NCBI GenBank assembly: GCA_001874255.1
Contig: MPDC01000012.1
Span: 1 to 64,000, forward strand
Length of the DNA stretch: 64,000 bases
DNA from: Alphaproteobacteria bacterium MedPE-SWcel
GTDB lineage: Bacteria; Pseudomonadota; Alphaproteobacteria; Rhodobacterales; Rhodobacteraceae
Direction: 5' to 3'
Of the stretch, positions 1 to 64,000 are shown one piece after another. Position 1 is the first letter of the stretch. Each line of letters opens with the position of its first letter. The notes beneath the pieces were generated by a model. It made no database searches. It worked only from the letters and a program-made list of their open reading frames with translations, and had not been told where the DNA came from. The translations under genes and the position numbers were made by a program.

Positions 1-352
<352 letters not shown>

Positions 353-375
353 CGCGCGCGACGATAGAGATCGAG

Positions 376-401
376 AAGGGCGCCCTTGTGGCGCCCTTTT
401 T
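376..401 (+). terminator. Intrinsic terminator after tuf
   Basis: A perfect 9-bp GC-rich stem (376-384 with 390-398, loop 385-389) runs straight into a short T tract. It lies 24 bp after the tuf stop and probably ends the str operon. Confidence 0.88.
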
Positions 402-566
402 CGTGGCATGTCTGACCGGAACGCAGTCGGCATGACTGCAACGGATGCGCAGGTCCGCTGCTGAGAACCCGAGGGCTGCATCAGGCCGGAGGTGGGCCTT
501 TGTCCGGGGGCATATCGTGGTGCGACGCCCGGAATGGCGGCGAGCCGGCAACACGCGCATCCCCCC

Positions 567-595
567 TTGCTTCAGGTCTCAATCGGACGTATAGA
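567..595 (+). promoter_or_regulatory. Probable sigma-70 promoter of the S10 operon
   Basis: TTGCTT (567-572) and TATAGA (590-595) are separated by exactly 17 bp, close to the housekeeping consensus. The predicted start near 602 gives a leader of about 110 nt before rpsJ. The rest of the 361-bp gap between tuf and rpsJ holds the tuf terminator, the leader hairpins listed next, and no recognisable gene. Confidence 0.65.
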
Positions 596-602
596 GCGCC
601 AT

Positions 603-642
603 CCCGCTCGGCGGGGCAAAGGCGGGGTGATTCCCGCCTTTT
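603..642 (+). promoter_or_regulatory. Leader hairpins upstream of rpsJ (possible attenuator)
   Basis: Two consecutive hairpins start right at the predicted transcript start. The first pairs 603-607 with 611-615 around a 3-nt loop. The second pairs 618-626 with 633-641 perfectly over 9 bp and ends in four T residues. In other bacteria the S10 leader is where a ribosomal protein exerts feedback control. That this leader does the same is inference from position and shape only. Confidence 0.45.
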
Positions 643-713
643 GGGTTCGATGAGGGTTCGGCGGTGGTCGCAGGCCCTCCTCTCAACTCCAACGCCTAAG
701 ATAAGGCTATGAA

Positions 714-1028
714 ATGCAAAGCCAAAATATTCGTATCCGGCTGAAGGCATTTGACTATCGCGTCCTGGATGCCAGCACGCAAGAGATCGTCAACACTGCC
801 AAGCGGACCGGCGCGCAGGTGCGCGGCCCGATTCCGCTGCCGAACAAGATCGAAAAATTCACTGTTCTGCGTGGCCCCCACGTCGACAAAAAATCCCGCG
901 ATCAGTTCGAAATTCGTACGCACAAGCGTATGCTCGACATTGTTGATCCGACTCCCCAGACCGTGGACGCGCTGATGAAGCTCGACCTCGCCGCTGGTGT
1001 TGATGTCGAAATCAAGCTGCAGTCTTAA
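714..1028 (+). CDS. rpsJ: 30S ribosomal protein S10 (NusE)
   Basis: 104 aa, the usual length. S10 is a 30S head protein and also the NusE subunit of transcription antitermination complexes. The N-terminus [16 protein letters not shown] and the motifs RGPIPLP and [14 protein letters not shown] are characteristic. The start at 714 is preferred over an ATG at 709, which lies in another frame; AAGG at 703-706 serves as ribosome binding site. It is the first gene of a tightly packed operon with rplC, rplD and rplW. Confidence 0.98.
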
Positions 1029-1046
1029 GATCGGAGGGTAGAATAT

Positions 1047-1769
1047 ATGCGCTCTGGTATTATCGCTAAAAAAGTGGGCATGACCCGCTTGTTCATGGAA
1101 GACGGCAAGCAGATCCCTGTGACCGTTCTTCATCTGGATGGCCTGCAGGTTGTGGCTCAGCGGACCGAGGAAACTGACGGCTACACAGCTGTTCAGCTTG
1201 GTGCAGGTTCCGCCAAGGTAAAGCGCGTTTCCAAGGCAATGCGCGGCCACTTCGCGACCGCGAAGGTCGAGCCCAAGCGGAAGCTGGTCGAATTTCGCGT
1301 GCCTGCGGATGGCCTGATCGAAGTGGGTGCGGAAATCTCCGCAGAGCACTTCCTGACGGGTCAGAAAGTGGACGTCACCGGGACCTCTATCGGTAAAGGG
1401 TTTGCCGGTGCCATGAAACGTCACAACTTTGGGGGTCTGCGGGCTTCTCACGGTGTGTCGATCTCGCACCGTTCGCACGGCTCTACCGGTCAGTGTCAGG
1501 ATCCGGGCAAAGTCTTCAAAGGCAAGAAGATGGCCGGCCACATGGGTGCAGCCCGTGTGACCACTCAGAACCTCGAAGTCGTCAAAACCGACGCCGACCG
1601 TGGTCTGGTCTTCATCAAAGGTGCTGTCCCTGGTCCGAAATCCGGCTGGGTCACCGTCAAGGATGCCGTGAAGAAGAAAGCCCCCGAGGGTCTGCCGTTC
1701 CCGGCCGCCCTGAAAACTGCTGCCGAGGCACCTGTTGCCGAAGCTCCCGCGGAAGGTGGTGAAGCATGA
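1047..1769 (+). CDS. rplC: 50S ribosomal protein L3
   Basis: 240 aa. L3 is an early-assembly 50S protein near the peptidyl transferase centre. Recognised from the start ([15 protein letters not shown]), the central [15 protein letters not shown] segment with its extended loop, and [22 protein letters not shown]. An Ala/Glu-rich tail of about 30 residues follows the L3 core. GGAGG at 1035-1039 precedes the ATG. The last codons overlap the rplD start by 4 bp, which suggests translational coupling. Confidence 0.98.
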
Positions 1770-2383
1770 AACTTGACGTGATCAAACTGGACGGCGGCGT
1801 CGCTGGCGACATCGAGCTGTCCGAAGACCTGTTCGGTCTGGAGCCGCGTGCGGACATCCTGCACCGTGTGGTCCGTTGGCAGCGCAACAACGCGCAGGCC
1901 GGCACCCACAAGGTGAAGACCCGCTCCGAGACCTCCTACTCGACCAAGAAGATCTATCGCCAAAAAGGCACCGGTGGCGCACGCCACGGGGACCGTAACG
2001 CGCCGATCTTCCGCAAGGGTGGTATCTACAAGGGTCCGACCCCGCGGAGCCACGGCCACGAGCTGACCAAGAAGTTCCGCAAGCTGGGCCTGCGCCATGC
2101 GCTGTCCGCCAAAGCACAAGCGGGCGAGCTGGTCGTGATCGAGACCGCCGAGACCGAAGGCAAGACCGGCGCATTGGCCAAACAGGTTGCAAACCTGGGT
2201 TGGAAACGCGCGTTGGTCATCGATGGCGCGGCTGTCAACGAAGGCTTCGCCCGTGCCGCCAAGAACATCGAAGGTCTGGATATCCTGCCGTCGATGGGCG
2301 CAAACGTCTATGACATCCTGAAGCGTGACACGCTTGTGCTCACGAAGTCGGCTGTCGAAGCACTGGAGGCTCGCCTGAAATGA
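1766..2383 (+). CDS. rplD: 50S ribosomal protein L4
   Basis: 205 aa, typical L4 length. L4 binds 23S rRNA, its loop lines the exit tunnel, and in enterobacteria it represses the S10 operon. Motifs: [25 protein letters not shown]-like loop (seen here as [20 protein letters not shown]), [15 protein letters not shown] and the C-terminal [11 protein letters not shown]. It overlaps rplC upstream and rplW downstream by 4 bp each. Whether L4 regulates this operon cannot be told from the sequence. Confidence 0.98.
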
Positions 2384-2676
2384 GCGCGAAGGCAGAACAC
2401 TACGACGTGATCCGCAAGCCGATCATCACCGAGAAATCCACCATGGCGTCCGAAAACGGCGCAGTGGTTTTCGAGGTGGCCATTGGCTCCAACAAGCCGC
2501 AGATCAAGGAGGCCGTCGAGGCGCTCTTTGGTGTGAAGGTGAAAGCGGTCAACACGACAATCACCAAGGGTAAGGTCAAACGCTTCCGTGGCTCTTTGGG
2601 CCGTCGGAAAGACGTCAAGAAAGCCTATGTGACCCTGGAAGAAGGCAACACAATCGACGTGTCCACCGGACTCTGA
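2380..2676 (+). CDS. rplW: 50S ribosomal protein L23
   Basis: 98 aa. L23 sits at the tunnel exit and docks trigger factor and SRP. The family signature [11 protein letters not shown] near the N-terminus and the basic [22 protein letters not shown] segment (central part only quoted: [17 protein letters not shown]) are clear. It is translationally coupled to rplD. An intrinsic terminator lies 22 bp after the stop, so it closes the first S10 transcription block. Confidence 0.98.
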
Positions 2677-2698
2677 GATTTGTCTCTTTGACATAGGG

Positions 2699-2730
2699 AA
2701 AGGCCCTCGTTCGCGCGGGGGCCTTTTTCT
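2699..2730 (+). terminator. Intrinsic terminator between rplW and rplB
   Basis: An 8-bp perfect stem (2699-2706 with 2719-2726) leads into TTTTTCT. It falls inside what is usually one continuous S10 operon and separates rpsJ-rplC-rplD-rplW from rplB onward. Confidence 0.85.
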
Positions 2731-3138
2731 GTTTGACGCGCCGGCCGATAGGTCCGGGCCGGAGGGCAATCCGGCGCTGCAGGAGCGAAGAGCTCGCGCC
2801 TTGCGCTTCGGGGTCGCAGATACGCAAGCCGTGCCATGCCCAGGCGGGCCGGAAGATCTCGGCGACTGCGCGATGGCCATTGCCACCCCCAGCAACCTCT
2901 GCTAATGACCGTCCATCCCGCAGGCCTCGGATTCGTTCCGGGGCCGTTATCTTTGTCGGGAAACACGAACCTGGGACCTTCGGGGCCCTATAAACCACGG
3001 TCACCTGAACCCGTCTGCACTTGTGATACGTCACGCAGATCAGGCAGGGGGCTTTAACATAGCGGATCCGATGGCACCTTGCCGCATGGATCTGCAACGG
3101 TGAGGCAACTCATCGTAGCTAAACGGAAGACAGAAAGC
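2731..3138 (+). other. Long gap between rplW terminator and rplB
   Basis: About 400 bp with no gene I can support. It must hold the promoter for the rplB-rplP block, but no well-spaced -35/-10 pair stands out. TATAAA at 2989-2994 lacks a good -35. A short dyad GTGA-TACG-TCAC occurs at 3023-3034. A tRNA-like phrase near 2966-2987 does not fold as a tRNA. Confidence 0.5.
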
Positions 3139-3981
3139 ATGGCACTCAAGTCGTATAAGCCGACGACGCCGGGCCAGCGAGGGCTGGTTCTGATCGACCG
3201 TTCGGAGCTTTGGAAAGGGCGTCCGGTCAAGTCTCTCACTGAGGGTTTGACCAAATCGGGCGGCCGGAACAACACCGGACGTATTACTTCCCGCCGCCGG
3301 GGTGGCGGCGCAAAGCGTCTTTACCGGATCGTTGACTTCAAACGGAACAAATTTGATGTCGCCGCAACCGTCGAGCGCATTGAATATGACCCCAACCGTA
3401 CAGCCTTTATCGCGCTGGTGAAATACGAGGACGGCGAACAGGCCTATATCCTCGCACCACAGCGTCTGGCCGTCGGCGACAAGGTCATGGCCTCCGCAAA
3501 GGCCGACATCAAGCCGGGCAACGCAATGCCGTTCTCGGGCATGCCGATCGGTACCATCGTTCACAACATCGAAATGAAGCCCGGCAAAGGCGGCCAGATC
3601 GCCCGTGCAGCCGGAACCTATGCTCAGTTCGTTGGTCGTGATGGTGGCTACGCTCAGATCCGCCTGTCCTCGGGCGAACTGCGCCTCGTGCGTCAGGAAT
3701 GCATGGCCACCGTTGGTGCCGTGTCCAACCCCGACAACTCCAACCAGAACTACGGTAAAGCCGGTCGTATGCGCCACAAAGGCAAGCGTCCAAGCGTCCG
3801 TGGTGTGGTCATGAACCCGATCGATCACCCGCATGGTGGTGGTGAAGGCCGGACCTCTGGTGGTCGTCACCCGGTTACTCCCTGGGGTAAGCCGACCAAG
3901 GGCGCACGTACCCGTAACAAGAACAAGGCGTCGCAAAAGCTGATCATCCGCTCGCGTCACGCCAAGAAGAAAGGGCGCTAA
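3139..3981 (+). CDS. rplB: 50S ribosomal protein L2
   Basis: 280 aa from [15 protein letters not shown]. An upstream in-frame ATG at 3079 would add 20 unrelated residues, so 3139 is chosen. L2 is a core 23S rRNA binder needed for subunit association and peptidyl transfer. Family hallmarks are [16 protein letters not shown], the conserved [21 protein letters not shown] region and the basic C-terminus. The stop is 3 bp before the rpsS start. It opens the second S10 block after a 462-bp gap. Confidence 0.98.
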
Positions 3982-3984
3982 TAC

Positions 3985-4263
3985 ATGTCTCGCTCTGTAT
4001 GGAAAGGCCCCTTTGTCGATGCTTACGTGCTTAAGAAAGCCGAAGCAGCGCGCGATTCGGGTCGCAATGAAGTGATCAAGATCTGGTCCCGTCGTTCCAC
4101 CATTCTGCCCCAGTTCGTGGGTCTGACCTTTGGTGTGTACAACGGCCAGAAGCACATCCCTGTCAACGTCACGGAAGACATGATCGGTCAGAAGTTCGGT
4201 GAGTATTCGCCGACCCGGACCTATTACGGTCACGCCGCTGACAAAAAAGCGAAGCGGAAGTAA
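3985..4263 (+). CDS. rpsS: 30S ribosomal protein S19
   Basis: 92 aa. S19 is a 30S head protein that contacts S13 and the A-site finger. The start [20 protein letters not shown], the [11 protein letters not shown] segment and [14 protein letters not shown] are diagnostic. It is packed between rplB (3-bp gap) and rplV (3-bp gap), as expected for cotranscription. Confidence 0.98.
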
Positions 4264-4266
4264 GTC

Positions 4267-4647
4267 ATGGGCAAGGATACGAACCCCCGCCGCGTGGCAG
4301 ACAACGAAGCAATGGCAAAACTGCGCATGCTCCGTACTTCGCCGCAGAAACTGAACCTGGTTGCACAGATGATCCGTGGCAAGAAGGTGGACAAGGCCCT
4401 GACGGACCTGACGTTCTCCAACAAGCGGATTGCGCAGGACGTCAAGAAATGCCTGCAGTCGGCCATTGCGAACGCTGAAAACAACCACAACCTGGACGTC
4501 GATGAGCTCATCGTCGCCGAGGCATGGGTTGGCAAGAACATGACCATGAAACGCGGACGTCCGCGGGCCCGTGGTCGGTTCGGCAAGATCCTGAAGCCGT
4601 TCGCGGAGATCACCATCAAGGTGCGTCAAGTTGAGGAGCAAGCCTAA
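4267..4647 (+). CDS. rplV: 50S ribosomal protein L22
   Basis: 126 aa. L22 lines the exit tunnel with its long beta hairpin. Recognised from [19 protein letters not shown], the [20 protein letters not shown] core and the hairpin [16 protein letters not shown]. Its stop codon overlaps the rpsC start by one base. Confidence 0.98.
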
Positions 4648-5366
4648 TGGGACATAAAGTCAATCCGATCGGCATGCGCCTTCAGGTCAACCGCACCTGG
4701 GATAGCCGCTGGTACGCCGATACCAAGGATTACGGTGACCTTCTTCTTGAGGACATCAAGATCCGTGAATTCATCAAGGATGAATGCAAGCAGGCCGGTA
4801 TTGCCCGTGTGATCATCGAACGCCCCCACAAGAAGTGCCGTGTGACCATTCACACAGCGCGCCCGGGCGTGATCATCGGCAAGAAAGGCGCTGACATCGA
4901 GGTGCTTCGCAAGAAGCTGGCCGCGATGACGGACTCCGAACTGCACCTCAACATTGTTGAAGTGCGCAAGCCGGAGCTGGATGCAGCCCTGGTCGGCGAG
5001 TCCATCGCTCAGCAGCTGGAACGCCGTGTGTCCTTCCGTCGCGCCATGAAGCGCTCGGTTCAGAACGCCATGCGCATGGGCGCCCTGGGTATCCGGGTGA
5101 ACGTGGCGGGTCGTCTGGGCGGTGCGGAAATCGCGCGGACTGAATGGTATCGCGAAGGTCGTGTGCCCTTGCACACGCTGCGCGCAGACATCGATTACGC
5201 TCATTCCGAAGCCTCCACCCCCTATGGTATCATTGGTATCAAGGTGTGGATCTTCAAAGGTGAGATCATGGAACATGATCCTGCCGCGCGTGACCGTAAA
5301 GCTCAGGAACTCCAGGACGGTCCGGCACCTCGCGGTGCAGGCGGCAACCGTCGTGGCGATCGCTAA
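4647..5366 (+). CDS. rpsC: 30S ribosomal protein S3
   Basis: 239 aa. S3 lines the mRNA entry channel. [20 protein letters not shown] at the start, the KH-domain loop [14 protein letters not shown] and the C-terminal [19 protein letters not shown]-like segment identify it. The acidic/glycine tail after about residue 215 is variable in the family. One-base overlap with rplV; rplP follows 12 bp later. Confidence 0.98.
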
Positions 5367-5378
5367 GGAGAACGCGAC

Positions 5379-5792
5379 ATGCTTCAGCCAAAGCGTACTA
5401 AATTCCGCAAAATGCACAAAGGCCGGATCAAAGGTCTTGCTAAAGGCGGTTCCGACTTGAACTTCGGCACATTCGGCCTGAAGGCAATCACACCCGAGCG
5501 TGTGACCGCCCGTCAGATCGAAGCTGCCCGTCGTGCAATGACTCGTCACATGAAACGTCAGGGCCGTGTCTGGATCCGTATCTTCCCGGACACTCCCGTA
5601 ACCTCCAAACCCGTCGAAGTGCGTATGGGTAAGGGTAAAGGTTCCGTGGATTTCTGGGCGTGCAAAGTGAAACCGGGCCGCGTGATGTTCGAAATCGACG
5701 GTGTCGGTGAGGATATTGCCCGCGAAGCTCTGCGCCTTGCAGCTATGAAGCTGCCGGTTCAGACACGGGTCGTGGTTCGCGAAGACTGGTAA
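5379..5792 (+). CDS. rplP: 50S ribosomal protein L16
   Basis: 137 aa. L16 is a late-assembly protein near the A site. [16 protein letters not shown], the [18 protein letters not shown] segment and the central [14 protein letters not shown] are diagnostic. A strong terminator follows 27 bp downstream. In most bacteria rpmC follows immediately; here it lies about 3.75 kb away, after four unrelated genes. Confidence 0.98.
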
Positions 5793-5819
5793 ATCCAGTC
5801 GATCGCGCAAAAATTCGGG

Positions 5820-5854
5820 CCTCCCGCCAGTCACTTGGCGGGAGGTCTTTTTAT
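5820..5854 (+). terminator. Strong intrinsic terminator after rplP
   Basis: A perfect 10-bp stem (5820-5829 with 5836-5845, loop GTCACT) is followed by TCTTTTTATTTT. This is the best-formed terminator in the ribosomal region and separates the S10 genes from the inserted island. Confidence 0.92.
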
Positions 5855-5934
5855 TTTGCGATAGATTCCTGGTCGCTACAGAGGTTGTTCGTATTTTGTT
5901 CCCATTGTCGGGCTGAAGAGGTCAGGAGGCGCGC

Positions 5935-6264
5935 GTGCGACATAGATGCGGGACAATCGTCAGGGTCATTGGTGTCGGGGTCATTGGTGTCGGGATCTGT
6001 GGTCTCGTCGGGGCTTGCGGTCTCCAGGATCCCCAGAGAACAGTCGGCAGTGACATGAGGGGCAGCGTTGCTCTGACTGAGGTCAGCCAGGCGCCTTACA
6101 GATATGACCACGCCACCTATTGGACATTGGCAAACGGCTGCACCTATTCTCCGGCTCCCGGCCTGAGGGGCGGTTGGAGATGGTTTCTGGTCGCAAATCC
6201 CTTGTCGAGCCGGCGCAGTATTGCGCGCAGTGACTGTACGATCATCCTCGAAGAGGTGCGCTGA
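5935..6264 (+). CDS. Small putative lipoprotein, function unknown
   Basis: 109 aa from a GTG start with AGGAGG at 5924-5929, five bases away. The N-terminus is basic, then hydrophobic, ending in LVGAC, a plausible lipobox with Cys27 as lipidated residue. The mature part contains YDHATYWTLANGCTYS and a short Trp-rich stretch; I know of no function for it. The hydrophobic core VIGVGVIGVG is encoded by two copies of a 15-bp tandem repeat (about 5964-5993). It is the first gene of the island between rplP and rpmC. It is probably a secreted or periplasmic protein, but a spurious ORF is not fully excluded. Confidence 0.6.
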   Translation: MRHRCGTIVRVIGVGVIGVGICGLVGACGLQDPQRTVGSDMRGSVALTEVSQAPYRYDHATYWTLANGCTYSPAPGLRGGWRWFLVANPLSSRRSIARSDCTIILEEVR

Positions 6265-6410
6265 TGCCGCCTGTGAGGCTGTTGTGTCTGACACCGGTAT
6301 TTGTCCCGAGGGATGTAGGCGAAATACGCGCAAGGGTCTCCTGCTGGATTGAGGCCGGAGTTGGCGTATCCCCCTCGCCAAGGGGCAGGCGCTTGCGGTA
6401 AGACCGGTTC

Positions 6411-7031
6411 ATGCCCCAGATCGATTCCCTCTTCGTGACCCGTCTCTACCGTGCGCCCTTGGCAGAACATGATCCAAAAGTTGATGCGAAAGAATTGGAA
6501 GTCTCCTGCTTGACCATCGCCGAAGATGATGAGGCGGGGCAGGATTGGTGCGAAGCCAACGGATACCCTGGCTATACCTCCTACGCGTCGCTGACGGATC
6601 TGCCTTGGCGATTTCCGATCTTTGCCGACCTGGTGAAATCCCTTGATGCGCATGTGATGGCCTTCTCAAAGGATTTGGAGCTGAACCTCGATGGGCGTGA
6701 ACTTCGGCTGGAGGATCTTTGGATCAATATTCTTCCTGAAGGCGGGTCGCATGCGAGTCATATTCACCCGCATTCCGTGATTTCCGGTACGACCTATGTT
6801 GCGATGCCTGACGGCGCCTCCGCCCTGAAACTCGAAGACCCTCGCCACGCGATGATGATGGCGCATCCGCCACGCCTGAAAGAGTCTCGCCGCGAACTCC
6901 GGACCTTTGTCTATGAAGCGCCCAATGTTGGTGACGTCCTGCTGTGGGAAAGTTTCCTGCGCCATGAGGTGCCGATGAACATGTCCGAAGAGGAACGAAT
7001 TTCGATTTCGTTCAACTATGGGTGGACATGA
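6411..7031 (+). CDS. Putative 2OG-Fe(II) oxygenase family protein
   Basis: 206 aa. The order of motifs matches the bacterial family of putative 2-oxoglutarate/iron dioxygenases (the TIGR02466 type): DLWINILPEGGSHASHIHPHS around residues 102-122 supplies His candidates for iron (H117, H119), SGTTYVAMP follows, and GDVLLWESFLRHEVPMN near residue 175-190 holds the distal His. The C-terminus RISISFNYGW also fits. The substrate is unknown. No strong ribosome binding site is seen before the ATG. It is the second gene of the island and has no obvious tie to translation genes; ribosomal hydroxylation is only a guess from position. Confidence 0.75.
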   Translation: MPQIDSLFVTRLYRAPLAEHDPKVDAKELEVSCLTIAEDDEAGQDWCEANGYPGYTSYASLTDLPWRFPIFADLVKSLDAHVMAFSKDLELNLDGRELRLEDLWINILPEGGSHASHIHPHSVISGTTYVAMPDGASALKLEDPRHAMMMAHPPRLKESRRELRTFVYEAPNVGDVLLWESFLRHEVPMNMSEEERISISFNYGWT

Positions 7032-7451
7032 GAAGCGGTCGCACCGTCACCCGCTGACGATGCCTGAATTGACAGTTTGATCTGTTCGGCGATGGGGACG
7101 TCCGGGCTCACCAGTTTCCGGGGCGCCCCGAACACGCGTACCCGGGTAGGCCAGGGCGCGACATGCGTGGGGCGGCAGAAATGCATGACGAAACCGGCGC
7201 GACTTGCGTTCTAGAGGAAGAGATGAACGCGGCCTTTGGTGAGGCAGCTCTTGTCAGCCCGCGAGTGACCGGGATGCTCGAGCGCGACGTCGGCGCGGCC
7301 CAAACAGACTACGAAACTGGCGCTACCCGGTAGGCGGCAAAAGATCAGAGCAAATACGCAGGATTGCCTTCACGCATGGAGGCACTGTTTCATAGTTGCG
7401 CAAGGTTTTTCTGCAATGGTCCCCGTAGTTTCCAATCCGCAGGAGATACCA
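7032..7451 (+). other. Gap after oxygenase gene, possible gene remnant
   Basis: About 420 bp without a supported gene. Short open stretches occur on both strands (for example about 55 codons on the minus strand ending inside the oxygenase 3' end, and about 50 codons on the plus strand ending at 7333), but none has a ribosome binding site or recognisable homology. They may be remnants of a decayed gene. Confidence 0.35.
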
Positions 7452-8162
7452 ATGCTGAATCATCCGGTGCATGCCGCTCCCAAGTTTCGAATGTCCAAAC
7501 AGCTCTCCGCGCAGTTGACGGCCGCCACGCTTCAACGGCCATACTTTTTTGTGCATATCCCAAAATGCGGCGGAACGTCAGTTGGTGATGCTTTGAAAGG
7601 CAGGTATTTGCATGGGCGGGCCGTGCAGTGGAGGGAGAAAGTCGGGGCGGAGTATTGGGCTGGTCTAAATACGTTTTCCATGGTTCGCCATCCCTATGAA
7701 CGGGCGTGTTCTTTGTTTCGCTACAGTGTGGCGATCGGAGAATTGCCACCTGAAATGAAGGGAATATCGCTCAACGACTGGGTGCTGGACTCATTCTCGG
7801 GCCGCAACCCAAAGGATTTGGATTTGCACCTCACATACCACCCGTGTGCCCCTTGGGTGGTGGATGAGGATGGCAAACCCCTGGTCGATTTGATTTGCCG
7901 TCTGGAAGAGATTGAGCAGGACTGGAAGACGATCCAGGACTTCACCGAGACCGAAGCGGAGCTGACCATCAAGAACAAGACGGTCCCGAGTGATGGCACA
8001 CGGGTGGAAGACCTGAGTGACCGTAGCTGCGCGCTGCTGAATTGGTACTATGCTGAGGATTTTGAAAACTTCGGGTATGGGCGTCGTGGCGAACCCCGGT
8101 TGAAGCCACGGGATGAGGCGCCGATGGTCGGGCGCTTGTCCCGCCAAAAAGGGGCGAACTGA
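7452..8162 (+). CDS. Sulfotransferase family protein
   Basis: 236 aa from the ATG at 7452, which has AGGAGA at 7441-7446; a longer version from 7416 lacks such a site. Residues 35-43 HIPKCGGTS match the 5'-phosphosulfate loop, and SMVRHPYERACSLFRY (76-91) matches the 3'-phosphate-binding R-S region of PAPS-dependent sulfotransferases. No signal peptide is seen. Such enzymes sulfate glycans or small molecules; the acceptor here cannot be inferred. It lies in the rplP-rpmC island, about 16 kb before the polysaccharide locus. Confidence 0.82.
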   Translation: MLNHPVHAAPKFRMSKQLSAQLTAATLQRPYFFVHIPKCGGTSVGDALKGRYLHGRAVQWREKVGAEYWAGLNTFSMVRHPYERACSLFRYSVAIGELPPEMKGISLNDWVLDSFSGRNPKDLDLHLTYHPCAPWVVDEDGKPLVDLICRLEEIEQDWKTIQDFTETEAELTIKNKTVPSDGTRVEDLSDRSCALLNWYYAEDFENFGYGRRGEPRLKPRDEAPMVGRLSRQKGAN

Positions 8163-8195
8163 CCGCGCGCGATTGTCAACGCCGACAAACCTGCT

Positions 8196-8230
8196 AAGCC
8201 TTTTGGGATGTCTCTCTGAAAGGCTTTTTC
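8196..8230 (+). promoter_or_regulatory. Hairpin spanning the RBS of the next gene
   Basis: An 8-bp stem (8196-8203 with 8219-8226) is followed by a T run that ends at the ATG at 8231. The right arm contains GAAAGG, the best ribosome binding site for the downstream gene. The element could be a terminator for the sulfotransferase gene, a translation-controlling hairpin, or both. Confidence 0.45.
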
Positions 8231-9274
8231 ATGTCGCGCCGCGCTGGTTTCGAAATCGGGGGCTTTCATATTCCTCCGGGCACCCGTCGTACTGTGGATT
8301 TGCCGGTGAGCGTCCTATCCGATCATACACCGGTCAATATGTCTGCCCACGTTATCCATGGGGCCGAGGAGGGGCCGACGCTCTTTGTGTCGGCCGCGAT
8401 ACACGGGGATGAGGTGATCGGAGTCGAAATTGCCCGGCGTTTGCTGCGCAGCCGTCAGTTTGCAAGGCTCAGGGGCACACTGATCGTGGTGCCGATCGTC
8501 AATACCTTCGGCTTCCTCAACCATTCCCGCTATTTGCCGGATCGGCGCGATCTGAACCGGTGTTTTCCCGGCAGTGAAACGGGGTCTCTGGCTGGGCGAC
8601 TTGCACATTTGTTCATGCAGGAGATCGTGAAACGGTCGGATCTGGGGATCGACCTGCATTCTGCTGCCATTCACCGGACCAATATGCCGCAAATCCGTGT
8701 GTCGCCCAAGAGCAGCGAAACCCTGTCCTATGCGGATGCTTTCGGTGCTCCGGTGGTGATCCGTTCGGGCCTGCGCGATGGCAGCCTGCGACAGGAGGCA
8801 AAGAAGGTGGGCGTTGATATCCTGCTCTACGAAGCTGGCGAAGGATTGCGGTTCGACGAACAATCCGCCCGTGTCGGTGTGGCGGGGATTTTGCGGGTGA
8901 TGCATGCCCTCGGTATGATACCCGAGGACGGAGTGCCCCTCGCGGAGGTGGTGCCGGTCCGGGCACATGAGTCCAGTTGGGAACGTGCGCCTGTCGGTGG
9001 CTTGTTGCGGGCCTTCAAGACCGCGGGTGAAATGGTCAAGGAGGGCGAGGTCCTGGGGATTGTCGCGGACCCGTTCGGCGAGGCGGAAGTCGAACTGCTG
9101 GCAAGTCAGGCGGGCCTGATCATTGGCCGCGCCAACCTGCCGATCGTGAATGAAGGCGACGCTCTGTTTCATATTGCCCGTGTGGTCAACACCCATGAGG
9201 CGGAAAGCCGCATAGAGAGCCTCAGCGCACAGCTCGACGGTGCTGCGATGTTTGACGAGGATGAGATTATCTGA
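8231..9274 (+). CDS. Succinylglutamate desuccinylase/aspartoacylase family zinc hydrolase
   Basis: 347 aa. The fold belongs to the AstE/AspA branch of M14-like zinc hydrolases: the first zinc motif HGDE at 58-61, DLNRCFPG at 107-114 and the second zinc ligand in DLHS at 141-144. Enzymes of this family hydrolyse N-acyl amino acids or related amides in the cytosol. The C-terminal third (about 245-315) resembles the beta-rich extension of the family. Substrate unknown. It is the last gene of the island, on the same strand as the ribosomal genes; its start overlaps a hairpin. Confidence 0.85.
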   Translation: MSRRAGFEIGGFHIPPGTRRTVDLPVSVLSDHTPVNMSAHVIHGAEEGPTLFVSAAIHGDEVIGVEIARRLLRSRQFARLRGTLIVVPIVNTFGFLNHSRYLPDRRDLNRCFPGSETGSLAGRLAHLFMQEIVKRSDLGIDLHSAAIHRTNMPQIRVSPKSSETLSYADAFGAPVVIRSGLRDGSLRQEAKKVGVDILLYEAGEGLRFDEQSARVGVAGILRVMHALGMIPEDGVPLAEVVPVRAHESSWERAPVGGLLRAFKTAGEMVKEGEVLGIVADPFGEAEVELLASQAGLIIGRANLPIVNEGDALFHIARVVNTHEAESRIESLSAQLDGAAMFDEDEII

Positions 9275-9368
9275 CGGCCGGCGGGAGGGCTGGCAGCACG
9301 ACGGGCAGGAGGGCCGGCAGGACGGGACGGGCGTGCAGGTGTCCGACGCGGGAAAAACCCAAGTTTCC

Positions 9369-9396
9369 CTTGCCCCGGCAGCTGTGCTCCTGTAGA
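9369..9396 (+). promoter_or_regulatory. Possible promoter for the rpmC block
   Basis: CTTGCC (9369-9374) and TGTAGA (9391-9396) are 16 bp apart, and the -10 context resembles that of the S10 promoter. A promoter is needed here because the block begins after an unrelated island. The rest of the 272-bp gap shows G-rich imperfect repeats just after the hydrolase stop and nothing else clear. Confidence 0.35.
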
Positions 9397-9546
9397 GGGA
9401 CGCATCGCTTCACGTACTTCGCGAGTCGAAGGGCGTCAGGCGATTCTTTTTTGCCCCTCAGGGCGAAGATATCGACATAACCCACCAGACCCAAAGGTGA
9501 CCCGTCAAAAGGGGCCTTCTGGTGCCAAGGAAAGGAACGCTAGGCG

Positions 9547-9747
9547 ATGAACGCCAAGGATCTGCGCGAAAAAACCGTGGACGAACTCCGCGATGCACTC
9601 GCAAACCTCAAAAAAGAGAGCTTCAACCTGCGCTTTCAACAAGCGACCGGTCAGATGGAAAACACTGCAGGCATCAAGGCGGCGCGCCGCAATGCTGCCC
9701 GTGTGAAAACCATTCTGAACGAAAAAGCCGCAGCAGCGGCTGAATAA
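9547..9747 (+). CDS. rpmC: 50S ribosomal protein L29
   Basis: 66 aa, typical length. L29 lies at the tunnel exit beside L23. The sequence [18 protein letters not shown] followed by [20 protein letters not shown] and [14 protein letters not shown] is classical. A purine-rich site AAGGAAAGG (9528-9536) precedes the ATG. It starts the third block of ribosomal genes; rpsQ begins 12 bp after its stop. Confidence 0.97.
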
Positions 9748-9759
9748 GGAGCTCCTCGA

Positions 9760-9990
9760 ATGCCCAAACGTATCCTGTCTGGCGTCGTAACCTCCGACGC
9801 AAATGCTCAGACCGTAACTGTGTCCGTGGAGCGCCGCTTCACACACCCGGTTCTGAAGAAAACCATCCGTAAGTCCAAAAAGTACCGGGCTCACGATGAA
9901 CAGAACGCTTTCAAGGTCGGCGATGCCGTTCGCATCATCGAATGCGCGCCGAAATCGAAAACGAAACGCTGGGAAGTTCTGGAAGCCTAA
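9760..9990 (+). CDS. rpsQ: 30S ribosomal protein S17
   Basis: 76 aa. S17 is a primary 16S rRNA binder with an OB fold. [19 protein letters not shown] and the core [20 protein letters not shown] with [11 protein letters not shown] identify it. AAGGAG lies just upstream. A 103-bp gap with a hairpin separates it from rplN. Confidence 0.97.
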
Positions 9991-9991
9991 G

Positions 9992-10010
9992 AGTCTCGTA
10001 CCCCGAGACT
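9992..10010 (+). other. Hairpin between rpsQ and rplN
   Basis: A perfect 7-bp stem (9992-9998 with 10004-10010, loop TACCC) begins right after the rpsQ stop and has no T tract. It is more likely an mRNA stability or processing element than a terminator. Confidence 0.4.
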
Positions 10011-10093
10011 TCTGGCGACTTGACTTCACAGTTTAGTCGAAACCCTGGGGGAGTACGCCACGCATCGGCGCCCCAAAGGTCGGGAGAAACCAC

Positions 10094-10462
10094 ATGATCC
10101 AGATGCAAACCAATCTGGATGTCGCTGACAACTCCGGCGCTCGCCGAGTTCAGTGCATCAAGGTTCTGGGTGGCTCCAAGCGTAAGTACGCATCCGTAGG
10201 CGACATCATTGTCGTCTCGGTTAAGGAAGCCATTCCACGCGGTCGCGTTAAAAAAGGGGACGTCCGTAAGGCCGTCGTCGTACGCACCGCCAAAGAAGTC
10301 CGTCGTGAAGACGGCACTGCTATCCGTTTTGATCGCAACGCGGCTGTTATTCTGAACAACAGCGGCGAGCCGGTCGGCACGCGTATCTTCGGCCCGGTTG
10401 TTCGCGAACTTCGCGCGAAGAACTTCATGAAGATCATCTCGCTTGCTCCGGAGGTGCTGTAA
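10094..10462 (+). CDS. rplN: 50S ribosomal protein L14
   Basis: 122 aa, the normal length. L14 sits at the intersubunit bridge B8. [20 protein letters not shown] and [12 protein letters not shown] are family signatures. GGGAGAAA precedes the start. rplX follows after 2 bp. In enterobacteria the mRNA just downstream, at rplE, binds regulator S8; nothing comparable was traced here. Confidence 0.98.
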
Positions 10463-10464
10463 CC

Positions 10465-10770
10465 ATGGCTGCTAAACTCCGCAAAGGCGACAAGGTCGTC
10501 GTGCTGGCTGGCAAGGACAAGGGCCAGGAGGGGACCATCTCTTCTGTTGACCCGAAGGCTGGCAAAGCAGTTGTTGACGGTGTGAACATGGCGATCCGCC
10601 ACACCCGTCAGACCCAAACGTCCCAGGGCGGCCGCCTGCCCAAGGCACAGCCGATCGACCTGTCGAACCTGGCTCTGCTGGACGCAAACGGCAAAGCAAC
10701 CCGCGTCGGTTTCCGTGAGGAAGACGGCAAGAAAGTTCGTTTCGCCAAAACCACCGGGGAGACTGTCTGA
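10465..10770 (+). CDS. rplX: 50S ribosomal protein L24
   Basis: 101 aa. L24 initiates 50S assembly. The KOW motif is visible as [19 protein letters not shown] near the N-terminus, followed by [13 protein letters not shown]. Its stop overlaps the rplE start by one base. Confidence 0.97.
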
Positions 10771-11333
10771 TGCTTGACGATGCAACCTACACCCCGCGCC
10801 TGAAGGCCGCTTACAAGGACAGCATTCGCGCGTCCCTGAAAGAGGAATTCGGCTACACCAACGAGATGATGATCCCCAAGCTGGAGAAAATCGTTCTCAA
10901 CATCGGTTGTGGTCGTGCTGCCGTCAAGGACAGCAAAAAGGCGAAATCGGCTCAGGAAGACCTGACCAAGATCGCGGGCCAGAAAGCACTCACCACCATT
11001 GCGAAGAACTCGATCGCTGGCTTCCGCGTTCGTGAAGGCATGCCGATGGGTGCAAAGGTGACCCTGCGTGGCGACCGGATGTACGAATTCCTCGACCGCC
11101 TGATCACCATTGCGATGCCCCGGATCCGCGACTTCCGCGGCGTTCCCGGCACCTCTTTTGACGGTCGTGGCAACTACGCCATGGGCTTGAAAGAGCACAT
11201 CGTGTTCCCGGAAATCGATTTTGATAAAATCGATGAATCCTGGGGCATGGACATCGTAATTGCCACCAACGCTAAAACCGACGCTGAAGCGAAGGCACTG
11301 TTGAAAGCTTTCAACATGCCCTTCAACAGCTGA
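10770..11333 (+). CDS. rplE: 50S ribosomal protein L5
   Basis: 187 aa. L5 binds 5S rRNA and contacts P-site tRNA. Diagnostic segments are [34 protein letters not shown] and [21 protein letters not shown]. It is coupled to rplX by a one-base overlap and precedes rpsN by 19 bp. Confidence 0.98.
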
Positions 11334-11352
11334 GCGCGGGAAGGAAGAGACC

Positions 11353-11658
11353 ATGGCTAAAAAAGCAATGATCGAACGCGAGAAGAAGCGCGAGCGCCTG
11401 GTGGCAAAATACGCCGCAAAGCGTGCCGAGCTCAAAGAGATCGCGAATGACGAAACCCTGCCGATGGAAGAGCGTTTCAAAGCGCGCCTGAAATTGGCGA
11501 AATTGCCGCGGAATTCCTCGGCTACTCGTCTGCACAACCGTTGTCAGCTGACTGGCCGCCCCCACGCTTACTACCGTAAGCTGAAGGTCAGCCGGATCGC
11601 GCTGCGGGAACTGGGCTCGAATGGCCAGATCCCCGGTATGGTGAAGTCGAGCTGGTAA
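11353..11658 (+). CDS. rpsN: 30S ribosomal protein S14 (zinc-free type)
   Basis: 101 aa, the long form of S14 without the CxxC zinc ligands of the short form. [35 protein letters not shown] and the C-terminal [11 protein letters not shown] are characteristic. S14 is a late-binding 30S head protein. Confidence 0.98.
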
Positions 11659-11671
11659 GGGAGAGACAGAT

Positions 11672-12064
11672 ATGAACGATCCTATCGGCGATATGCTCAC
11701 CCGTATCCGTAACTCTCAACTGCGTGGCAAATCCACAGTCTTCAGCCCGGCTTCCAAGCTGCGGGCCTGGGTTCTGGATGTGCTGCAGGACGAGGGCTAC
11801 ATTCGCGGCTATGAGAAACTGACTGACGAACGCGGCCATCCGGCGCTGGAAATCAGCCTGAAATATTACGAAGGCGAACCTGTCATTCGCGAAGTGAAGC
11901 GGGTTTCCAAACCCGGTCGTCGCGTTTACATGGGCGTCAATGACATCCCGTCGGTCCGTCAGGGCCTGGGTGTGTCGATTGTCTCCACCCCCAAAGGTGT
12001 GATGTCGGACGCAAACGCACGCGCAGCCAACGTCGGCGGCGAAGTGCTCTGCACCGTCTTCTAA
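11672..12064 (+). CDS. rpsH: 30S ribosomal protein S8
   Basis: 130 aa. S8 is a primary 16S rRNA binder and, in enterobacteria, the translational repressor of the spc operon. [16 protein letters not shown] at the start and [18 protein letters not shown] near the C-terminus are diagnostic. GGGAGA lies upstream of the ATG. Confidence 0.98.
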
Positions 12065-12079
12065 GGAGGCTTTTGCACA

Positions 12080-12613
12080 ATGTCCCGTATTGGTAAAAAA
12101 CCGGTCGACCTGCCCAGCGGTGTTACCGCGAGCGTGTCCGGCCAAACCATCGAAGTGAAGGGCCCGAAAGGCGCCCAGACCTTCACCGCAACCGACGACG
12201 TGACCCTCACCGTTGAGGACAACCTGATCAAAGTTGAGCCGCGCGGCAAATCCAAGCGCGCGCGCCAGCAGTGGGGCATGTCCCGCACCATGGTTGCCAA
12301 TCTGGTGCAAGGCGTGACCCAGGGTTTCAAGAAAGAGCTTGAAATCCAGGGTGTTGGTTACCGGGCTCAGATGCAGGGCAACACCCTGAAGCTGAACCTC
12401 GGCTACTCGCATGACGTCGATTACGTTGCTCCGGAGGGTGTTACCATCACCGCGCCGAAGCAGACTGAAATCGTTGTGGAAGGTGCAGACGCGCAGGCGG
12501 TAGGCGAAGTGGCGGCGAAAATCCGCGACTGGCGTCGTCCCGAGCCCTACAAAGGCAAAGGCATCCGCTACAAGGGCGAATTCATCTTCCGCAAGGAAGG
12601 CAAGAAGAAGTAA
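12080..12613 (+). CDS. rplF: 50S ribosomal protein L6
   Basis: 177 aa, two tandem L6 folds as usual. [15 protein letters not shown], the [12 protein letters not shown] segment and the C-terminal [14 protein letters not shown] signature are clear. L6 lies near the sarcin-ricin loop and the factor-binding site. AAGGAGG follows the rpsH stop. Confidence 0.98.
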
Positions 12614-12624
12614 GGACGACAACA

Positions 12625-12984
12625 ATGGCAAGCAGCAAACGTACCCTGTTTCTGAAGCGCCGCCTGCGCGTCCGGAACAAACTTCGCAAGGTGAACGCAG
12701 GCCGTCTGCGTCTCTCCGTGCACCGCTCGAACAAGAATATTTCTGTTCAGGTGATCGACGACGTCAACGGTGTGACACTGGCCGCGGCCTCGACCTTGGA
12801 AAAAGATCTGGGCTTCTTCGGCAAGAACAACATCGAAGCGGCAACCAAAGTCGGTTCCGTGATCGCCGAGCGCGCGAAAGCGGCCGGCGTGACCGAAGCC
12901 TACTTCGATCGCGGTGGCTTCCTGTACCACGGCAAAGTGAAGGCTCTGGCCGACGCTGCGCGTGAAGGCGGTCTGAAAATCTGA
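12625..12984 (+). CDS. rplR: 50S ribosomal protein L18
   Basis: 119 aa. L18 binds 5S rRNA with L5. [15 protein letters not shown]-like sequence (seen here as [18 protein letters not shown]), [13 protein letters not shown] and [20 protein letters not shown] identify it. It is followed by a hairpin and a 164-bp gap before rpsE, whereas these genes are usually adjacent. Confidence 0.98.
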
Positions 12985-12989
12985 TGTTT

Positions 12990-13019
12990 CGGACGCCCTG
13001 GATCCCGGGGCGTCCGTTT
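12990..13019 (+). promoter_or_regulatory. Hairpin between rplR and rpsE
   Basis: A 9-bp perfect stem (12990-12998 with 13008-13016) followed by only three T residues. A second small GC-rich hairpin follows near 13034-13048. It may be a leaky terminator, a processing site, or an S5-block leader element. Confidence 0.5.
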
Positions 13020-13148
13020 CAAGTTGAGAGAGGGCGCCCCTGAGGGCGGCCCCGATGATCCGGGAGAGCGGGCTTTATCGTCTCTCACCAGGATTGGAGA
13101 AAGGGCGAGGCGGCCAATCCGTTTCGCCACCTGTAAAAGGAATGCCTC

Positions 13149-13727
13149 ATGGCAGAACGTGATAACCGTCGTGGCAACCGCCGCGATCGTGAAGAAACGC
13201 CGGAATTTGCAGATCGTCTGGTCGCAATCAACCGCGTCTCCAAAACCGTAAAAGGTGGTAAGCGCTTTGGCTTCGCCGCACTTGTTGTGGTTGGTGACCA
13301 AAAAGGCCGCGTCGGCTTTGGCAAAGGTAAAGCCAAGGAAGTCCCCGAGGCGATCCGCAAGGCGACCGAGCAAGCCAAACGTCAGATGATCCGCGTCGCG
13401 CTGAAAGAAGGCCGCACGCTGCATCACGACATGTATGGCCGTCACGGTGCAGGCAAGGTCGTCATGCGTACGGCTCCGGAAGGGACCGGGATCATCGCCG
13501 GTGGTCCGATGCGTGCCGTGTTCGAGATGCTCGGCATCAAGGACGTGGTGTCCAAGTCCGTTGGCTCGCAGAACCCCTACAACATGATCCGCGCCACCAT
13601 CGACGGTCTCAAGAAAGAGCAGAGCCCCCGCGCTGTTGCTCAGCGTCGTGGTAAGAAAGTTGCGGACATCCTGCCGAAGCGGGACGAGGCTCCGGCCGCG
13701 TCCAGCCAAGTCGCAGAAGAAGCGTAA
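13149..13727 (+). CDS. rpsE: 30S ribosomal protein S5
   Basis: 192 aa, slightly longer than the E. coli protein because of an N-terminal basic stretch and an Ala-rich tail. S5 takes part in decoding fidelity and mRNA entry. [22 protein letters not shown]-like segment (core [19 protein letters not shown]), [16 protein letters not shown] and [16 protein letters not shown] are diagnostic. rpmD follows 12 bp later. Confidence 0.97.
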
Positions 13728-13739
13728 GGAGATCGGTCC

Positions 13740-13928
13740 ATGGCTAAAACAATCGTCGTGAAACAGATCGGTTCGCCGATCCGTCGCCCCGCCGAACAAC
13801 GCGCGACCCTGATCGGGTTGGGCCTGAACAAGATGCACAAAACCCGTGAGCTGGAAGATACCCCTTCCGTTCGTGGTATGGTCAACAAGATCTCGCATCT
13901 GGTCGAAATCATCGAAGAGCGCGACTAA
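13740..13928 (+). CDS. rpmD: 50S ribosomal protein L30
   Basis: 62 aa. [20 protein letters not shown] and the segment [20 protein letters not shown] are typical of L30. A good terminator follows 29 bp after the stop, so the spc operon breaks here rather than continuing into rplO. Confidence 0.97.
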
Positions 13929-13957
13929 GCTCTTTCGGTGCACAGACCGATAGATTG

Positions 13958-13990
13958 AAACGCCCCTGCAGAAATGCGGGGGCGTTTTTC
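13958..13990 (+). terminator. Intrinsic terminator after rpmD
   Basis: A 9-bp perfect stem (13958-13966 with 13979-13987), extendable by three more pairs, leads into TTTTTC. A weaker hairpin with a T tract follows at 14036-14061. Confidence 0.88.
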
Positions 13991-14263
13991 GTTCTCTGGT
14001 GCAAAGAGGGCCGGGTTTTGCCGAGGGCGCGCGCGAAACGTTCTTGCGCAGACGTTTTTTTGGGCACGCACGCGGCTCCGCGTCCCTTTGATGAAGATCG
14101 CGTTAATTTTTCCGATGTTTTCTATGCTGCAGGTGCATATCGGGTCTAACGAACTGTCAGTTGTTAGCGCCAACGACCTCCCCTATCTTCATCTCATAAA
14201 GTGAAACACACCAAAGATATAGAGCCGCGGAAACCCGTCCCGGCTAGAGAAAGGACCTGCCAA

Positions 14264-14479
14264 ATGGCACATGCACTGAACACGAACTTCGCCTCTTCCT
14301 CCCTGGTGACGCGCCTGCGCACAATGGCTGACACGGCCCGCAATTCCTGGGATCTCTACAAAGAATACAAACGCACCTTTAACGAGCTGGACATGCTCAC
14401 CGACCGGGACCTGGCTGACATCGGCATCCGCCGCTGCGATATCGCCGATCTTGCCCGGACACATGTCTACGGCGCATAA
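14264..14479 (+). CDS. DUF1127 family small protein
   Basis: 71 aa from the ATG at 14264, with AGAAAGGA eight bases upstream; a longer start at 14201 is not supported. The C-terminal half carries the DUF1127 pattern: hydrophobic/aromatic helix, then LDMLTDRDLADIGIRRCDI. Proteins of this family in alphaproteobacteria are small, Arg-rich, and have been tied to RNA turnover and nutrient or stress responses. It stands alone between two terminators, between rpmD and rplO, so it probably has its own promoter in the 14100-14250 stretch, where no clear -35/-10 pair was found. Confidence 0.85.
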   Translation: MAHALNTNFASSSLVTRLRTMADTARNSWDLYKEYKRTFNELDMLTDRDLADIGIRRCDIADLARTHVYGA

Positions 14480-14536
14480 AGACTGCACAATACCCGTACG
14501 GCTCTTCCTCCTCCCTCGGGGCCGTACGAGCAGAAG

Positions 14537-14568
14537 AAACGCTTCCGTTATAACGGAGGCGTTTTTTT
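14537..14568 (+). terminator. Intrinsic terminator after the DUF1127 gene
   Basis: A 12-bp stem with one G-U pair (14537-14548 with 14553-14564) ends in seven T residues. Upstream, an 8-bp inverted repeat CGTACGGC/GCCGTACG flanks a pyrimidine-rich loop (14497-14528), giving a second hairpin in the same 3' end. Confidence 0.9.
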
Positions 14569-14577
14569 GTACCCCCC

Positions 14578-14629
14578 GTTCCGTCCCGCTGTTCCGACCC
14601 TCTGTTCCGTCCCACCGTTCCGACCCACT
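14578..14629 (+). repeat. Four tandem 13-bp repeats (GTTCCG-type)
   Basis: Four consecutive units of exactly 13 bp, each GTTCCG(T/A)CCC plus three variable bases. They start nine bases after the DUF1127 terminator. No coding frame on either strand is convincing. Confidence 0.85.
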
Positions 14630-14669
14630 GTCGCGCGCGGTATTTGGGGACCCGGACCGAGGTCGCCCA

Positions 14670-14708
14670 GTCTTCTTGTCCAGTCTTCTTGTCCTGCTTT
14701 CTTGTGCT
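14670..14708 (+). repeat. Three tandem 13-bp repeats (TCTTCTTGTCC-type)
   Basis: Three consecutive 13-bp units: GTCTTCTTGTCCA, GTCTTCTTGTCCT and the diverged GCTTTCTTGTGCT. The period equals that of the unrelated array 40 bp upstream. Together with the promoter that follows, these account for most of the 426-bp gap before rplO. Confidence 0.8.
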
Positions 14709-14767
14709 GCGGCCATCGGCGGAAGGGGCAGGGGGAGAATGCCAAGACCGGATCCGCAGCAGGAGCC

Positions 14768-14796
14768 TTGATCCCCGGTCCCAATCCGTCTATACG
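14768..14796 (+). promoter_or_regulatory. Probable promoter of the rplO-secY-adk block
   Basis: TTGATC (14768-14773) and TATACG (14791-14796) are spaced by exactly 17 bp. The predicted start near 14803 leaves a leader of about 100 nt before rplO. A promoter is required here because two terminators lie upstream. Confidence 0.6.
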
Positions 14797-14905
14797 CGCT
14801 CGGTGGCCTCAGGGCTTCAGAATCAACGTCCGATACAAAATCAAAAAATGCCGTGTCTGACCCTCTTCGCTTCATGGGGTCACTTCCGGCTCTAGGAGAA
14901 GCGAA

Positions 14906-15379
14906 ATGAAACTTCACGAACTGCGTGACAATCCCGGCGCAACCCCGAAACGTACCCGTGTTGGCCGTGGCCCAGGCTCCGGCAAGGGTAAAATGGGTGG
15001 CCGTGGTATCAAAGGTCAGAAATCCCGTTCCGGCGTCGCGATCAAAGGCTACGAAGGCGGCCAGATGCCGCTCTACCAGCGTTTGCCAAAGCGCGGCTTC
15101 AACAAGCCGAACGCCAAGAAATATGCTGTGGTCAACCTCGGTCTGATCCAGAAGTTCATCGATGCGGGCAAGCTCGATGCCGCGACGATCACCGAAGACA
15201 CCCTGGTGGCCTCCGGTGTTGTCCGTCGCAAGCTTGACGGCGTCCGTGTTCTGGCAAAAGGTGAATTCACCGCAAAGGCGACGATTGCTGTTACCGGCGC
15301 GTCCAAGGCGGCTGTGGAAGCAGTTTCCAAGGCGGGTGGCGCTCTGACCGTGGCAACAACAGAAGCCGCAGCTGAGTAA
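14906..15379 (+). CDS. rplO: 50S ribosomal protein L15
   Basis: 157 aa. [20 protein letters not shown] and the glycine/lysine-rich stretch with [12 protein letters not shown] are characteristic of L15, a late 50S assembly protein. AGGAGAAG precedes the start. A terminator-like hairpin lies between this gene and secY. Confidence 0.98.
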
Positions 15380-15430
15380 CGGCTTGTGAGCGGCGCCGAT
15401 GCCGCTTACATAAGTCATCAGTTTTCCCAT

Positions 15431-15470
15431 ACGCCGCCCGAGCCGGAAAACGGTTCCGGGCGGCGTTTTC
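15431..15470 (+). terminator. Terminator-like hairpin between rplO and secY
   Basis: A perfect 10-bp stem (15431-15440 with 15457-15466), extendable inside, followed by TTTTC. secY starts only 20 bp later and has no obvious promoter of its own, so this is probably a partial terminator that lowers secY expression relative to L15. Confidence 0.65.
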
Positions 15471-15489
15471 GCAAGAAGAGACCCATTTC

Positions 15490-16850
<1,361 letters not shown>

Positions 16851-16854
<4 letters not shown>

Positions 16855-17504
16855 CCAACATCATTCTTATGGGCCCGCCGGGTGCGGGCAAGGGGACGCA
16901 GGCGCGTCATCTGGTCGAAACCCGAAAGATGGTTCAGCTGAGTACGGGCGACATGCTTCGCGACGCTCAGGCCTCCGGGTCGGAAATGGGCAAGAAGGTC
17001 GCCGCGATCATGGCCGAAGGCAAACTGGTCACGGACCAGATTGTTATCGGACTGATCCGGGAAAAGCTGCAGGAAGGATCCGAAGGCGGATTTATTTTCG
17101 ATGGCTTCCCAAGGACTCTGGCTCAGGCGGACGCGTTGGAAACGCTCCTGAATGAGGTGGGGCAGAAACTCGATGCGGTGATCGAGATGCAGGTTGATGA
17201 CGAAGCGTTGGTCGCTCGTATTACCGGTCGCTCGACCTGCGCCGACTGTGGCGAAGTGTATCACGACGAGACCAAGCCATGGCCTGCGGATGGCAAGTGT
17301 TCCAATTGCGGCGGGACGACGGTCAAGCGTCGCCCTGACGACAACGAAGAAAGCCTCAAGACCCGCTTGATGGAATACTACAAGAAGACATCGCCGCTGA
17401 TCGGGTATTATTGGGCCAAGGGCAATCTTCAGCGGCTCGACGGGCTGGCATCAATCGATGAAGTCCGCGACTCCATCGCGTGGATTCTGGGTAAGGCACC
17501 CTGA
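16851..17504 (+). CDS. adk: Adenylate kinase with zinc-type LID
   Basis: 217 aa. It catalyses ATP + AMP = 2 ADP in the cytosol. The P-loop GPPGAGKGT is at 8-16, the AMP-binding [11 protein letters not shown] at 83-93, and the LID carries CADC (130-133) and CSNC (150-153), a Cys4 zinc site. Many Gram-negative adenylate kinases lack these cysteines, so this is a metal-stabilised LID variant. secY-adk coupling (4-bp overlap) is the common arrangement. A terminator-like hairpin follows. Confidence 0.97.
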
Positions 17505-17554
17505 CTTGATCGTGGGTGCGGATGGCCAGTTTCGTCAAACGTCTGCCGTGAAAG

Positions 17555-17587
17555 AGGCCGTCCATTTGGATGGCCTTTCTCCTTTTG
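17555..17587 (+). terminator. Probable terminator after adk
   Basis: A 9-bp stem with one G-U pair (17555-17563 with 17568-17576) is followed by TTCTCCTTTT. It lies 50 bp after adk and before the next promoter. Confidence 0.65.
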
Positions 17588-17630
17588 AGCAGGGCGCGGC
17601 CGCAGGAGCTTGTCTGCACGTGTTTACCCC

Positions 17631-17659
17631 TTGACTGCATCAGGCACAGACCGTATCCA
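17631..17659 (+). promoter_or_regulatory. Probable promoter of the alpha operon (rpsM)
   Basis: TTGACT (17631-17636) and TATCCA (17654-17659) with a 17-bp spacer. The predicted leader before rpsM is about 150 nt. The rest of the 311-bp adk-rpsM gap holds the adk terminator and no gene. Confidence 0.6.
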
Positions 17660-17815
17660 CCAACATCCCTGCTGGGAATCATTCCAGGCGGGCAATTTTT
17701 GTTGTCCCTCTGACTACCTCGATACATGTTCGACTGTTGTGCCACTGGCCGGTGGTCGAGCGTTGTGAAAAAAGGTTCTGGAGTTACGGAACCGCAACCA
17801 AAAGGAAAGTGACAC

Positions 17816-18184
17816 GTGGCACGTATTGCCGGCGTTAACATCCCGACTTCCAAACGGGTTCCAATCGCCCTCACCTATATCACGGGCATCGGCCCTTCCT
17901 CCGCCAAAGCAATCTGCGAGGCCGTGAACATCGACGTTACCCGTCGTGTCAACGAGCTGTCGGATGCCGAGGTTCTGGCCATCCGTGAGCACATCGATGC
18001 GACCTTCACCGTTGAAGGTGACCTGCGTCGTGAAGTGCAGATGAACATCAAGCGCCTGATGGACCTTGGCTGCTACCGTGGCCTGCGCCATCGTCGCAAC
18101 CTGCCGGTTCGCGGTCAGCGTACTCACACCAACGCTCGTACTCGCAAAGGCCCCGCAAAGGCCATTGCCGGTAAGAAGAAGTAA
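17816..18184 (+). CDS. rpsM: 30S ribosomal protein S13
   Basis: 122 aa from a GTG start, supported by AAAGGAAA at 17801-17808 and by the N-terminus [16 protein letters not shown]13 bridges the subunits and contacts P-site tRNA. The helix-two-turn-helix region [13 protein letters not shown] and the basic tail [20 protein letters not shown] are diagnostic. Confidence 0.98.
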
Positions 18185-18200
18185 GGGAGGGTTCTGACAG

Positions 18201-18590
18201 ATGGCACGTGATAAAACCCGCACGAAGAAAAAAGAGCGCAAGAACATCGCCTCTGGCGTTGCACATGTGAACTCTTCGTTCAACAACACGAAAATCCTGA
18301 TCTCTGACGTTCAGGGGAACGCGATTTCCTGGTCTTCCGCTGGCACCATGGGTTTCAAGGGCTCTCGTAAGTCCACGCCCTATGCTGCGCAGATGGCTGC
18401 AGAAGATGCAGGCCGCAAGGCACAGGAACACGGCGTCAAGACCATTGAGGTCGAAGTTCAGGGTCCGGGTTCCGGCCGTGAATCCGCGCTGCGCGCCTTG
18501 GCCGCCATCGGCTTCAACATCACCAACATCCGTGATGTGACCCCGATCGCGCACAACGGTTGCCGCCCGCCGAAGCGCCGCCGCGTCTAA
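18201..18590 (+). CDS. rpsK: 30S ribosomal protein S11
   Basis: 129 aa. S11 forms the platform near the E site. [16 protein letters not shown]-like sequence, [17 protein letters not shown] and the C-terminal [18 protein letters not shown] are classical. In gammaproteobacteria rpsD follows; here rpoA follows directly after a hairpin, as is normal in alphaproteobacteria. Confidence 0.98.
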
Positions 18591-18604
18591 GCGACATTAC
18601 CGCT

Positions 18605-18637
18605 CACTGAGGCCTTGCCGCGTGCAGGGCCTCAGTG
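18605..18637 (+). promoter_or_regulatory. Long perfect hairpin between rpsK and rpoA
   Basis: A perfect 10-bp stem (18605-18614 with 18628-18637) with a 13-nt loop and no T tract lies between rpsK and rpoA, where rpsD sits in gammaproteobacteria. It may tune rpoA expression by attenuation or mRNA processing. Confidence 0.5.
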
Positions 18638-18703
18638 CGTCATTTGAAACCTCGGGCGTCTGATCCTTTGGACATGGGGTTCAGACAGGAATGGAGGGAA
18701 CGC

Positions 18704-19720
18704 ATGATCCATAAGAACTGGGCAGAGTTGATCAAGCCCACACAGCTTGAGGTCAAGCCGGGCAATGATCCCGCACGTCAGGCCACATTGGTCGCAGAAC
18801 CGCTGGAGCGTGGCTTTGGCCTGACGCTCGGCAACGCCCTGCGCCGTATTCTGATGAGCTCGCTGCAAGGCGCGGCCATCAGCAGCGTTCAGATCGACAA
18901 CGTGCTGCACGAATTTTCGAGTGTTGCCGGTGTCCGTGAAGACGTGACCGATATCATTTTGAACCTCAAGCAGGTATCCTTGCGCATGGAAGTCGAAGGG
19001 CCAAAGCGTCTTTCGATCAATGCCAAAGGTCCCGCCGTCGTGACCGCCGGCGATATCGCTGAAACAGCGGGTATCGAGGTTCTGAACCGCGAACACGTGA
19101 TCTGCCACCTTGATGATGGCGCGGATCTGTTCATGGAGCTGACCGTCAATACCGGCAAGGGCTATGTCTCTGCCGAGAAGAACAAGCCCGAGGATGCACC
19201 GATCGGCCTTATTCCGATCGACGCGATCTATTCCCCGGTCAAACGCGTTTCTTACGATGTGCAGCCCACCCGTGAGGGACAGGTTCTGGACTATGACAAG
19301 CTGACGCTGAAGGTGGAAACCGACGGGTCCATCGCGCCTGAGGATGCATTGGCTTTTGCGGCACGGATCCTGCAGGATCAGCTGTCGATCTTCGTCAACT
19401 TTGACGAGCCGGAAGCCGCTGGCCGCCAGGACGAAGACGACGGTCTGGAGTTCAACCCGCTTCTGTTGAAGAAAGTGGACGAGCTGGAACTGTCCGTGCG
19501 TTCGGCAAACTGCCTGAAGAACGACAACATCGTCTATATCGGGGATCTGATCCAGAAAACCGAAGCAGAGATGTTGCGCACCCCGAACTTTGGCCGCAAG
19601 TCCTTGAACGAGATCAAGGAAGTGCTGTCTGGCATGGGTCTGCACCTTGGCATGGATGTCGAGGACTGGCCGCCGGACAACATCGAAGAGCTGGCGAAGA
19701 AATTCGAAGACAGCTTCTAA
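18704..19720 (+). CDS. rpoA: DNA-directed RNA polymerase alpha subunit
   Basis: 338 aa from [12 protein letters not shown] at 18704, with GGAGGGA just upstream; an in-frame ATG at 18635 lies inside the hairpin region and is rejected. The N-terminal domain holds the dimerisation and assembly motifs ([20 protein letters not shown]-type, core [15 protein letters not shown]), and the C-terminal domain (about 255-330) has [16 protein letters not shown] and [11 protein letters not shown], which contact UP elements and activators. Followed by rplQ after 142 bp. Confidence 0.98.
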
Positions 19721-19862
19721 GCGTCTTTGAGGGGAGGGCTGCGGCTCTCCCCAATCAATTCCCGGACCTGCCGGGGAAAATCCGGGCATCTGCCCCAAGG
19801 TGAGTGGCTGACACGCATCAGCTGCCTGACAAAGCAAAACACGCAAGATAAGGACATCAACA

Positions 19863-20285
19863 ATGCGTCACGCACGTGGCTATCGCCGCCTGAACCGTAC
19901 TCACGAGCACCGTAAAGCCCTGTTTTCAAACATGGCTGGCTCGTTGATCGAACACGAACAGATCAAGACGACCTTGCCGAAAGCAAAGGAACTGCGCCCG
20001 ATCATCGAGAAGATGATTACCCTCGCCAAGCGCGGTGACATTCATGCGCGCCGTCAGGCCGCATCGAAGCTGAAGCAGGACAAGGACGTTGCAAAACTGT
20101 TCGACATTCTCGGCCCGCGCTACAAAGATCGCTCCGGCGGCTATGTTCGGATCCTCAAAGCAGGCTTCCGCTATGGTGACATGGCTCCGATGGCGATCAT
20201 CGAATTCGTTGACCGCGACGTTTCTGCGAAAGGCGCGGCCGACAAGGCGCGCCTCGTGGAAATCGAAGTGGCTGAAGAAGAGTAA
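19863..20285 (+). CDS. rplQ: 50S ribosomal protein L17
   Basis: 140 aa. [20 protein letters not shown] and [20 protein letters not shown] are diagnostic for L17, a tunnel-exit protein. The last third is acidic. It closes the alpha operon and the whole ribosomal supercluster, followed by a strong terminator. Confidence 0.98.
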
Positions 20286-20313
20286 CTTACCGGTCATCTG
20301 ACCGTTGAGACTG

Positions 20314-20347
20314 ACCCCGCTCTGGAAACAGAGCGGGGTTATTTTTT
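20314..20347 (+). terminator. Strong intrinsic terminator after rplQ
   Basis: An 11-bp stem (20314-20324 with 20329-20339) capped by a GAAA tetraloop is followed by a T-rich run. The following 318 bp to the histidine kinase show no gene or clear promoter. Confidence 0.93.
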
Positions 20348-20665
20348 GCCATGCAATGGGATGGATGCGAGCGTATCGAATTGTATGTTTTGAGCTGCCT
20401 CTTGTTTGACGCAGACACAGAAGTCAGGATCGTGGAGCAGGGCGGACCGAACCAGCTCGGCGAGGGGACTGGCTGAAATGGCGCGGGGGCGGCGCTGCGG
20501 CTGGCAGGTAAAGCTTGCAAAAAAACCGGGCAACTGTTTCTCTCGGGGTTCGGCTCCAGCGCCGCAGGACCGATACTGCAAGGAGCTTGGCCGTCGATGG
20601 CTTTGAAAGTGCCAAAGTAAAGATGGGATGAATACTCTCCTGATTGTTCGAATTGGAATATTCAG

Positions 20666-23600
20666 TTGGCAGACACAGAGACCACTCAACAGAGGTTGTC
20701 GGACAGCTTGTCAGCCGTCATCCGAAGACTGCGTACCCGGTTTGCCTTTATTGCGCTTCTGATCATCGTACCGCTTTCGCTCACCATGGTTTTCCTGGCT
20801 TTGCAAGAACGGCGCGACACTCTGGACAGGCAGATCGCTATCGCGCGATCCTTGGCGGAAGACCTCGTTGAAACCCAACAGGAGCTGCTCACACGGACGC
20901 GCACGCTCCTGATGGAAATCGCGCTTTCGCCTGCTGCACGCAATCCATCCTCTCCGGAGTGCGGCCGCTATCTGGCAGAGCTGCTGCCTCTGGAACCAAG
21001 ATACGTGAACTTTGGCGTGCCGCGCGCGGACGGCGAGCTTTTGTGCAACGCGCTCCCGTTGTCGGGCCGGGTAAACGTGGCGGATCGCCCCTACATCCGT
21101 CGGGCCCTGGACGATCGCGAGTTCAGTGTCGGAACCTTTCAGGTCGACCGTGTGGTTCAGAAGGTCACCGTCAATTTCGCCTATCCTGTGGAGGACGAAA
21201 CCCTGGCGGATGCACCGGTCGGGGCCGCCGTCGCTGTGGTCTCACTGGATTGGTGGAGCGATGCGCTTGCAGCGGCTGACCTGCCCGAAGGCAGCATCGC
21301 CTATGTGGTGGATTCCGATCAGAGGGTGTTGGCGCATTTCCCGCCCCGACCTGACCTGCTGGGTAAATCAGAAAGCGAGGGAGGCATGTATCGGCCCGGC
21401 GACCTTCCTGAGGACGTTGGGGTTCTGCGTGATCCGGATGGCGCGCGGCGGGTTTACGACAAACGGGCGCTTTTCACCGTCGACGGTGCGGATACGCTGC
21501 GCATGACAATTGGCATACCGATTGACGCGGCACTCATGGCGGCCAACAATCGCAACGTCAGCCGCTTTGCACTGCTGGTCGTGGGGCTGATCGGCACGTG
21601 GATCTTCGCCTCGCTGCAGTTTCGACGGTTGATCCTTCAGCCCTTGATCGTGGCGCAGGCTGAACTCACTGACATCGAAACGGACCAAGCGGCTGAGCAA
21701 TCACAAGCTGGCAAATCGGGTGTGGGCTCATCGGAAATGGGCCGGTTCACGGAGAGTGTCCGCGAACTGTGGCACCGGGGGCAGGTTGCCGAAGACGCCG
21801 AACGGCGGACCTCCCGGCGGATGTCCGCACTCTTGTCGGCCGTCCCGGATCTGTTTTTCCACCTCGACAAGGAGGGGCGAATTCTCGACTTTCAGACCGG
21901 GAACCAGGAGGATCTCTATGCCTCTCCCGAGCTCTTCCTTGGAAAGCGCATGTCCCGTGTCCTGCCGGAGCCAACCGGCCATGAGTTTGAACACCGGCTG
22001 CAGATGGCACGGGAGAGCCGAGATATAGGCTCTTGGGAGTATCAGCTGGATATTCGCGGCGAACAGAAGGATTTCGAGGCACGTATCTGCCCCGTCGCGG
22101 ATTCTGATGAATTCCTGATGGTGATCAGAGACATATCAAACCGCAAACAGGCGGAGCGGCAGAGGCTGGCGGCAGAAGGTCAACTGAGGGACGTTCTGTA
22201 TAATATCAATGGTGCGGCCACGTCCTACACCATTCCGGCCGGAAACGCGTCGCCCGGCCCCGAAGACAGTATTCGCTTTTTGAACAAGGAAGGCTGTTTT
22301 CGGATTTGGGGCATCGATGCGGATGAGGCCGAGGCCGATGTCATGGCGTTGTGGAATCTGATGCCCATGGGCGAGGAGCGCGACGATGTCTTGCGGAAGA
22401 TCATGCAGGCGATACGGGACCAGCGGCCCTGGCACGCTGTCCTTCCTTTTGAAACGCCGCAGGGAAAGCACATCTGGGTTGATGCGCGCGGCATTCCGAC
22501 GCGGCAGGACGATGGTTCGACCCACTTCTTCTGTTTGACATTGGATGTGACCGAACAGGTCGAGAAAGAGCGCGAACTTGAACACCAAAAAGAGGTCAGC
22601 GACCGCGCGCATAAACAGCAAAGCATCGGCCAACTCACCGGTGGCGTTGCTCATGACTTCAACAACCTGCTTGCTGTGATCATGGGCAATCTCGAGCTGT
22701 TGCGCGACGATTTGGTCGACCCGGTCATGATTGAAAAGGTCGACGCGGGGATCAATGCCACCAAACGCGGAGCAGATCTGACCCGGAGCATGCTTGCATT
22801 CGCCAAAAAGGCGCGTCTGCAGCCGCAACCCATCAATCTGAACGCATTGGTGAGCGAGACCCGAAATTGGGCGGGGCGGACGCTGCCGAAATCGATCGAG
22901 ATCGAGACATCGCTATTGGCCGGGCTTTGGACGATCGAGGCAGATCCCGCCTCAACCGAATCCGCTCTGCTGAACTTGATCCTGAACGCACGTGACGCGA
23001 TGCCCGACGGTGGCAAGCTGACAATCGAAACGGCGAATATACGGATCGAACAGCCCTATCTGGATGCGCGGAATGTGGAGATCCAACCCGGCAGATACAC
23101 CATGCTTGCGGTGTCGGATACGGGCCTCGGGATCCCTGCCGAACACCTGTCGCAGATCTTCGAACCCTTTTTCACCACCAAGGCACCCGGCTCCGGTTCC
23201 GGACTTGGACTGTCCATGATCCAGGGGTTCATGGAGCAATCCGGCGGCACTGCCCAAGTTTATTCTGAACCGGGCGAGGGCACCACGTTCAAGCTGTATT
23301 TCCCGGCGAAAAACCGTGACCTTGGCAGGAATGCGGAGCGGCAGCCGCCTGCGCCAAATCTGCCGAGCGGGAATTTGAACATCTTGCTTGTGGAGGACGA
23401 AGAAGACGTCCGTACCGTTTTGGCCGCCGTGATAGATCGGGCTGGCTACCACGTCACTCAAGCACGGTCTGGCGACGAAGCGCTGGAAATTTTTGAGGCC
23501 ACGCCGGAGTTCGACCTGCTGGTGACCGACATTGTGATGCCGGGGTCGTTGCAAGGAACCGGGCTCAGCAAGGCCTTGCGCCAACTGAAGCCATCTCTTC

Positions 23601-23743
23601 CGGTTGTGTTCATGTCCGGCTACGCGAGCGAGGCGACAGTCCACGGAAACGGTTTGCGCCCCGAAGACATCCGACTGATGAAGCCTGTGCAACGGCGAGA
23701 GTTCCTCTCGGCAGTCGTCGAGGCGCTGAAAACGACCAAATGA
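20666..23743 (+). CDS. Membrane hybrid sensor histidine kinase
   Basis: 1025 aa. The only start that fits is TTG at 20666. Layout: transmembrane helix at about 25-46, extracytoplasmic sensor region of about 250 residues resembling a double-Cache domain, second helix at about 299-318, PAS-like regions near 390-500 and 505-645, the phosphoacceptor His663 in GGVAHDFNN, a GHKL ATPase (SDTGLGIP and GSGSGLGLS), and a C-terminal receiver with Asp955 in TDIVMPG. It should sense an extracytoplasmic small molecule and pass phosphate within itself or to a separate partner. No response regulator is adjacent. The polysaccharide locus begins about 600 bp downstream, so control of that locus is a reasonable but untested inference. 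Confidence 0.88.
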   Translation: MADTETTQQRLSDSLSAVIRRLRTRFAFIALLIIVPLSLTMVFLALQERRDTLDRQIAIARSLAEDLVETQQELLTRTRTLLMEIALSPAARNPSSPECGRYLAELLPLEPRYVNFGVPRADGELLCNALPLSGRVNVADRPYIRRALDDREFSVGTFQVDRVVQKVTVNFAYPVEDETLADAPVGAAVAVVSLDWWSDALAAADLPEGSIAYVVDSDQRVLAHFPPRPDLLGKSESEGGMYRPGDLPEDVGVLRDPDGARRVYDKRALFTVDGADTLRMTIGIPIDAALMAANNRNVSRFALLVVGLIGTWIFASLQFRRLILQPLIVAQAELTDIETDQAAEQSQAGKSGVGSSEMGRFTESVRELWHRGQVAEDAERRTSRRMSALLSAVPDLFFHLDKEGRILDFQTGNQEDLYASPELFLGKRMSRVLPEPTGHEFEHRLQMARESRDIGSWEYQLDIRGEQKDFEARICPVADSDEFLMVIRDISNRKQAERQRLAAEGQLRDVLYNINGAATSYTIPAGNASPGPEDSIRFLNKEGCFRIWGIDADEAEADVMALWNLMPMGEERDDVLRKIMQAIRDQRPWHAVLPFETPQGKHIWVDARGIPTRQDDGSTHFFCLTLDVTEQVEKERELEHQKEVSDRAHKQQSIGQLTGGVAHDFNNLLAVIMGNLELLRDDLVDPVMIEKVDAGINATKRGADLTRSMLAFAKKARLQPQPINLNALVSETRNWAGRTLPKSIEIETSLLAGLWTIEADPASTESALLNLILNARDAMPDGGKLTIETANIRIEQPYLDARNVEIQPGRYTMLAVSDTGLGIPAEHLSQIFEPFFTTKAPGSGSGLGLSMIQGFMEQSGGTAQVYSEPGEGTTFKLYFPAKNRDLGRNAERQPPAPNLPSGNLNILLVEDEEDVRTVLAAVIDRAGYHVTQARSGDEALEIFEATPEFDLLVTDIVMPGSLQGTGLSKALRQLKPSLPVVFMSGYASEATVHGNGLRPEDIRLMKPVQRREFLSAVVEALKTTK

Positions 23744-24116
23744 GGATGCAATCGGATCACCGCGAACCCCGCTTTGGAAGAGCCGCGACACAGGGATCTT
23801 GATCTGAACCTGTACCCTGTGGGAATGCATGTTGGCCCATCTGGTTGGACCGCTCCGTTCGGCTCTGGTTTGGATATATCCGGCTCCGTTGAGCGCCGAG
23901 CCACCGTGGCTCACCAGTCTTCTCACCCATTGAGCGATGCGTTTGCGGATCCCGGAAAATCGAGTGTTTCCGGCATTTGAAAGCGGTTTGGGGCCCTCAT
24001 TCAGGCTGATTCTCGGATGCGTGGCATCCTCAAGTCGGGTTTGATTTTCGAACAATTCCATGCCCAGTGGGTTTTTGTTGCCGTTTTGAGACGGGAAAGG
24101 CTGGTGTGGCTTGGCT

Positions 24117-24132
24117 TTGGTAACCAATTGGT
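24117..24132. promoter_or_regulatory. Overlapping palindromes upstream of the sugar transferase
   Basis: TTGGTAACCAA (24117-24127) and the perfect 10-bp palindrome ACCAATTGGT (24123-24132) overlap in an AT-rich stretch unlike its surroundings. They could be an operator for the polysaccharide genes. The rest of the gap 23744-24339 shows no gene I can support. Confidence 0.4.
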
Positions 24133-24339
24133 CAGATTTACATCTATTTTTCCTTAAATTCGTTATCTTTACCAGAAGCCGTCGAAAGCACGGTGGAGCC
24201 TTTGGTATGGAGCCACGAGCTGAAGCCGATTTGCACGCGATGGAATGGGGTCCATCGATCTGCGACAGAGCAGATAGAAGTGCGGGGAAGCGATGCCATC
24301 GGTGTATGGGAGTTGCCTGTTGGGGGAATTGTTTTGAAG

Positions 24340-25047
24340 ATGAAATCCGTTGATCACGCTGCCGTTTCTGGTCTGGGCAGATTGGCTACTGCAGGCGTGA
24401 ACACTACGTTCGACTGTCGCTCGTCCGGATTCCAGAATGGGTTTTATATGCGATACGGCAAGCGGGCATTGGATGTGATGCTGGTCCTTCTAAGCGCTCC
24501 GATTGTCGTTCCCGTTGTTGCTATGTGTGCGATCGCCTTGTGGCTGGAAAGCGGCCAGCCGTTGTTTCGGCAAAATCGATTGGGCCGAGGCGGGCAGGTG
24601 TTCGTGATGTGGAAGCTGCGGACCATGGTTCACAACGCCGATGAGATGCTGGAACAACATCTGGAGACCGACCCGGTTCTCCGAGAGGAGTGGACGCAAA
24701 ATCAAAAGCTGAAACGCGACCCCCGCATCACGCCTCTGGGGCGACTGTTGCGTGCGACGTCATTGGATGAACTGCCGCAGCTCTGGAACGTTCTGGTTGG
24801 TCAGATGAGCCTCGTTGGGGCGCGTCCAATGATGGTCAACCAACTGGACCTCTATGGCAACGCGGATGGCTATTTCATGCTGCGTCCCGGGGTGACCGGG
24901 CCATGGCAAGTCGGGGACCGCAATCAGATCAGCTTTTGCGGCCGTGCAGATATTGATGACGCCTACAGTCGTGACATCACATTGGGTCGTGATGTGCAGA
25001 TCTTGTTGGAAACGATCACGGTTGTCGTACGCGGTACCGGATATTGA
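24340..25047 (+). CDS. Initiating sugar transferase (undecaprenyl-phosphate sugar-1-phosphate transferase)
   Basis: About 235 aa. It belongs to the bacterial sugar transferase family (ExoY/WcaJ-like) that puts the first sugar phosphate on undecaprenyl phosphate at the inner membrane. Visible signs are a single hydrophobic helix after KRALDVMLVLL, then LFRQNRLGRGGQVFVMWKLRTM, the catalytic-region SLDELPQLWNVLVGQMSLVGARP, and RPGVTGPWQV. The start is uncertain: 24340 is chosen, TTG at 24334 has better spacing to GGGGGAA, and the frame is open back to 24193. It heads the polysaccharide locus. Confidence 0.88.
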   Translation: MKSVDHAAVSGLGRLATAGVNTTFDCRSSGFQNGFYMRYGKRALDVMLVLLSAPIVVPVVAMCAIALWLESGQPLFRQNRLGRGGQVFVMWKLRTMVHNADEMLEQHLETDPVLREEWTQNQKLKRDPRITPLGRLLRATSLDELPQLWNVLVGQMSLVGARPMMVNQLDLYGNADGYFMLRPGVTGPWQVGDRNQISFCGRADIDDAYSRDITLGRDVQILLETITVVVRGTGY

Positions 25048-25213
25048 TCGTGGCTGACGTGTCCCGACCGATGCCGCAAGGAGAGCCGCAAGGAGAGCGG
25101 AGGCAAATCGTCAACGGGCCAAATATCAGGGGTTCCGCGTGAAAGATCACATTGATCACAATAGTCAACGCATCGCGTCCACACTATGTTTAGGTGATGG
25201 TGGTACTGAACGA

Positions 25214-26353
25214 ATGACTGATCAGGGGTTCAAGAAATTTCGGCGGCGGCGCGAAGCGAAGATCGCGTCCGGGCAAGGCTCCCTCCACGGAGAGCCGTCC
25301 ACACAGGCGCGACCGGCGCGGCAGAGCAGTCTGTTTGCGAGCGCTTCCAGTGTGACGAAAACTGTGACGAAAAACACTGTGACGAAAAACACTGCGGCGC
25401 CAGATACTGCGGCGACAGACACCGCGGCGACAGATACTGCGACGAGGGACCGGGCAATGAAGGCCCCGGAGACGATCGAAAAAAAACCACCGTTGGCGGA
25501 CCACACCGATGCCTCTTCAGGACCAAAGCCAGCCCCAATGACCCCCATACGCAACACACCCAAGGATGGAGAGACCGCAGCGATCGCATGGCAGACTGAA
25601 CCGGCGCATGGCCTCCCGGCACCTTTGTCGGATCCATGGCATCTGATGCGCAGTGTCGAGGTCACGGGTCTTGCGCAGCGTCACAAACGTTTGCCCTTGG
25701 TCGATTTTTTTCGGACCTCGCCAAGCGCGCGCGCCTTTGACCTGTTGCGCACACGGCTACTCCATACCCTGCGCGAGCACGGTTGGAAACGTGTGGCGAT
25801 CTGTGGGCCCACGGCCGGGTGTGGTGCCAGTTTTACCGCCGCCAATCTCGCGCTGAGCCTATCTCGGGTTTCCGGCAGCCGAACGGTTCTGATGGACCTC
25901 AATCTGCGCAGCCCCGGTATTGCTCAGGCCATGGGGCTCGAACGGGCCGCCCTGTACACAGGCGATATGCGGGGGTTCCTGCGCGGCGATATACGCCTTG
26001 AGGACCATCTTCTAGCCGCGTCCGACAGTCTTGCGCTGGGTCTGAGCAATGCGATCTGCTCAGATGCCTCGGAACTTTTGCACGAGACGCGCAGCGCTGC
26101 CACATTGGACGACATGATGCAGCGGACACGTGCGGATGTCGCCCTGTTTGATCTTCCCCCCGTGCTGGAGAACGACGACGTCGCGGCCTTCCTGCCGCAA
26201 GTGGATGGGGTGCTGTTGGTATCGGACGGTCAGCAGACCACCGCGGCTCACCTGAAAGCCTGTGAGGGCCTGCTTGCGGGGCATACGGAGCTGCTTGGTG
26301 TGGTATTGAACCGCTCACGTGCAGGCGACGGGTTTGCTACAGCCGGAAGCTGA
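25214..26353 (+). CDS. CpsD/CapB-like ATPase with degenerate P-loop
   Basis: 379 aa from 25214; a GTG at 25139 is an alternative start. The C-terminal part (about 170 onward) has the layout of MinD-like ATPases and bacterial tyrosine kinases that partner with Wzz proteins: AICGPTAGCGASFTAANLA at the Walker A position, VLMDLNLRSPG at Walker A' and ALFDLPPVLENDDVAAF at Walker B. The Walker A Lys is missing (GCGAS where GxGK(S/T) is expected) and there is no Tyr-rich tail. The N-terminal 130 residues are a low-complexity Thr/Ala/Asp linker encoded by short tandem repeats (about 25355-25450). It precedes the Wzz gene by 29 bp and probably works with it in chain-length control, perhaps without kinase activity. 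Confidence 0.75.
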   Translation: MTDQGFKKFRRRREAKIASGQGSLHGEPSTQARPARQSSLFASASSVTKTVTKNTVTKNTAAPDTAATDTAATDTATRDRAMKAPETIEKKPPLADHTDASSGPKPAPMTPIRNTPKDGETAAIAWQTEPAHGLPAPLSDPWHLMRSVEVTGLAQRHKRLPLVDFFRTSPSARAFDLLRTRLLHTLREHGWKRVAICGPTAGCGASFTAANLALSLSRVSGSRTVLMDLNLRSPGIAQAMGLERAALYTGDMRGFLRGDIRLEDHLLAASDSLALGLSNAICSDASELLHETRSAATLDDMMQRTRADVALFDLPPVLENDDVAAFLPQVDGVLLVSDGQQTTAAHLKACEGLLAGHTELLGVVLNRSRAGDGFATAGS

Positions 26354-26382
26354 GCGCATCTTTGATGAACGGAAGCGGCCAA

Positions 26383-27657
26383 ATGAGTTCGATTTATTCG
26401 ATTACTGACTTTCTCGACATGATACGCCGCCGTATCAGGTGCATCCTCATTGTCGCAATCCTGGGCAGTCTTGCGTCGCTTTGGTATGCGTTTCACCAAA
26501 GCCAGACCTATTCCAGTTCTGAGGTGATCCAGATCACCCGGCCGAAGATTACCGGGGAATTGGCAAAGTCGACGGTGGATGGATCATCGGCCCGCCGCAT
26601 GCAATTGATCCAGCAACGCCTGATGGCGCGGGGCACCATCCTGGATGTCGTTGACGGGCTGGGCCTGTTTCGGGATCAGCCGAACCTCCGGGAGTCGGAA
26701 ATCGTGCCGATGATGCGCAATTCCATCTCGATCACCGGGACGGCTGCCGCGCGCGAAGGCTATACGGATGACGGTTCCATATCCGTCCTGACCATCACCG
26801 CCCGAATGGGCTCTGCCGAGGATGCACAGGCGGTTGCCCGGGAATTTTCGCGCCGAACCATCGAGCTGAGCGTGGCCACACGGATCGAGCAGGCGCGAGA
26901 GACCCTCGTCTTCTTCACTGAAAAAGAAGCAGCCTTGGCCCGGGAAATCTCGGATCTGGAGAAAGAGATCGCAGCCTTTCGCCATGAAAATGCGGTCACC
27001 TTGCCCGGTGCGATCGAGATGAGAGGGTCTGAGATTACCGCGATCAATGAAAGCCTGCTGGCTCTGTCGCGAGAAGAAATTGAATTGCGCACCCTGGCCG
27101 AGGATGCTGCGGCCACCCAGCGTGAGGCCTATGCGCTTCGGGTGCAGCGGGAGTATGAGGTGCAGCGCGAGACCCTGTTGGCCCAACGCAAGCTGCTGGA
27201 GGACCGTCGCGACGCGCTTGAGGCGTCGTTGGAATTGACGCCGGAGGTCGATCGGCGGTTGACCAGCTACGATCGCAAGATGGAGCAGATGCAATCCGAG
27301 CTGCAGTTGATCACGGAACGTCGCGCGGATGCGGAGGTGGGTTTTCGCCTGGAAACGGCCCGACAGGGCGAACGTCTGACGGTGCTGGAACCGGCCCCCT
27401 TGCCAGATTACGCGATCGGCAGTGGGCGGAAATCAACGGCGATGAAGGGGGGGCTGATCAGCATCGCATTGGGGATATTGGCGGCGTTCCTCCTGGATCT
27501 GAAAACCCCGGTATTGCGCTCATCCGCTCAGATGAAGCGCGAAACAGGGCTGTCACCTGTCGTGGCAATTCCCGTTCTGGACACCCGCCCTTCGGGAGCG
27601 GCTGGCCGCCTTTTTGCACGGCGTGACACCAAAGCAGGCCCTTCGGCAAAGAGCTGA
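26383..27657 (+). CDS. Wzz-type polysaccharide chain-length determinant
   Basis: 424 aa from the ATG at 26383; ATG/TTG codons 18-21 bp upstream are alternatives. It has a Wzz-like start (IYSITDFLDMIRRR), a first transmembrane helix at about 24-42, a long periplasmic region with coiled-coil-rich segments (about 170-330), a PAPLPDYAIGSGR stretch like the Pro-rich motif before the second helix, and that helix near GGLISIALGILAAFLLDL. Such inner-membrane proteins set the chain length of exported glycans. It pairs with the CpsD-like gene just upstream. The C-terminal tail lacks a kinase domain. Confidence 0.85.
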   Translation: MSSIYSITDFLDMIRRRIRCILIVAILGSLASLWYAFHQSQTYSSSEVIQITRPKITGELAKSTVDGSSARRMQLIQQRLMARGTILDVVDGLGLFRDQPNLRESEIVPMMRNSISITGTAAAREGYTDDGSISVLTITARMGSAEDAQAVAREFSRRTIELSVATRIEQARETLVFFTEKEAALAREISDLEKEIAAFRHENAVTLPGAIEMRGSEITAINESLLALSREEIELRTLAEDAAATQREAYALRVQREYEVQRETLLAQRKLLEDRRDALEASLELTPEVDRRLTSYDRKMEQMQSELQLITERRADAEVGFRLETARQGERLTVLEPAPLPDYAIGSGRKSTAMKGGLISIALGILAAFLLDLKTPVLRSSAQMKRETGLSPVVAIPVLDTRPSGAAGRLFARRDTKAGPSAKS

Positions 27658-27704
27658 CATGAGCCGGGCGCGGCGATGGCGGTCGGGCGGAGCGATGATC
27701 GCGC

Positions 27705-29057
27705 TCAAAACTGGGTGAGGGCGGTCAGGATGACGTCTTTGTGGTACCGGATCGCTCCCCCGCAAATCAGCAGGCTGGCGGTCAAATACAGCATATCGTG
27801 GATGGGATCCTGCGCATGGTGGGGCCGGGTCTGTCGCATCAACGTGGGATAGGCCAGGATGACCGCGACGCCCATTGCTGCAATGCCGCCGACGAGACCG
27901 AATTGCGACATGCCCCATAGAAACAGTGCGGTCTGAATGGCCGCCCGTGTCGCGGTGTAGAAAAAGAATCCCCTGGTGTCCCCCGCGGCGAGGGAGGCCC
28001 GGTCGTATGTCAGGACTATGATCGAGGGGGCAAGGCTCGACGCAAGCAGCACGATGATTGGGCCTGCGTGACTGTAGCGCTGATCATACATGACACTGGT
28101 CAACCATGGACCGGCCCAGGCCATCAGCCACAGCATCGACAGAATGCCACCCGTCAGCCCAAAGCGAAGCTGCCGTTGCCGTTTGCGGTTCTCCGGTTTG
28201 CTGTGGGCGGGCTTGTCCCTGTAAACGGGGATCATCAGCCGCTGGTTCACAGCCTGTCCGAGTTGCACCGGAAAGCTCGCGAGGAAGAAGGCGATATTGT
28301 ATACGCCCATGGCTTCGAGCGTCAGATATTTGCCGAGAATCGCGCGATCCCCCTGCGTCGTCAGGAAAAAACAGGCTGTCGAGAGGAAGATCCACTTTCC
28401 CATGCCGATGAGATCGCGGGTCGCTGCGGGTTCCCAACGAAATCGGTTGCTGCGACCGGGCAGCATCTTGTGCGACAGGATGAGTTTGGCGCCCTCCTGC
28501 AGGGCGCTGCCGACGGCGAGGGCGATGACGGATTGTGTCCAGATCGCCAGTGCGACCATCGATATGATGCCGAACCCCTGTGCGATGATATTGATGGCGG
28601 TCACGCGTCCGACCAATAGGTGACGATAGGCCGTTTCCACCTTGGTGGGAGTGAGGCCCTGCAGGGCGAGACCAATCCCCGCGACGGGCAGGCAATAGGC
28701 CAGCTCCGGTGCGTCGTAGAACAGGGCTGTCGGGAGCGACAGGGCGCCGGTCAATGCCCAGAGCAGACCACCGCGCAGGATCTGCACGGTCCAGGCCGTA
28801 TCGAGAAAATCCGGATCATCGCCACGTGCGCTCTGGGCGATTGCGTTGGAAATGCCCATGTCGGAAAACAACGACAGCCCAATGGTGATGACGGCGACCA
28901 ATGCCATCAAACCGAAGGCCTCGGGGAAGAGGATACGTGTCAGCAGCAGATTGGAGGCAAGCCTCAGAATCTGGGCTGCTCCAAATCCCAGTATGATCCA
29001 GGACGTCGATCTTATGACACGCGCCATCAGGCTCTGGCCATTCGCGGCAGGTTGCAT
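27705..29057 (-). CDS. Oligosaccharide flippase (Wzx-like)
   Basis: 450 aa, strongly hydrophobic with about 12 predicted membrane helices. The N-terminus RSTSWIILGFGAAQILRLASNLLLTR and LFPEAFGLMALV match polysaccharide biosynthesis proteins of the MOP superfamily, which flip lipid-linked sugar repeats across the inner membrane. It is transcribed against the upstream Wzz gene (47-bp gap) and is divergent from the next glycosyltransferase across a 207-bp gap that should hold both promoters. Confidence 0.88.
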   Translation of the reverse strand: MQPAANGQSLMARVIRSTSWIILGFGAAQILRLASNLLLTRILFPEAFGLMALVAVITIGLSLFSDMGISNAIAQSARGDDPDFLDTAWTVQILRGGLLWALTGALSLPTALFYDAPELAYCLPVAGIGLALQGLTPTKVETAYRHLLVGRVTAINIIAQGFGIISMVALAIWTQSVIALAVGSALQEGAKLILSHKMLPGRSNRFRWEPAATRDLIGMGKWIFLSTACFFLTTQGDRAILGKYLTLEAMGVYNIAFFLASFPVQLGQAVNQRLMIPVYRDKPAHSKPENRKRQRQLRFGLTGGILSMLWLMAWAGPWLTSVMYDQRYSHAGPIIVLLASSLAPSIIVLTYDRASLAAGDTRGFFFYTATRAAIQTALFLWGMSQFGLVGGIAAMGVAVILAYPTLMRQTRPHHAQDPIHDMLYLTASLLICGGAIRYHKDVILTALTQF

Positions 29058-29264
29058 CGATATCCCAAGGTCAGGTTGGTGGTGAGGCGAAAGTTAGGAG
29101 CAGGCGGGAGTGAGGTCAATTGCTGCGCAGCGGCGATCCATCGCTATGGTGCTCATGCAACGCAGTTTTTCGTCACAGACTGAAACGGCGGTCCCGCAAC
29201 TGCTGGGCAAAGGGCGGATCCGGAGATAGGCTGCGCGGGACCTGTCGTTCTGGGAACCCCGCCC

Positions 29265-30479
29265 GTGAAAATCGCATATGTGCTGAACACCTATCCGCAA
29301 CCGTCGCAGAGTTTCATTCGGCGCGAAATCCAAGCCCTGGAACGGCGCGGAGTTGAGGTTGTACGCCTGCCAATGCGCCGCTCGGATCAGGCGTTGAGCG
29401 ACCCTGGCGATCAGGCCGAAGCGTCGCATTGTCACTATGTGCTTCGGGCCGGGGCGGCGCGTCTGCTGTGGTCCTTTGTGGCAACCGCAATGCGCGCGCC
29501 GGGCCGCAGCTGGGGCGCGTTCAGGCTGGCGTTGCGATTGGCGCGCGTTGGCGGCAACTGGCTGCGTCCGATGATCTATCTGCTTGAGGCAGCCTATGTC
29601 CTGAATATCGCCCGACAGGAAGGGTGTTCCCATCTGCATGCACATTTCGGGACCAACGCCGCCGCGGTGGCAATGCTGACCGAAGCGCTTGGGGGGCCGG
29701 GCTATAGTTTCACCGCCCATGGCCCGGAGGAGTTTGACGCGCCGCAGAGCCTGTCTCTGGGTCTGAAAGTGGATCGATCCAGTTTTTCCGTCGCCGTTTC
29801 AAGTTTCGGCCGCAGCCAGTTGAGCCGCTGGGCGTCCTTCGGGGCCTGGTCCCGGATCAAGGTAGTCCACTGCGCCATCGAACCCGACCAGTTTCCTGCG
29901 CCCCAGGCCATGCCAGAGGGGGGGCTGAAGCTGGTGGCAATCGGTCGCTTTGTCGAACAGAAAGGCCAGATGGTGTTGCTTCTTGCCCTGGCTGAGGCCC
30001 TCCGTGCCATGCCTGATCTGCACCTGACCCTGGTCGGGGACGGCGAGATGCGCGCCGACCTGGAGGCTGCGATCGCCGCGCATGACATGTCGGCCAATGT
30101 CACCTTGACCGGCTGGCTGCCAGAGGCCGGAGTGCGCGATGCTCTGGCCAGGGCGCATGTGTTGGTCATGCCCTCATTTGCGGAGGGGCTGCCCATGGTG
30201 ATCATGGAGGCGATGGCAGCGGGGCGCCCGGTCCTGGCGACCTATGTGGCGGGAACGCCGGAACTGGTCGTGCCGGACGAGACCGGCTGGCTGGTCCCTG
30301 CGGGCGATGTCACCGGCCTTGCGGACGCTTTGGTGCAAGTGTCGGGGATACCCAGATCGCGTTTGGAGGAGATGGGGGCCGCCGCACGCCGACGGGTGCT
30401 CCTGCGCCATGATGTCGATGCAGAGGCGGCGAAACTGGCCGGTCATTTTGCTGCGGCAATCAAGGATCATGACGGTTGA
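29265..30479 (+). CDS. Glycosyltransferase family 4
   Basis: 404 aa from a GTG start. The N-terminus KIAYVLNTYPQPSQSFI, the middle HLHAHFGTNAAAVAML, and in the C-terminal domain VAIGRFVEQKGQ and EGLPMVIMEAMAAGRPVLAT (the E-x7-E nucleotide-sugar motif) place it with WcaL/EpsF-like GT-B enzymes. It probably adds a sugar to the lipid-linked repeat on the cytoplasmic face. It converges on the minus-strand NRPS/PKS operon, whose last gene ends 10 bp downstream. Confidence 0.92.
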   Translation: MKIAYVLNTYPQPSQSFIRREIQALERRGVEVVRLPMRRSDQALSDPGDQAEASHCHYVLRAGAARLLWSFVATAMRAPGRSWGAFRLALRLARVGGNWLRPMIYLLEAAYVLNIARQEGCSHLHAHFGTNAAAVAMLTEALGGPGYSFTAHGPEEFDAPQSLSLGLKVDRSSFSVAVSSFGRSQLSRWASFGAWSRIKVVHCAIEPDQFPAPQAMPEGGLKLVAIGRFVEQKGQMVLLLALAEALRAMPDLHLTLVGDGEMRADLEAAIAAHDMSANVTLTGWLPEAGVRDALARAHVLVMPSFAEGLPMVIMEAMAAGRPVLATYVAGTPELVVPDETGWLVPAGDVTGLADALVQVSGIPRSRLEEMGAAARRRVLLRHDVDAEAAKLAGHFAAAIKDHDG

Positions 30480-30488
30480 CGCTGCAGG

Positions 30489-31325
30489 TCAACGGCCTCT
30501 TGCCCAGCTGTCGCGGCTGCGAAAGATGGGGCTTTTGACACCCAACGTAACCGCCAGATACACCAGCATCCCCCCCGGAAACCGGAGCGTCAGGGTCATC
30601 AACCGCAACACAGTCAGGCGGCGGCGGTCATCATTTGCAAGCAGCGCCGGAAAGAGCTGGCCGATTTCCGCCACGCCCTGGTTCTGTCGCCTGCGGACGC
30701 GCACCAGGTTCCGGAACCCTTCGGCCATGGGCCAATGGTAGCGGGCCGGCAGCCGCAGGCGCTCGGCGGCCGTGAAGTTCAGGCGGGCAAACGTATCGTC
30801 CGAGATGATATCGGGCCAGCGCCCCCAACGCGCGCGCCCTGCACGCGACATTGCAAAAAGACCAAATCCGGGGGTGCCACTGCGTACAAAAGGCAGCTGC
30901 GACCAGACTCTGGCGTAGGCCCGGGTGCAGGCGCTCCGGGCTCGGGTCACAACGGGCGTACCGCTGGCATAGCGCGCTGAGCCTGTCTCCAGTGCGGCTG
31001 CAATCTGGGGCAGGAGATCCGGTTCCACCACGACATCGGCATCAAGATAGACCAGGATGCTGCCCTGCGCCGCCGCATCGCCTTGATTGAGTGCGCCGGT
31101 TTTGCTGCCCCCGTCGCGTTCCAGCACCCGAAGCTGCCAGTTTTCGGGGCATTTGGCCATCCGGGCTGTGGTGGCTGTGGCGTCGCTGCAGCCGTTGGCC
31201 AATACCAACACTTCGACCTTCATGCCGGGCATCTGCGGCGCGGAGGCAAAGAGTGCAGTGAGGCAAGGGGTGATATATCCCGCTTCATTGTGGGCGGGGA
31301 TCAAGACAGAGACGGCGACGGTCAT
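30489..31325 (-). CDS. Glycosyltransferase family 2 (operon gene 7)
   Basis: 278 aa from the ATG at 31325, which overlaps the stop of the upstream gene by 4 bp; a longer frame to 31397 is unlikely. VAVSVLIPAHNEAGYI at the start, GSKTGALNQGDAAA and the metal-binding YLDADVVV show a GT-A fold of family 2. A C-terminal hydrophobic stretch could anchor it to the membrane. As last gene of the NRPS/PKS operon it may glycosylate the product or build the glycan that carries it. Confidence 0.88.
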   Translation of the reverse strand: MTVAVSVLIPAHNEAGYITPCLTALFASAPQMPGMKVEVLVLANGCSDATATTARMAKCPENWQLRVLERDGGSKTGALNQGDAAAQGSILVYLDADVVVEPDLLPQIAAALETGSARYASGTPVVTRARSACTRAYARVWSQLPFVRSGTPGFGLFAMSRAGRARWGRWPDIISDDTFARLNFTAAERLRLPARYHWPMAEGFRNLVRVRRRQNQGVAEIGQLFPALLANDDRRRLTVLRLMTLTLRFPGGMLVYLAVTLGVKSPIFRSRDSWARGR

Positions 31326-33865
31326 CGGGCCGCTTTCAGTACATCCCAGCGGGGGGAACTGTCCGACAGAAACCGGAGATGACCCCAGCTGCCCCAACGC
31401 CCCGGAGTTGCAATGTCAGAGTATATTCCGAACAATTGGCCGCCCAGTTGTGGCCATGCATTCAGAAGCTGTTGATACAGCTCTGCCATCTCCGGCGTGT
31501 AGTTCAGATGCGTGAAGAAATCCGTCAGTGCCTCGTCTTCGATCACGGAGCCGTGGCCCACAACATGCGTCCCGCCTTCGTACATGATCAGGTCGAGACC
31601 GTGGCGGCTCGCGATGTCGGCATGATACGGCAGAATGCGATTGACCAGATCGTTCAATGTCCCCTCGACATCACCGCCATTCAGCCCGTCGCGCAGCTCG
31701 GCTGCGGCTTGTGCGACGGCGACATCATGGCGGTGCTGGTCGATATATTTCCGGGCCGCCGCGCCCTTCAGCCCTTTGTCCGCGGCGCTTTGCCGGGCAT
31801 GTTCGAGACTGTCGGCGATCCAGGCGCGCACCATGGGGGCCCGGTCCTGCAGGCCGAGAGAGGCCCCGAAATAGCCGGTCACGGCATAGGCGTCGAAGCT
31901 GCGGTATGGCGGCTGTCGCGTCGCATCGCCCGCAGTCCAGAGCGGGGCGGTGAGGACTTGCTCCTCCAGGCCAAGCCAGCCGGTTTGTGTCGACAGGACG
32001 CGAACCAGCCGGTCAGACAGATCCGCATCGGGATTGCCTGCGGCGAAGACCCCGGTCCAGATCCCGGCAATCTCTGTCGCGCGCCCGGCATAATACTGAA
32101 GCCATAGCCCGTCGCTGCCCCAATCGGCCCGCGCCTGTTCATCGGACCAATGGGCCTGCTGAAACTGCCAATTCCAAACCTCGTTCGAGTATTCCACATA
32201 GGTCTTGAGATCGGGGTCCAGGCTTTCGCTGACCAGAGACGCCAGATTGCGTGCGTAGGTGTCGTCGGCCATATGCGGCAGGGTGAACCAGGGATCAGCC
32301 CCGACCCGATTGGCCAGAGCCACCAGAATTTCTGCCGGAACGCCGCTGCGGGTCCAGACGTAGTCATCGAGACGGGGCCGATCTTCCCAGCCGACTTGTG
32401 TGGAATTGTTGGTGTCCATCCAGTCCATGAACCGCAAGGCGGCAAAGCCCTCGATACGGTCCAGCCAGGTCGGGTTGAAAATGGCGCCTTGTTCGACTGC
32501 CTGCAGATCGGCCTCGCGCACGACGGAGATATTGCGGACGTATTCGCCCAGGCTTTCCGGGTCACTGCGCTGGATGCGAATATCCACGGCGCCTTCACCG
32601 GGGGTGAAATCAAAGGAAACCTCACCCTTGCCATAGCGGACATTGCGGGCGCGACCGGCAACTTCGACGATGCCTTCACCTTCGAACCTCAGCACATAGC
32701 GGCCCGCGAGGCTGACGGCTGTGTCCGGCAGATCCGTCAGCAGGACGGTGCCGATAGATCCCAGCTCTGGCGGGATACTGAGGGGCCATCCATTCTGGTC
32801 GAGGTAGCCTGCGGTGCGCAGGTCTTCCTCGGTGACGCCGCCCCATTGCCCGGGCAAATGTCCGATCCATCCGCGGGCCGTTTTGAAATGATCGAGAAAC
32901 GGAGCCTGCGGGCTCCAGTCCCGGACCGGGGCAAGGTTCATCACGATCGGTTGTCGTGTCACAAGGAGGCGGTCGCGGCCGGCATATTCCACGGTGTTCG
33001 GGAATGCCCCATTCAACACGGGCGGGGCCGGATCCATGGGCAGGTCGGCGGGATCCTTCGGCAGGGCCGTCCGCATGACAGAGCTGTTTGCGGCGCCTGC
33101 TGCGATCTCCTGCAATCTGCGGGCCAACTCCGGTGAGGGGGGCGCGTAGGATTGTCCCCATTCGGTTTTCAGGACGCGCGGCAGACCGACGGGCGAGCTG
33201 CCGCTCACAACCCCGAACTGCACCAGGCTGATATAGTAGAACCCGATGTCGTTGGGATGTATATCGTCGGAAAACAGATCGTTGATTGACTGGAGGCCGG
33301 GTACGGTTCCGGCATCGATGGCATCGGCCAACCGCCCCAGAGCCTGACCGACCGGCAACAGGCGAATATCACCGCCGGTCATCGCCTGAGCCTGATCGAC
33401 GATGCCTTGCCAGCGCGGCAGGTCGTCATCCAGTCGCTTGCGCCATGGCACGTGACCGCCTTCGTCAAAGGGAATGTCCGCGTCGCCGCCGCTGAGAAGA
33501 CTGTGCCAGCCTTCCTGCACGTATAGCGTGACGTTCGGGTTGGTCTCGGCCGCCAATTGGTAAAAATCTGCCACGGCGTCTTCGGTGTTGCTCCAGCGCA
33601 GGTGATTGGTGAGCGGCACGGCCTCGGTGACGATCAGCACATCAACCGGCCCCCGCGCAAGACGCGTGCGGGCATTGATGCCCTGGGCCTTGTCGGCGTG
33701 CTCCCAGTTGTAGCGCAGCGGCGCGCCGTTGATGATCTGCGCCTGCACCGTGGGAGGCTTCTCGGATCTTGCTGCGAACAGCTGCTCCAGCATGCGCGGG
33801 TTCTCGGGGCCAATCAGCGAGTGACCGACCATGACAATGGCATTCAGGACGTCGCTCAGGCTCAT
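31322..33865 (-). CDS. SGNH-like domain fused to a glycosidase-like domain (operon gene 6)
   Basis: 847 aa. Residues 1-230 resemble an SGNH/GDSL hydrolase: GHSL with Ser16 replaces the GDSL block, and DDIH gives Asp200 and His203. A beta-rich linker (about 290-450) follows. Residues 460-845 look like a (beta/alpha)8 glycosidase of clan-A style, with YVEYSNEVWN (acid/base candidate Glu562) and MYEGGTH (nucleophile candidate Glu763). No signal peptide is visible, although the preceding gene product has one. It overlaps neighbours by 4 bp on both sides. Removal or transfer of an acyl group and cleavage of a glycan are inferred roles. Confidence 0.7.
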   Translation of the reverse strand: MSLSDVLNAIVMVGHSLIGPENPRMLEQLFAARSEKPPTVQAQIINGAPLRYNWEHADKAQGINARTRLARGPVDVLIVTEAVPLTNHLRWSNTEDAVADFYQLAAETNPNVTLYVQEGWHSLLSGGDADIPFDEGGHVPWRKRLDDDLPRWQGIVDQAQAMTGGDIRLLPVGQALGRLADAIDAGTVPGLQSINDLFSDDIHPNDIGFYYISLVQFGVVSGSSPVGLPRVLKTEWGQSYAPPSPELARRLQEIAAGAANSSVMRTALPKDPADLPMDPAPPVLNGAFPNTVEYAGRDRLLVTRQPIVMNLAPVRDWSPQAPFLDHFKTARGWIGHLPGQWGGVTEEDLRTAGYLDQNGWPLSIPPELGSIGTVLLTDLPDTAVSLAGRYVLRFEGEGIVEVAGRARNVRYGKGEVSFDFTPGEGAVDIRIQRSDPESLGEYVRNISVVREADLQAVEQGAIFNPTWLDRIEGFAALRFMDWMDTNNSTQVGWEDRPRLDDYVWTRSGVPAEILVALANRVGADPWFTLPHMADDTYARNLASLVSESLDPDLKTYVEYSNEVWNWQFQQAHWSDEQARADWGSDGLWLQYYAGRATEIAGIWTGVFAAGNPDADLSDRLVRVLSTQTGWLGLEEQVLTAPLWTAGDATRQPPYRSFDAYAVTGYFGASLGLQDRAPMVRAWIADSLEHARQSAADKGLKGAAARKYIDQHRHDVAVAQAAAELRDGLNGGDVEGTLNDLVNRILPYHADIASRHGLDLIMYEGGTHVVGHGSVIEDEALTDFFTHLNYTPEMAELYQQLLNAWPQLGGQLFGIYSDIATPGRWGSWGHLRFLSDSSPRWDVLKAAR

Positions 33866-34854
33866 GTGGCCCCCTTGGATGGCGCGTCGGTCATCGGGTT
33901 CGCAGGCACCCCAGTGTGCGCCACGTCGGTGACGACCTGCCAGATGATTTCCTGCAATGCCCGGGCCCCGGCCTCAGACAGGGTGGCGAGATGGGTTCCG
34001 TCCGCAAGCGTCACCTGGTGCGGCAACCCAATCGGAGAGTGATGATAGAGAACCGAAAAATGAGTGGCCGCAATGATATACGTTCCCACAGCGCTGAGGT
34101 GGATCGGATCAAGCGCGCCGGTTGCGCTCTGTGCGAACAGATCCTCTCGGTGGGTCAGGCCCGGAATTTCCCCGGCCTCGGCGGCCCGCGTGACGGCGGC
34201 CAGCACCTGCCCACCGGGGATCAGGTAGATGGGTTGACCGCTGGCGGCCTGAATGTCACGCGCCATCAACGCGCCGAGCCACAGGTCATTCAGATCGCTG
34301 TCGATGCGGGACAGCCAGCCCTTCGGGTCGTCGAGCCGGTGCCAGGTCTCATAGAGATACAAGCGCGTTTTGGGGTTGCCGCTGCGGGCCAGTTCGGCCC
34401 AGCGGTGCAGGTAGTCCCGGGCGCCAAAAAACTTGAGTGCGTCGCGCAGTTCGACCATCTCGGTCAGAATGACTGCGTCATAGGCGCCGGATCCGATGGC
34501 TTCCTGCGGGGCCCGCCAGAGCGGCGTATCGTTGACGAGGTCGAAATCGACAATGGTCTCGTCCGGCTCCCAATGGGAGCGAAGCGAGGTGCCGGAGCCA
34601 AGCTGCAGATTATAGGTATGTCCCGCTCCGGCAAACTGGGCCAGAAGATGAGGCATATCCGCGCCCACCAGCGAATGACCCAGGTGGTAGACATGCATTG
34701 GGGCCTGTGGGCGGGACAATGTGGGTGGGACCGGCTGCACCGCGGTGGCGCGGGTCCAAAATGCCCTGCTGCACCAAAAGGCGATGCCGCCGACCGCCCC
34801 AAGCGCCGATAGCGCCAGAAGGGCGCGGCGAGTCAGGCGGGAACTGTGGATCAT
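33862..34854 (-). CDS. SGNH-like hydrolase with signal sequence (operon gene 5)
   Basis: 330 aa. The N-terminus LTRRALLALSALGAVGG has twin arginines before a hydrophobic core, so it may be a Tat or Sec substrate or a signal anchor. GHSL (Ser61) and DPIH (Asp249, His252) give a candidate catalytic triad. It is paralogous to residues 1-230 of the next gene: both have GHSL(V/I)G, a TE-containing strand, and an HSPIGLP / SSPVGLP close. Acyl-esterase or acyltransferase activity on an exported product is the likely class. Start overlaps the phosphopantetheinyl transferase stop by 4 bp. Confidence 0.7.
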   Translation of the reverse strand: MIHSSRLTRRALLALSALGAVGGIAFWCSRAFWTRATAVQPVPPTLSRPQAPMHVYHLGHSLVGADMPHLLAQFAGAGHTYNLQLGSGTSLRSHWEPDETIVDFDLVNDTPLWRAPQEAIGSGAYDAVILTEMVELRDALKFFGARDYLHRWAELARSGNPKTRLYLYETWHRLDDPKGWLSRIDSDLNDLWLGALMARDIQAASGQPIYLIPGGQVLAAVTRAAEAGEIPGLTHREDLFAQSATGALDPIHLSAVGTYIIAATHFSVLYHHSPIGLPHQVTLADGTHLATLSEAGARALQEIIWQVVTDVAHTGVPANPMTDAPSKGAT

Positions 34855-35579
34855 GGGTCCGGCTCATGGTTCGGGATCGTGACGGCTGTGATGATTACCC
34901 CGGCGCCGATGGCAAATCGACCATGAAGTTGATCGCCACGGCGATATGGGGCCTGATCGCCCGTGAATGTTGCCTGAAACGATCTGGTCTCTGCGTCGAT
35001 GCTCAGTTCCAATCCATCAAAACCAAAATATTTGCGGGATCGGGCGTATTGCGCTTTGTAGGCCGCTTCCTTGGCAGAGAACAGCAGCTTGCCCGCTTGC
35101 CCGGGATCGGTTTGGCGGGTCATCCAGTCCTGTTCCTGCGGGCTGGCGATCGAGGGCCAGAGATCGGTGGCCAGAGGAGTATCCTCTTCGACGTCCAGAC
35201 CCAAACCCAGAAACCGATGATCCGGGGCAAGAGCAGCCAGCGCACAGCTGCGGCAGTGGGTGATGCTGCCGACCAAACCGTTTGGCCAAACGGGCGCGCG
35301 TTTCGGGCCGATGAGGATCGGGGCGGGCGTCAGGTTCAACGCGCGCATCGCCCGATGTGCTGCGGCGCGACCGGCGGCGAACTCCCGGCGCCGCTTCTCG
35401 ACGGCATTGGGCGACAGGCAGGCGAATTCCTCGGCGAAGGGGGCGGGAGGGGTGCCTTGCGGGTCTTCTGCTGCAATGGCGACCGCCTCCGGCAAGAGAG
35501 AACGCAGCAGCCGAAGTCGGAGCGTGGTCCTGGTGCTGTCCAGGGTGTGAGGCTGGGCGTGAGGCGGGGGCGAAATCAT
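34851..35579 (-). CDS. 4'-phosphopantetheinyl transferase (Sfp/EntD type, operon gene 4)
   Basis: 242 aa. It transfers phosphopantetheine from CoA to the carrier-protein serines. Motifs in order: GSITHC at 104-109, the metal-binding GLDVE with Asp129 and Glu131, and FSAKEAAYKAQY at 167-178 with Lys170, Glu171 and Lys175. It resembles EntD-like enterobactin synthetase components. Placed between the NRPS and the hydrolase genes with 4-bp overlaps, it presumably activates Ser1468 of the NRPS and Ser1809 of the PKS. Confidence 0.92.
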   Translation of the reverse strand: MISPPPHAQPHTLDSTRTTLRLRLLRSLLPEAVAIAAEDPQGTPPAPFAEEFACLSPNAVEKRRREFAAGRAAAHRAMRALNLTPAPILIGPKRAPVWPNGLVGSITHCRSCALAALAPDHRFLGLGLDVEEDTPLATDLWPSIASPQEQDWMTRQTDPGQAGKLLFSAKEAAYKAQYARSRKYFGFDGLELSIDAETRSFQATFTGDQAPYRRGDQLHGRFAIGAGVIITAVTIPNHEPDP

Positions 35580-38500
35580 CCGTTGCGGGCCTTTCGGGTC
35601 GCCCGCATTGCGCGCCTTTTGGACATGGTGTCCGATCGGTCGATGCCGGGTGGCGTGGATACGGAAGCGGGCCGGGTAACAGGCGCCGTATGCCCGAGCC
35701 GCTGCTCAATATGGCGGGCAAGACCGGCAAGGGTCGGGAAACGGAAGATGTCGGTGATCGACAGCTGCGCTGTCGGCAGCGCCGCCCGGATGTCGCGATG
35801 CGCCTGCACGGCCAGCAGGGAATGGCCGCCGAGCGCAAAGAAATTGTCATCTGGCCGCACATCGGGCATGCCCAGCAGATGTTTCCAGACCTTCGCGATA
35901 TGATGCTCGGCCTCTGATGTCAGGGGCGCAGGTCGCGTCTCGACCTGGTCCCCGTCCGGTACAGGGGCGCGATCGGCATGCGGGGCGGGCAGGGCCTTTC
36001 GGTCGATCTTCTTGTTCGGTGTCAGTGGAAAACTATCCAGCGTCACAATGTGGGAGGGCACCATGGAGGCTGTCAGATGCTGCGCCAGACGCGCTTTTAC
36101 AATGGCCTCCGGTTGGGGCATCGCGGAGGTGACATATCCCACCAAACGCTCATCTGTGCCTATCTTGCGCGGAACGACAACAGCGGCCGTGATACCGTCG
36201 AGCCCGGCGAGGGCGGCCTCGATTTCGCCCAGTTCGATCCGCTGTCCCCGAATTTTGACCTGATGGTCGGTGCGCCCAAGAAACTCCAGCCGCTCGCCCG
36301 TGGTCCATTTGACGAGATCGCCGGTGCGATACATCCGGCTGCCGGGTCGGAAGGGGTCGGCGGGGAAACGCTCGGCGGTCAGTTCGCGGCGGTGCCAATA
36401 GCCCGCCGTGACACCGGCGCCACCAATGCAAAGCTCTCCGGCTGCGCCGATGGGGACCGGGTGATCCTGCGGGTCGAGCACGTAAACGGAGGTATTGGCA
36501 ATCGGCCGTCCGATGGGGGCAACGCCGCCTGGGCGGGTGGTCAGGGTTTCGGTGGTCGACCAGATCGTGGTTTCGGTCGGGCCGTACATATTGTGAATGA
36601 GAGCATCGGTCCGATCCTGCAGCTGTGCCACCAGATCACCGGGCAATGCCTCGCCCCCGACCAGAAGATGCTGAAGCTGGCGTAGAACCGGCCCCGCGTC
36701 CGGGTCGGTTGCAATCATCCGGGCCATGGAGGGCGTGCATTGCATATGAGTGATGCCGTGGCGCACGATCTGTGCTGCGAGCGAGACGTCATCCGCTGCC
36801 AACTCGGGCCGTCGGTTGGTCTCGCGGAGCACCTCTGCCAGAGGGACCAGCCCCGCGAGCACCTTTTGGGTCTCAATGCCGTAGTCGATGAGACAGGCGA
36901 TTTCATCGACGCCGATGCGTTTCAATTGCTCCACCCGGGCGACGGCGTCGTCAACCGTTCCGAACAGGCCGGAGTCCTCGAAGTATCGGTCAAAGGCGAA
37001 ATCAAGGATCGCCTCGAGCTCATCGGGAGAGAGGCTGCCAAGGTCCATTTCGAACGGCGTCTTGGCGCCCTTTGGTTTCTTGAAGGCGGGAAAGGCCCAG
37101 GCGTATTGTTTGATCAGACCGGCAGCGGATCGCAGGTAGTCCTTCATCGGGCCACGTGCAACCTCGCGCGCGGCGGCGCGGGTTTCGGCCAGATAGCTGT
37201 GCAACATCAGCGTGACCGTGAAATCTGCGGGGTCGTGGCCGGCCTCGCGAAGTGCTGCATGATACAGCGCGATCTTGTCACCGACCTCGGGGATGCTCTG
37301 GCCGAGCAGATGGGTCAATACATTGGCCCCGGCAAGTCCAGCCTCGCGCCAGGTGTCGGGGTTGCCCGCGGTGGTCACCCAGACGCTCAGCTCCGGCGAT
37401 ATCGGGCGCGGTTGGGTCACGACCTTGTGCAGGCTGCCGTCCTGACGGGGAAAGGCGACGGCCTCGCCGCGCCAGAGGGACCGGACGGTCTTGATGGCGT
37501 CAAACAGGGCCGGTTTATTGGCGGGTGGGGTATTCTCCGGGCGCAGGATGAAATCGTCGGGTTGCCAGCCGGAGGCAAAACCGATCCCCGTGCGCCCGCC
37601 GGTCAGGTTGTCAATCACGGCCCATTCCTCGGCAATGCGGGCAGGATGATGCAGGGGCGCCACGCAGGAACCGGCTCTCACGGCGATGTTTTGCGTGACA
37701 GCGGCCACCGCCGCGCCTGTCACCGAGGGGTTCGGGTAGGGGCCGCCAAAGGCGTGGAAGTGGCGCTCGGGGGTCCAGACGGCGTTGAACCCGTGGCTGT
37801 CTGCGAATTTGGCCCCTTCCAGCAACAGGTCGTATTTCTTCTCACCGGCTCCGTCGTCATTGCCCCAGTAGTAGAGGTTGAACTCCATTTTGCGGTCACT
37901 GAGCGCCACCGGCCCATTTGCCAGTTGCAGGCGGCTCTCGTCGCTGGACAGCACCAGTTTGAAGCCGCGCGCCAATGTCCAGAACAGTTCCAGTACGGAT
38001 ATATCAAAGGACAGGCTGGTCACCGCCAGCCAACTGTCACCGGGCTTGTGCGGAATGCAGGCATCCATGCCGGTGAAGAAATTGATGACATTCCTGTGGC
38101 GCACCATGACGCCTTTGGGCAGGCCGGTAGAGCCCGAGGTGTAGATCAGATAGGCCAGATCGTCGGACGTGGCGCCGCCCGCGAGGCCCCTATCGGGCTG
38201 AGGGCTGAGGTCGAGCCCCTCCAGATCCACTACTGTCGCTTTGCAGTCCGGCAGCGCGTCCAGCAATGCGGCTTGCGTCAGGATGACGTCGGCCTGACTG
38301 TCGCGAATGAAATGCGCGATCCGGTCAGCTGGGTAGGCCGGGTCGAGCGGAACATAGGCGCCGCCCGCCTTCAGAATTCCAAGTGTCGCGACGACCAGAT
38401 CCAGGGACCGGCGCAGATACACACCCACATGGCTACCGGAGCGCACGCCGCTTTTTTGCAGATGCAGCGCAAGCGCATGGGCCCGCGCATCGAGCTGCGC

Positions 38501-40222
38501 ATAGGTCAGGCTCTGGTCCTCGAAGACAACGGCAGTTGCCTCGGGCGAACGGGTGACCTGTGCCTCGAATGCCTGATGGATGGTCTGGGGCGCCGAGGCA
38601 TCAACCTGCGTGGCGTTCCAATCTTCCAGCATCAGCTTGCGCTCTGCGGCGGGAAGGACAGGAAGCGCATGGAGCGGCGATCCGTCGTGGGGCCCCGCCT
38701 CGGACAGGAGGGTCGACAGGCGCGCGGCGAGATAAGAGAGTGCCGTCTCAGACAGGTGGTCCGAATGGGCGGACAGGCGCAGGCGGTTGCCCTGTTTCAA
38801 CAGCGCAAGTGGTGCCCCCTGCGGGACGATATCCATATCGAGGCAGAGGCAAACGGCAGGCGGATCCTGCGGCGGGATCTCGGGAGCGCGGGCCATGAGG
38901 TCTTCGCAGAAGCCGCCCTCCGTGCCCGCCCGCTCCAGAACGGTTGCCATATGGGCACTGACGCTTTCGAGGGTCTGGTCCTGATCCGCATTGAGCGGCA
39001 CCCAATCGGATATGAAACCGGGGCGTGCTGCAGTCAGTAGGCAAGGGAGACGCAACCCGATCGATCCTGAGGTCTCACCGGTGCTGCGCAGCATACACGC
39101 CAGAACAATTGTCATGAGCCGCGCGGACGGCAGATCGTCCGGCAGGGTGATTTCTGTTTCAAGGCGGTCCGTGGTCGCGCTGTCCGGTGGCGCCATGTGC
39201 AGCGTCAGCGGAACCGGCAGGGGCTGCATTTCTGCAAGCTGACGGCGCCAAAAGGGCTCCGCCTTCTGGGTGCTGCGCAATGCCGCCTCCAGTGCGCTGA
39301 TTCTTGGCACCTGCCAAAGGGGTAGACAGATGCCGGGTTCGATTTGACCAAGACGCGACAGAGGGGCACCCGAAGGTGTTTTCAGGTCTGACAGCGAAAT
39401 CGCACCATCGGTGCAGGCGACCGTCAGGGACGGGCCATCGACGGACAGGACCTGACCGATCTGCGCCTGTTCGACCTGCCCCTGACCGATCTGCTCCGAA
39501 ACAACCGCTTCGGCAGCGCCCACCAGTGCCACCTCTGTGCCCAGATCGAGTTTGGCCGCAGAGAGCGGGTTCCAGTAGCCGCCCATGTCGAGCCCGCGCA
39601 CCATCCTGACCAAATCGGCCACGGGCTGGTCGAATTGCAGCAGGCCACCACCGGCGGGGCGGTCGGCGCGGGCATGGTAGCGACGGTGGCTCAGATCCTG
39701 AGGCAGCCGCCGCAGCGCGCCGCTTTCCAGCTGCTCCAGCACCTCGGTGAAACTGTCGAGGGCGGCCCCGTAGCATTTCGAGTTGAGACTGAAGGCCGTT
39801 TCATCCGGCGCGACGGCAAAGCGGCGCTGCGCGAGAATGTCGCCTTCGTCCACACCGCCTTCGATCAGATGCCAGGTGATGCCATGCTCTTTGGCGCCTT
39901 CGAGGATGGCCCAGTTCGGCGTGTTCAGGCCCGCGCGTTCGGGCAGGGGGCCGTCGTGAAAGTTGATCGCCCCCTTGGTGGCCCGCGCGATCACCGCATC
40001 CGGCAGAACCCGCAGGTTGGCGATGGAGAAAAGCCAATCGAACTCCGTGGTGATGGCATCCGGTGTGGCAAATGTCGCAAGCCCTGCGTCCTGCGCCCAG
40101 CTCAGGATATCGGAATTGTCGCTGACGACCGCGCCAATGTGATGCCCGCGGGCAATCAGCGCCTCGGAGCAGCCGATCAACAGGGATTGGTTGCCAATCA
40201 CAACAGTTGAAAATTCTGTCAC
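35576..40222 (-). CDS. NRPS: formyltransferase - degenerate C - A with inserted luciferase-like monooxygenase - PCP (operon gene 3)
   Basis: 1548 aa. Residues 1-300 are a formyltransferase-like unit (Asn87, His89 and Asp125 match the catalytic N-H-D set). Residues 305-525 look like the C-terminal half of a condensation domain but lack HHxxxDG. The adenylation domain starts near 545 with A3 YTSGSTGLPKG (694-704) and A4 TSLSFDISVLELF (735-747), is interrupted at about 779-1130 by an FMN-type luciferase-like monooxygenase of the MupA/Atu3671 class (DRKMEFNLYYWGND start, GIGFASGWQPDDF), then resumes with A5 MYGPTETTIW, A7 YRTGDL, A8 and A10. The carrier domain has Ser1468 in GGHSLLA. No thioesterase is present. 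It should load one amino acid, possibly formylate and hydroxylate it, and pass it on. Asp740 suggests an alpha-amino acid substrate. Confidence 0.88.
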   Translation of the reverse strand: MTEFSTVVIGNQSLLIGCSEALIARGHHIGAVVSDNSDILSWAQDAGLATFATPDAITTEFDWLFSIANLRVLPDAVIARATKGAINFHDGPLPERAGLNTPNWAILEGAKEHGITWHLIEGGVDEGDILAQRRFAVAPDETAFSLNSKCYGAALDSFTEVLEQLESGALRRLPQDLSHRRYHARADRPAGGGLLQFDQPVADLVRMVRGLDMGGYWNPLSAAKLDLGTEVALVGAAEAVVSEQIGQGQVEQAQIGQVLSVDGPSLTVACTDGAISLSDLKTPSGAPLSRLGQIEPGICLPLWQVPRISALEAALRSTQKAEPFWRRQLAEMQPLPVPLTLHMAPPDSATTDRLETEITLPDDLPSARLMTIVLACMLRSTGETSGSIGLRLPCLLTAARPGFISDWVPLNADQDQTLESVSAHMATVLERAGTEGGFCEDLMARAPEIPPQDPPAVCLCLDMDIVPQGAPLALLKQGNRLRLSAHSDHLSETALSYLAARLSTLLSEAGPHDGSPLHALPVLPAAERKLMLEDWNATQVDASAPQTIHQAFEAQVTRSPEATAVVFEDQSLTYAQLDARAHALALHLQKSGVRSGSHVGVYLRRSLDLVVATLGILKAGGAYVPLDPAYPADRIAHFIRDSQADVILTQAALLDALPDCKATVVDLEGLDLSPQPDRGLAGGATSDDLAYLIYTSGSTGLPKGVMVRHRNVINFFTGMDACIPHKPGDSWLAVTSLSFDISVLELFWTLARGFKLVLSSDESRLQLANGPVALSDRKMEFNLYYWGNDDGAGEKKYDLLLEGAKFADSHGFNAVWTPERHFHAFGGPYPNPSVTGAAVAAVTQNIAVRAGSCVAPLHHPARIAEEWAVIDNLTGGRTGIGFASGWQPDDFILRPENTPPANKPALFDAIKTVRSLWRGEAVAFPRQDGSLHKVVTQPRPISPELSVWVTTAGNPDTWREAGLAGANVLTHLLGQSIPEVGDKIALYHAALREAGHDPADFTVTLMLHSYLAETRAAAREVARGPMKDYLRSAAGLIKQYAWAFPAFKKPKGAKTPFEMDLGSLSPDELEAILDFAFDRYFEDSGLFGTVDDAVARVEQLKRIGVDEIACLIDYGIETQKVLAGLVPLAEVLRETNRRPELAADDVSLAAQIVRHGITHMQCTPSMARMIATDPDAGPVLRQLQHLLVGGEALPGDLVAQLQDRTDALIHNMYGPTETTIWSTTETLTTRPGGVAPIGRPIANTSVYVLDPQDHPVPIGAAGELCIGGAGVTAGYWHRRELTAERFPADPFRPGSRMYRTGDLVKWTTGERLEFLGRTDHQVKIRGQRIELGEIEAALAGLDGITAAVVVPRKIGTDERLVGYVTSAMPQPEAIVKARLAQHLTASMVPSHIVTLDSFPLTPNKKIDRKALPAPHADRAPVPDGDQVETRPAPLTSEAEHHIAKVWKHLLGMPDVRPDDNFFALGGHSLLAVQAHRDIRAALPTAQLSITDIFRFPTLAGLARHIEQRLGHTAPVTRPASVSTPPGIDRSDTMSKRRAMRATRKARNG

Positions 40223-41253
40223 TTGGACTCCTCCGATAGCGAAACGGCTTTACCATCCGGGGCCAGCGGCGCGGCGGGCGAGGGAGCCGCCCGTCTCCGC
40301 CCGAGCAGGTGCTTGATGTGGTGGCGCAGAAGGTCGCCGTAGAAATGGGCACTCTCCACTCTGGGTTTGGCCGAGATAGCGCGCCGCAGGCCGTAGATTG
40401 CCCCCCCCGCCAGACGGGCCAGGGTCGCAGCTGCAGCATAGGCCCTGCCATGGGTGGAGGTGAAATAATGCAGGCGGGAATCGAACCAGAACTCCGGTGT
40501 GCGTGGCCAGGTTTTCATCCCCGTCGAGGCGGACCCCACGTGGATGACAGAACTGTCGGGGACGTAAAAACTCTGCCATCCTGCCTTTGCTGCACGATGG
40601 CACAGCTCGGTCTCTTCAAAGTAGAGAAAGAAGGTTTCGTCAAACCCCCCGACCGTTTCGATCACCTCGCGGCGGATCATCAGGCTTGCACCTGCGGTCC
40701 AGTTGACTTGCCGTGCGGCGTCCGGGATCGGCAGCGGGACGACGGCGTGGGACAATAAACGAGAGATCACGCCCGTCTGCGCGGCGCCTTCAAATTCGCT
40801 GGTGATTGTCGGAAACCGGAATAGCGTGCAATGCGGCAGGCCATCCTCGCCCTGAACGAAAGAGCCGACGAGACCTGCTTTGGGATGGTCTAGCAAAAAC
40901 GCCCTCAACGCATGAATGCAGCCCCTTTGGGGGAAGGCGTCCGAATTCAGCAGGTAAAAGAAGTCCGGCACCGCCCCGGTCGAGAGCTTCGCGCCGAAGC
41001 CAATGTTCATACCGGCGCCGAAGCCGCCATTGTGCGGAGCGGCTTCGATCCGCAGCCGTCCAGCGTCGAGCCAGCCCCGCGCCTGCGCAGCGTTCAGAAG
41101 TTTTTCATAGGACCCGTCGCCGGAGCCGTTGTCGATGATCAGCACCTCGCCCGGCAGGTCGGACATGTCCTCAAGCGCGGCGGCGGCCGACCGCAGTGTC
41201 ATCTTTGGCGTGCGGAAATTCAGGATAATGGTGAGAACCGTTTTGTCGCTCAT
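40219..41253 (-). CDS. Glycosyltransferase family 2, rhamnosyltransferase-like (operon gene 2)
   Basis: 344 aa. The start TVLTIILNFRTPKM, GEVLIIDNGSGDGSYEKL, APHNGGFGAGMNIG and the metal-binding region FFYLLNSDAF are typical of the WcaE/rhamnosyltransferase branch of family 2; FFLYFEETELCHRAAKAGW is the usual C-terminal acceptor-side motif. It sits between PKS (3-bp gap) and NRPS (4-bp overlap), which argues that sugar transfer is an integral step in making the product. Confidence 0.92.
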   Translation of the reverse strand: MSDKTVLTIILNFRTPKMTLRSAAAALEDMSDLPGEVLIIDNGSGDGSYEKLLNAAQARGWLDAGRLRIEAAPHNGGFGAGMNIGFGAKLSTGAVPDFFYLLNSDAFPQRGCIHALRAFLLDHPKAGLVGSFVQGEDGLPHCTLFRFPTITSEFEGAAQTGVISRLLSHAVVPLPIPDAARQVNWTAGASLMIRREVIETVGGFDETFFLYFEETELCHRAAKAGWQSFYVPDSSVIHVGSASTGMKTWPRTPEFWFDSRLHYFTSTHGRAYAAAATLARLAGGAIYGLRRAISAKPRVESAHFYGDLLRHHIKHLLGRRRAAPSPAAPLAPDGKAVSLSEESK

Positions 41254-41256
41254 GGA

Positions 41257-44200
41257 TTACTCCGCTGCCTGCTTTGCGGCCGCCGGTGGCACGCGGATGC
41301 CTCGGGCCAGCAGATCCCGGATCGCCTTGCCCAGAACGCTGACGTTGGGCTCCAGGACCATCCCGTCGTGATCGCCCGGCACCTCGATGACCTCCAGTGC
41401 CGGAGCGAACCGGGCCCAGTCGTTGTCAGGATAGACGTATTCTCTTTCCTGGCTGACCCATTTCCCACCCGAGACTTTCCAGTGCCGGTCCAGAACCGGT
41501 CGGTAGAGCGTGACGGGCCCCTCCCATTCTTGCACATCATAGGCCTGAATAGCCTCACGAAAGGCATGTTCGATCTTGTGGTTGTTGAACCCGGCGTTGC
41601 CGCCTGTGTCGTGGCGGGCGGTCTGCCGCTTGCGGATTTCCCATTTGATCCTGTCCTGAACCCATTGGGCAAAGAAGCCCGGACCTTTCTTTCTGATGTC
41701 CGCCAGCTTGATCAACGCCTTGTCCGTGGTGGACAGGGAGGGGCGAACCGGAAGGGGCGTGTCCAGCAGGATCAACGCCTCTACCGCGTCGCCGGAGGCC
41801 GTCATTTGCTGTGCCATTTCCCAGGCGGTGATACCGCCGCCGGAAAATCCGCCAATCAGATAGGGGCCTTCAGGTTGGATGCTCCGGATTTCCGCAATGT
41901 AGTCCCGGGCGGCCTCGTCAATCCGGGTATGCGGAGCATCGGTCCCGATCAACCCCCGCGCCTGGATGCCGAAGACCGGTCGATCCTCGCCAAGGCTCTG
42001 CGCCAAATGTCGCAGGTTGAGAACATTGCCGAACATTCCGGCCACGATAAAGACCGGGCGTGCCTGCGGTGTCTTGCCGGGATGAAGCTTCACCAAATGG
42101 GAAAATGTCTGCGCCGAGGCGGGGCTTCCGGCAACTGCTTCTGCGTCCTGTGTGGTTTCGCTCGGGGAGGGGGCCTCCATCTCGATCCGTCTTGCCAGGG
42201 CCGCGATGGTTGGCGCGTCAAAAAGGACTGACATGGGCCATTCCACACCAAAGCTGCGCTTGATCTGCGCAAAGAGCCGCACCGCCACGAGCGAATGCCC
42301 GCCGAGATCGAAAAAGCTGTCCTCCACGCCCACTTGCGACAGTCCCAGCAGGGTGGCAAAACACTCCGCCAAGGTCTTCTCGACCGAGGAGCGTGGCGCG
42401 ATATAGTCGCTGTCGAGATCCGGGCGGTCAAAGCTCTGCGTGCGGCTGGCGGGGCGGGGTTGGTCCTCCGTCGCTGCCTGCCGGATCAGGGCGGGCAGAT
42501 TGAGCGAGGATACGATGATCTGCGACAGCCCACTGCCCAGAGCACGTTCAAGCGCCGCGCCGCCTTCCTCTGATCGGATGCCGTTCTCGATATTGGACAG
42601 AAGGCGCCGTTCGGCCCGCGACAGGGGCTGCGACATCTCCGCCTCCGAGGTCAGGCCGAGCGCGGCGGCTGTGGTGTCGGTGCGGGCGGGCAGAAGGTCG
42701 AAGCCGCCGCTTAGCTTTTGCATGCGGAAATGGCTGATCTCGACCAGAACCCGACCCGAAGGATCGGTCAAGGTGACGTCAAACAGGGCGGTGTCGCCGG
42801 CAGCCTCCGCATCGGCCAGCCGCACATGGCTGACTATCTCCTGTGGCAAGGGCGACAGCACCCGGAGGGATCCATAGGACACCGGCACCCAAAGTGCGCT
42901 GTTGGCATAGCCGGGAACCAGCGAAAGCGCCCAACCCGTCGCCAGATCCATCAGTCCCGGATGCAGCAGGGTCGCGTCCTGACGGGCGAGGTCCGGCAGG
43001 CAGAGACGCGCCAGCCCTTCGCGATCGCCGAATGCCGTCGATCTCAGCACCTGCCAGCGCGGTCCAAAGCGGAGGTTCGCGTCTTGTGGTGAGGGCAGGG
43101 CCTCTCCGGCCTGTGCGGTTTCGCGAAGGGGGCACCGCGCTTCGATGCTGGCAAGATCCACGAACTCGCGCGTGACGTCGGATGCCAATGCCGTGACCTG
43201 CGCTTCTGCAATCCGGGCCAACCCATCTGGCGTGGCGCCGAAGATCTGTGCGTCAAAGCCCCGGTCGGTGGGGATTGCCCGCATCACCGCGTCTCGCGGG
43301 CTGACTTCGTCAACGACAAAGGGCTGCAAGAAATACAGATCCTGAATTTCGAAAGGCATCGCCATGCCAAGGCTGTCGGCCCCTTCTGCAATCAATTCCA
43401 ATGTGCCGGTGCCGGGCATCACGGCTGTGCCGCCCTCGGTGCGATGGTCGTTCAGCACCCAATCCCCGCAGGCATCGAAGCGGCTTTGAAAGACCGGTAC
43501 ACTGGACCGGTCAAAGCTCTGGCTGTCCCAGAGGGCCGCATCGCAGGGCTGAGGGGCCGTCGGGCGCGTTTCGCCGCGCCGCTCCGCCATGGCCTCGGCG
43601 GCCATCCCGGTATCGGCCCACACGCCCCAGTCAACTGCAATGACGCGGGTTTTTCCGCCGCGCCGTGAATTGGCCCAGGCATTGAGGTATTCATTCGCCG
43701 CCACATAATCGACTTGCCCTGCCGGACGGGTGACGGTCGAGGAGGAGGAAAACAGGACCATCAACTCGAGCGTACCATCGGGGAACACCTGATCAAGCAC
43801 ACGCAGGCCGCTGACTTTCGGGCCGAGCACATCTGCGATTTCGCGTTCGGTTTTCGCAAGAAGTGGCGCATCATCAATCCGGCCCGCGCCGTGAAACACA
43901 CCGGTTACGGGGCCAAAGGCCGCTTGGGCGGCGTCCAGGGCCGCGCGCATGTCCTGCAGGTTGCAGACATCGCCGCTGAGGGTCAGCACCTCTCCCCGCC
44001 CGGTGGCTTGCAGGTGTTCGACTGCCCTGATGCGGCGGGAGGTCCGGTCGTTTGGCCCGTGACGGCGCAAGTAGCGATCCCAGTCGCCCTGTGGGGGCAG
44101 CGGCTCTCGTGACAATAGCGTGATGCGCGCATCAAAGTGGCGCATCAGATGCAGCGCCACCGTCATGCCGATTCCGCCATATCCGCCCGTCACAAAATAG

Positions 44201-47200
44201 TGTCCCCCCCGACGCAGGGGCAGATCATCAGGCAATGGGGGCGAGAGTTTCGCGGGCCGATAGTCCAGTTCGAACCGCGCCGCGCCCCGCCAGGCCGCCG
44301 TCAGATCCGAAGGATCGGCCAGAAGCTCCTCCAGCAGTCGCGAAGTGATATCAACGGTCTTGGTCGGGTGCAGAAGTGCCGAAAATCCGTTGGGCGCGCT
44401 GGGCAGTTCGATGTCGCAGGTTGCAACAGTGACGCCCGGCACTTCCCGGGGCAGGACACCCGCCGGGCCCGCGATCATGGCTTTTTCCGGGTATGGCAGG
44501 GCCTCGCCCCGGATCTGGGCCGCGCCGGTGGTGAAGACGGTGATATGGATCGGCTCTGCCACCTCGGCTGCGGCCAAGGCCTGACCGAGACCCGTCAGCG
44601 ACAGCATCCCCATCTCGATGTTTCGATCAAAAAACGATGACCCCGGACGGAATGTCTCCGCTGCCGTGACAAGCCAGAAATGCGCGATCCTCTGTGGCAG
44701 GAGGTTGGCAGCTGCCAAGTCTGACAGCAAAGCCTCGTAGCCCAAACGCCCCTCTTCCGGCGCGATCTGGTAGAGATCGGGGGCGAGCTGAGCATAGGTG
44801 TCGCCGGGCCTGACCCGGACGATCTGATGTCCGGCGGCCAGCAGACGGTCGGCACAGGCGGAAGCCGGTCCGGTCGGATCCTCAAACACCAGCCATCGTT
44901 TCGGACCCTGGGCCAGCTCGGCCTCAAGCTCGGCACCGCAGGTCGCCGGACGGGGCAGCCAGACGGGACGGTAGCCCCAATCCTCCATGTCATCGTGGCG
45001 CACCGGAAGGTCGCTGTGGGTGTCCGCCGTCGGCCTGCCGGGCTCGATGAAATAGCGTTTGCGTTGAAAGGCATAGGTTGGCAGCGACAGGCGCTGCCGG
45101 TGGGCATCTCCCCAGATTTGTGGCCAGTCGGCCTCTTGTCCGCAGGCCCAGAGCCGCCCGATCACACCAAAGAAATAGGCATCATCCGCAACATCCTGAT
45201 CAGGATGGCGCAGCGAGCTGAGAACCTGTCCCGACGACACGGCAGGCGCCATTTGCGCCAACGAACTGAGCGCCTTGCCGGGGCCGACCTCAAGATAGAT
45301 CCGGTCGGCATTGGCAGAGAGCGTGTCGATACAATCGGCGAACTGCACGGTGTTGCGCAGCTGAGCCACCCAGTACTCGGCGCTGGTTGCCTGTTCAGGG
45401 GTCAGCGGTTCCCCGGTGCGATTGGACATCACGGTAAGGGTCGGCGGCTTGAGCTGCAGCCGGCTCAGGAAGTCGCCATAGGGTGCAAGGATCGGTTCCA
45501 GCATGCGGCTGTGAGCTGCGATATCAATCGGGATCCGCTGGAACTCCACGGACCGGGCGCGCAGGGTGTCTGCCAGGGCCTCCAGCCGGTCCGTGGGACC
45601 GGATACGGCGGTGAGGTCGGCGGCATTGACGCTTGCGATATCCAGATCATCGCCGATCAGCTGTTCCACTTCGGCACGTGAGAGCGAAATCGACAGCATT
45701 CCGCCCGGCTCGATTGTGTCAAACAGCTGCCCGCGCAAATGCACCAGATCGATACAGTCCTCAAATGTCATGACGCCCGCAAGGCAGGCGGCTGTATTCT
45801 CGCCCATGGAGTGCCCGACCATGGCCACAGGTTTCACGCCCCAGCTGATCCACAATTGCGCCAGCGCGTATTCGACGATCATGATCAGAGGCAGTTGCAC
45901 CGAAGGCTGAAGCAGCGCAGCCTCGGCGGCGTCCTTCGCCTCCGGATCCGGCAGCCAGAGTGAGCGGATGTCGAACTCCACCTTGTTTTCAAGGTGATCC
46001 AGCCCCCGGTCCATCCAGTCGGCAAAGACCGGTTCCGTTTCATAGAGGTCGCGCGCCATGCCGGTATATTGGGCGCCGCCGCCGGGGAACATGAAGACGA
46101 CCTCCGGATCTGAACCGAGGTGATCATGAGTGAACACCTGCCGCGGGTTGCCGGCCTCCAACAGGTCAGCGGCTTCGGTTGCGGTTTCCGCCACCACCGT
46201 ACGGCGTTTGGCAAATCCGCGGCGCCCTTCTTTCAGGGTGAAGGCAACATTCGCCAGATCCGCGTCCGGATTTGCCCGAAGGTAGGACACGAGGTTGCGC
46301 GTGTTTTCATCGAGCGCCGCCTTGGTCTGTCCAGACAGGCATATGATCTGAAATGGAAAATCACTTTCTTCCGAGGGGCGGGGCTGGGGCGCTTCTTCCA
46401 GAATTGCATGGGCATTGGTCCCCCCTACGCCGAGGGCGTTGATCCCCGCGCGCCGGGGTCCTTTGTATGAGGTCCAGGGAACCAGCCGGTCATTGACCTG
46501 AAAAGGCGAGGTTTCAAAATCTATGGTCGGGTTGGGGCGTTCAAACCCCAGCGAAGGCGGCAGGGATTGATGAGCAAGGGAAAGAGCGGTCTTGACGAAA
46601 CCGGCCACTCCGGCAGCGGTGTCCAGATGCCCGATATTGGTCTTCACAGAGCCCAGTCGGCAATACCCCCGCGCATCGGTCTGATCCCGGTAGGCCTCTG
46701 TCAGTGCGGCGACCTCGATGGGGTCACCGATATAGGTGCCGGTGCCGTGGCATTCGACATAATCGATGGTGTCTGCGGGGATGCGTGCCGCTGTCAGGGC
46801 CTTGCGCACGGCGCCAGACTGACCATCGACAGAGGGGGCGAGATAGCCGGCCTTGGCGGCGCCATCGTTATTGATTGCCGATCCCTTGAGCACGGCCCAG
46901 ATGTGATCGCCGTCGGCAATCGCATCGCCGAGGCGGCGCAGTGCCACGGCCCCCGCGCCGGACCCAAACACCGTGCCCTGCGCCCTGTGGTCAAAAGCGT
47001 GGCAATGGCCGTCCGGGGACAGGATCTCGTTTTCCTTGTAGAGGTAGCCACGCCCCTGTGGCAGCTCGATGGTGACGCCCCCGGCCAATGCCATCTCGCA
47101 TTCGCCATTGCGCAGCGCTTCTGCTGCGTAGTGGATGGCGACGAGCGATGTGGAGCAGGCGGTCTGCACATTGACCGAGGGGCCCTTCAGATCGAAGACA

Positions 47201-47718
47201 TGGCTGACCCGAGTGGTGAGGAAATCCTTGTCATTGCCGGTATGGCGCAGAAGGAACATGCCGACGTCGTCGACCAGATCCGGATTCGAACATATGTTGA
47301 AATAGAAATAGCTCCCCATACCGCAGCCGGCATAGACGCCCACCTGTCCGTTCAGGCTGTCCGGTGTATGTCCCGCATCCTCCATTGCCGTCCACGCAAC
47401 TTCGAGGAACTTGCGGTGTTGCGGGTCGAGGATGGCTGCTTCTTTCGGCGAGAAGCCAAAGAACTCTGCGTCAAAGCTGTCAAACCCAGGCAGAGGAGCC
47501 GCAGCAGGCACGTAATTTGGCGCCGTCAACAGCTCCGCGGGTTCGCCCGCTTGCAACAGGCCGTCGCGGTCCAGCACCTCTATGGATTCAACACCCTCGC
47601 GCAGGTTGGTCCAGAACTCCTGAACAGAGGCAGCGCCGGGCAAGCTCACAGCCATGCCGACAACCGCAATATCATCCGGGTTGATTGCGGCTTGTTTGTT
47701 CAACGCTTGGTCTCCCAT
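41257..47718 (-). CDS. Type I polyketide synthase, KS-AT-KR-DH-ACP-TE (operon gene 1)
   Basis: 2153 aa, one complete module. KS at 15-443 with Cys188 (TACSTS), His324 (ECHGTGT) and His364 (NIGHLD). AT at about 538-830 with Ser637 in GHSMGE. KR at about 900-1375 with TGGYGGIG at 1177-1184 and Tyr1338/Asn1342. DH at about 1418-1670 with His1425 and Asp1591 in HPGLMD. ACP with Ser1809 in GGHSL. TE at about 1885-2140 with Ser1959 in GGFSGGG and His2117. KR before DH is not the textbook order. A module like this should extend an acyl chain by one malonyl-type unit, reduce and dehydrate it, and release it. It is first in the operon, 223 bp after the upstream membrane-protein gene. Confidence 0.93.
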   Translation of the reverse strand: MGDQALNKQAAINPDDIAVVGMAVSLPGAASVQEFWTNLREGVESIEVLDRDGLLQAGEPAELLTAPNYVPAAAPLPGFDSFDAEFFGFSPKEAAILDPQHRKFLEVAWTAMEDAGHTPDSLNGQVGVYAGCGMGSYFYFNICSNPDLVDDVGMFLLRHTGNDKDFLTTRVSHVFDLKGPSVNVQTACSTSLVAIHYAAEALRNGECEMALAGGVTIELPQGRGYLYKENEILSPDGHCHAFDHRAQGTVFGSGAGAVALRRLGDAIADGDHIWAVLKGSAINNDGAAKAGYLAPSVDGQSGAVRKALTAARIPADTIDYVECHGTGTYIGDPIEVAALTEAYRDQTDARGYCRLGSVKTNIGHLDTAAGVAGFVKTALSLAHQSLPPSLGFERPNPTIDFETSPFQVNDRLVPWTSYKGPRRAGINALGVGGTNAHAILEEAPQPRPSEESDFPFQIICLSGQTKAALDENTRNLVSYLRANPDADLANVAFTLKEGRRGFAKRRTVVAETATEAADLLEAGNPRQVFTHDHLGSDPEVVFMFPGGGAQYTGMARDLYETEPVFADWMDRGLDHLENKVEFDIRSLWLPDPEAKDAAEAALLQPSVQLPLIMIVEYALAQLWISWGVKPVAMVGHSMGENTAACLAGVMTFEDCIDLVHLRGQLFDTIEPGGMLSISLSRAEVEQLIGDDLDIASVNAADLTAVSGPTDRLEALADTLRARSVEFQRIPIDIAAHSRMLEPILAPYGDFLSRLQLKPPTLTVMSNRTGEPLTPEQATSAEYWVAQLRNTVQFADCIDTLSANADRIYLEVGPGKALSSLAQMAPAVSSGQVLSSLRHPDQDVADDAYFFGVIGRLWACGQEADWPQIWGDAHRQRLSLPTYAFQRKRYFIEPGRPTADTHSDLPVRHDDMEDWGYRPVWLPRPATCGAELEAELAQGPKRWLVFEDPTGPASACADRLLAAGHQIVRVRPGDTYAQLAPDLYQIAPEEGRLGYEALLSDLAAANLLPQRIAHFWLVTAAETFRPGSSFFDRNIEMGMLSLTGLGQALAAAEVAEPIHITVFTTGAAQIRGEALPYPEKAMIAGPAGVLPREVPGVTVATCDIELPSAPNGFSALLHPTKTVDITSRLLEELLADPSDLTAAWRGAARFELDYRPAKLSPPLPDDLPLRRGGHYFVTGGYGGIGMTVALHLMRHFDARITLLSREPLPPQGDWDRYLRRHGPNDRTSRRIRAVEHLQATGRGEVLTLSGDVCNLQDMRAALDAAQAAFGPVTGVFHGAGRIDDAPLLAKTEREIADVLGPKVSGLRVLDQVFPDGTLELMVLFSSSSTVTRPAGQVDYVAANEYLNAWANSRRGGKTRVIAVDWGVWADTGMAAEAMAERRGETRPTAPQPCDAALWDSQSFDRSSVPVFQSRFDACGDWVLNDHRTEGGTAVMPGTGTLELIAEGADSLGMAMPFEIQDLYFLQPFVVDEVSPRDAVMRAIPTDRGFDAQIFGATPDGLARIAEAQVTALASDVTREFVDLASIEARCPLRETAQAGEALPSPQDANLRFGPRWQVLRSTAFGDREGLARLCLPDLARQDATLLHPGLMDLATGWALSLVPGYANSALWVPVSYGSLRVLSPLPQEIVSHVRLADAEAAGDTALFDVTLTDPSGRVLVEISHFRMQKLSGGFDLLPARTDTTAAALGLTSEAEMSQPLSRAERRLLSNIENGIRSEEGGAALERALGSGLSQIIVSSLNLPALIRQAATEDQPRPASRTQSFDRPDLDSDYIAPRSSVEKTLAECFATLLGLSQVGVEDSFFDLGGHSLVAVRLFAQIKRSFGVEWPMSVLFDAPTIAALARRIEMEAPSPSETTQDAEAVAGSPASAQTFSHLVKLHPGKTPQARPVFIVAGMFGNVLNLRHLAQSLGEDRPVFGIQARGLIGTDAPHTRIDEAARDYIAEIRSIQPEGPYLIGGFSGGGITAWEMAQQMTASGDAVEALILLDTPLPVRPSLSTTDKALIKLADIRKKGPGFFAQWVQDRIKWEIRKRQTARHDTGGNAGFNNHKIEHAFREAIQAYDVQEWEGPVTLYRPVLDRHWKVSGGKWVSQEREYVYPDNDWARFAPALEVIEVPGDHDGMVLEPNVSVLGKAIRDLLARGIRVPPAAAKQAAE

Positions 47719-47941
47719 TTCTGCTCTGGTCCTAGACGTAAAATCGCCTGAGCCTCTTAAATCTATTCGGTGTCCGGTCCAAATACAGGGGCCGTTTCTT
47801 GCGATCGCCCAATGTAGCGACCATCGCGATCATACGTCGTTTTTGCGCAACATCTTGGGCAGGCAAGAGGAGCTATTGTGTCCATATTGCGGTCTGTGAT
47901 CCACATCAGGGCGCTGTGGGGGGAGGTACGGGGCCTTTCGG
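47719..47941 (-). promoter_or_regulatory. Upstream region of the NRPS/PKS operon
   Basis: This 223-bp gap should hold the operon promoter. Two perfect 8-bp palindromes, GCGATCGC (47801-47808) and ATCGCGAT (47823-47830), lie 14 bp apart. On the minus strand TTGGAC and TAAGAG are 17 bp apart near 47755-47784, a weak promoter candidate. No terminator was found after the upstream gene, so read-through is possible. Confidence 0.35.
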
Positions 47942-49408
47942 TCACTTCATCATCGACGTCAGGCGTGCGTTCGCCGAGCGTGCGTCCATTTTCTGGCGGC
48001 CGTGGAACAGGGACGGCCGGGGATCAAACAGCCCCGGGTACAATAGCCGTTCCGCGTAGCCGAGGATAGCGCCAGCGCACATCCAGGTGACAGGGACCAG
48101 AGTGTCATTCAACAGCATGTCGACCATGGTCGCCCCGAGGATCAGCGCAATACAGGAGATATAGGGCGACAAGGCGCTGTCGGATGCCTTGCGGGTTGCC
48201 AGAAACAGCAGCGCCAGTGAACCGGTCAGAATGCTCATTTCGGCCAGATACCCGAGCCAGCCGAAGGTTCCGAAAGCGATGATCCAATGCCCGTCCGGAA
48301 TTGACAGGATCCGGCCGGTTTCAGCGTCGCGGATCAGGTTTCGCCCCCAGCCACCCCATCCGAACAATGGTTTTTCCGCAGCGCGTTCCAGCAGAAGCTT
48401 TTCGTTGTCGAAGCGATAGCCCAGTGATTGCGCGCGCTCGGCACTGAATTCCTCGACCTGAACCACAATCGCCTCCACCGGGATGACACCTGTGTTGCGG
48501 AGCATCGGATAAATGCAGCCAACAATGGCAATGAGCAGGGCGAGCTTGATCTGCGATCTGAAGGAGGCCAGTGCCACGACCGGCGTGAAAAACAGCCCAT
48601 AGGCGAGGGACGCCAGACTTTTGCAGAGATACAGGATGCAAAACAGATAAAAGACCCCAAGGATATAGCGCATCTTGTCACGATCTTCTGCGGCGCGGGC
48701 CAGGGCGGTCGCGGCCAAAACCGCGCTCAGCATGAACAGAGCCAACCACAGAGCATGCGGCAAAAAGACGATCGGCCGGAAGCCGTCCCCGCGCATCATC
48801 TGGGCAAATTCATGCTGAAAAAAACCATAGATCCAGACATTCATCTGCGGGCTGAGTCGGATCTCGATCAGGGAAGGGACAGAGTAGATGAACCCGGCGA
48901 TACAGAAGGCCAGCAGCATTTCCCGATGAGCCTCAGGTGTCGAGAGATGCCTGCGGGCGATGAAGAATGGGATCAGCACGATCAACTGCCCGATAACCAC
49001 AGAACCCAGATCCCGCCACCGCAATCCTGGCAACTGATCATTGAAAAAGGTGATCGGGCTCGAATGTGGTATCGACTGGAACACGATGGCGTCAGTGTTG
49101 CTCAGAACCGTCGGCAGGGCGCATAGGACAAAAACAGCAACGACCACCCGCATGAATACATGCCGGGGCATGAAGGGAACCGGTGCCTTGGCCACAAAGA
49201 GACAGCCGACCAGTGCCATGATCGAACTGATCGAAAACTTGTCGAGATCCGGCACCAGTGGCAAGTCGAATGACGCAAGCGGCGGCAGCAAAAGATAGCC
49301 GCCGATCAGACACAGCAGGATCGCTCGCTGAAGCGGCAATCTCTGAAAAAAGACCAATGCCGCAACAGGCCACGCCATCAGCATCATATACGCAATCGCG
49401 TTCGGCAC
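47942..49408 (-). CDS. O-antigen ligase/polymerase-like membrane protein
   Basis: 488 aa with about 11-12 hydrophobic helices. A large periplasmic loop precedes the Wzy_C-like segment with KPLFGWGGWGRN near residue 350, then DGHWIIAFGTFGWLGY. This pattern is shared by O-antigen ligases (WaaL) and glycan polymerases (Wzy). In a Wzx/Wzz setting it is more likely the polymerase that links repeats in the periplasm. It is on the same strand as the PKS operon and is divergent from the WecG/TagA gene. Confidence 0.78.
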   Translation of the reverse strand: MPNAIAYMMLMAWPVAALVFFQRLPLQRAILLCLIGGYLLLPPLASFDLPLVPDLDKFSISSIMALVGCLFVAKAPVPFMPRHVFMRVVVAVFVLCALPTVLSNTDAIVFQSIPHSSPITFFNDQLPGLRWRDLGSVVIGQLIVLIPFFIARRHLSTPEAHREMLLAFCIAGFIYSVPSLIEIRLSPQMNVWIYGFFQHEFAQMMRGDGFRPIVFLPHALWLALFMLSAVLAATALARAAEDRDKMRYILGVFYLFCILYLCKSLASLAYGLFFTPVVALASFRSQIKLALLIAIVGCIYPMLRNTGVIPVEAIVVQVEEFSAERAQSLGYRFDNEKLLLERAAEKPLFGWGGWGRNLIRDAETGRILSIPDGHWIIAFGTFGWLGYLAEMSILTGSLALLFLATRKASDSALSPYISCIALILGATMVDMLLNDTLVPVTWMCAGAILGYAERLLYPGLFDPRPSLFHGRQKMDARSANARLTSMMK

Positions 49409-49526
49409 GTTTTCCCGCCCTATTTCGACCCAAGTTCCACGTTACCGATATACGAAAGAACTGCCACGACGTCTGCTTAGCTTAGTAAGAGACATGCAGC
49501 CTTGCTACAAAGAGATTCGAATCGAT

Positions 49527-50315
49527 ATGCACTTTCTATTCAACAATCGACGTCTTGTCGTGAATGTGACGGATGTGTGCATGTTGGAGGCGAAAGTCAC
49601 ACATAGGTTCAGCGAAGGCGAAGGTTTTGCTTTGGCGACCGTGAACCTGGATCATCTGGTCAAATTGAGAACGGACGAGGCCTTTTTGTCGGCCTATCTG
49701 GATCAGGATCTGGTGGTGGCCGATGGTCGCCCGATCGTCTGGTTGTCGCGATTGGCGAAACGGCAGGTGGCATTGATGCCCGGGTCTGACCTGGTGACCC
49801 CGCTGTGCAAGATGGCCGCGCAGGCAGAGGTGAATGTAGCATTGGTGGGTTCGGTCGAACCGGTGCTGAAACAAGCGGGCGCGGCGCTGATGCATTGGGT
49901 GCCGGGACTGAAAATCACCTATATGCAGGCCCCGAGCCGGAATTTTGACCCGACCGGAGCGGAGGCCCGAAAAATCCTCTCCGAGATGGCCGCGCAGGAT
50001 ATCCGCTTGTGCTTCGTGGCGCTGGGGGCGCCCAAACAAGAACGTTTTGCGCAGCTGGGGCGGGAATTGGCCCCCTCGGTCGGCTTCGCCTCGATTGGCG
50101 CAGGATTGGATTTCGTGGCAGGTCATCAGACGCGCGCGCCGCTCAGGGTGAGAAAACTGGCCATGGAATGGCTCTGGCGCATGTTGGGAAATCCGATGCG
50201 ATTGGCGCCGCGTTACGCGCGTTGTTTTGCCATCCTGCCCGGTCAGGTGCTGAGCGCTTTGCGGCTTCGGGTGACACCGCGCCCGCCTCTGGATCCCGTT
50301 CAGGATAAAAACTGA
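49527..50315 (+). CDS. WecG/TagA/CpsF family glycosyltransferase
   Basis: 262 aa from MHFLFNNRRLVVNV; an in-frame ATG at 49494 would add 11 residues. Family features are the ATVNLDHLVKLRTDEAF stretch, DLVVADGRPIVWLSRL, the region CFVALGAPKQERF and SIGAGLDFVAGHQTRAPLRVR. Members (GT26) transfer ManNAcA, ManNAc or glucose onto lipid-linked intermediates early in glycan assembly. It is divergent from the polymerase-like gene, with 118 bp between the chosen starts. Confidence 0.92.
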   Translation: MHFLFNNRRLVVNVTDVCMLEAKVTHRFSEGEGFALATVNLDHLVKLRTDEAFLSAYLDQDLVVADGRPIVWLSRLAKRQVALMPGSDLVTPLCKMAAQAEVNVALVGSVEPVLKQAGAALMHWVPGLKITYMQAPSRNFDPTGAEARKILSEMAAQDIRLCFVALGAPKQERFAQLGRELAPSVGFASIGAGLDFVAGHQTRAPLRVRKLAMEWLWRMLGNPMRLAPRYARCFAILPGQVLSALRLRVTPRPPLDPVQDKN

Positions 50316-50316
50316 G

Positions 50317-51306
50317 TCACCGGTACTCGATCAGGCCACGACGACGACGCAAGAGCCGGTTGATATGGAATTCAATGATCCCCTGCGCCTCGGCGAGTTT
50401 TCCGATGATTGAAAACCAGGCTTCTGTTGGCCCGTCACGCCGTGCGAGGCGCAGGAATTGCATGGGGTAGGCCAGCGCCGGGATCAGCGCCCACATCGGG
50501 TGGAGAAGCGCCAGCCCGAGGATCAGCAGTGGCAGCACCAATCCCCATAGAAGGGCGCGCCGCGTTTCCGTGACCCAGTGCCGTTCCGGGAGAGAGCCGT
50601 GGAGGAATGCGCCTTCGGCAAAGGCATGGCCCGCCCTGCGAGTCCGTTTCCACCATTGGGAAAACTCTGTCATTCGCGCGTCGTGCCGGGTCATATCGCC
50701 ATCCAGTCGCCAAATCGCCCAGCCCGCCTGGCGCAGGCGCAGGCAAAGTTCCGGCTCCTCCCCGGCGATCAGCGTTTCGCGATATCCGCCGACGGCCTCC
50801 ACTGCGGCGCGCCGCATCAAGGCATCGCCTCCACAGGCCAGCGTCTCGCCCAGGGGTGTATTCCATTCGCTGTCGCACAGCTGATTATACACGCTGGCGT
50901 CTGGGTTCTGTTCGCGCCGCCGCCCACAGACGACAGCGACGCCTGGATGGGCGGCCAGAAACGCAGCCGCACGCGGCACCCAATCCGCAGCGAGAATGCA
51001 ATCGCCATCAATGAATTGCACCAGCGGATCCTGTTCCGGCTGTGTCGTGTCACGGATCCGGGCAAGACCTGCATTGCGGGCACGTGCCGCAGTAAAAGGC
51101 CGCGACATATCCAGCGCAACCACGTCGGCGCCGCGGGATCTGGCCGCCTCGACCGAGCCATCGGTGGAGCCACTGTCGACATAAATGATGCGTCTCACCT
51201 GACCTTTGAGGCTGTCGAGGCAGGCCATCAAGCGGGCCCCCTCATTCCGGCCGATCACGACTGCATCGATCGGAGGGGAGGCTGGAGGGGCGGGGGCATC
51301 TGTCAT
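50317..51306 (-). CDS. Glycosyltransferase family 2 with membrane helices
   Basis: 329 aa. IDAVVIGRNEGARLMACLDSL, YVDSGSTDGSVEAA, FTAARARNAG and QFIDGDC identify a GT-A family 2 enzyme; EPELCLRLRQAGW follows. Two hydrophobic segments near residues 245-285 suggest membrane attachment. It is convergent with the WecG/TagA gene (1-bp gap), and is the last polysaccharide-type gene. It lies 68 bp downstream of tamB on the same strand. Confidence 0.88.
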   Translation of the reverse strand: MTDAPAPPASPPIDAVVIGRNEGARLMACLDSLKGQVRRIIYVDSGSTDGSVEAARSRGADVVALDMSRPFTAARARNAGLARIRDTTQPEQDPLVQFIDGDCILAADWVPRAAAFLAAHPGVAVVCGRRREQNPDASVYNQLCDSEWNTPLGETLACGGDALMRRAAVEAVGGYRETLIAGEEPELCLRLRQAGWAIWRLDGDMTRHDARMTEFSQWWKRTRRAGHAFAEGAFLHGSLPERHWVTETRRALLWGLVLPLLILGLALLHPMWALIPALAYPMQFLRLARRDGPTEAWFSIIGKLAEAQGIIEFHINRLLRRRRGLIEYR

Positions 51307-51374
51307 GGTTTACGCGATCATTGGGATATCTGCAATCTTGTCCAATGGCCGCAGGAAGTAAACGGCTCCGGCTG

Positions 51375-54300
51375 TCAGTAGTCCCGTTTGTAGAAAATCC
51401 CCAGGCCGGTGCCGCCGACACTGTCCGCAGATCCGGTCACGGTAAGTGACTTTGACAGGTCCAGATTGATGGTCACCTCGCTGTCGCCCTCGGCGGTGAT
51501 GTTCAGGTCCGTGTAGATGTTGTCGGCGAGATAGCCGCCAAGGCCCAGATTGCCGGTCCCCAGGTCGATGTTATTAGCGCCCGTTGCCTCGCGCAGGGCT
51601 TTCTGCGCGCCACCGCCGTGCCCGCTGAGGGTGAGGGCAGACCCGGCCAGCCGCGCCAGCGCCAGTGGCGATATGTCTTGAATGTTGTCCCCGAACAGAA
51701 GCAGCGCAAGAGCTTCTTCGCTGGGGCGCGCCGGGTCTGAGGTGACCTCTATCTTCGGGCTGTCCACGCGACCGGATATTTCCAGCGTGGCGGTGCCTTG
51801 CTCGGTGTTGGCGGTCGAGCTGAATTCCAGATAGGGCCGCAGATCGCCCAGCAATGTCACACGCCCTTCGTCCAGGTTGAGGCGTCGGCCGAGAATGTCG
51901 AATGTCCCGCGCACGAGGCCGATTTGCCCGGAGGGTGCCGGGTTTGAAGCGGTGCCGCGGACCGTGATCGCCCCGCCAAGTTCCGCGTTCAAGCCGCGAC
52001 CGCGTGCGAAAATGCGGTTGGGGGCGCTGATCAGCACGTCCAGCGCGATATCGCTGTTGCTGCTCGTGCCGCCCGTGTTGACTTCGACGAGGCCGGCGCG
52101 GACACGCGTTGCGGTCTGGGCCGCGGTTTGTCCGACATGGCGAATGGGCGGGATCGGCGCCGCCGACACAGCTCCGCCTGCGGTATTGAGGTTGAAATTG
52201 GTCTCTGCCACATCAATGCGTCCGCTCAGACGGCTGTCCCCGGCCAGTGGCCCGGACAGCTGCAATGCGCCGCTCAGAGACGTGTCATACGACAGGTTGT
52301 CCGTCAGGACGACGTCGGCGAGCCTGATTTGAATGGAGCCGTTGTATGGCGCTTGCAGATCCACGGGGCCGCTGACCTCGATCTGTCCGCCGTCCTTTGG
52401 GCGAGCGCTGAGGTCCAGGATCGCAGAACCATTGCCGAGGGCGATACGGGTGGCGATAGTGTCGATCGACTGGGCCGCCTGCGGCAAGACCAGCTGGGCA
52501 TCCGAGGTGGTGACGGTCCCACTGACAGACTGCAGTGTTGCGGGGCCGCGCAGGGCAAGGTCAAAATTGGCCAGCCCTTTCAGGAGGTTCGGCTTCAGGA
52601 AGGCGTTTGCCCCTTCGAGCCGCAGGGACCCCTTGGCGGTGATATCGGCCAGCGATCTGCCTTCGTCCCAGGTGCCTGCAATGCGCGACTCTATGCCGAG
52701 CGGGCCATCCGCGGTTGTTTCCAGCGCCCAGATCCCATCCGCGCGACTGGCCTGACCTTTGGCGCTCAGAACACCGTCCAGTCCGGGAATGAATTGCTGC
52801 AATTGCTGCACCAGCGCATCAAACGTCACCTGCGCGGCGCCGTCGGCTTCGTTGAAGCGGCCGGTGATTTGCGCCGAAGCGCCGGCCGGGCCGGTCACGC
52901 GGCCTCCTGCGGTCCATTCCCCGGTGCGCCTGGTGGCGGCGATCTCTGCCGATGCCGCGCCGCCGAGCGTTTGGGTGAAGGCGCGCACATTGCCTATGTC
53001 CGCCGTGAGGTCCAGATCCGCATCGCCGGAGGTCTCGGCAAAGGACCCCTCAAACTGCGCACGGCTGTCGCCGGGCCCTGTCAGCCTGCCCGCAGCCTGC
53101 CATGAGCCGGCTCTGCGCCTCGCGGAGAGGGTTGTTGTGGCCTCACCCTCGATGTCTGGGACAAAGTGGTCGAGTTGCGTAATCAGGGCAGAGAGAGAGA
53201 GGTCAACCTCGCTTGTGGCCTCGGTATAGGCTGCGGTTATGCGCGCCTCCGCCCCGCCGGCGGCCGTCACCTCCGCCTGACCGGACCAGTTTCCTGCCCG
53301 CCGGGAAGCTGTGCCCCTGGCAACCAGAGGCGCTCCGGCCAGCTGCGCCGCCAGGGCCTCGGGGCTGCCGACGACTGCATCAAAGTCAAACTCGGCCTCG
53401 CCCGCGAGGGTCGCCGTGCCGTCGAGATCCATCGAAATCTGGCCAGGCCCGCGAAATTTGACGGTGCCGTCCAGCTGGTCGCCGGTGCGGTCAAATTCCG
53501 CCGTCAGGGTCGCGGGGCCGGGGAGGTCGGGAATGAAGCGATCCAACCGGTCCAGCTTTGCATCGAACCTGAGGATCCCTTCACCACTGTCCAGCGTGCC
53601 ATGGCCGGTCGCGCTGACTTCGGCTGTTTTCAGGTCGAATTTGTCGATGCGCAGGCCAGAGCCATCACGTGCCGCCACCAGTGCCAGGCTGCTGTCGCCT
53701 GCGAGCAGGGGGGTGAGCTGCTCAATGCCTGCATCAAGGTCGCGGCCGATCAATGACAGATCCACGCCGAAGGCACCGCTGAGCGGCTGGAAATGTCCCG
53801 TCACCTCGGCCTGGGCTGCTCCGGTCAGGGGGCGACCTGCCAGATCAGAGAACCGGTCCAGTTGTTCGGCAGCCATGGTCAGATCCGCGGCGATTTTCAG
53901 GTCATTTTCGACGCCGGTAAAGCGAATTTCACCGCGTGCCCCGTAGCTGGATCCTTGCACATCAAGATCCCTGAGCATGAAATCTGCCCCATCGTCGGTG
54001 GTGAGCCGGGTGCTGAGGCTCAGGTCCGTCCCGATCGCGGCCGACAGGGCAGGATCAGAGAGCACGAGCCCGCCCAGCTGTGCATCCAGCGCGCCATCCA
54101 CCGCCCATCCCGCGCTCTGGTCGAGCGTGCCTGCTGCGTTTATCACCGCCCGGTCGAGCGCAAGATCAGGCGCGCGCAGCTGGTCGATCTCGCCGTTGAT
54201 CTGCCATTCGGCACCGCCCGGTTTTTGCAGTGTCAGCGTCAGGGCCGCGACCGTCGTATCCGCGCCGGGAAGTGGCAGGATGACGGCGGTTTGTCCTTCC

Positions 54301-55382
54301 GGCGGGGAAATTTCAGCCGTCAGATTGGCGGTGTCCAGAACCGTGCCGTTCAGTTGCAACGCACCGTCCAGACGGAGCGCGCGTGTGCGCAGCGTCAGGC
54401 TCTGCAGGTCCAGACCGCCGCCCGCCTGGGTGCGCCCGTTCAGGGTTGCCTGAAGGCCGGGGCCGAAAAAGGGGCGAAAATCCGGGCGCAGCAGCGGATC
54501 AATGTTGCCTCCGAGCTCCGCCGCAAAAGCTATTCCCGCCTGGGCGCCATCCACGATATCGCCGACCCCTTCGAGAGAAACGGTGCCGCTGATCCGGTCG
54601 GTGCCATTGGTCGCAAAGCCGATATCTGCGGCGAAATCTGCGAGCGGGCCATCGCCCTTTATCGCGAGGCTGAGATCCGGGTGTCCCGGCAGATCCATGG
54701 CCGAGGAAACAAGCCCGCCTGCGGCCTCTTTCAGCACCACATCCAGCCCCAGATGCTGCGATGCGTTGGCAAATGAAATCGCAAGCGTCAGCGCATCGCC
54801 CGGACGGTCAAGCCGAACCACCCGCAGGTTGGTATCCAGCGCCCCATCCGCCAGCGACATTGCCCCCGCGACCGAAAGCGTCGCCGGCTGACCGGTCAAT
54901 TCTTCGCCAAGACTGATCTCTCCCGCCGAGATCTCGCCGATCTCGAGCGACACCGGGAGGTCCGGCAATGCGAAAGGGGTCGCTTCGGGCGTCGGCAGGT
55001 CAGGGCTCGCGGGCACTGGATTGGGGCTGCGCTCTATTGTGATGCGCTCGGCGGTCAGGCGGTTCACCGAGAAACGCCCGCGCACCAGTGCCAGACGGTT
55101 CCAGTCCAGTTCGGCGCCTTCCACCGTCAACCAGACGCCCTCGTCATCGGATATGGTCAGCCGGGCGATTTTGGCCTGCGAGGAAAACGCGCCCTCCAGA
55201 CCCTCTACACTGATCTGGCGGCTGTCGTCCGACAGGGTGTCCTCCAGAAAGGACACCAGCAGGCCGCCCGTCTCGGATGCATCGGTCTGTGCGAGGGTGG
55301 GACGCGAGATCAGCGTGGCCGCCAGTGCGAGGCAGATGATCCAGCTGAGGAGAGGTCCGGGGGAGCGGGGTGAATAGGTCAA
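51375..55382 (-). CDS. tamB: Translocation and assembly module protein TamB
   Basis: 1335 aa. The N-terminus has a hydrophobic signal anchor (about 10-30, LLSWIICLALAATLIS), and the rest is long beta-rich AsmA/TamB-type sequence, ending in the conserved DUF490 domain (RGRGLNAELGGAITVRGT, LDEGRVTLLG, ALALLLFGDNIQDISPLALARLAG). TamB spans the periplasm and works with TamA in outer-membrane protein insertion and lipid transport. Its start overlaps the tamA stop by 4 bp, giving a two-gene operon. Confidence 0.93.
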   Translation of the reverse strand: MTYSPRSPGPLLSWIICLALAATLISRPTLAQTDASETGGLLVSFLEDTLSDDSRQISVEGLEGAFSSQAKIARLTISDDEGVWLTVEGAELDWNRLALVRGRFSVNRLTAERITIERSPNPVPASPDLPTPEATPFALPDLPVSLEIGEISAGEISLGEELTGQPATLSVAGAMSLADGALDTNLRVVRLDRPGDALTLAISFANASQHLGLDVVLKEAAGGLVSSAMDLPGHPDLSLAIKGDGPLADFAADIGFATNGTDRISGTVSLEGVGDIVDGAQAGIAFAAELGGNIDPLLRPDFRPFFGPGLQATLNGRTQAGGGLDLQSLTLRTRALRLDGALQLNGTVLDTANLTAEISPPEGQTAVILPLPGADTTVAALTLTLQKPGGAEWQINGEIDQLRAPDLALDRAVINAAGTLDQSAGWAVDGALDAQLGGLVLSDPALSAAIGTDLSLSTRLTTDDGADFMLRDLDVQGSSYGARGEIRFTGVENDLKIAADLTMAAEQLDRFSDLAGRPLTGAAQAEVTGHFQPLSGAFGVDLSLIGRDLDAGIEQLTPLLAGDSSLALVAARDGSGLRIDKFDLKTAEVSATGHGTLDSGEGILRFDAKLDRLDRFIPDLPGPATLTAEFDRTGDQLDGTVKFRGPGQISMDLDGTATLAGEAEFDFDAVVGSPEALAAQLAGAPLVARGTASRRAGNWSGQAEVTAAGGAEARITAAYTEATSEVDLSLSALITQLDHFVPDIEGEATTTLSARRRAGSWQAAGRLTGPGDSRAQFEGSFAETSGDADLDLTADIGNVRAFTQTLGGAASAEIAATRRTGEWTAGGRVTGPAGASAQITGRFNEADGAAQVTFDALVQQLQQFIPGLDGVLSAKGQASRADGIWALETTADGPLGIESRIAGTWDEGRSLADITAKGSLRLEGANAFLKPNLLKGLANFDLALRGPATLQSVSGTVTTSDAQLVLPQAAQSIDTIATRIALGNGSAILDLSARPKDGGQIEVSGPVDLQAPYNGSIQIRLADVVLTDNLSYDTSLSGALQLSGPLAGDSRLSGRIDVAETNFNLNTAGGAVSAAPIPPIRHVGQTAAQTATRVRAGLVEVNTGGTSSNSDIALDVLISAPNRIFARGRGLNAELGGAITVRGTASNPAPSGQIGLVRGTFDILGRRLNLDEGRVTLLGDLRPYLEFSSTANTEQGTATLEISGRVDSPKIEVTSDPARPSEEALALLLFGDNIQDISPLALARLAGSALTLSGHGGGAQKALREATGANNIDLGTGNLGLGGYLADNIYTDLNITAEGDSEVTINLDLSKSLTVTGSADSVGGTGLGIFYKRDY

Positions 55383-57217
55383 AATGCCTGTCCTATACCG
55401 ATGTAAAACTGGAGCCCGTCTTCGTCATCGCCCGAAACGGGCATGGCCAGGTCAAACCGGATCGGGCCAATTCCGGTCACGTCGTAGCGAAGGCCGATCC
55501 CGGCTCCTGCGTGATAGGCGCTGTCGCCGCTGACAAGGCTGTTTTCATCGACAAAGCCCACATCGTAGAAGCCGACCAGCGAAATGGCATCGGAAATCCG
55601 GCCGCGAATTTCCCCCGATAGCGCAAGATAGCTGCGTCCGCCTGCAGAATTGCCCCCGACATCGATGCCGAGGGACTGGAATTCCTGGCCGCGCACCGAT
55701 CCGGCGCCGCCCGAAAAATACAGCAGCGTCGGAGAGACGTCGCGGGCATTCGGTCCAATCACAGAGCCAAGCTGCAGGCGACCGGCCAGCACAACGCGCC
55801 CGGTATTGCCGAGCGATCTGTAGCCTCTGGCATCGATGTTCACCTGCAGGCCGGCGTCACGGCCATCCAGTCCGACAAACGGGACGATCTCGCCATCGAG
55901 ATAGTAGCCTGCGGTCGGGTCGGTCTTGTTGTCGCGCTTGTCCTTTTCGGCGCGCAGTCGCCCGGACAGGTATTTGAACTCGCGATCGGTGCCATAGGCG
56001 TCATCGGCCTTGATCAGACGCAGGCCGAGAGCCCCTTCGACAAAGGTGGTCTCGGAGACGCTGCGCCGCACGCCGATCTCGCCTGTTATACTGGTGGCGG
56101 TGTAATGTTCCTCTTCCAGCTGTTCGAGGGCGCCAAGGTAAAACAGGGTTTCGCCGGTGCCCAAAGCGGCGGGCTGGTCGAGCCGGGCCGACACGCTGCC
56201 GTCCAGATTGCTGCTTCCCAACCCGCTCAGGGAAAGGTCGATTTTCAACCGCTCGGCCGCCCCAAAGAGGTTGCGATGCATCCAGCTGGAGCTGAGTTCC
56301 ACCGCCTCCGAGGTGGAAAACTCGATGCCGAATGTGAACCGGCGTTTGGGCAGATCTTCGATCTCGGCAATGAAATCCAGCGTGCCATCGGCATTCGGAG
56401 CGTCGGCCTGCCGCAGGGTGACGCTGGAAAAGGCGCCGGTCCGACGCAGGCGCGTGGCGGATTTCGACACCAGTTCCGGGTGATAGACCGCGCCGGTCGC
56501 AAACCCGGCGATCTGTCTGATCGCGCCCTGGCGCACGTCGGACTCGCCTTTGATCTGCATCCGGCCAAGGCGCAGGCGCGGGCCGGGGGAAATGTGCAAT
56601 GTGGCGTCCAGCCGCTGTTTCACGGCATTTGCCGTGATGTCCTGGGCGGCCAGCTCCACTTTGGGATGTCCGGCTCTATCCCATGCGGTCAGAGCGGCCG
56701 TCGCCGCAGCCTGTATCGTACCGGTGCTGGCGGGATGCCCGGGGGCAAAATCCTCGGGGAGGGCCACGGCCTCGCCTTGGGGCAGTGGGCTCACTTCGGC
56801 CTGCCCAAAATCGAACGCAGGACCGGGGTCGACCGTAATCGCCACGGCCTCGATCCGGCGGGGCGGTGTCAGCAGGTCGATTTCGGCGGCTTCTTTTCCA
56901 TCGATCCGGATATTGACCACGGGCGCAAAGTGGCCCGCATCATAGAGGACCTGAACCAGGGTGCGGTAGTCCGACAGGGCGGCGGCCAGGATTTCCTGCA
57001 CCTTGGAGGCGTCTGACATCCCCAGCGACGCACTGGCGCCTTGCAGGTTTTCGGTCAGCTCCGAGGAGGCCTTGGGAGCGGTCAGGCTGGCCTCGAGTGC
57101 TTCTGCAGCGGGAAGGGCATACAGCAGACCTGTGACCAGCGAGGCCGCGAAAGAAAGGGAGCGCAGGCGATGCAGCGAGGTGCACGCGATCCGGCACAGG
57201 GGGGGCAGGCTGGTCAT
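55379..57217 (-). CDS. tamA: Outer membrane assembly protein TamA (Omp85 family)
   Basis: 612 aa from the ATG at 57217; the frame is open to 57340, but only the shorter start gives a normal signal peptide (HRLRSLSFAASLVTGLLYALPAAEA, cleavage near residue 38-40). Three POTRA-like repeats (about 100-310) precede a 16-stranded Omp85 barrel that ends in the outer-membrane signature GLQFYIGIGQAF with C-terminal Phe. GSVRGQEFQSLG carries the conserved (V/I)RG(F/Y) barrel motif. It acts with TamB in the outer membrane. Confidence 0.93.
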   Translation of the reverse strand: MTSLPPLCRIACTSLHRLRSLSFAASLVTGLLYALPAAEALEASLTAPKASSELTENLQGASASLGMSDASKVQEILAAALSDYRTLVQVLYDAGHFAPVVNIRIDGKEAAEIDLLTPPRRIEAVAITVDPGPAFDFGQAEVSPLPQGEAVALPEDFAPGHPASTGTIQAAATAALTAWDRAGHPKVELAAQDITANAVKQRLDATLHISPGPRLRLGRMQIKGESDVRQGAIRQIAGFATGAVYHPELVSKSATRLRRTGAFSSVTLRQADAPNADGTLDFIAEIEDLPKRRFTFGIEFSTSEAVELSSSWMHRNLFGAAERLKIDLSLSGLGSSNLDGSVSARLDQPAALGTGETLFYLGALEQLEEEHYTATSITGEIGVRRSVSETTFVEGALGLRLIKADDAYGTDREFKYLSGRLRAEKDKRDNKTDPTAGYYLDGEIVPFVGLDGRDAGLQVNIDARGYRSLGNTGRVVLAGRLQLGSVIGPNARDVSPTLLYFSGGAGSVRGQEFQSLGIDVGGNSAGGRSYLALSGEIRGRISDAISLVGFYDVGFVDENSLVSGDSAYHAGAGIGLRYDVTGIGPIRFDLAMPVSGDDEDGLQFYIGIGQAF

Positions 57218-57382
57218 TGATGCTCCGGCAGCGAGAAATCGTATTGAGCGTTGAAAACGGCAAAAACATCCCCGAAACGCAAGCATGACGCTACACATTC
57301 GGAAGGGGTGATAAAACCGTCTTGGGGCCATGTTGCCCATCCCGGTGGAGTTTGAGTCGCCAGGGCGGCAAGATGTCGCCGA

Positions 57383-58372
57383 CTAGCGCGGCAAAGACAT
57401 CTCTTTGGCGACATCGAGCATGCGGGCGGAGAATCCCCATTCATTGTCGTACCAGCCAAAGATACGCAATTGCTGGCCGTCGACCATACGTGTCTCCGGC
57501 GCGGCAATCACCAGCGATTCCGGGCGTCCCCGCAAGTCTGACGACACGAGCGGCTGGTCGGTCCATCCCAGCACAGGCGAGGCCAGAGCGGCAGATCTGA
57601 GGGCGGTCATCAGCTCCGTTTCGCTCCAGCTCCTGTTCAGGCGAACCACCAGATCCACCGCCGAGACGCTGGCCGTGGGAACCCGCACCGCAGCGCCGGA
57701 AATGCGGCCCCGCAGATGCGGCAAGACAACATCGATGAGATGCATGGCGGATGTTGTTGTGGGCACCATCGACTGGGCGCCACCGCGCGAGCGGGCGAAA
57801 TCGCCTCTCGGGGCGTCCACCATCGGCTGCGAATTGGTATAGCAATGGATCGTGGTCATATGCCCGGTTTCGATCCCTGCGACCTGATCGATCAGCTGTA
57901 CCAGCGCGGCAACGGCGTTGGTCGTGCAAGAGCCGTTTGACACGATTTTCGCGGCGGCGAGATCGCCTGTGTTGACACCATAGACGACGGTGGCTTCTGC
58001 CGCCGGTGAGGGGCCTGAAATCAGCACCTTTGCGGCGCCGGCCGCCAGCCCCCGCTCTGCCACATCGGTAGAGCGCGCGATGCCGGTGCATTCCAGCAGC
58101 ACATCGACGCCGGACAGATCCAGCGCGGTGACATTTGCCTGTTGGTGCAAGGGGATATGGCGGCCCTCGACGCAAAGCCTGTCCCCGTCCAGAGCAACCG
58201 TACCGGGGTAGGGACCAAAGGTGCTGTCATACTGAAAGAGATATGCACACATCTGCGGATCTGCGATGTCATTGATGCACAGGACCTCGATCCCCGAACC
58301 GCCCGGGGAGGTCAGGATCTGCCGCAAGATCGTACGGCCGATGCGGCCGAATCCGTTGATCGCTATCTTCAT
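57383..58372 (-). CDS. gap: Glyceraldehyde-3-phosphate dehydrogenase-like protein
   Basis: 329 aa from MKIAINGFGRIGR at 58372; the open frame continues upstream into the riboswitch region but is not coding. Rossmann motif GFGRIG, Asp35 of INDI for NAD preference, catalytic Cys149 in SNGSCTTN and His176 in IHCYTN are present, and the end WYDNEWGFSARM is typical. Substitutions such as SNGSCTTNA for SNASCTTN, and HCYTNSQ, suggest a secondary paralogue rather than the main glycolytic enzyme; erythrose-4-phosphate dehydrogenase activity is possible. It is divergent from gcvT. Confidence 0.9.
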   Translation of the reverse strand: MKIAINGFGRIGRTILRQILTSPGGSGIEVLCINDIADPQMCAYLFQYDSTFGPYPGTVALDGDRLCVEGRHIPLHQQANVTALDLSGVDVLLECTGIARSTDVAERGLAAGAAKVLISGPSPAAEATVVYGVNTGDLAAAKIVSNGSCTTNAVAALVQLIDQVAGIETGHMTTIHCYTNSQPMVDAPRGDFARSRGGAQSMVPTTTSAMHLIDVVLPHLRGRISGAAVRVPTASVSAVDLVVRLNRSWSETELMTALRSAALASPVLGWTDQPLVSSDLRGRPESLVIAAPETRMVDGQQLRIFGWYDNEWGFSARMLDVAKEMSLPR

Positions 58373-58540
58373 GGGCAAAGCTATGGCAGGGCGGCTGCGC
58401 GCCGACAATCCACCCGCACAATTCTTGGGCAGCCTTGATACAATTGCCGCCCCTGCAGCTTTTGCGTCGTTTGCGACTCTTTTCGCACGAATTCCGTCTT
58501 GCGCCATTTCGGGGCCGCTGGTAGCTTCGCCTCCAGCACA

Positions 58541-58709
58541 TGGGAGAACCGAGAGTGGCGCATTGCTGCAGCCCTCGGTGCCGAAGGAGCAACCGCCCCG
58601 GAAACTCTCAGGCCACAGGGACCGTGTGCTGGTAACGACTCTGGAGAGAGCCCGGTTCCGCCGGGACGCCGAAGGGATAACGATCTCAGGCGCAACGGAC
58701 AGAGGGGGC
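58541..58709 (+). promoter_or_regulatory. Tandem glycine riboswitch upstream of gcvT
   Basis: Two successive gcvT-type aptamers are visible by their conserved cores. Aptamer 1 has CCGAAGGAGCAA (58581-58592), CTCTCAGG (58605-58612) and closes with CTGGAGAG (58641-58648). Aptamer 2 has GCCGAAGGGA (58669-58678), ATCTCAGGCG (58683-58692) and CAGAGGGGG (58700-58708). It sits 113 bp before gcvT. Glycine binding to such elements usually turns on glycine cleavage genes. The rest of the 449-bp gcvT-gap interval should hold the two divergent promoters; no clear hexamers were picked out. Confidence 0.9.
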
Positions 58710-58821
58710 ATCGAAGCGTGCAGGCTTGGTCTGCGCAAAATCTTGGATGCCGGATGCCGATCACTGTGTTGACATGTTGTGACCTGACCGCACCGGCTGC
58801 AGTTGCAGAAAGCAGGCCGAA

Positions 58822-59946
58822 ATGTCGGATCTGAAGATCACACCCCTGACGGAATTACATCGTGCGCTTGGGGCGAAAATGGTGCCCTTCGCAGGTTATT
58901 TGATGCCCGTGCAATATCCGATGGGCATCATGAAAGAGCATCTCCATACCCGACAGAAAGCAGGCCTGTTCGACGTCAGCCACATGGGGCAGGTGATCCT
59001 GCGTGGCGATAGTTTCGAGGCGGTGGCGAAGGCCTTTGAACGTCTGGTGCCGATGGATGTCCTCGGGTTGCCACAGGGGCGGCAGCGCTACGGGTTGTTC
59101 ACAAATGACGCGGGCGGCATCGAAGATGACCTGATGTTTGCCAACCGGGGGGATCATCTGTTTGTCGTCGTGAACGCGGCCTGCAAGGATGCTGATATCG
59201 CCCGGCTCCGGGCGGCGCTGGAGCCGGACATCGCGGTTGAACATCTGGATGACCGGGCGCTGATCGCGCTGCAGGGGCCGCTGGCCGAAACCGCGCTGGA
59301 GACTTTGGTTCCGGGCGTTGCTGCCATGCGGTTCATGGACGTGGCGACGTTCTCATACAGGGGAGCAGACCTCTGGATCTCGCGGTCGGGCTACACGGGA
59401 GAAGACGGGTATGAGATTTCCATTCCCGAGGCCGTGACCGCGTCCTTTGCCTCCGAACTCATGGACCACCCCGATGTCGAACCGATTGGTCTCGGGGCCA
59501 GAGATTCCTTGCGGCTTGAGGGCGGTCTCTGTCTCTATGGCCATGACATCGACGCGGGCACGCGGCCGCTGGAAGCGGGGCTGGGCTGGGCGATCCAGAA
59601 GGTGCGCCGCCCCGGCGGGGCGCGTGAAGGTGGGTTTCCGGGGGCCGGCGCGGTCTTTGGCGATCTGAACGGTGCAGCGCCGCGCAAGCGTGTCGGCCTG
59701 CGCCCCGATGGCCGGGCTCCGATGCGCGAAGGCGTTGACTTGTTTGCATCGCCCGAGGGCGGAGAGCCGATCGGGCGGATCACCTCTGGCGGGTTTGGCC
59801 CGTCGGTCGGTGGCCCGGTCGCCATGGGCTACGTCAGCCGCGAACATGTCGGCGTTGACACCCGAATTTTCGGCGAGCTGCGCGGCAAGCGCATGCCCGT
59901 CACGATCACGTCGCTGCCCTTTGTGGCTGCCAACTTCAAACGCTGA
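58822..59946 (+). CDS. gcvT: Glycine cleavage system T protein (aminomethyltransferase)
   Basis: 374 aa. The T protein moves the methylene group from aminomethyl-lipoyl H protein to tetrahydrofolate, releasing ammonia. LKITPLTELHRALGAKMVPFAGY-like start, AGLFDVSHMGQ, the folate-site SRSGYTGEDGYEIS and RDSLRLEGGLCLYGHDID are diagnostic. The Asp in DVSHMG (about residue 50) is the family position for binding/catalysis. It is controlled by the upstream glycine riboswitch and forms an operon with gcvH (39-bp gap) and gcvP. Confidence 0.97.
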   Translation: MSDLKITPLTELHRALGAKMVPFAGYLMPVQYPMGIMKEHLHTRQKAGLFDVSHMGQVILRGDSFEAVAKAFERLVPMDVLGLPQGRQRYGLFTNDAGGIEDDLMFANRGDHLFVVVNAACKDADIARLRAALEPDIAVEHLDDRALIALQGPLAETALETLVPGVAAMRFMDVATFSYRGADLWISRSGYTGEDGYEISIPEAVTASFASELMDHPDVEPIGLGARDSLRLEGGLCLYGHDIDAGTRPLEAGLGWAIQKVRRPGGAREGGFPGAGAVFGDLNGAAPRKRVGLRPDGRAPMREGVDLFASPEGGEPIGRITSGGFGPSVGGPVAMGYVSREHVGVDTRIFGELRGKRMPVTITSLPFVAANFKR

Positions 59947-59985
59947 CCGTCGTCAGCGAATTGGTCCAACACAGGAAAATACCCC

Positions 59986-60345
59986 ATGAAATATACCGAA
60001 GAACACGAATGGCTGCTGGTTGACGGCGATATTGTGACGGTTGGCATCACGGCCCATGCCGCTGAACAACTCGGCGATGTGGTCTTTGTCGAACTGCCCG
60101 AGATTGGCGGCGAGGTCACCAAGGATGAAGAGATCGTCGTGATCGAATCCGTCAAGGCGGCGTCCGACATTCTGGCGCCGCTCGACGGCGAGGTGGTCGA
60201 GGTAAACGACGCCATTGTTGATGAACCCTCCAAGGTGAATGACGATCCGGAAGGCGAAGCGTGGTTCTTCAAGCTGAAGGTTGCCGATATGTCCCCGATG
60301 GACGACTACATGGATGAAGCCGCCTACAAGAGCTTTATCGGGTGA
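59986..60345 (+). CDS. gcvH: Glycine cleavage system H protein
   Basis: 119 aa. It carries the lipoyl arm that shuttles the aminomethyl intermediate between P, T and L proteins. YTEEHEWL at the N-terminus, [19 protein letters not shown] and the lipoylation site ESVKAAS with Lys57 are clear. AGGAAAA precedes the ATG. A hairpin lies in the 125-bp gap before gcvP. Confidence 0.98.
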
Positions 60346-60352
60346 TGTCCCG

Positions 60353-60378
60353 GGCCCGTCGGATTTTGCGGACGGGCC
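60353..60378 (+). other. Hairpin between gcvH and gcvP
   Basis: An 8-bp perfect stem (60353-60360 with 60371-60378) starts 7 bp after the gcvH stop. No T tract follows, so it more likely protects or processes the mRNA than ends transcription. Confidence 0.45.
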
Positions 60379-60470
60379 TCACCTTTGCGAGTGAGACCGG
60401 ACCGGGCGTGCCCGACCCCATTGTCGTGTCTCACATATCCCAAGTCCGACAGACCTGAAGGAGGCAATGG

Positions 60471-63320
60471 ATGCCCTTCGAACCAACAGATTACCTGCCC
60501 TACGACTTTGCCAATCGTCGCCACATAGGACCCTCGCCGCAAGAAATGGCCGATATGTTGCAGGTTGTGGGGGCTGCGGACCTTGATGCGCTGATTGACG
60601 ACACAGTGCCGCAATCGATCCGCCAGGCGGAACCGCTCGATTTTGGGCGCCCCATGTCCGAGCGCGAATTGCTCTTCCACATGCGCGAAGTCGCCAAGAA
60701 GAACAAGGTCATGACCTCGCTGATCGGTCAGGGATACCATGGCACGGTGACGCCGCCGGCAATCCAGCGAAATATCCTCGAAAACCCTGCATGGTACACG
60801 GCCTATACCCCCTATCAGCCAGAGATATCGCAGGGGCGGCTGGAAGCTCTGCTGAACTTTCAGACCATGATCTCAGACCTGACCGGGCTCGAGATCGCCA
60901 ATGCGTCGTTGCTGGACGAGGCGACCGCCTGCGCCGAGGCGATGACCATGGCACAGCGCGTGGCCAAGTCGAAGTCAAAGGCGTTTTTTGTCGACCGGGA
61001 TTGTCATCCGCAGAACATCGCGGTGGTGAAAACCCGCGCCGCGCCTCTGGGGATCGAGGTGATCGTCGGCAACCCCGACAAGATGGATCCCGAGCGCGTA
61101 TTTGGGGCGCTGTTCCAGTATCCGGGCACCTATGGTCACGTGCGCGATTTTACCTCGGAAATCGAAGCGTTGCATGCGCACAGGGCCATCGCCGTCGTGG
61201 CCGCGGACCCGTTGGCGCTGACTTTGCTGAAAGAGCCGGGCGAAATGGGGGCGGATATCGCGGTCGGCTCAACGCAGCGCTTTGGGGTGCCGGTCGGGGC
61301 AGGTGGGCCGCATGCGGCCTATATGGCGACGCGGGATGCCTACAAACGCGCCATGCCGGGGCGGATCGTCGGCGTATCCATCGACAGCCACGGCAACAAG
61401 GCCTACCGGTTGTCGCTGCAGACCCGCGAACAGCATATTCGCCGCGAGAAAGCGACGTCCAATGTGTGCACGGCGCAGGCGTTGCTGGCCGTCATGGCCT
61501 CCATGTATGCGGTTTTTCACGGCCCCAAAGGGCTGCAGGCCATTGCGCAGCGGATCCACCGCAAAGCCGTGCGTCTGGCAACCGGTCTGGAGGAGGCCGG
61601 TTTCAAAGTCGACCCACAGGCATTTTTCGACACGATCACGGTCGATGTCGGCCCGCTGCAGGCGGCGGTGATGAAATCGGCCGTCGATGAGGGCATCAAT
61701 CTTCGCCAGGTGGGGGAAACGCGCGTCGGGATTTCTGTCGATGAAACCACTCGCCCCGAAACCATCGAGGCGGTCTGGCGCGCCTTCGGCATTCGCCGTC
61801 GCGACGATGATTTTGCGCCGCACTACCGGGTGCCGGAGCGCATGCACCGCACCTCTGACTACCTGCGGCATCCGATTTTCCACATGAACCGTGCGGAAAC
61901 CGAGATGATGCGCTACATGCGGCGTCTGGCGGACCGCGATCTGGCGCTGGATCGCGCGATGATCCCGCTTGGGTCCTGTACGATGAAACTGAATGCCGCT
62001 GCTGAAATGATGCCGCTCAGCTGGCCCGAGTTCTCGACGATCCACCCGTTCGCGCCGGCGGATCAACAGGCCGGCTACACCGAGATGGTCGACGATCTGT
62101 CTGCAAAGCTCTGCACGATCACCGGCTATGACGCGATTTCCATGCAGTCGAACTCAGGAGCTCAGGGGGAGTATGCGGGTCTTCTGACCATTGCCGCCTA
62201 TCACCGGGCGCAGGGGGAGGGGCACCGAAACATCTGTCTGATCCCGATGTCGGCGCATGGTACAAACCCCGCTTCCGCCCAGATGGTGGGGTGGAAGGTG
62301 GTTCCGGTGAAATCCGACGACAAGGGCGATATCGACCTTGCGGATTTCCGCGAAAAGGCCGCCAAACATGGTCCGGAGCTTGCCGGTTGCATGATCACCT
62401 ATCCGTCGACCCATGGGGTATTTGAGGAAACCGTGCATGAGGTCTGCAGGGTGACCCATGAGTTCGGGGGGCAAGTCTACATCGACGGAGCCAATATGAA
62501 CGCGATGGTCGGATTGAGCCGCCCCGGGGATCTGGGCGGAGATGTGAGCCATCTGAACCTGCACAAGACCTTTGCCATTCCCCATGGCGGCGGCGGCCCG
62601 GGCATGGGGCCGATCGGGGTCAAGGCCCATCTTGTTCCTCATCTGCCCGGGCATCCGGAAACCGGTGGCACCGAGGGGCCGGTATCGGCTGCGCCGCTTG
62701 GGTCTGCGTCGATCCTGACGATTTCCTGGGCCTATTGCCTGATGATGGGCGGCGCGGGTTTGACGCAGGCCACCAAGGTGGCAATTCTGAATGCCAATTA
62801 CATTGCCAAGCGGCTGGAGGGGGCATTTGACGTTCTGTACAAAGGCCCGACGGGGCGTGTGGCGCATGAGTGCATTCTGGACACGCGCCCCTTTGCCGAG
62901 AGCGCCGACGTGACTGTCGATGATGTCGCCAAGCGTCTGATGGACAGTGGGTTTCATGCGCCAACAATGTCGTGGCCTGTGGCCGGGACACTGATGGTCG
63001 AGCCCACGGAATCAGAAACCAAAGCGGAGCTTGACCGCTTCATCGAGGCGATGTTGTCGATCCGGTCCGAGATCGAAGCCGTTGAGACAGGTGAGATGGA
63101 GCGGGAGAACAACCCGTTGAAGAATGCGCCCCATACGATGGAGGATCTGGTGAAGGATTGGGACCGTCCGTACACACGGGAGCAGGGGTGTTTCCCGCCG
63201 GGAGCGTTTCGGGTTGATAAATACTGGCCGCCGGTCAACCGCGTCGACAATGTCTATGGCGATCGCCATCTGATCTGTACCTGCCCGCCGATGGAAGACT
63301 ACGCCGAAGCCGCCGAATAA
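60471..63320 (+). CDS. gcvP: Glycine dehydrogenase (decarboxylating), P protein
   Basis: 949 aa, the fused single-chain P protein. It decarboxylates glycine with PLP and loads the aminomethyl group on H protein. [16 protein letters not shown] at the start, [20 protein letters not shown] in the N-terminal half, [17 protein letters not shown] and the PLP Lys699 in [18 protein letters not shown] are diagnostic. AAGGAGG lies 6-7 bp before the ATG. It ends the gcvTHP operon, followed by two hairpins. Confidence 0.98.
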
Positions 63321-63345
63321 GCGGTCTGATACGGTCTGACACGGC

Positions 63346-63407
63346 CGCGCCCCATGCGGGGCGCGACAGGTATAGCAGGGCTCTCTCTTGTCAGAGAGCC
63401 CTGCCGG
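63346..63407 (+). terminator. Double hairpin after gcvP (probable terminator)
   Basis: An 8-bp GC stem (63346-63353 with 63358-63365) and a 12-bp stem (63375-63386 with 63393-63404) follow one another. Only a short T run (GGTTT) follows, so termination may be Rho-aided. Confidence 0.6.
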
Positions 63408-63487
63408 TTTGACGCGCGCGTGATGGCCGTTGCCCGGCGCTATGCCCGGGCTATGTCCTGACATGTCCACAGCAGGGAGAAAATGGC

Positions 63488-64000
63488 ATGAGCGAGAAAC
63501 CAGTGTCGCAGCGGAGAACGGCCAGGGATTTCGATCCGCGTATCCTCGAGATATTCGATGGCTACGTGCACGGACAGATTTCAAAACGCGAGTTCATGGC
63601 CCAAGCGGGCCGATACGCGGCGGCGGGGGTGACCGGGGCAATGTTGCTGGATCAGCTGAAACCGGATTATGCGCTGGCCCAGCAGGTTGCACCTGACGAT
63701 GCAGATATTGAAACCATGACTGCTCAATATCAGAGCCCGGACGGGCATGGGAGCATCTCGGGGTTGATGGCAAGGCCTGCGGGCGTCACCGGGCCACTGC
63801 CGGGTGTTTTGGTGGTTCACGAAAACCGAGGCCTCAATCCCTACATCGAGGATGTGGTCCGGCGTGCCGCAAAGGCGGGGTACCTGGCCTTTGGCCCGGA
63901 CGGGTTGACGCCGCTGGGTGGCTATCCGGGGACGGATGAGGAAGGGCGCGAGATGCAGCGGACACTTGATCCGGTCAAATTGATGAACGACTTCTTCGCC
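63488..64000 (+). CDS. Dienelactone hydrolase family protein (partial, 5' part)
   Basis: 171 residues are visible; the gene continues past the window. AGGGAGAAA precedes the ATG. The first 65 residues include KREFMAQAGRYAAAGVTGAML, a hydrophobic stretch of the kind found in YghX-like members that have an N-terminal signal or anchor. The hydrolase part starts with YQSPDGHGSISGLMARP and PGVLVVHENRGLNPYIEDVVRR, where Glu of HENRG is a conserved active-site residue. The catalytic Cys/Ser and His lie beyond the window. Substrate unknown. Confidence 0.85.
   Translation, partial: MSEKPVSQRRTARDFDPRILEIFDGYVHGQISKREFMAQAGRYAAAGVTGAMLLDQLKPDYALAQQVAPDDADIETMTAQYQSPDGHGSISGLMARPAGVTGPLPGVLVVHENRGLNPYIEDVVRRAAKAGYLAFGPDGLTPLGGYPGTDEEGREMQRTLDPVKLMNDFFA

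What the first reader, a model, noticed from the sequence alone, without database searches (positions are those of the whole stretch)
30489..47718. Seven-gene NRPS/PKS/glycosyltransferase/hydrolase operon embedded in a polysaccharide locus
Seen: seven minus-strand genes (PKS, GT2, NRPS, PPTase, SGNH, SGNH-glycosidase, GT2) with 4-bp overlaps at every junction except a 3-bp gap after the PKS, flanked by Wzx, Wzz, Wzy/WaaL-like and WecG/TagA genes. Known: such overlaps imply cotranslation, and PPTases activate carrier domains. Inference: one pathway makes a small amino-acid/polyketide unit that is glycosylated, or hung on the exported glycan as a non-sugar decoration, with the SGNH and glycosidase proteins editing or transferring it. 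I know of no characterised system with this exact gene set.
Basis: partly seen in the sequence, partly recalled or inferred. Interest (0 to 1): 0.88.

Follow-up and report, generated by a model that had tools for sequence, protein, structure and literature searches.

The report
Assembly-line operon inside polysaccharide export locus
A marine bacterium carries a small-molecule assembly line (glycine-loading NRPS plus one polyketide module) wired into the genes that build and export a cell-surface sugar polymer, and many relatives keep the two together, so the assembly line probably decorates the polymer rather than making a free drug-like compound.

Summary
The seven-gene minus-strand operon is real and annotated essentially as described. 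Its specificity code in the window, DILQLGMIWK, is the one published for glycine domains with such an oxygenase; eight of ten positions are identical in 84 relatives. The PKS is KS-AT-KR-DH-ACP-TE with conserved catalytic residues. PKS-GT2-NRPS is present in 80 of 80 fetched loci, the full seven-gene order in 50. Glycan-assembly genes lie in 77 of 80 loci against 0 of 19 arbitrary 20-kb stretches, and in 16 of 17 new loci picked because the usual flippase was not recorded nearby. The NRPS occurs in 160 of 390 genomes of the order; Hydrogenophaga, Aminobacter and Shinella carry the pair in rearranged glycan loci. Surveys list apparently the same clusters as orphan metabolite clusters. Best reading: N-formyl-(hydroxy)glycine extended by malonate is attached to an exported Wzx/Wzy polysaccharide. 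The gene linkage is shown; attachment, chemistry and function are inferred. Several distant relatives lie outside recognisable glycan loci.

The parts
41257..47718 (-). Type I PKS, 2153 aa: KS-AT-KR-DH-ACP-TE
   Evidence: Pfam/NCBIfam; KS Cys, AT Ser, KR Tyr, DH His/Asp, ACP Ser, TE Ser/Asp/His kept in 79-80 of 80
40219..41253 (-). GT2 glycosyltransferase (GT2a)
   Evidence: PF00535; between PKS and NRPS in 80 of 80 fetched loci
35576..40222 (-). NRPS, 1548 aa: formyltransferase - C-domain remnant - A(Gly) with embedded luciferase-like monooxygenase - PCP
39353..40222 (-). Formyltransferase domain (about residues 1-290)
   Evidence: PF00551 58.4 bits; aligns with LgrA formyltransferase; N87, H89 and D125 each in 81 of 84
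38603..39355 (-). Remnant of a condensation domain (only its C-terminal end and the C-A linker clearly matched)
   Evidence: profile A3 positions 181-261 match McyB and Txo chains, best E 2.3e-13; no Pfam hit at E<=10
36830..37882 (-). Luciferase-like monooxygenase domain TIGR04020, inserted between A motifs a4 and a5
   Evidence: 463.8 bits, residues 781-1131; a4 Asp740 and a5 NMYGPTE from 1211 (motif names recalled)
34851..35579 (-). 4'-phosphopantetheinyl transferase
   Evidence: PF17837, PF01648
33862..34854 (-). SGNH-type protein with N-terminal hydrophobic segment (predicted exported or anchored)
   Evidence: GHSL and DPIH motifs read by eye; N-terminal hydropathy above threshold in the window and in 31 of 55 orthologues; no Pfam hit; not modelled
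31322..33865 (-). SGNH (DUF4886-like) plus clan-A glycoside hydrolase fusion
   Evidence: AlphaFold and VIA-align; E562 and E763 nearly invariant
30489..31325 (-). GT2 glycosyltransferase (GT2b), start at Met25 of the longest ORF
   Evidence: PF00535; start chosen for the 4-bp overlap
29265..30479 (+). GT4 glycosyltransferase, best NCBIfam match EpsE (below cut-off)
27705..29057 (-). Wzx flippase; only PF13440 match in the genome
26362..27657 (+). Wzz chain-length protein
   Evidence: PF02706
25139..26353 (+). ParA-like ATPase, probably CpsD-type
   Evidence: PF10609 below cut-off; a protein in the matching place of a Parasedimentitalea locus is annotated CpsD/CapB
24193..25047 (+). Sugar transferase (Bac_transf, priming; called PssY here)
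   Evidence: PF02397
47942..49408 (-). Wzy/O-antigen-ligase-like membrane protein
   Evidence: PF04932 23.4 bits, below the 31.7 cut-off
49494..50315 (+). WecG/TagA/CpsF glycosyltransferase
   Evidence: PF03808
50317..51306 (-). GT2 glycosyltransferase (GT2c)
   Evidence: PF00535

Best explanation
The operon makes a small glycine-derived acyl unit that becomes part of a Wzx/Wzy-exported polysaccharide. Inferred route: the PPTase primes both carriers; the A domain loads glycine; the formyltransferase makes N-formylglycyl-S-PCP; the embedded monooxygenase hydroxylates its alpha carbon, leaving a carbinolamide or breaking down to a glyoxylyl thioester; the PKS adds at least one malonyl unit, reduces and dehydrates it; the TE releases it or hands it to a sugar; GT2a/GT2b build it into a lipid-linked repeat unit; Wzx flips, Wzy polymerises, Wzz sets length; the SGNH and clan-A glycosidase proteins trim or re-esterify the polymer. 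Shown: gene content, domains, residues, conserved linkage to glycan genes. Inferred: every chemical step, attachment and function.
For: PKS-GT2a-NRPS in 80 of 80 loci, overlapping or within 20 bp in 79 of 80 (PKS/GT2a) and 76 of 80 (GT2a/NRPS). Glycan-assembly gene in 77 of 80 loci, 0 of 19 arbitrary stretches, 19 of 20 loci picked as lacking a recorded Wzx nearby (16 of 17 not already among the 80). NRPS and an SGNH-glycosidase match (E<=1e-20, anywhere in the genome) co-occur in 157 of 390 genomes, NRPS alone in 3, glycosidase alone in 13 (not corrected for phylogeny). Linkage kept in rearranged loci of Hydrogenophaga, Aminobacter, Shinella and on Ruegeria, Paracoccus and Parasedimentitalea plasmids. 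The window's Wzx is the genome's only PF13440 match (other flippase families not searched). Code and a4/a5 insertion match Gly-MOX modules; formyltransferase-Gly loading precedent. The glycosidase domain resembles PslG, recalled as the glycosidase of the Psl locus.
Against: No chemistry or mutant seen. The TE could simply release a free product. No MBOAT or acyltransferase-3 gene among the window locus proteins scanned. No OPX gene in the locus; two lie on other contigs. The long SGNH-glycosidase has no start codon upstream for a signal peptide, so its compartment is unclear. L129-L132 and Aliiroseovarius M344 show no recognised glycan exporter; G198 shows none on its 28-kb contig. At E<=1e-60, 16 of 160 NRPS genomes lack the Wzx relative and 21 of 390 genomes have it without the NRPS.
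Confidence: 0.55

Rival explanations
1. A free secondary metabolite (signal, pigment or antibiotic), perhaps glycosylated by GT2a, whose operon merely sits in the polysaccharide locus.
For: The PKS ends in a TE; related monooxygenase modules make free products; surveys treat such clusters as bioactive-compound clusters; cousins occur without glycan genes.
Against: Linkage to glycan genes persists through several rearranged layouts with 0 of 19 controls; no dedicated exporter or receptor among the window proteins scanned.
Confidence: 0.22
2. The product is a lipid-like or polyene chain made iteratively, serving as glycolipid or as terminal anchor or cap of the glycan rather than a repeat-unit decoration.
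For: Single PKS module with KR before DH, an order I recall from iterative PKSs; DH residues kept; the Hydrogenophaga L076 locus carries a second NRPS that begins with a fatty-acyl-AMP-ligase-like domain.
Against: No ER domain among the Pfam matches; the solved chains scoring highest for KS-AT include CurL and DEBS modules, although iterative Pks13 and mycocerosic acid synthase also match; no lipid-transfer gene recognised.
Confidence: 0.15
3. A metal-binding (siderophore-like) product comparable with other TIGR04020-containing NRPS-PKS siderophores (fabrubactin, recalled).
For: The monooxygenase family name includes Atu3671, which I recall from a siderophore cluster.
Against: No TonB receptor or siderophore exporter among the locus proteins scanned.
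Confidence: 0.05

Closest known systems
MtaG/MelG-type glycine modules of myxothiazol and melithiazol (gene names recalled)
   Same: Monooxygenase inserted between a4 and a5 of a Gly A domain (PMC10204066, passages); code DILQLGMIWK reported for four Gly domains with MOX (PMC12283262, one passage)
   Different: There a terminal step cleaves glycine to leave an amide; here the module starts with a formyltransferase, lacks a complete C domain and has no TE of its own
Formyltransferase-glycine loading modules of conglobatin/oxazolomycin; linear gramicidin LgrA
   Same: Formyltransferase with an A domain and PCP at the start of an assembly line (PMC4504003, passages; LgrA alignment)
   Different: No embedded monooxygenase mentioned in the passages seen; products are free macrodiolides or peptides
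Wzx/Wzy exopolysaccharide loci
   Same: Priming transferase, Wzx, Wzz, Wzy-like, WecG, several GTs
   Different: I know of none with an NRPS-PKS line as a standing component (recall); the listings of paper searches showed none
Orphan hybrid NRPS-like/T1PKS clusters of Rhodobacterales
   Same: Roseibaca: NRPS of 4,527 nt and T1PKS with one locus number between; the hybrid type in 18 of 37 species (PMC10584327, passages); Phaeobacter inhibens Inhi_1972/Inhi_1974 (PMC4062626, passages); LLM-like NRPS genes of strains E-37 and ISM called uncharacterised (PMC9769649, passages); a hybrid cluster on a 225-kb Paracoccus CP157 replicon also found in Arc7-R13 (PMC8273931, passages), probably hits H17 and H4
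   Different: Those papers treat them as metabolite clusters; PMC10584327 has no word beginning with 'polysaccharide' (exopolysaccharide not searched there), PMC8273931 has no 'exopolysaccharide' or 'glycosyltransferase'. That these are the same family is inferred from layout, size or replicon, not tested by sequence except for H4 and H17
Dlt D-alanylation of teichoic acids (recalled)
   Same: Works like it in outline: adenylation domain, carrier, SGNH-type protein (DltD) and a glycan polymer
   Different: No DltB-like MBOAT found among the locus proteins scanned; uses a PKS

Membership tests
MtaG/MelG-type Gly module with embedded monooxygenase | TIGR04020 domain inside the A domain between a4 and a5 | tested here: met
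   residues 781-1131 between Asp740 (a4) and 1211-1217 (a5)
MtaG/MelG-type Gly module with embedded monooxygenase | Gly-MOX specificity code | tested here: met
   DILQLGMIWK in the window, positions placed by eye against the recalled PheA frame; in 84 sequences eight positions identical, 330 I82/V2, 299 L37/M37/F7/Y2/V1; code published
MtaG/MelG-type Gly module with embedded monooxygenase | Terminal module with own TE, chain cleavage to an amide | tested here: not met
   Protein ends after the PCP; TE lies on the PKS; cleavage itself not testable
Formyltransferase initiation module | Formyltransferase with Asn-His-Asp residues before an A-PCP | tested here: met
   N87, H89 and D125 each in 81 of 84 (catalytic roles recalled)
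Formyltransferase initiation module | Formylation of carrier-bound glycine | not testable with these tools
   needs enzyme assay
Wzx/Wzy polysaccharide locus | Priming sugar transferase, Wzx, Wzz and GTs together | tested here: met
Wzx/Wzy polysaccharide locus | Wzy polymerase | tested here: inconclusive
   Wzy_C hit below cut-off
Wzx/Wzy polysaccharide locus | OPX/Wza exporter in the locus | tested here: not met
   PF02563 only on contigs C6 and C34
Siderophore cluster | Receptor or exporter genes | tested here: not met
   none among the main window proteins scanned; other ORFs not scanned
Dlt-type polymer acylation | MBOAT membrane acyltransferase | tested here: not met
   none among window locus proteins scanned
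PslG (GH39) glycosidase of EPS loci | Clan-A barrel with two catalytic Glu | tested here: met
PslG (GH39) glycosidase of EPS loci | Assignment to GH39 rather than another clan-A family | tested here: inconclusive
   heparanase and GH51 structures score higher; no Pfam match
DUF4886/SGNH | SGNH fold | tested here: met

The most novel reading that the evidence does not exclude
A widespread class of bacterial exopolysaccharide whose repeat unit carries a residue built by an NRPS-PKS assembly line, with an N-formyl carbinolamide or a glyoxylyl-derived aldehyde as a reactive group that could cross-link or glue the matrix; a common orphan metabolite cluster of roseobacters would then be a polysaccharide-tailoring system.
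Probability: 0.3. Interest if true: 0.9.

Novelty: new variant of a known kind. Interest (0 to 1): 0.7.

Why it matters
The NRPS occurs in 160 of 390 sampled genomes of the window's order (Rhodobacterales by its named relatives), a group common in the sea. If its product is a polymer substituent, searches for a free compound would miss it, and the surface chemistry of attached marine bacteria would gain a new kind of building block. It gives a direct test: label glycine and look in the polysaccharide, not the supernatant.

Tried and rejected
Rejected: that the seven genes are a fixed unit (50 of 80). Rejected: a complete condensation domain in the NRPS; only the C-terminal end is recognisable. 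Considered and set aside: siderophore and free-antibiotic readings (see rivals). Sequence search of the SGNH-glycosidase against solved structures gave nothing; fold comparison did. Families not listed by the fold comparison are not excluded. Paper searches for a phenotype or an earlier link to polysaccharide showed none in their listings; two searches listed 15 of 73 and 15 of 63 papers, and the library lacks most subscription journals. Phaeobacter rosette polysaccharide (PMC4641667, passages): the term 'gene cluster' does not occur, so no link is claimed. NRPS tree (56 sequences, quick method, SH-aLRT only): Hydrogenophaga form one group (100); distant rows have long branches and are unsure. 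A fold of the NRPS N-terminus was never accepted by the queue.

Caveats on counts: the 80 loci are the best 80 of 432 relatives, hence near kin. The HMMs used to call glycan genes were built from these same loci, so 77 of 80 is partly by construction. The 19 control stretches come from nine G genomes and are 20 kb long, while test loci are mostly 26 kb or more. Three of 80 fail: L045 and L106 are 10-kb contigs; L103 has a mannose-nucleotide gene next to the PKS. The Wzx and NRPS position lists were cut at 150 rows each, and presence/absence lists were typed by hand into; 'not near' therefore includes genomes whose Wzx row was not printed. Fisher values there ignore phylogeny. Rows dropped before the residue counts: two NRPS ORFs over 1700 aa (L061, L089) and the second NRPS of L076, L097 and L101; the 84 include six distant rows (L127-L132). 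In L127-L132 not every ORF was scanned with Pfam, and each stretch is 20 kb.

Annotated plasmid records: 28 matched, 16 with at least 80% cover; ten were opened, three carry no gene table, six of the seven annotated ones lie among glycan-biosynthesis genes, one does not.

Full report
What is there. The minus-strand run 47718-30489 encodes PKS, GT2a, NRPS, PPTase, SGNH, SGNH-glycosidase and GT2b, with a 3-bp gap after the PKS and 4-bp overlaps at the other junctions if GT2b starts at its Met25. It lies between Wzx, GT4, Wzz, a ParA-like ATPase and a priming sugar transferase on one side and a weakly matched Wzy-like protein, WecG/TagA and a further GT2 on the other. The genome has one such NRPS (the next match scores 65.6 bits), one PF13440 flippase, which is the window's, three Bac_transf genes and two OPX genes, neither in this locus.

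The enzymes. The NRPS reads formyltransferase, remnant of a condensation domain, adenylation domain split by a TIGR04020 luciferase-like monooxygenase (463.8 bits), PCP. The insertion lies between a4 (Asp740) and a5 (from 1211), as described for myxothiazol and melithiazol modules, where glycine is hydroxylated at its alpha carbon (PMC10204066, passages). The ten code positions, which I placed by eye using the recalled PheA frame, read DILQLGMIWK; in 84 sequences eight are identical, position 330 is I in 82 and V in 2, and position 299 varies. PMC12283262 (one passage) reports that four glycine A domains with a MOX domain all had DILQLGMIWK. The formyltransferase aligns with that of LgrA, and formyltransferase-glycine starters are proposed for conglobatin (PMC4504003, passages). 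The PKS is KS-AT-KR-DH-ACP-TE; the KS Cys, AT Ser, KR Tyr, DH His and Asp, ACP Ser and TE Ser/Asp/His are kept in 79-80 of 80. So the line looks active and, if it runs once, would give a four-carbon acyl chain ending in a formylated, possibly hydroxylated nitrogen. The number of extensions is not known.

How widespread and how linked. 160 of 390 genomes of the order carry the NRPS at E<=1e-100. In 80 loci from genome contigs, PKS, GT2a and NRPS occur in all 80, PPTase in 76, and the full order in 50. At least one of six glycan-assembly families lies in 77 of 80, against 0 of 19 arbitrary 20-kb stretches. Of 150 listed NRPS genes, 108 have a listed Wzx relative within 30 kb; from the 42 others I opened 20, and 19 have other glycan-assembly genes around, 16 of 17 if the three contigs already among the 80 are left out. 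NRPS and an SGNH-glycosidase match are both present in 157 of 390 genomes, NRPS alone in 3, glycosidase alone in 13; NRPS and Wzx relative both in 144, NRPS alone in 16, Wzx alone in 21. Layouts differ: a second Rhodobacterales layout puts Wzx upstream of the PKS and Wzz downstream; in two Hydrogenophaga loci scanned (L076, L101) an XrtA-system ATPase match, below its curated cut-off, sits next to the PKS; Aminobacter and Shinella have PKS and NRPS divergent, with flippase, export protein, PPTase and GTs; Ruegeria conchae has dTDP-rhamnose genes alongside. A unit that stays with glycan genes through such rearrangement is more than a passenger.

Results against. Of six relatives outside the family found among 398 phylum-wide genomes, only two (L127, L128) lie in clear glycan loci; L129 has sugar-type epimerase and aminotransferase genes but no exporter recognised; L130, L131 and L132 showed none, L132 lacks the PKS, and L131 has only an SGNH-like neighbour (20-kb stretches, not every ORF scanned). 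Aliiroseovarius M344 has a 42%-identical NRPS beside a different NRPS-PKS and no glycan genes in the table. Thus the assembly-line type is older or broader than the glycan link, and the link holds for the close family.

What is known. Surveys list apparently the same clusters as uncharacterised metabolite clusters (PMC10584327, PMC4062626, PMC9769649, PMC8273931; passages only). The listings of paper searches showed no paper linking them to polysaccharide. I therefore file it as a new variant: known enzyme kinds in a combination not seen in print by these searches.

Verdict. Observation confirmed. Interpretation partly supported: link to the glycan pathway strong (I put it near 0.85), attachment of the product to the polymer likely but unproven (about 0.55-0.6), chemistry of the unit speculative.

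Noticed in passing
58822-63320: Glycine cleavage genes (GCV_T and GDC-P) lie about 11 kb from the operon, whose NRPS should use glycine and a formyl-folate; probably chance, conservation of the neighbourhood not tested.
   Followed up: no
20666-23743: Hybrid histidine kinase with dCache (below cut-off), PAS and receiver domains directly before the sugar transferase; possible regulator of the locus.
   Followed up: no
L139, L140: Two genomes of one genus (G162, G359) keep an SGNH-glycosidase relative next to a PPTase but show no NRPS or PKS in the 20 kb fetched; in G359 near a glucokinase and AraC regulators.
   Followed up: partly
L076:18158-24085, L097:18840-24851, L101:18843-24848: Hydrogenophaga loci carry a second NRPS; in L076, the only one scanned, it begins with a fatty-acyl-AMP-ligase-like domain.
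   Followed up: partly
L200:26311-30225: Ruegeria SCSIO 43209 plasmid has UbiA, GtrA, FAD oxidoreductase and SDR genes in a row, resembling a polyprenyl-phospho-arabinose pathway (recalled), close to the PKS-GT2-NRPS set.
   Followed up: no
L204: Aliiroseovarius M344 plasmid: related NRPS beside a 9.2-kb NRPS/PKS gene, with nos genes and XrtD, no glycan locus; may make a free metabolite.
   Followed up: no
33865 (upstream frame): The long SGNH-glycosidase has an open frame upstream but no start codon giving a signal peptide, unlike some short forms; its compartment is a puzzle.
   Followed up: partly
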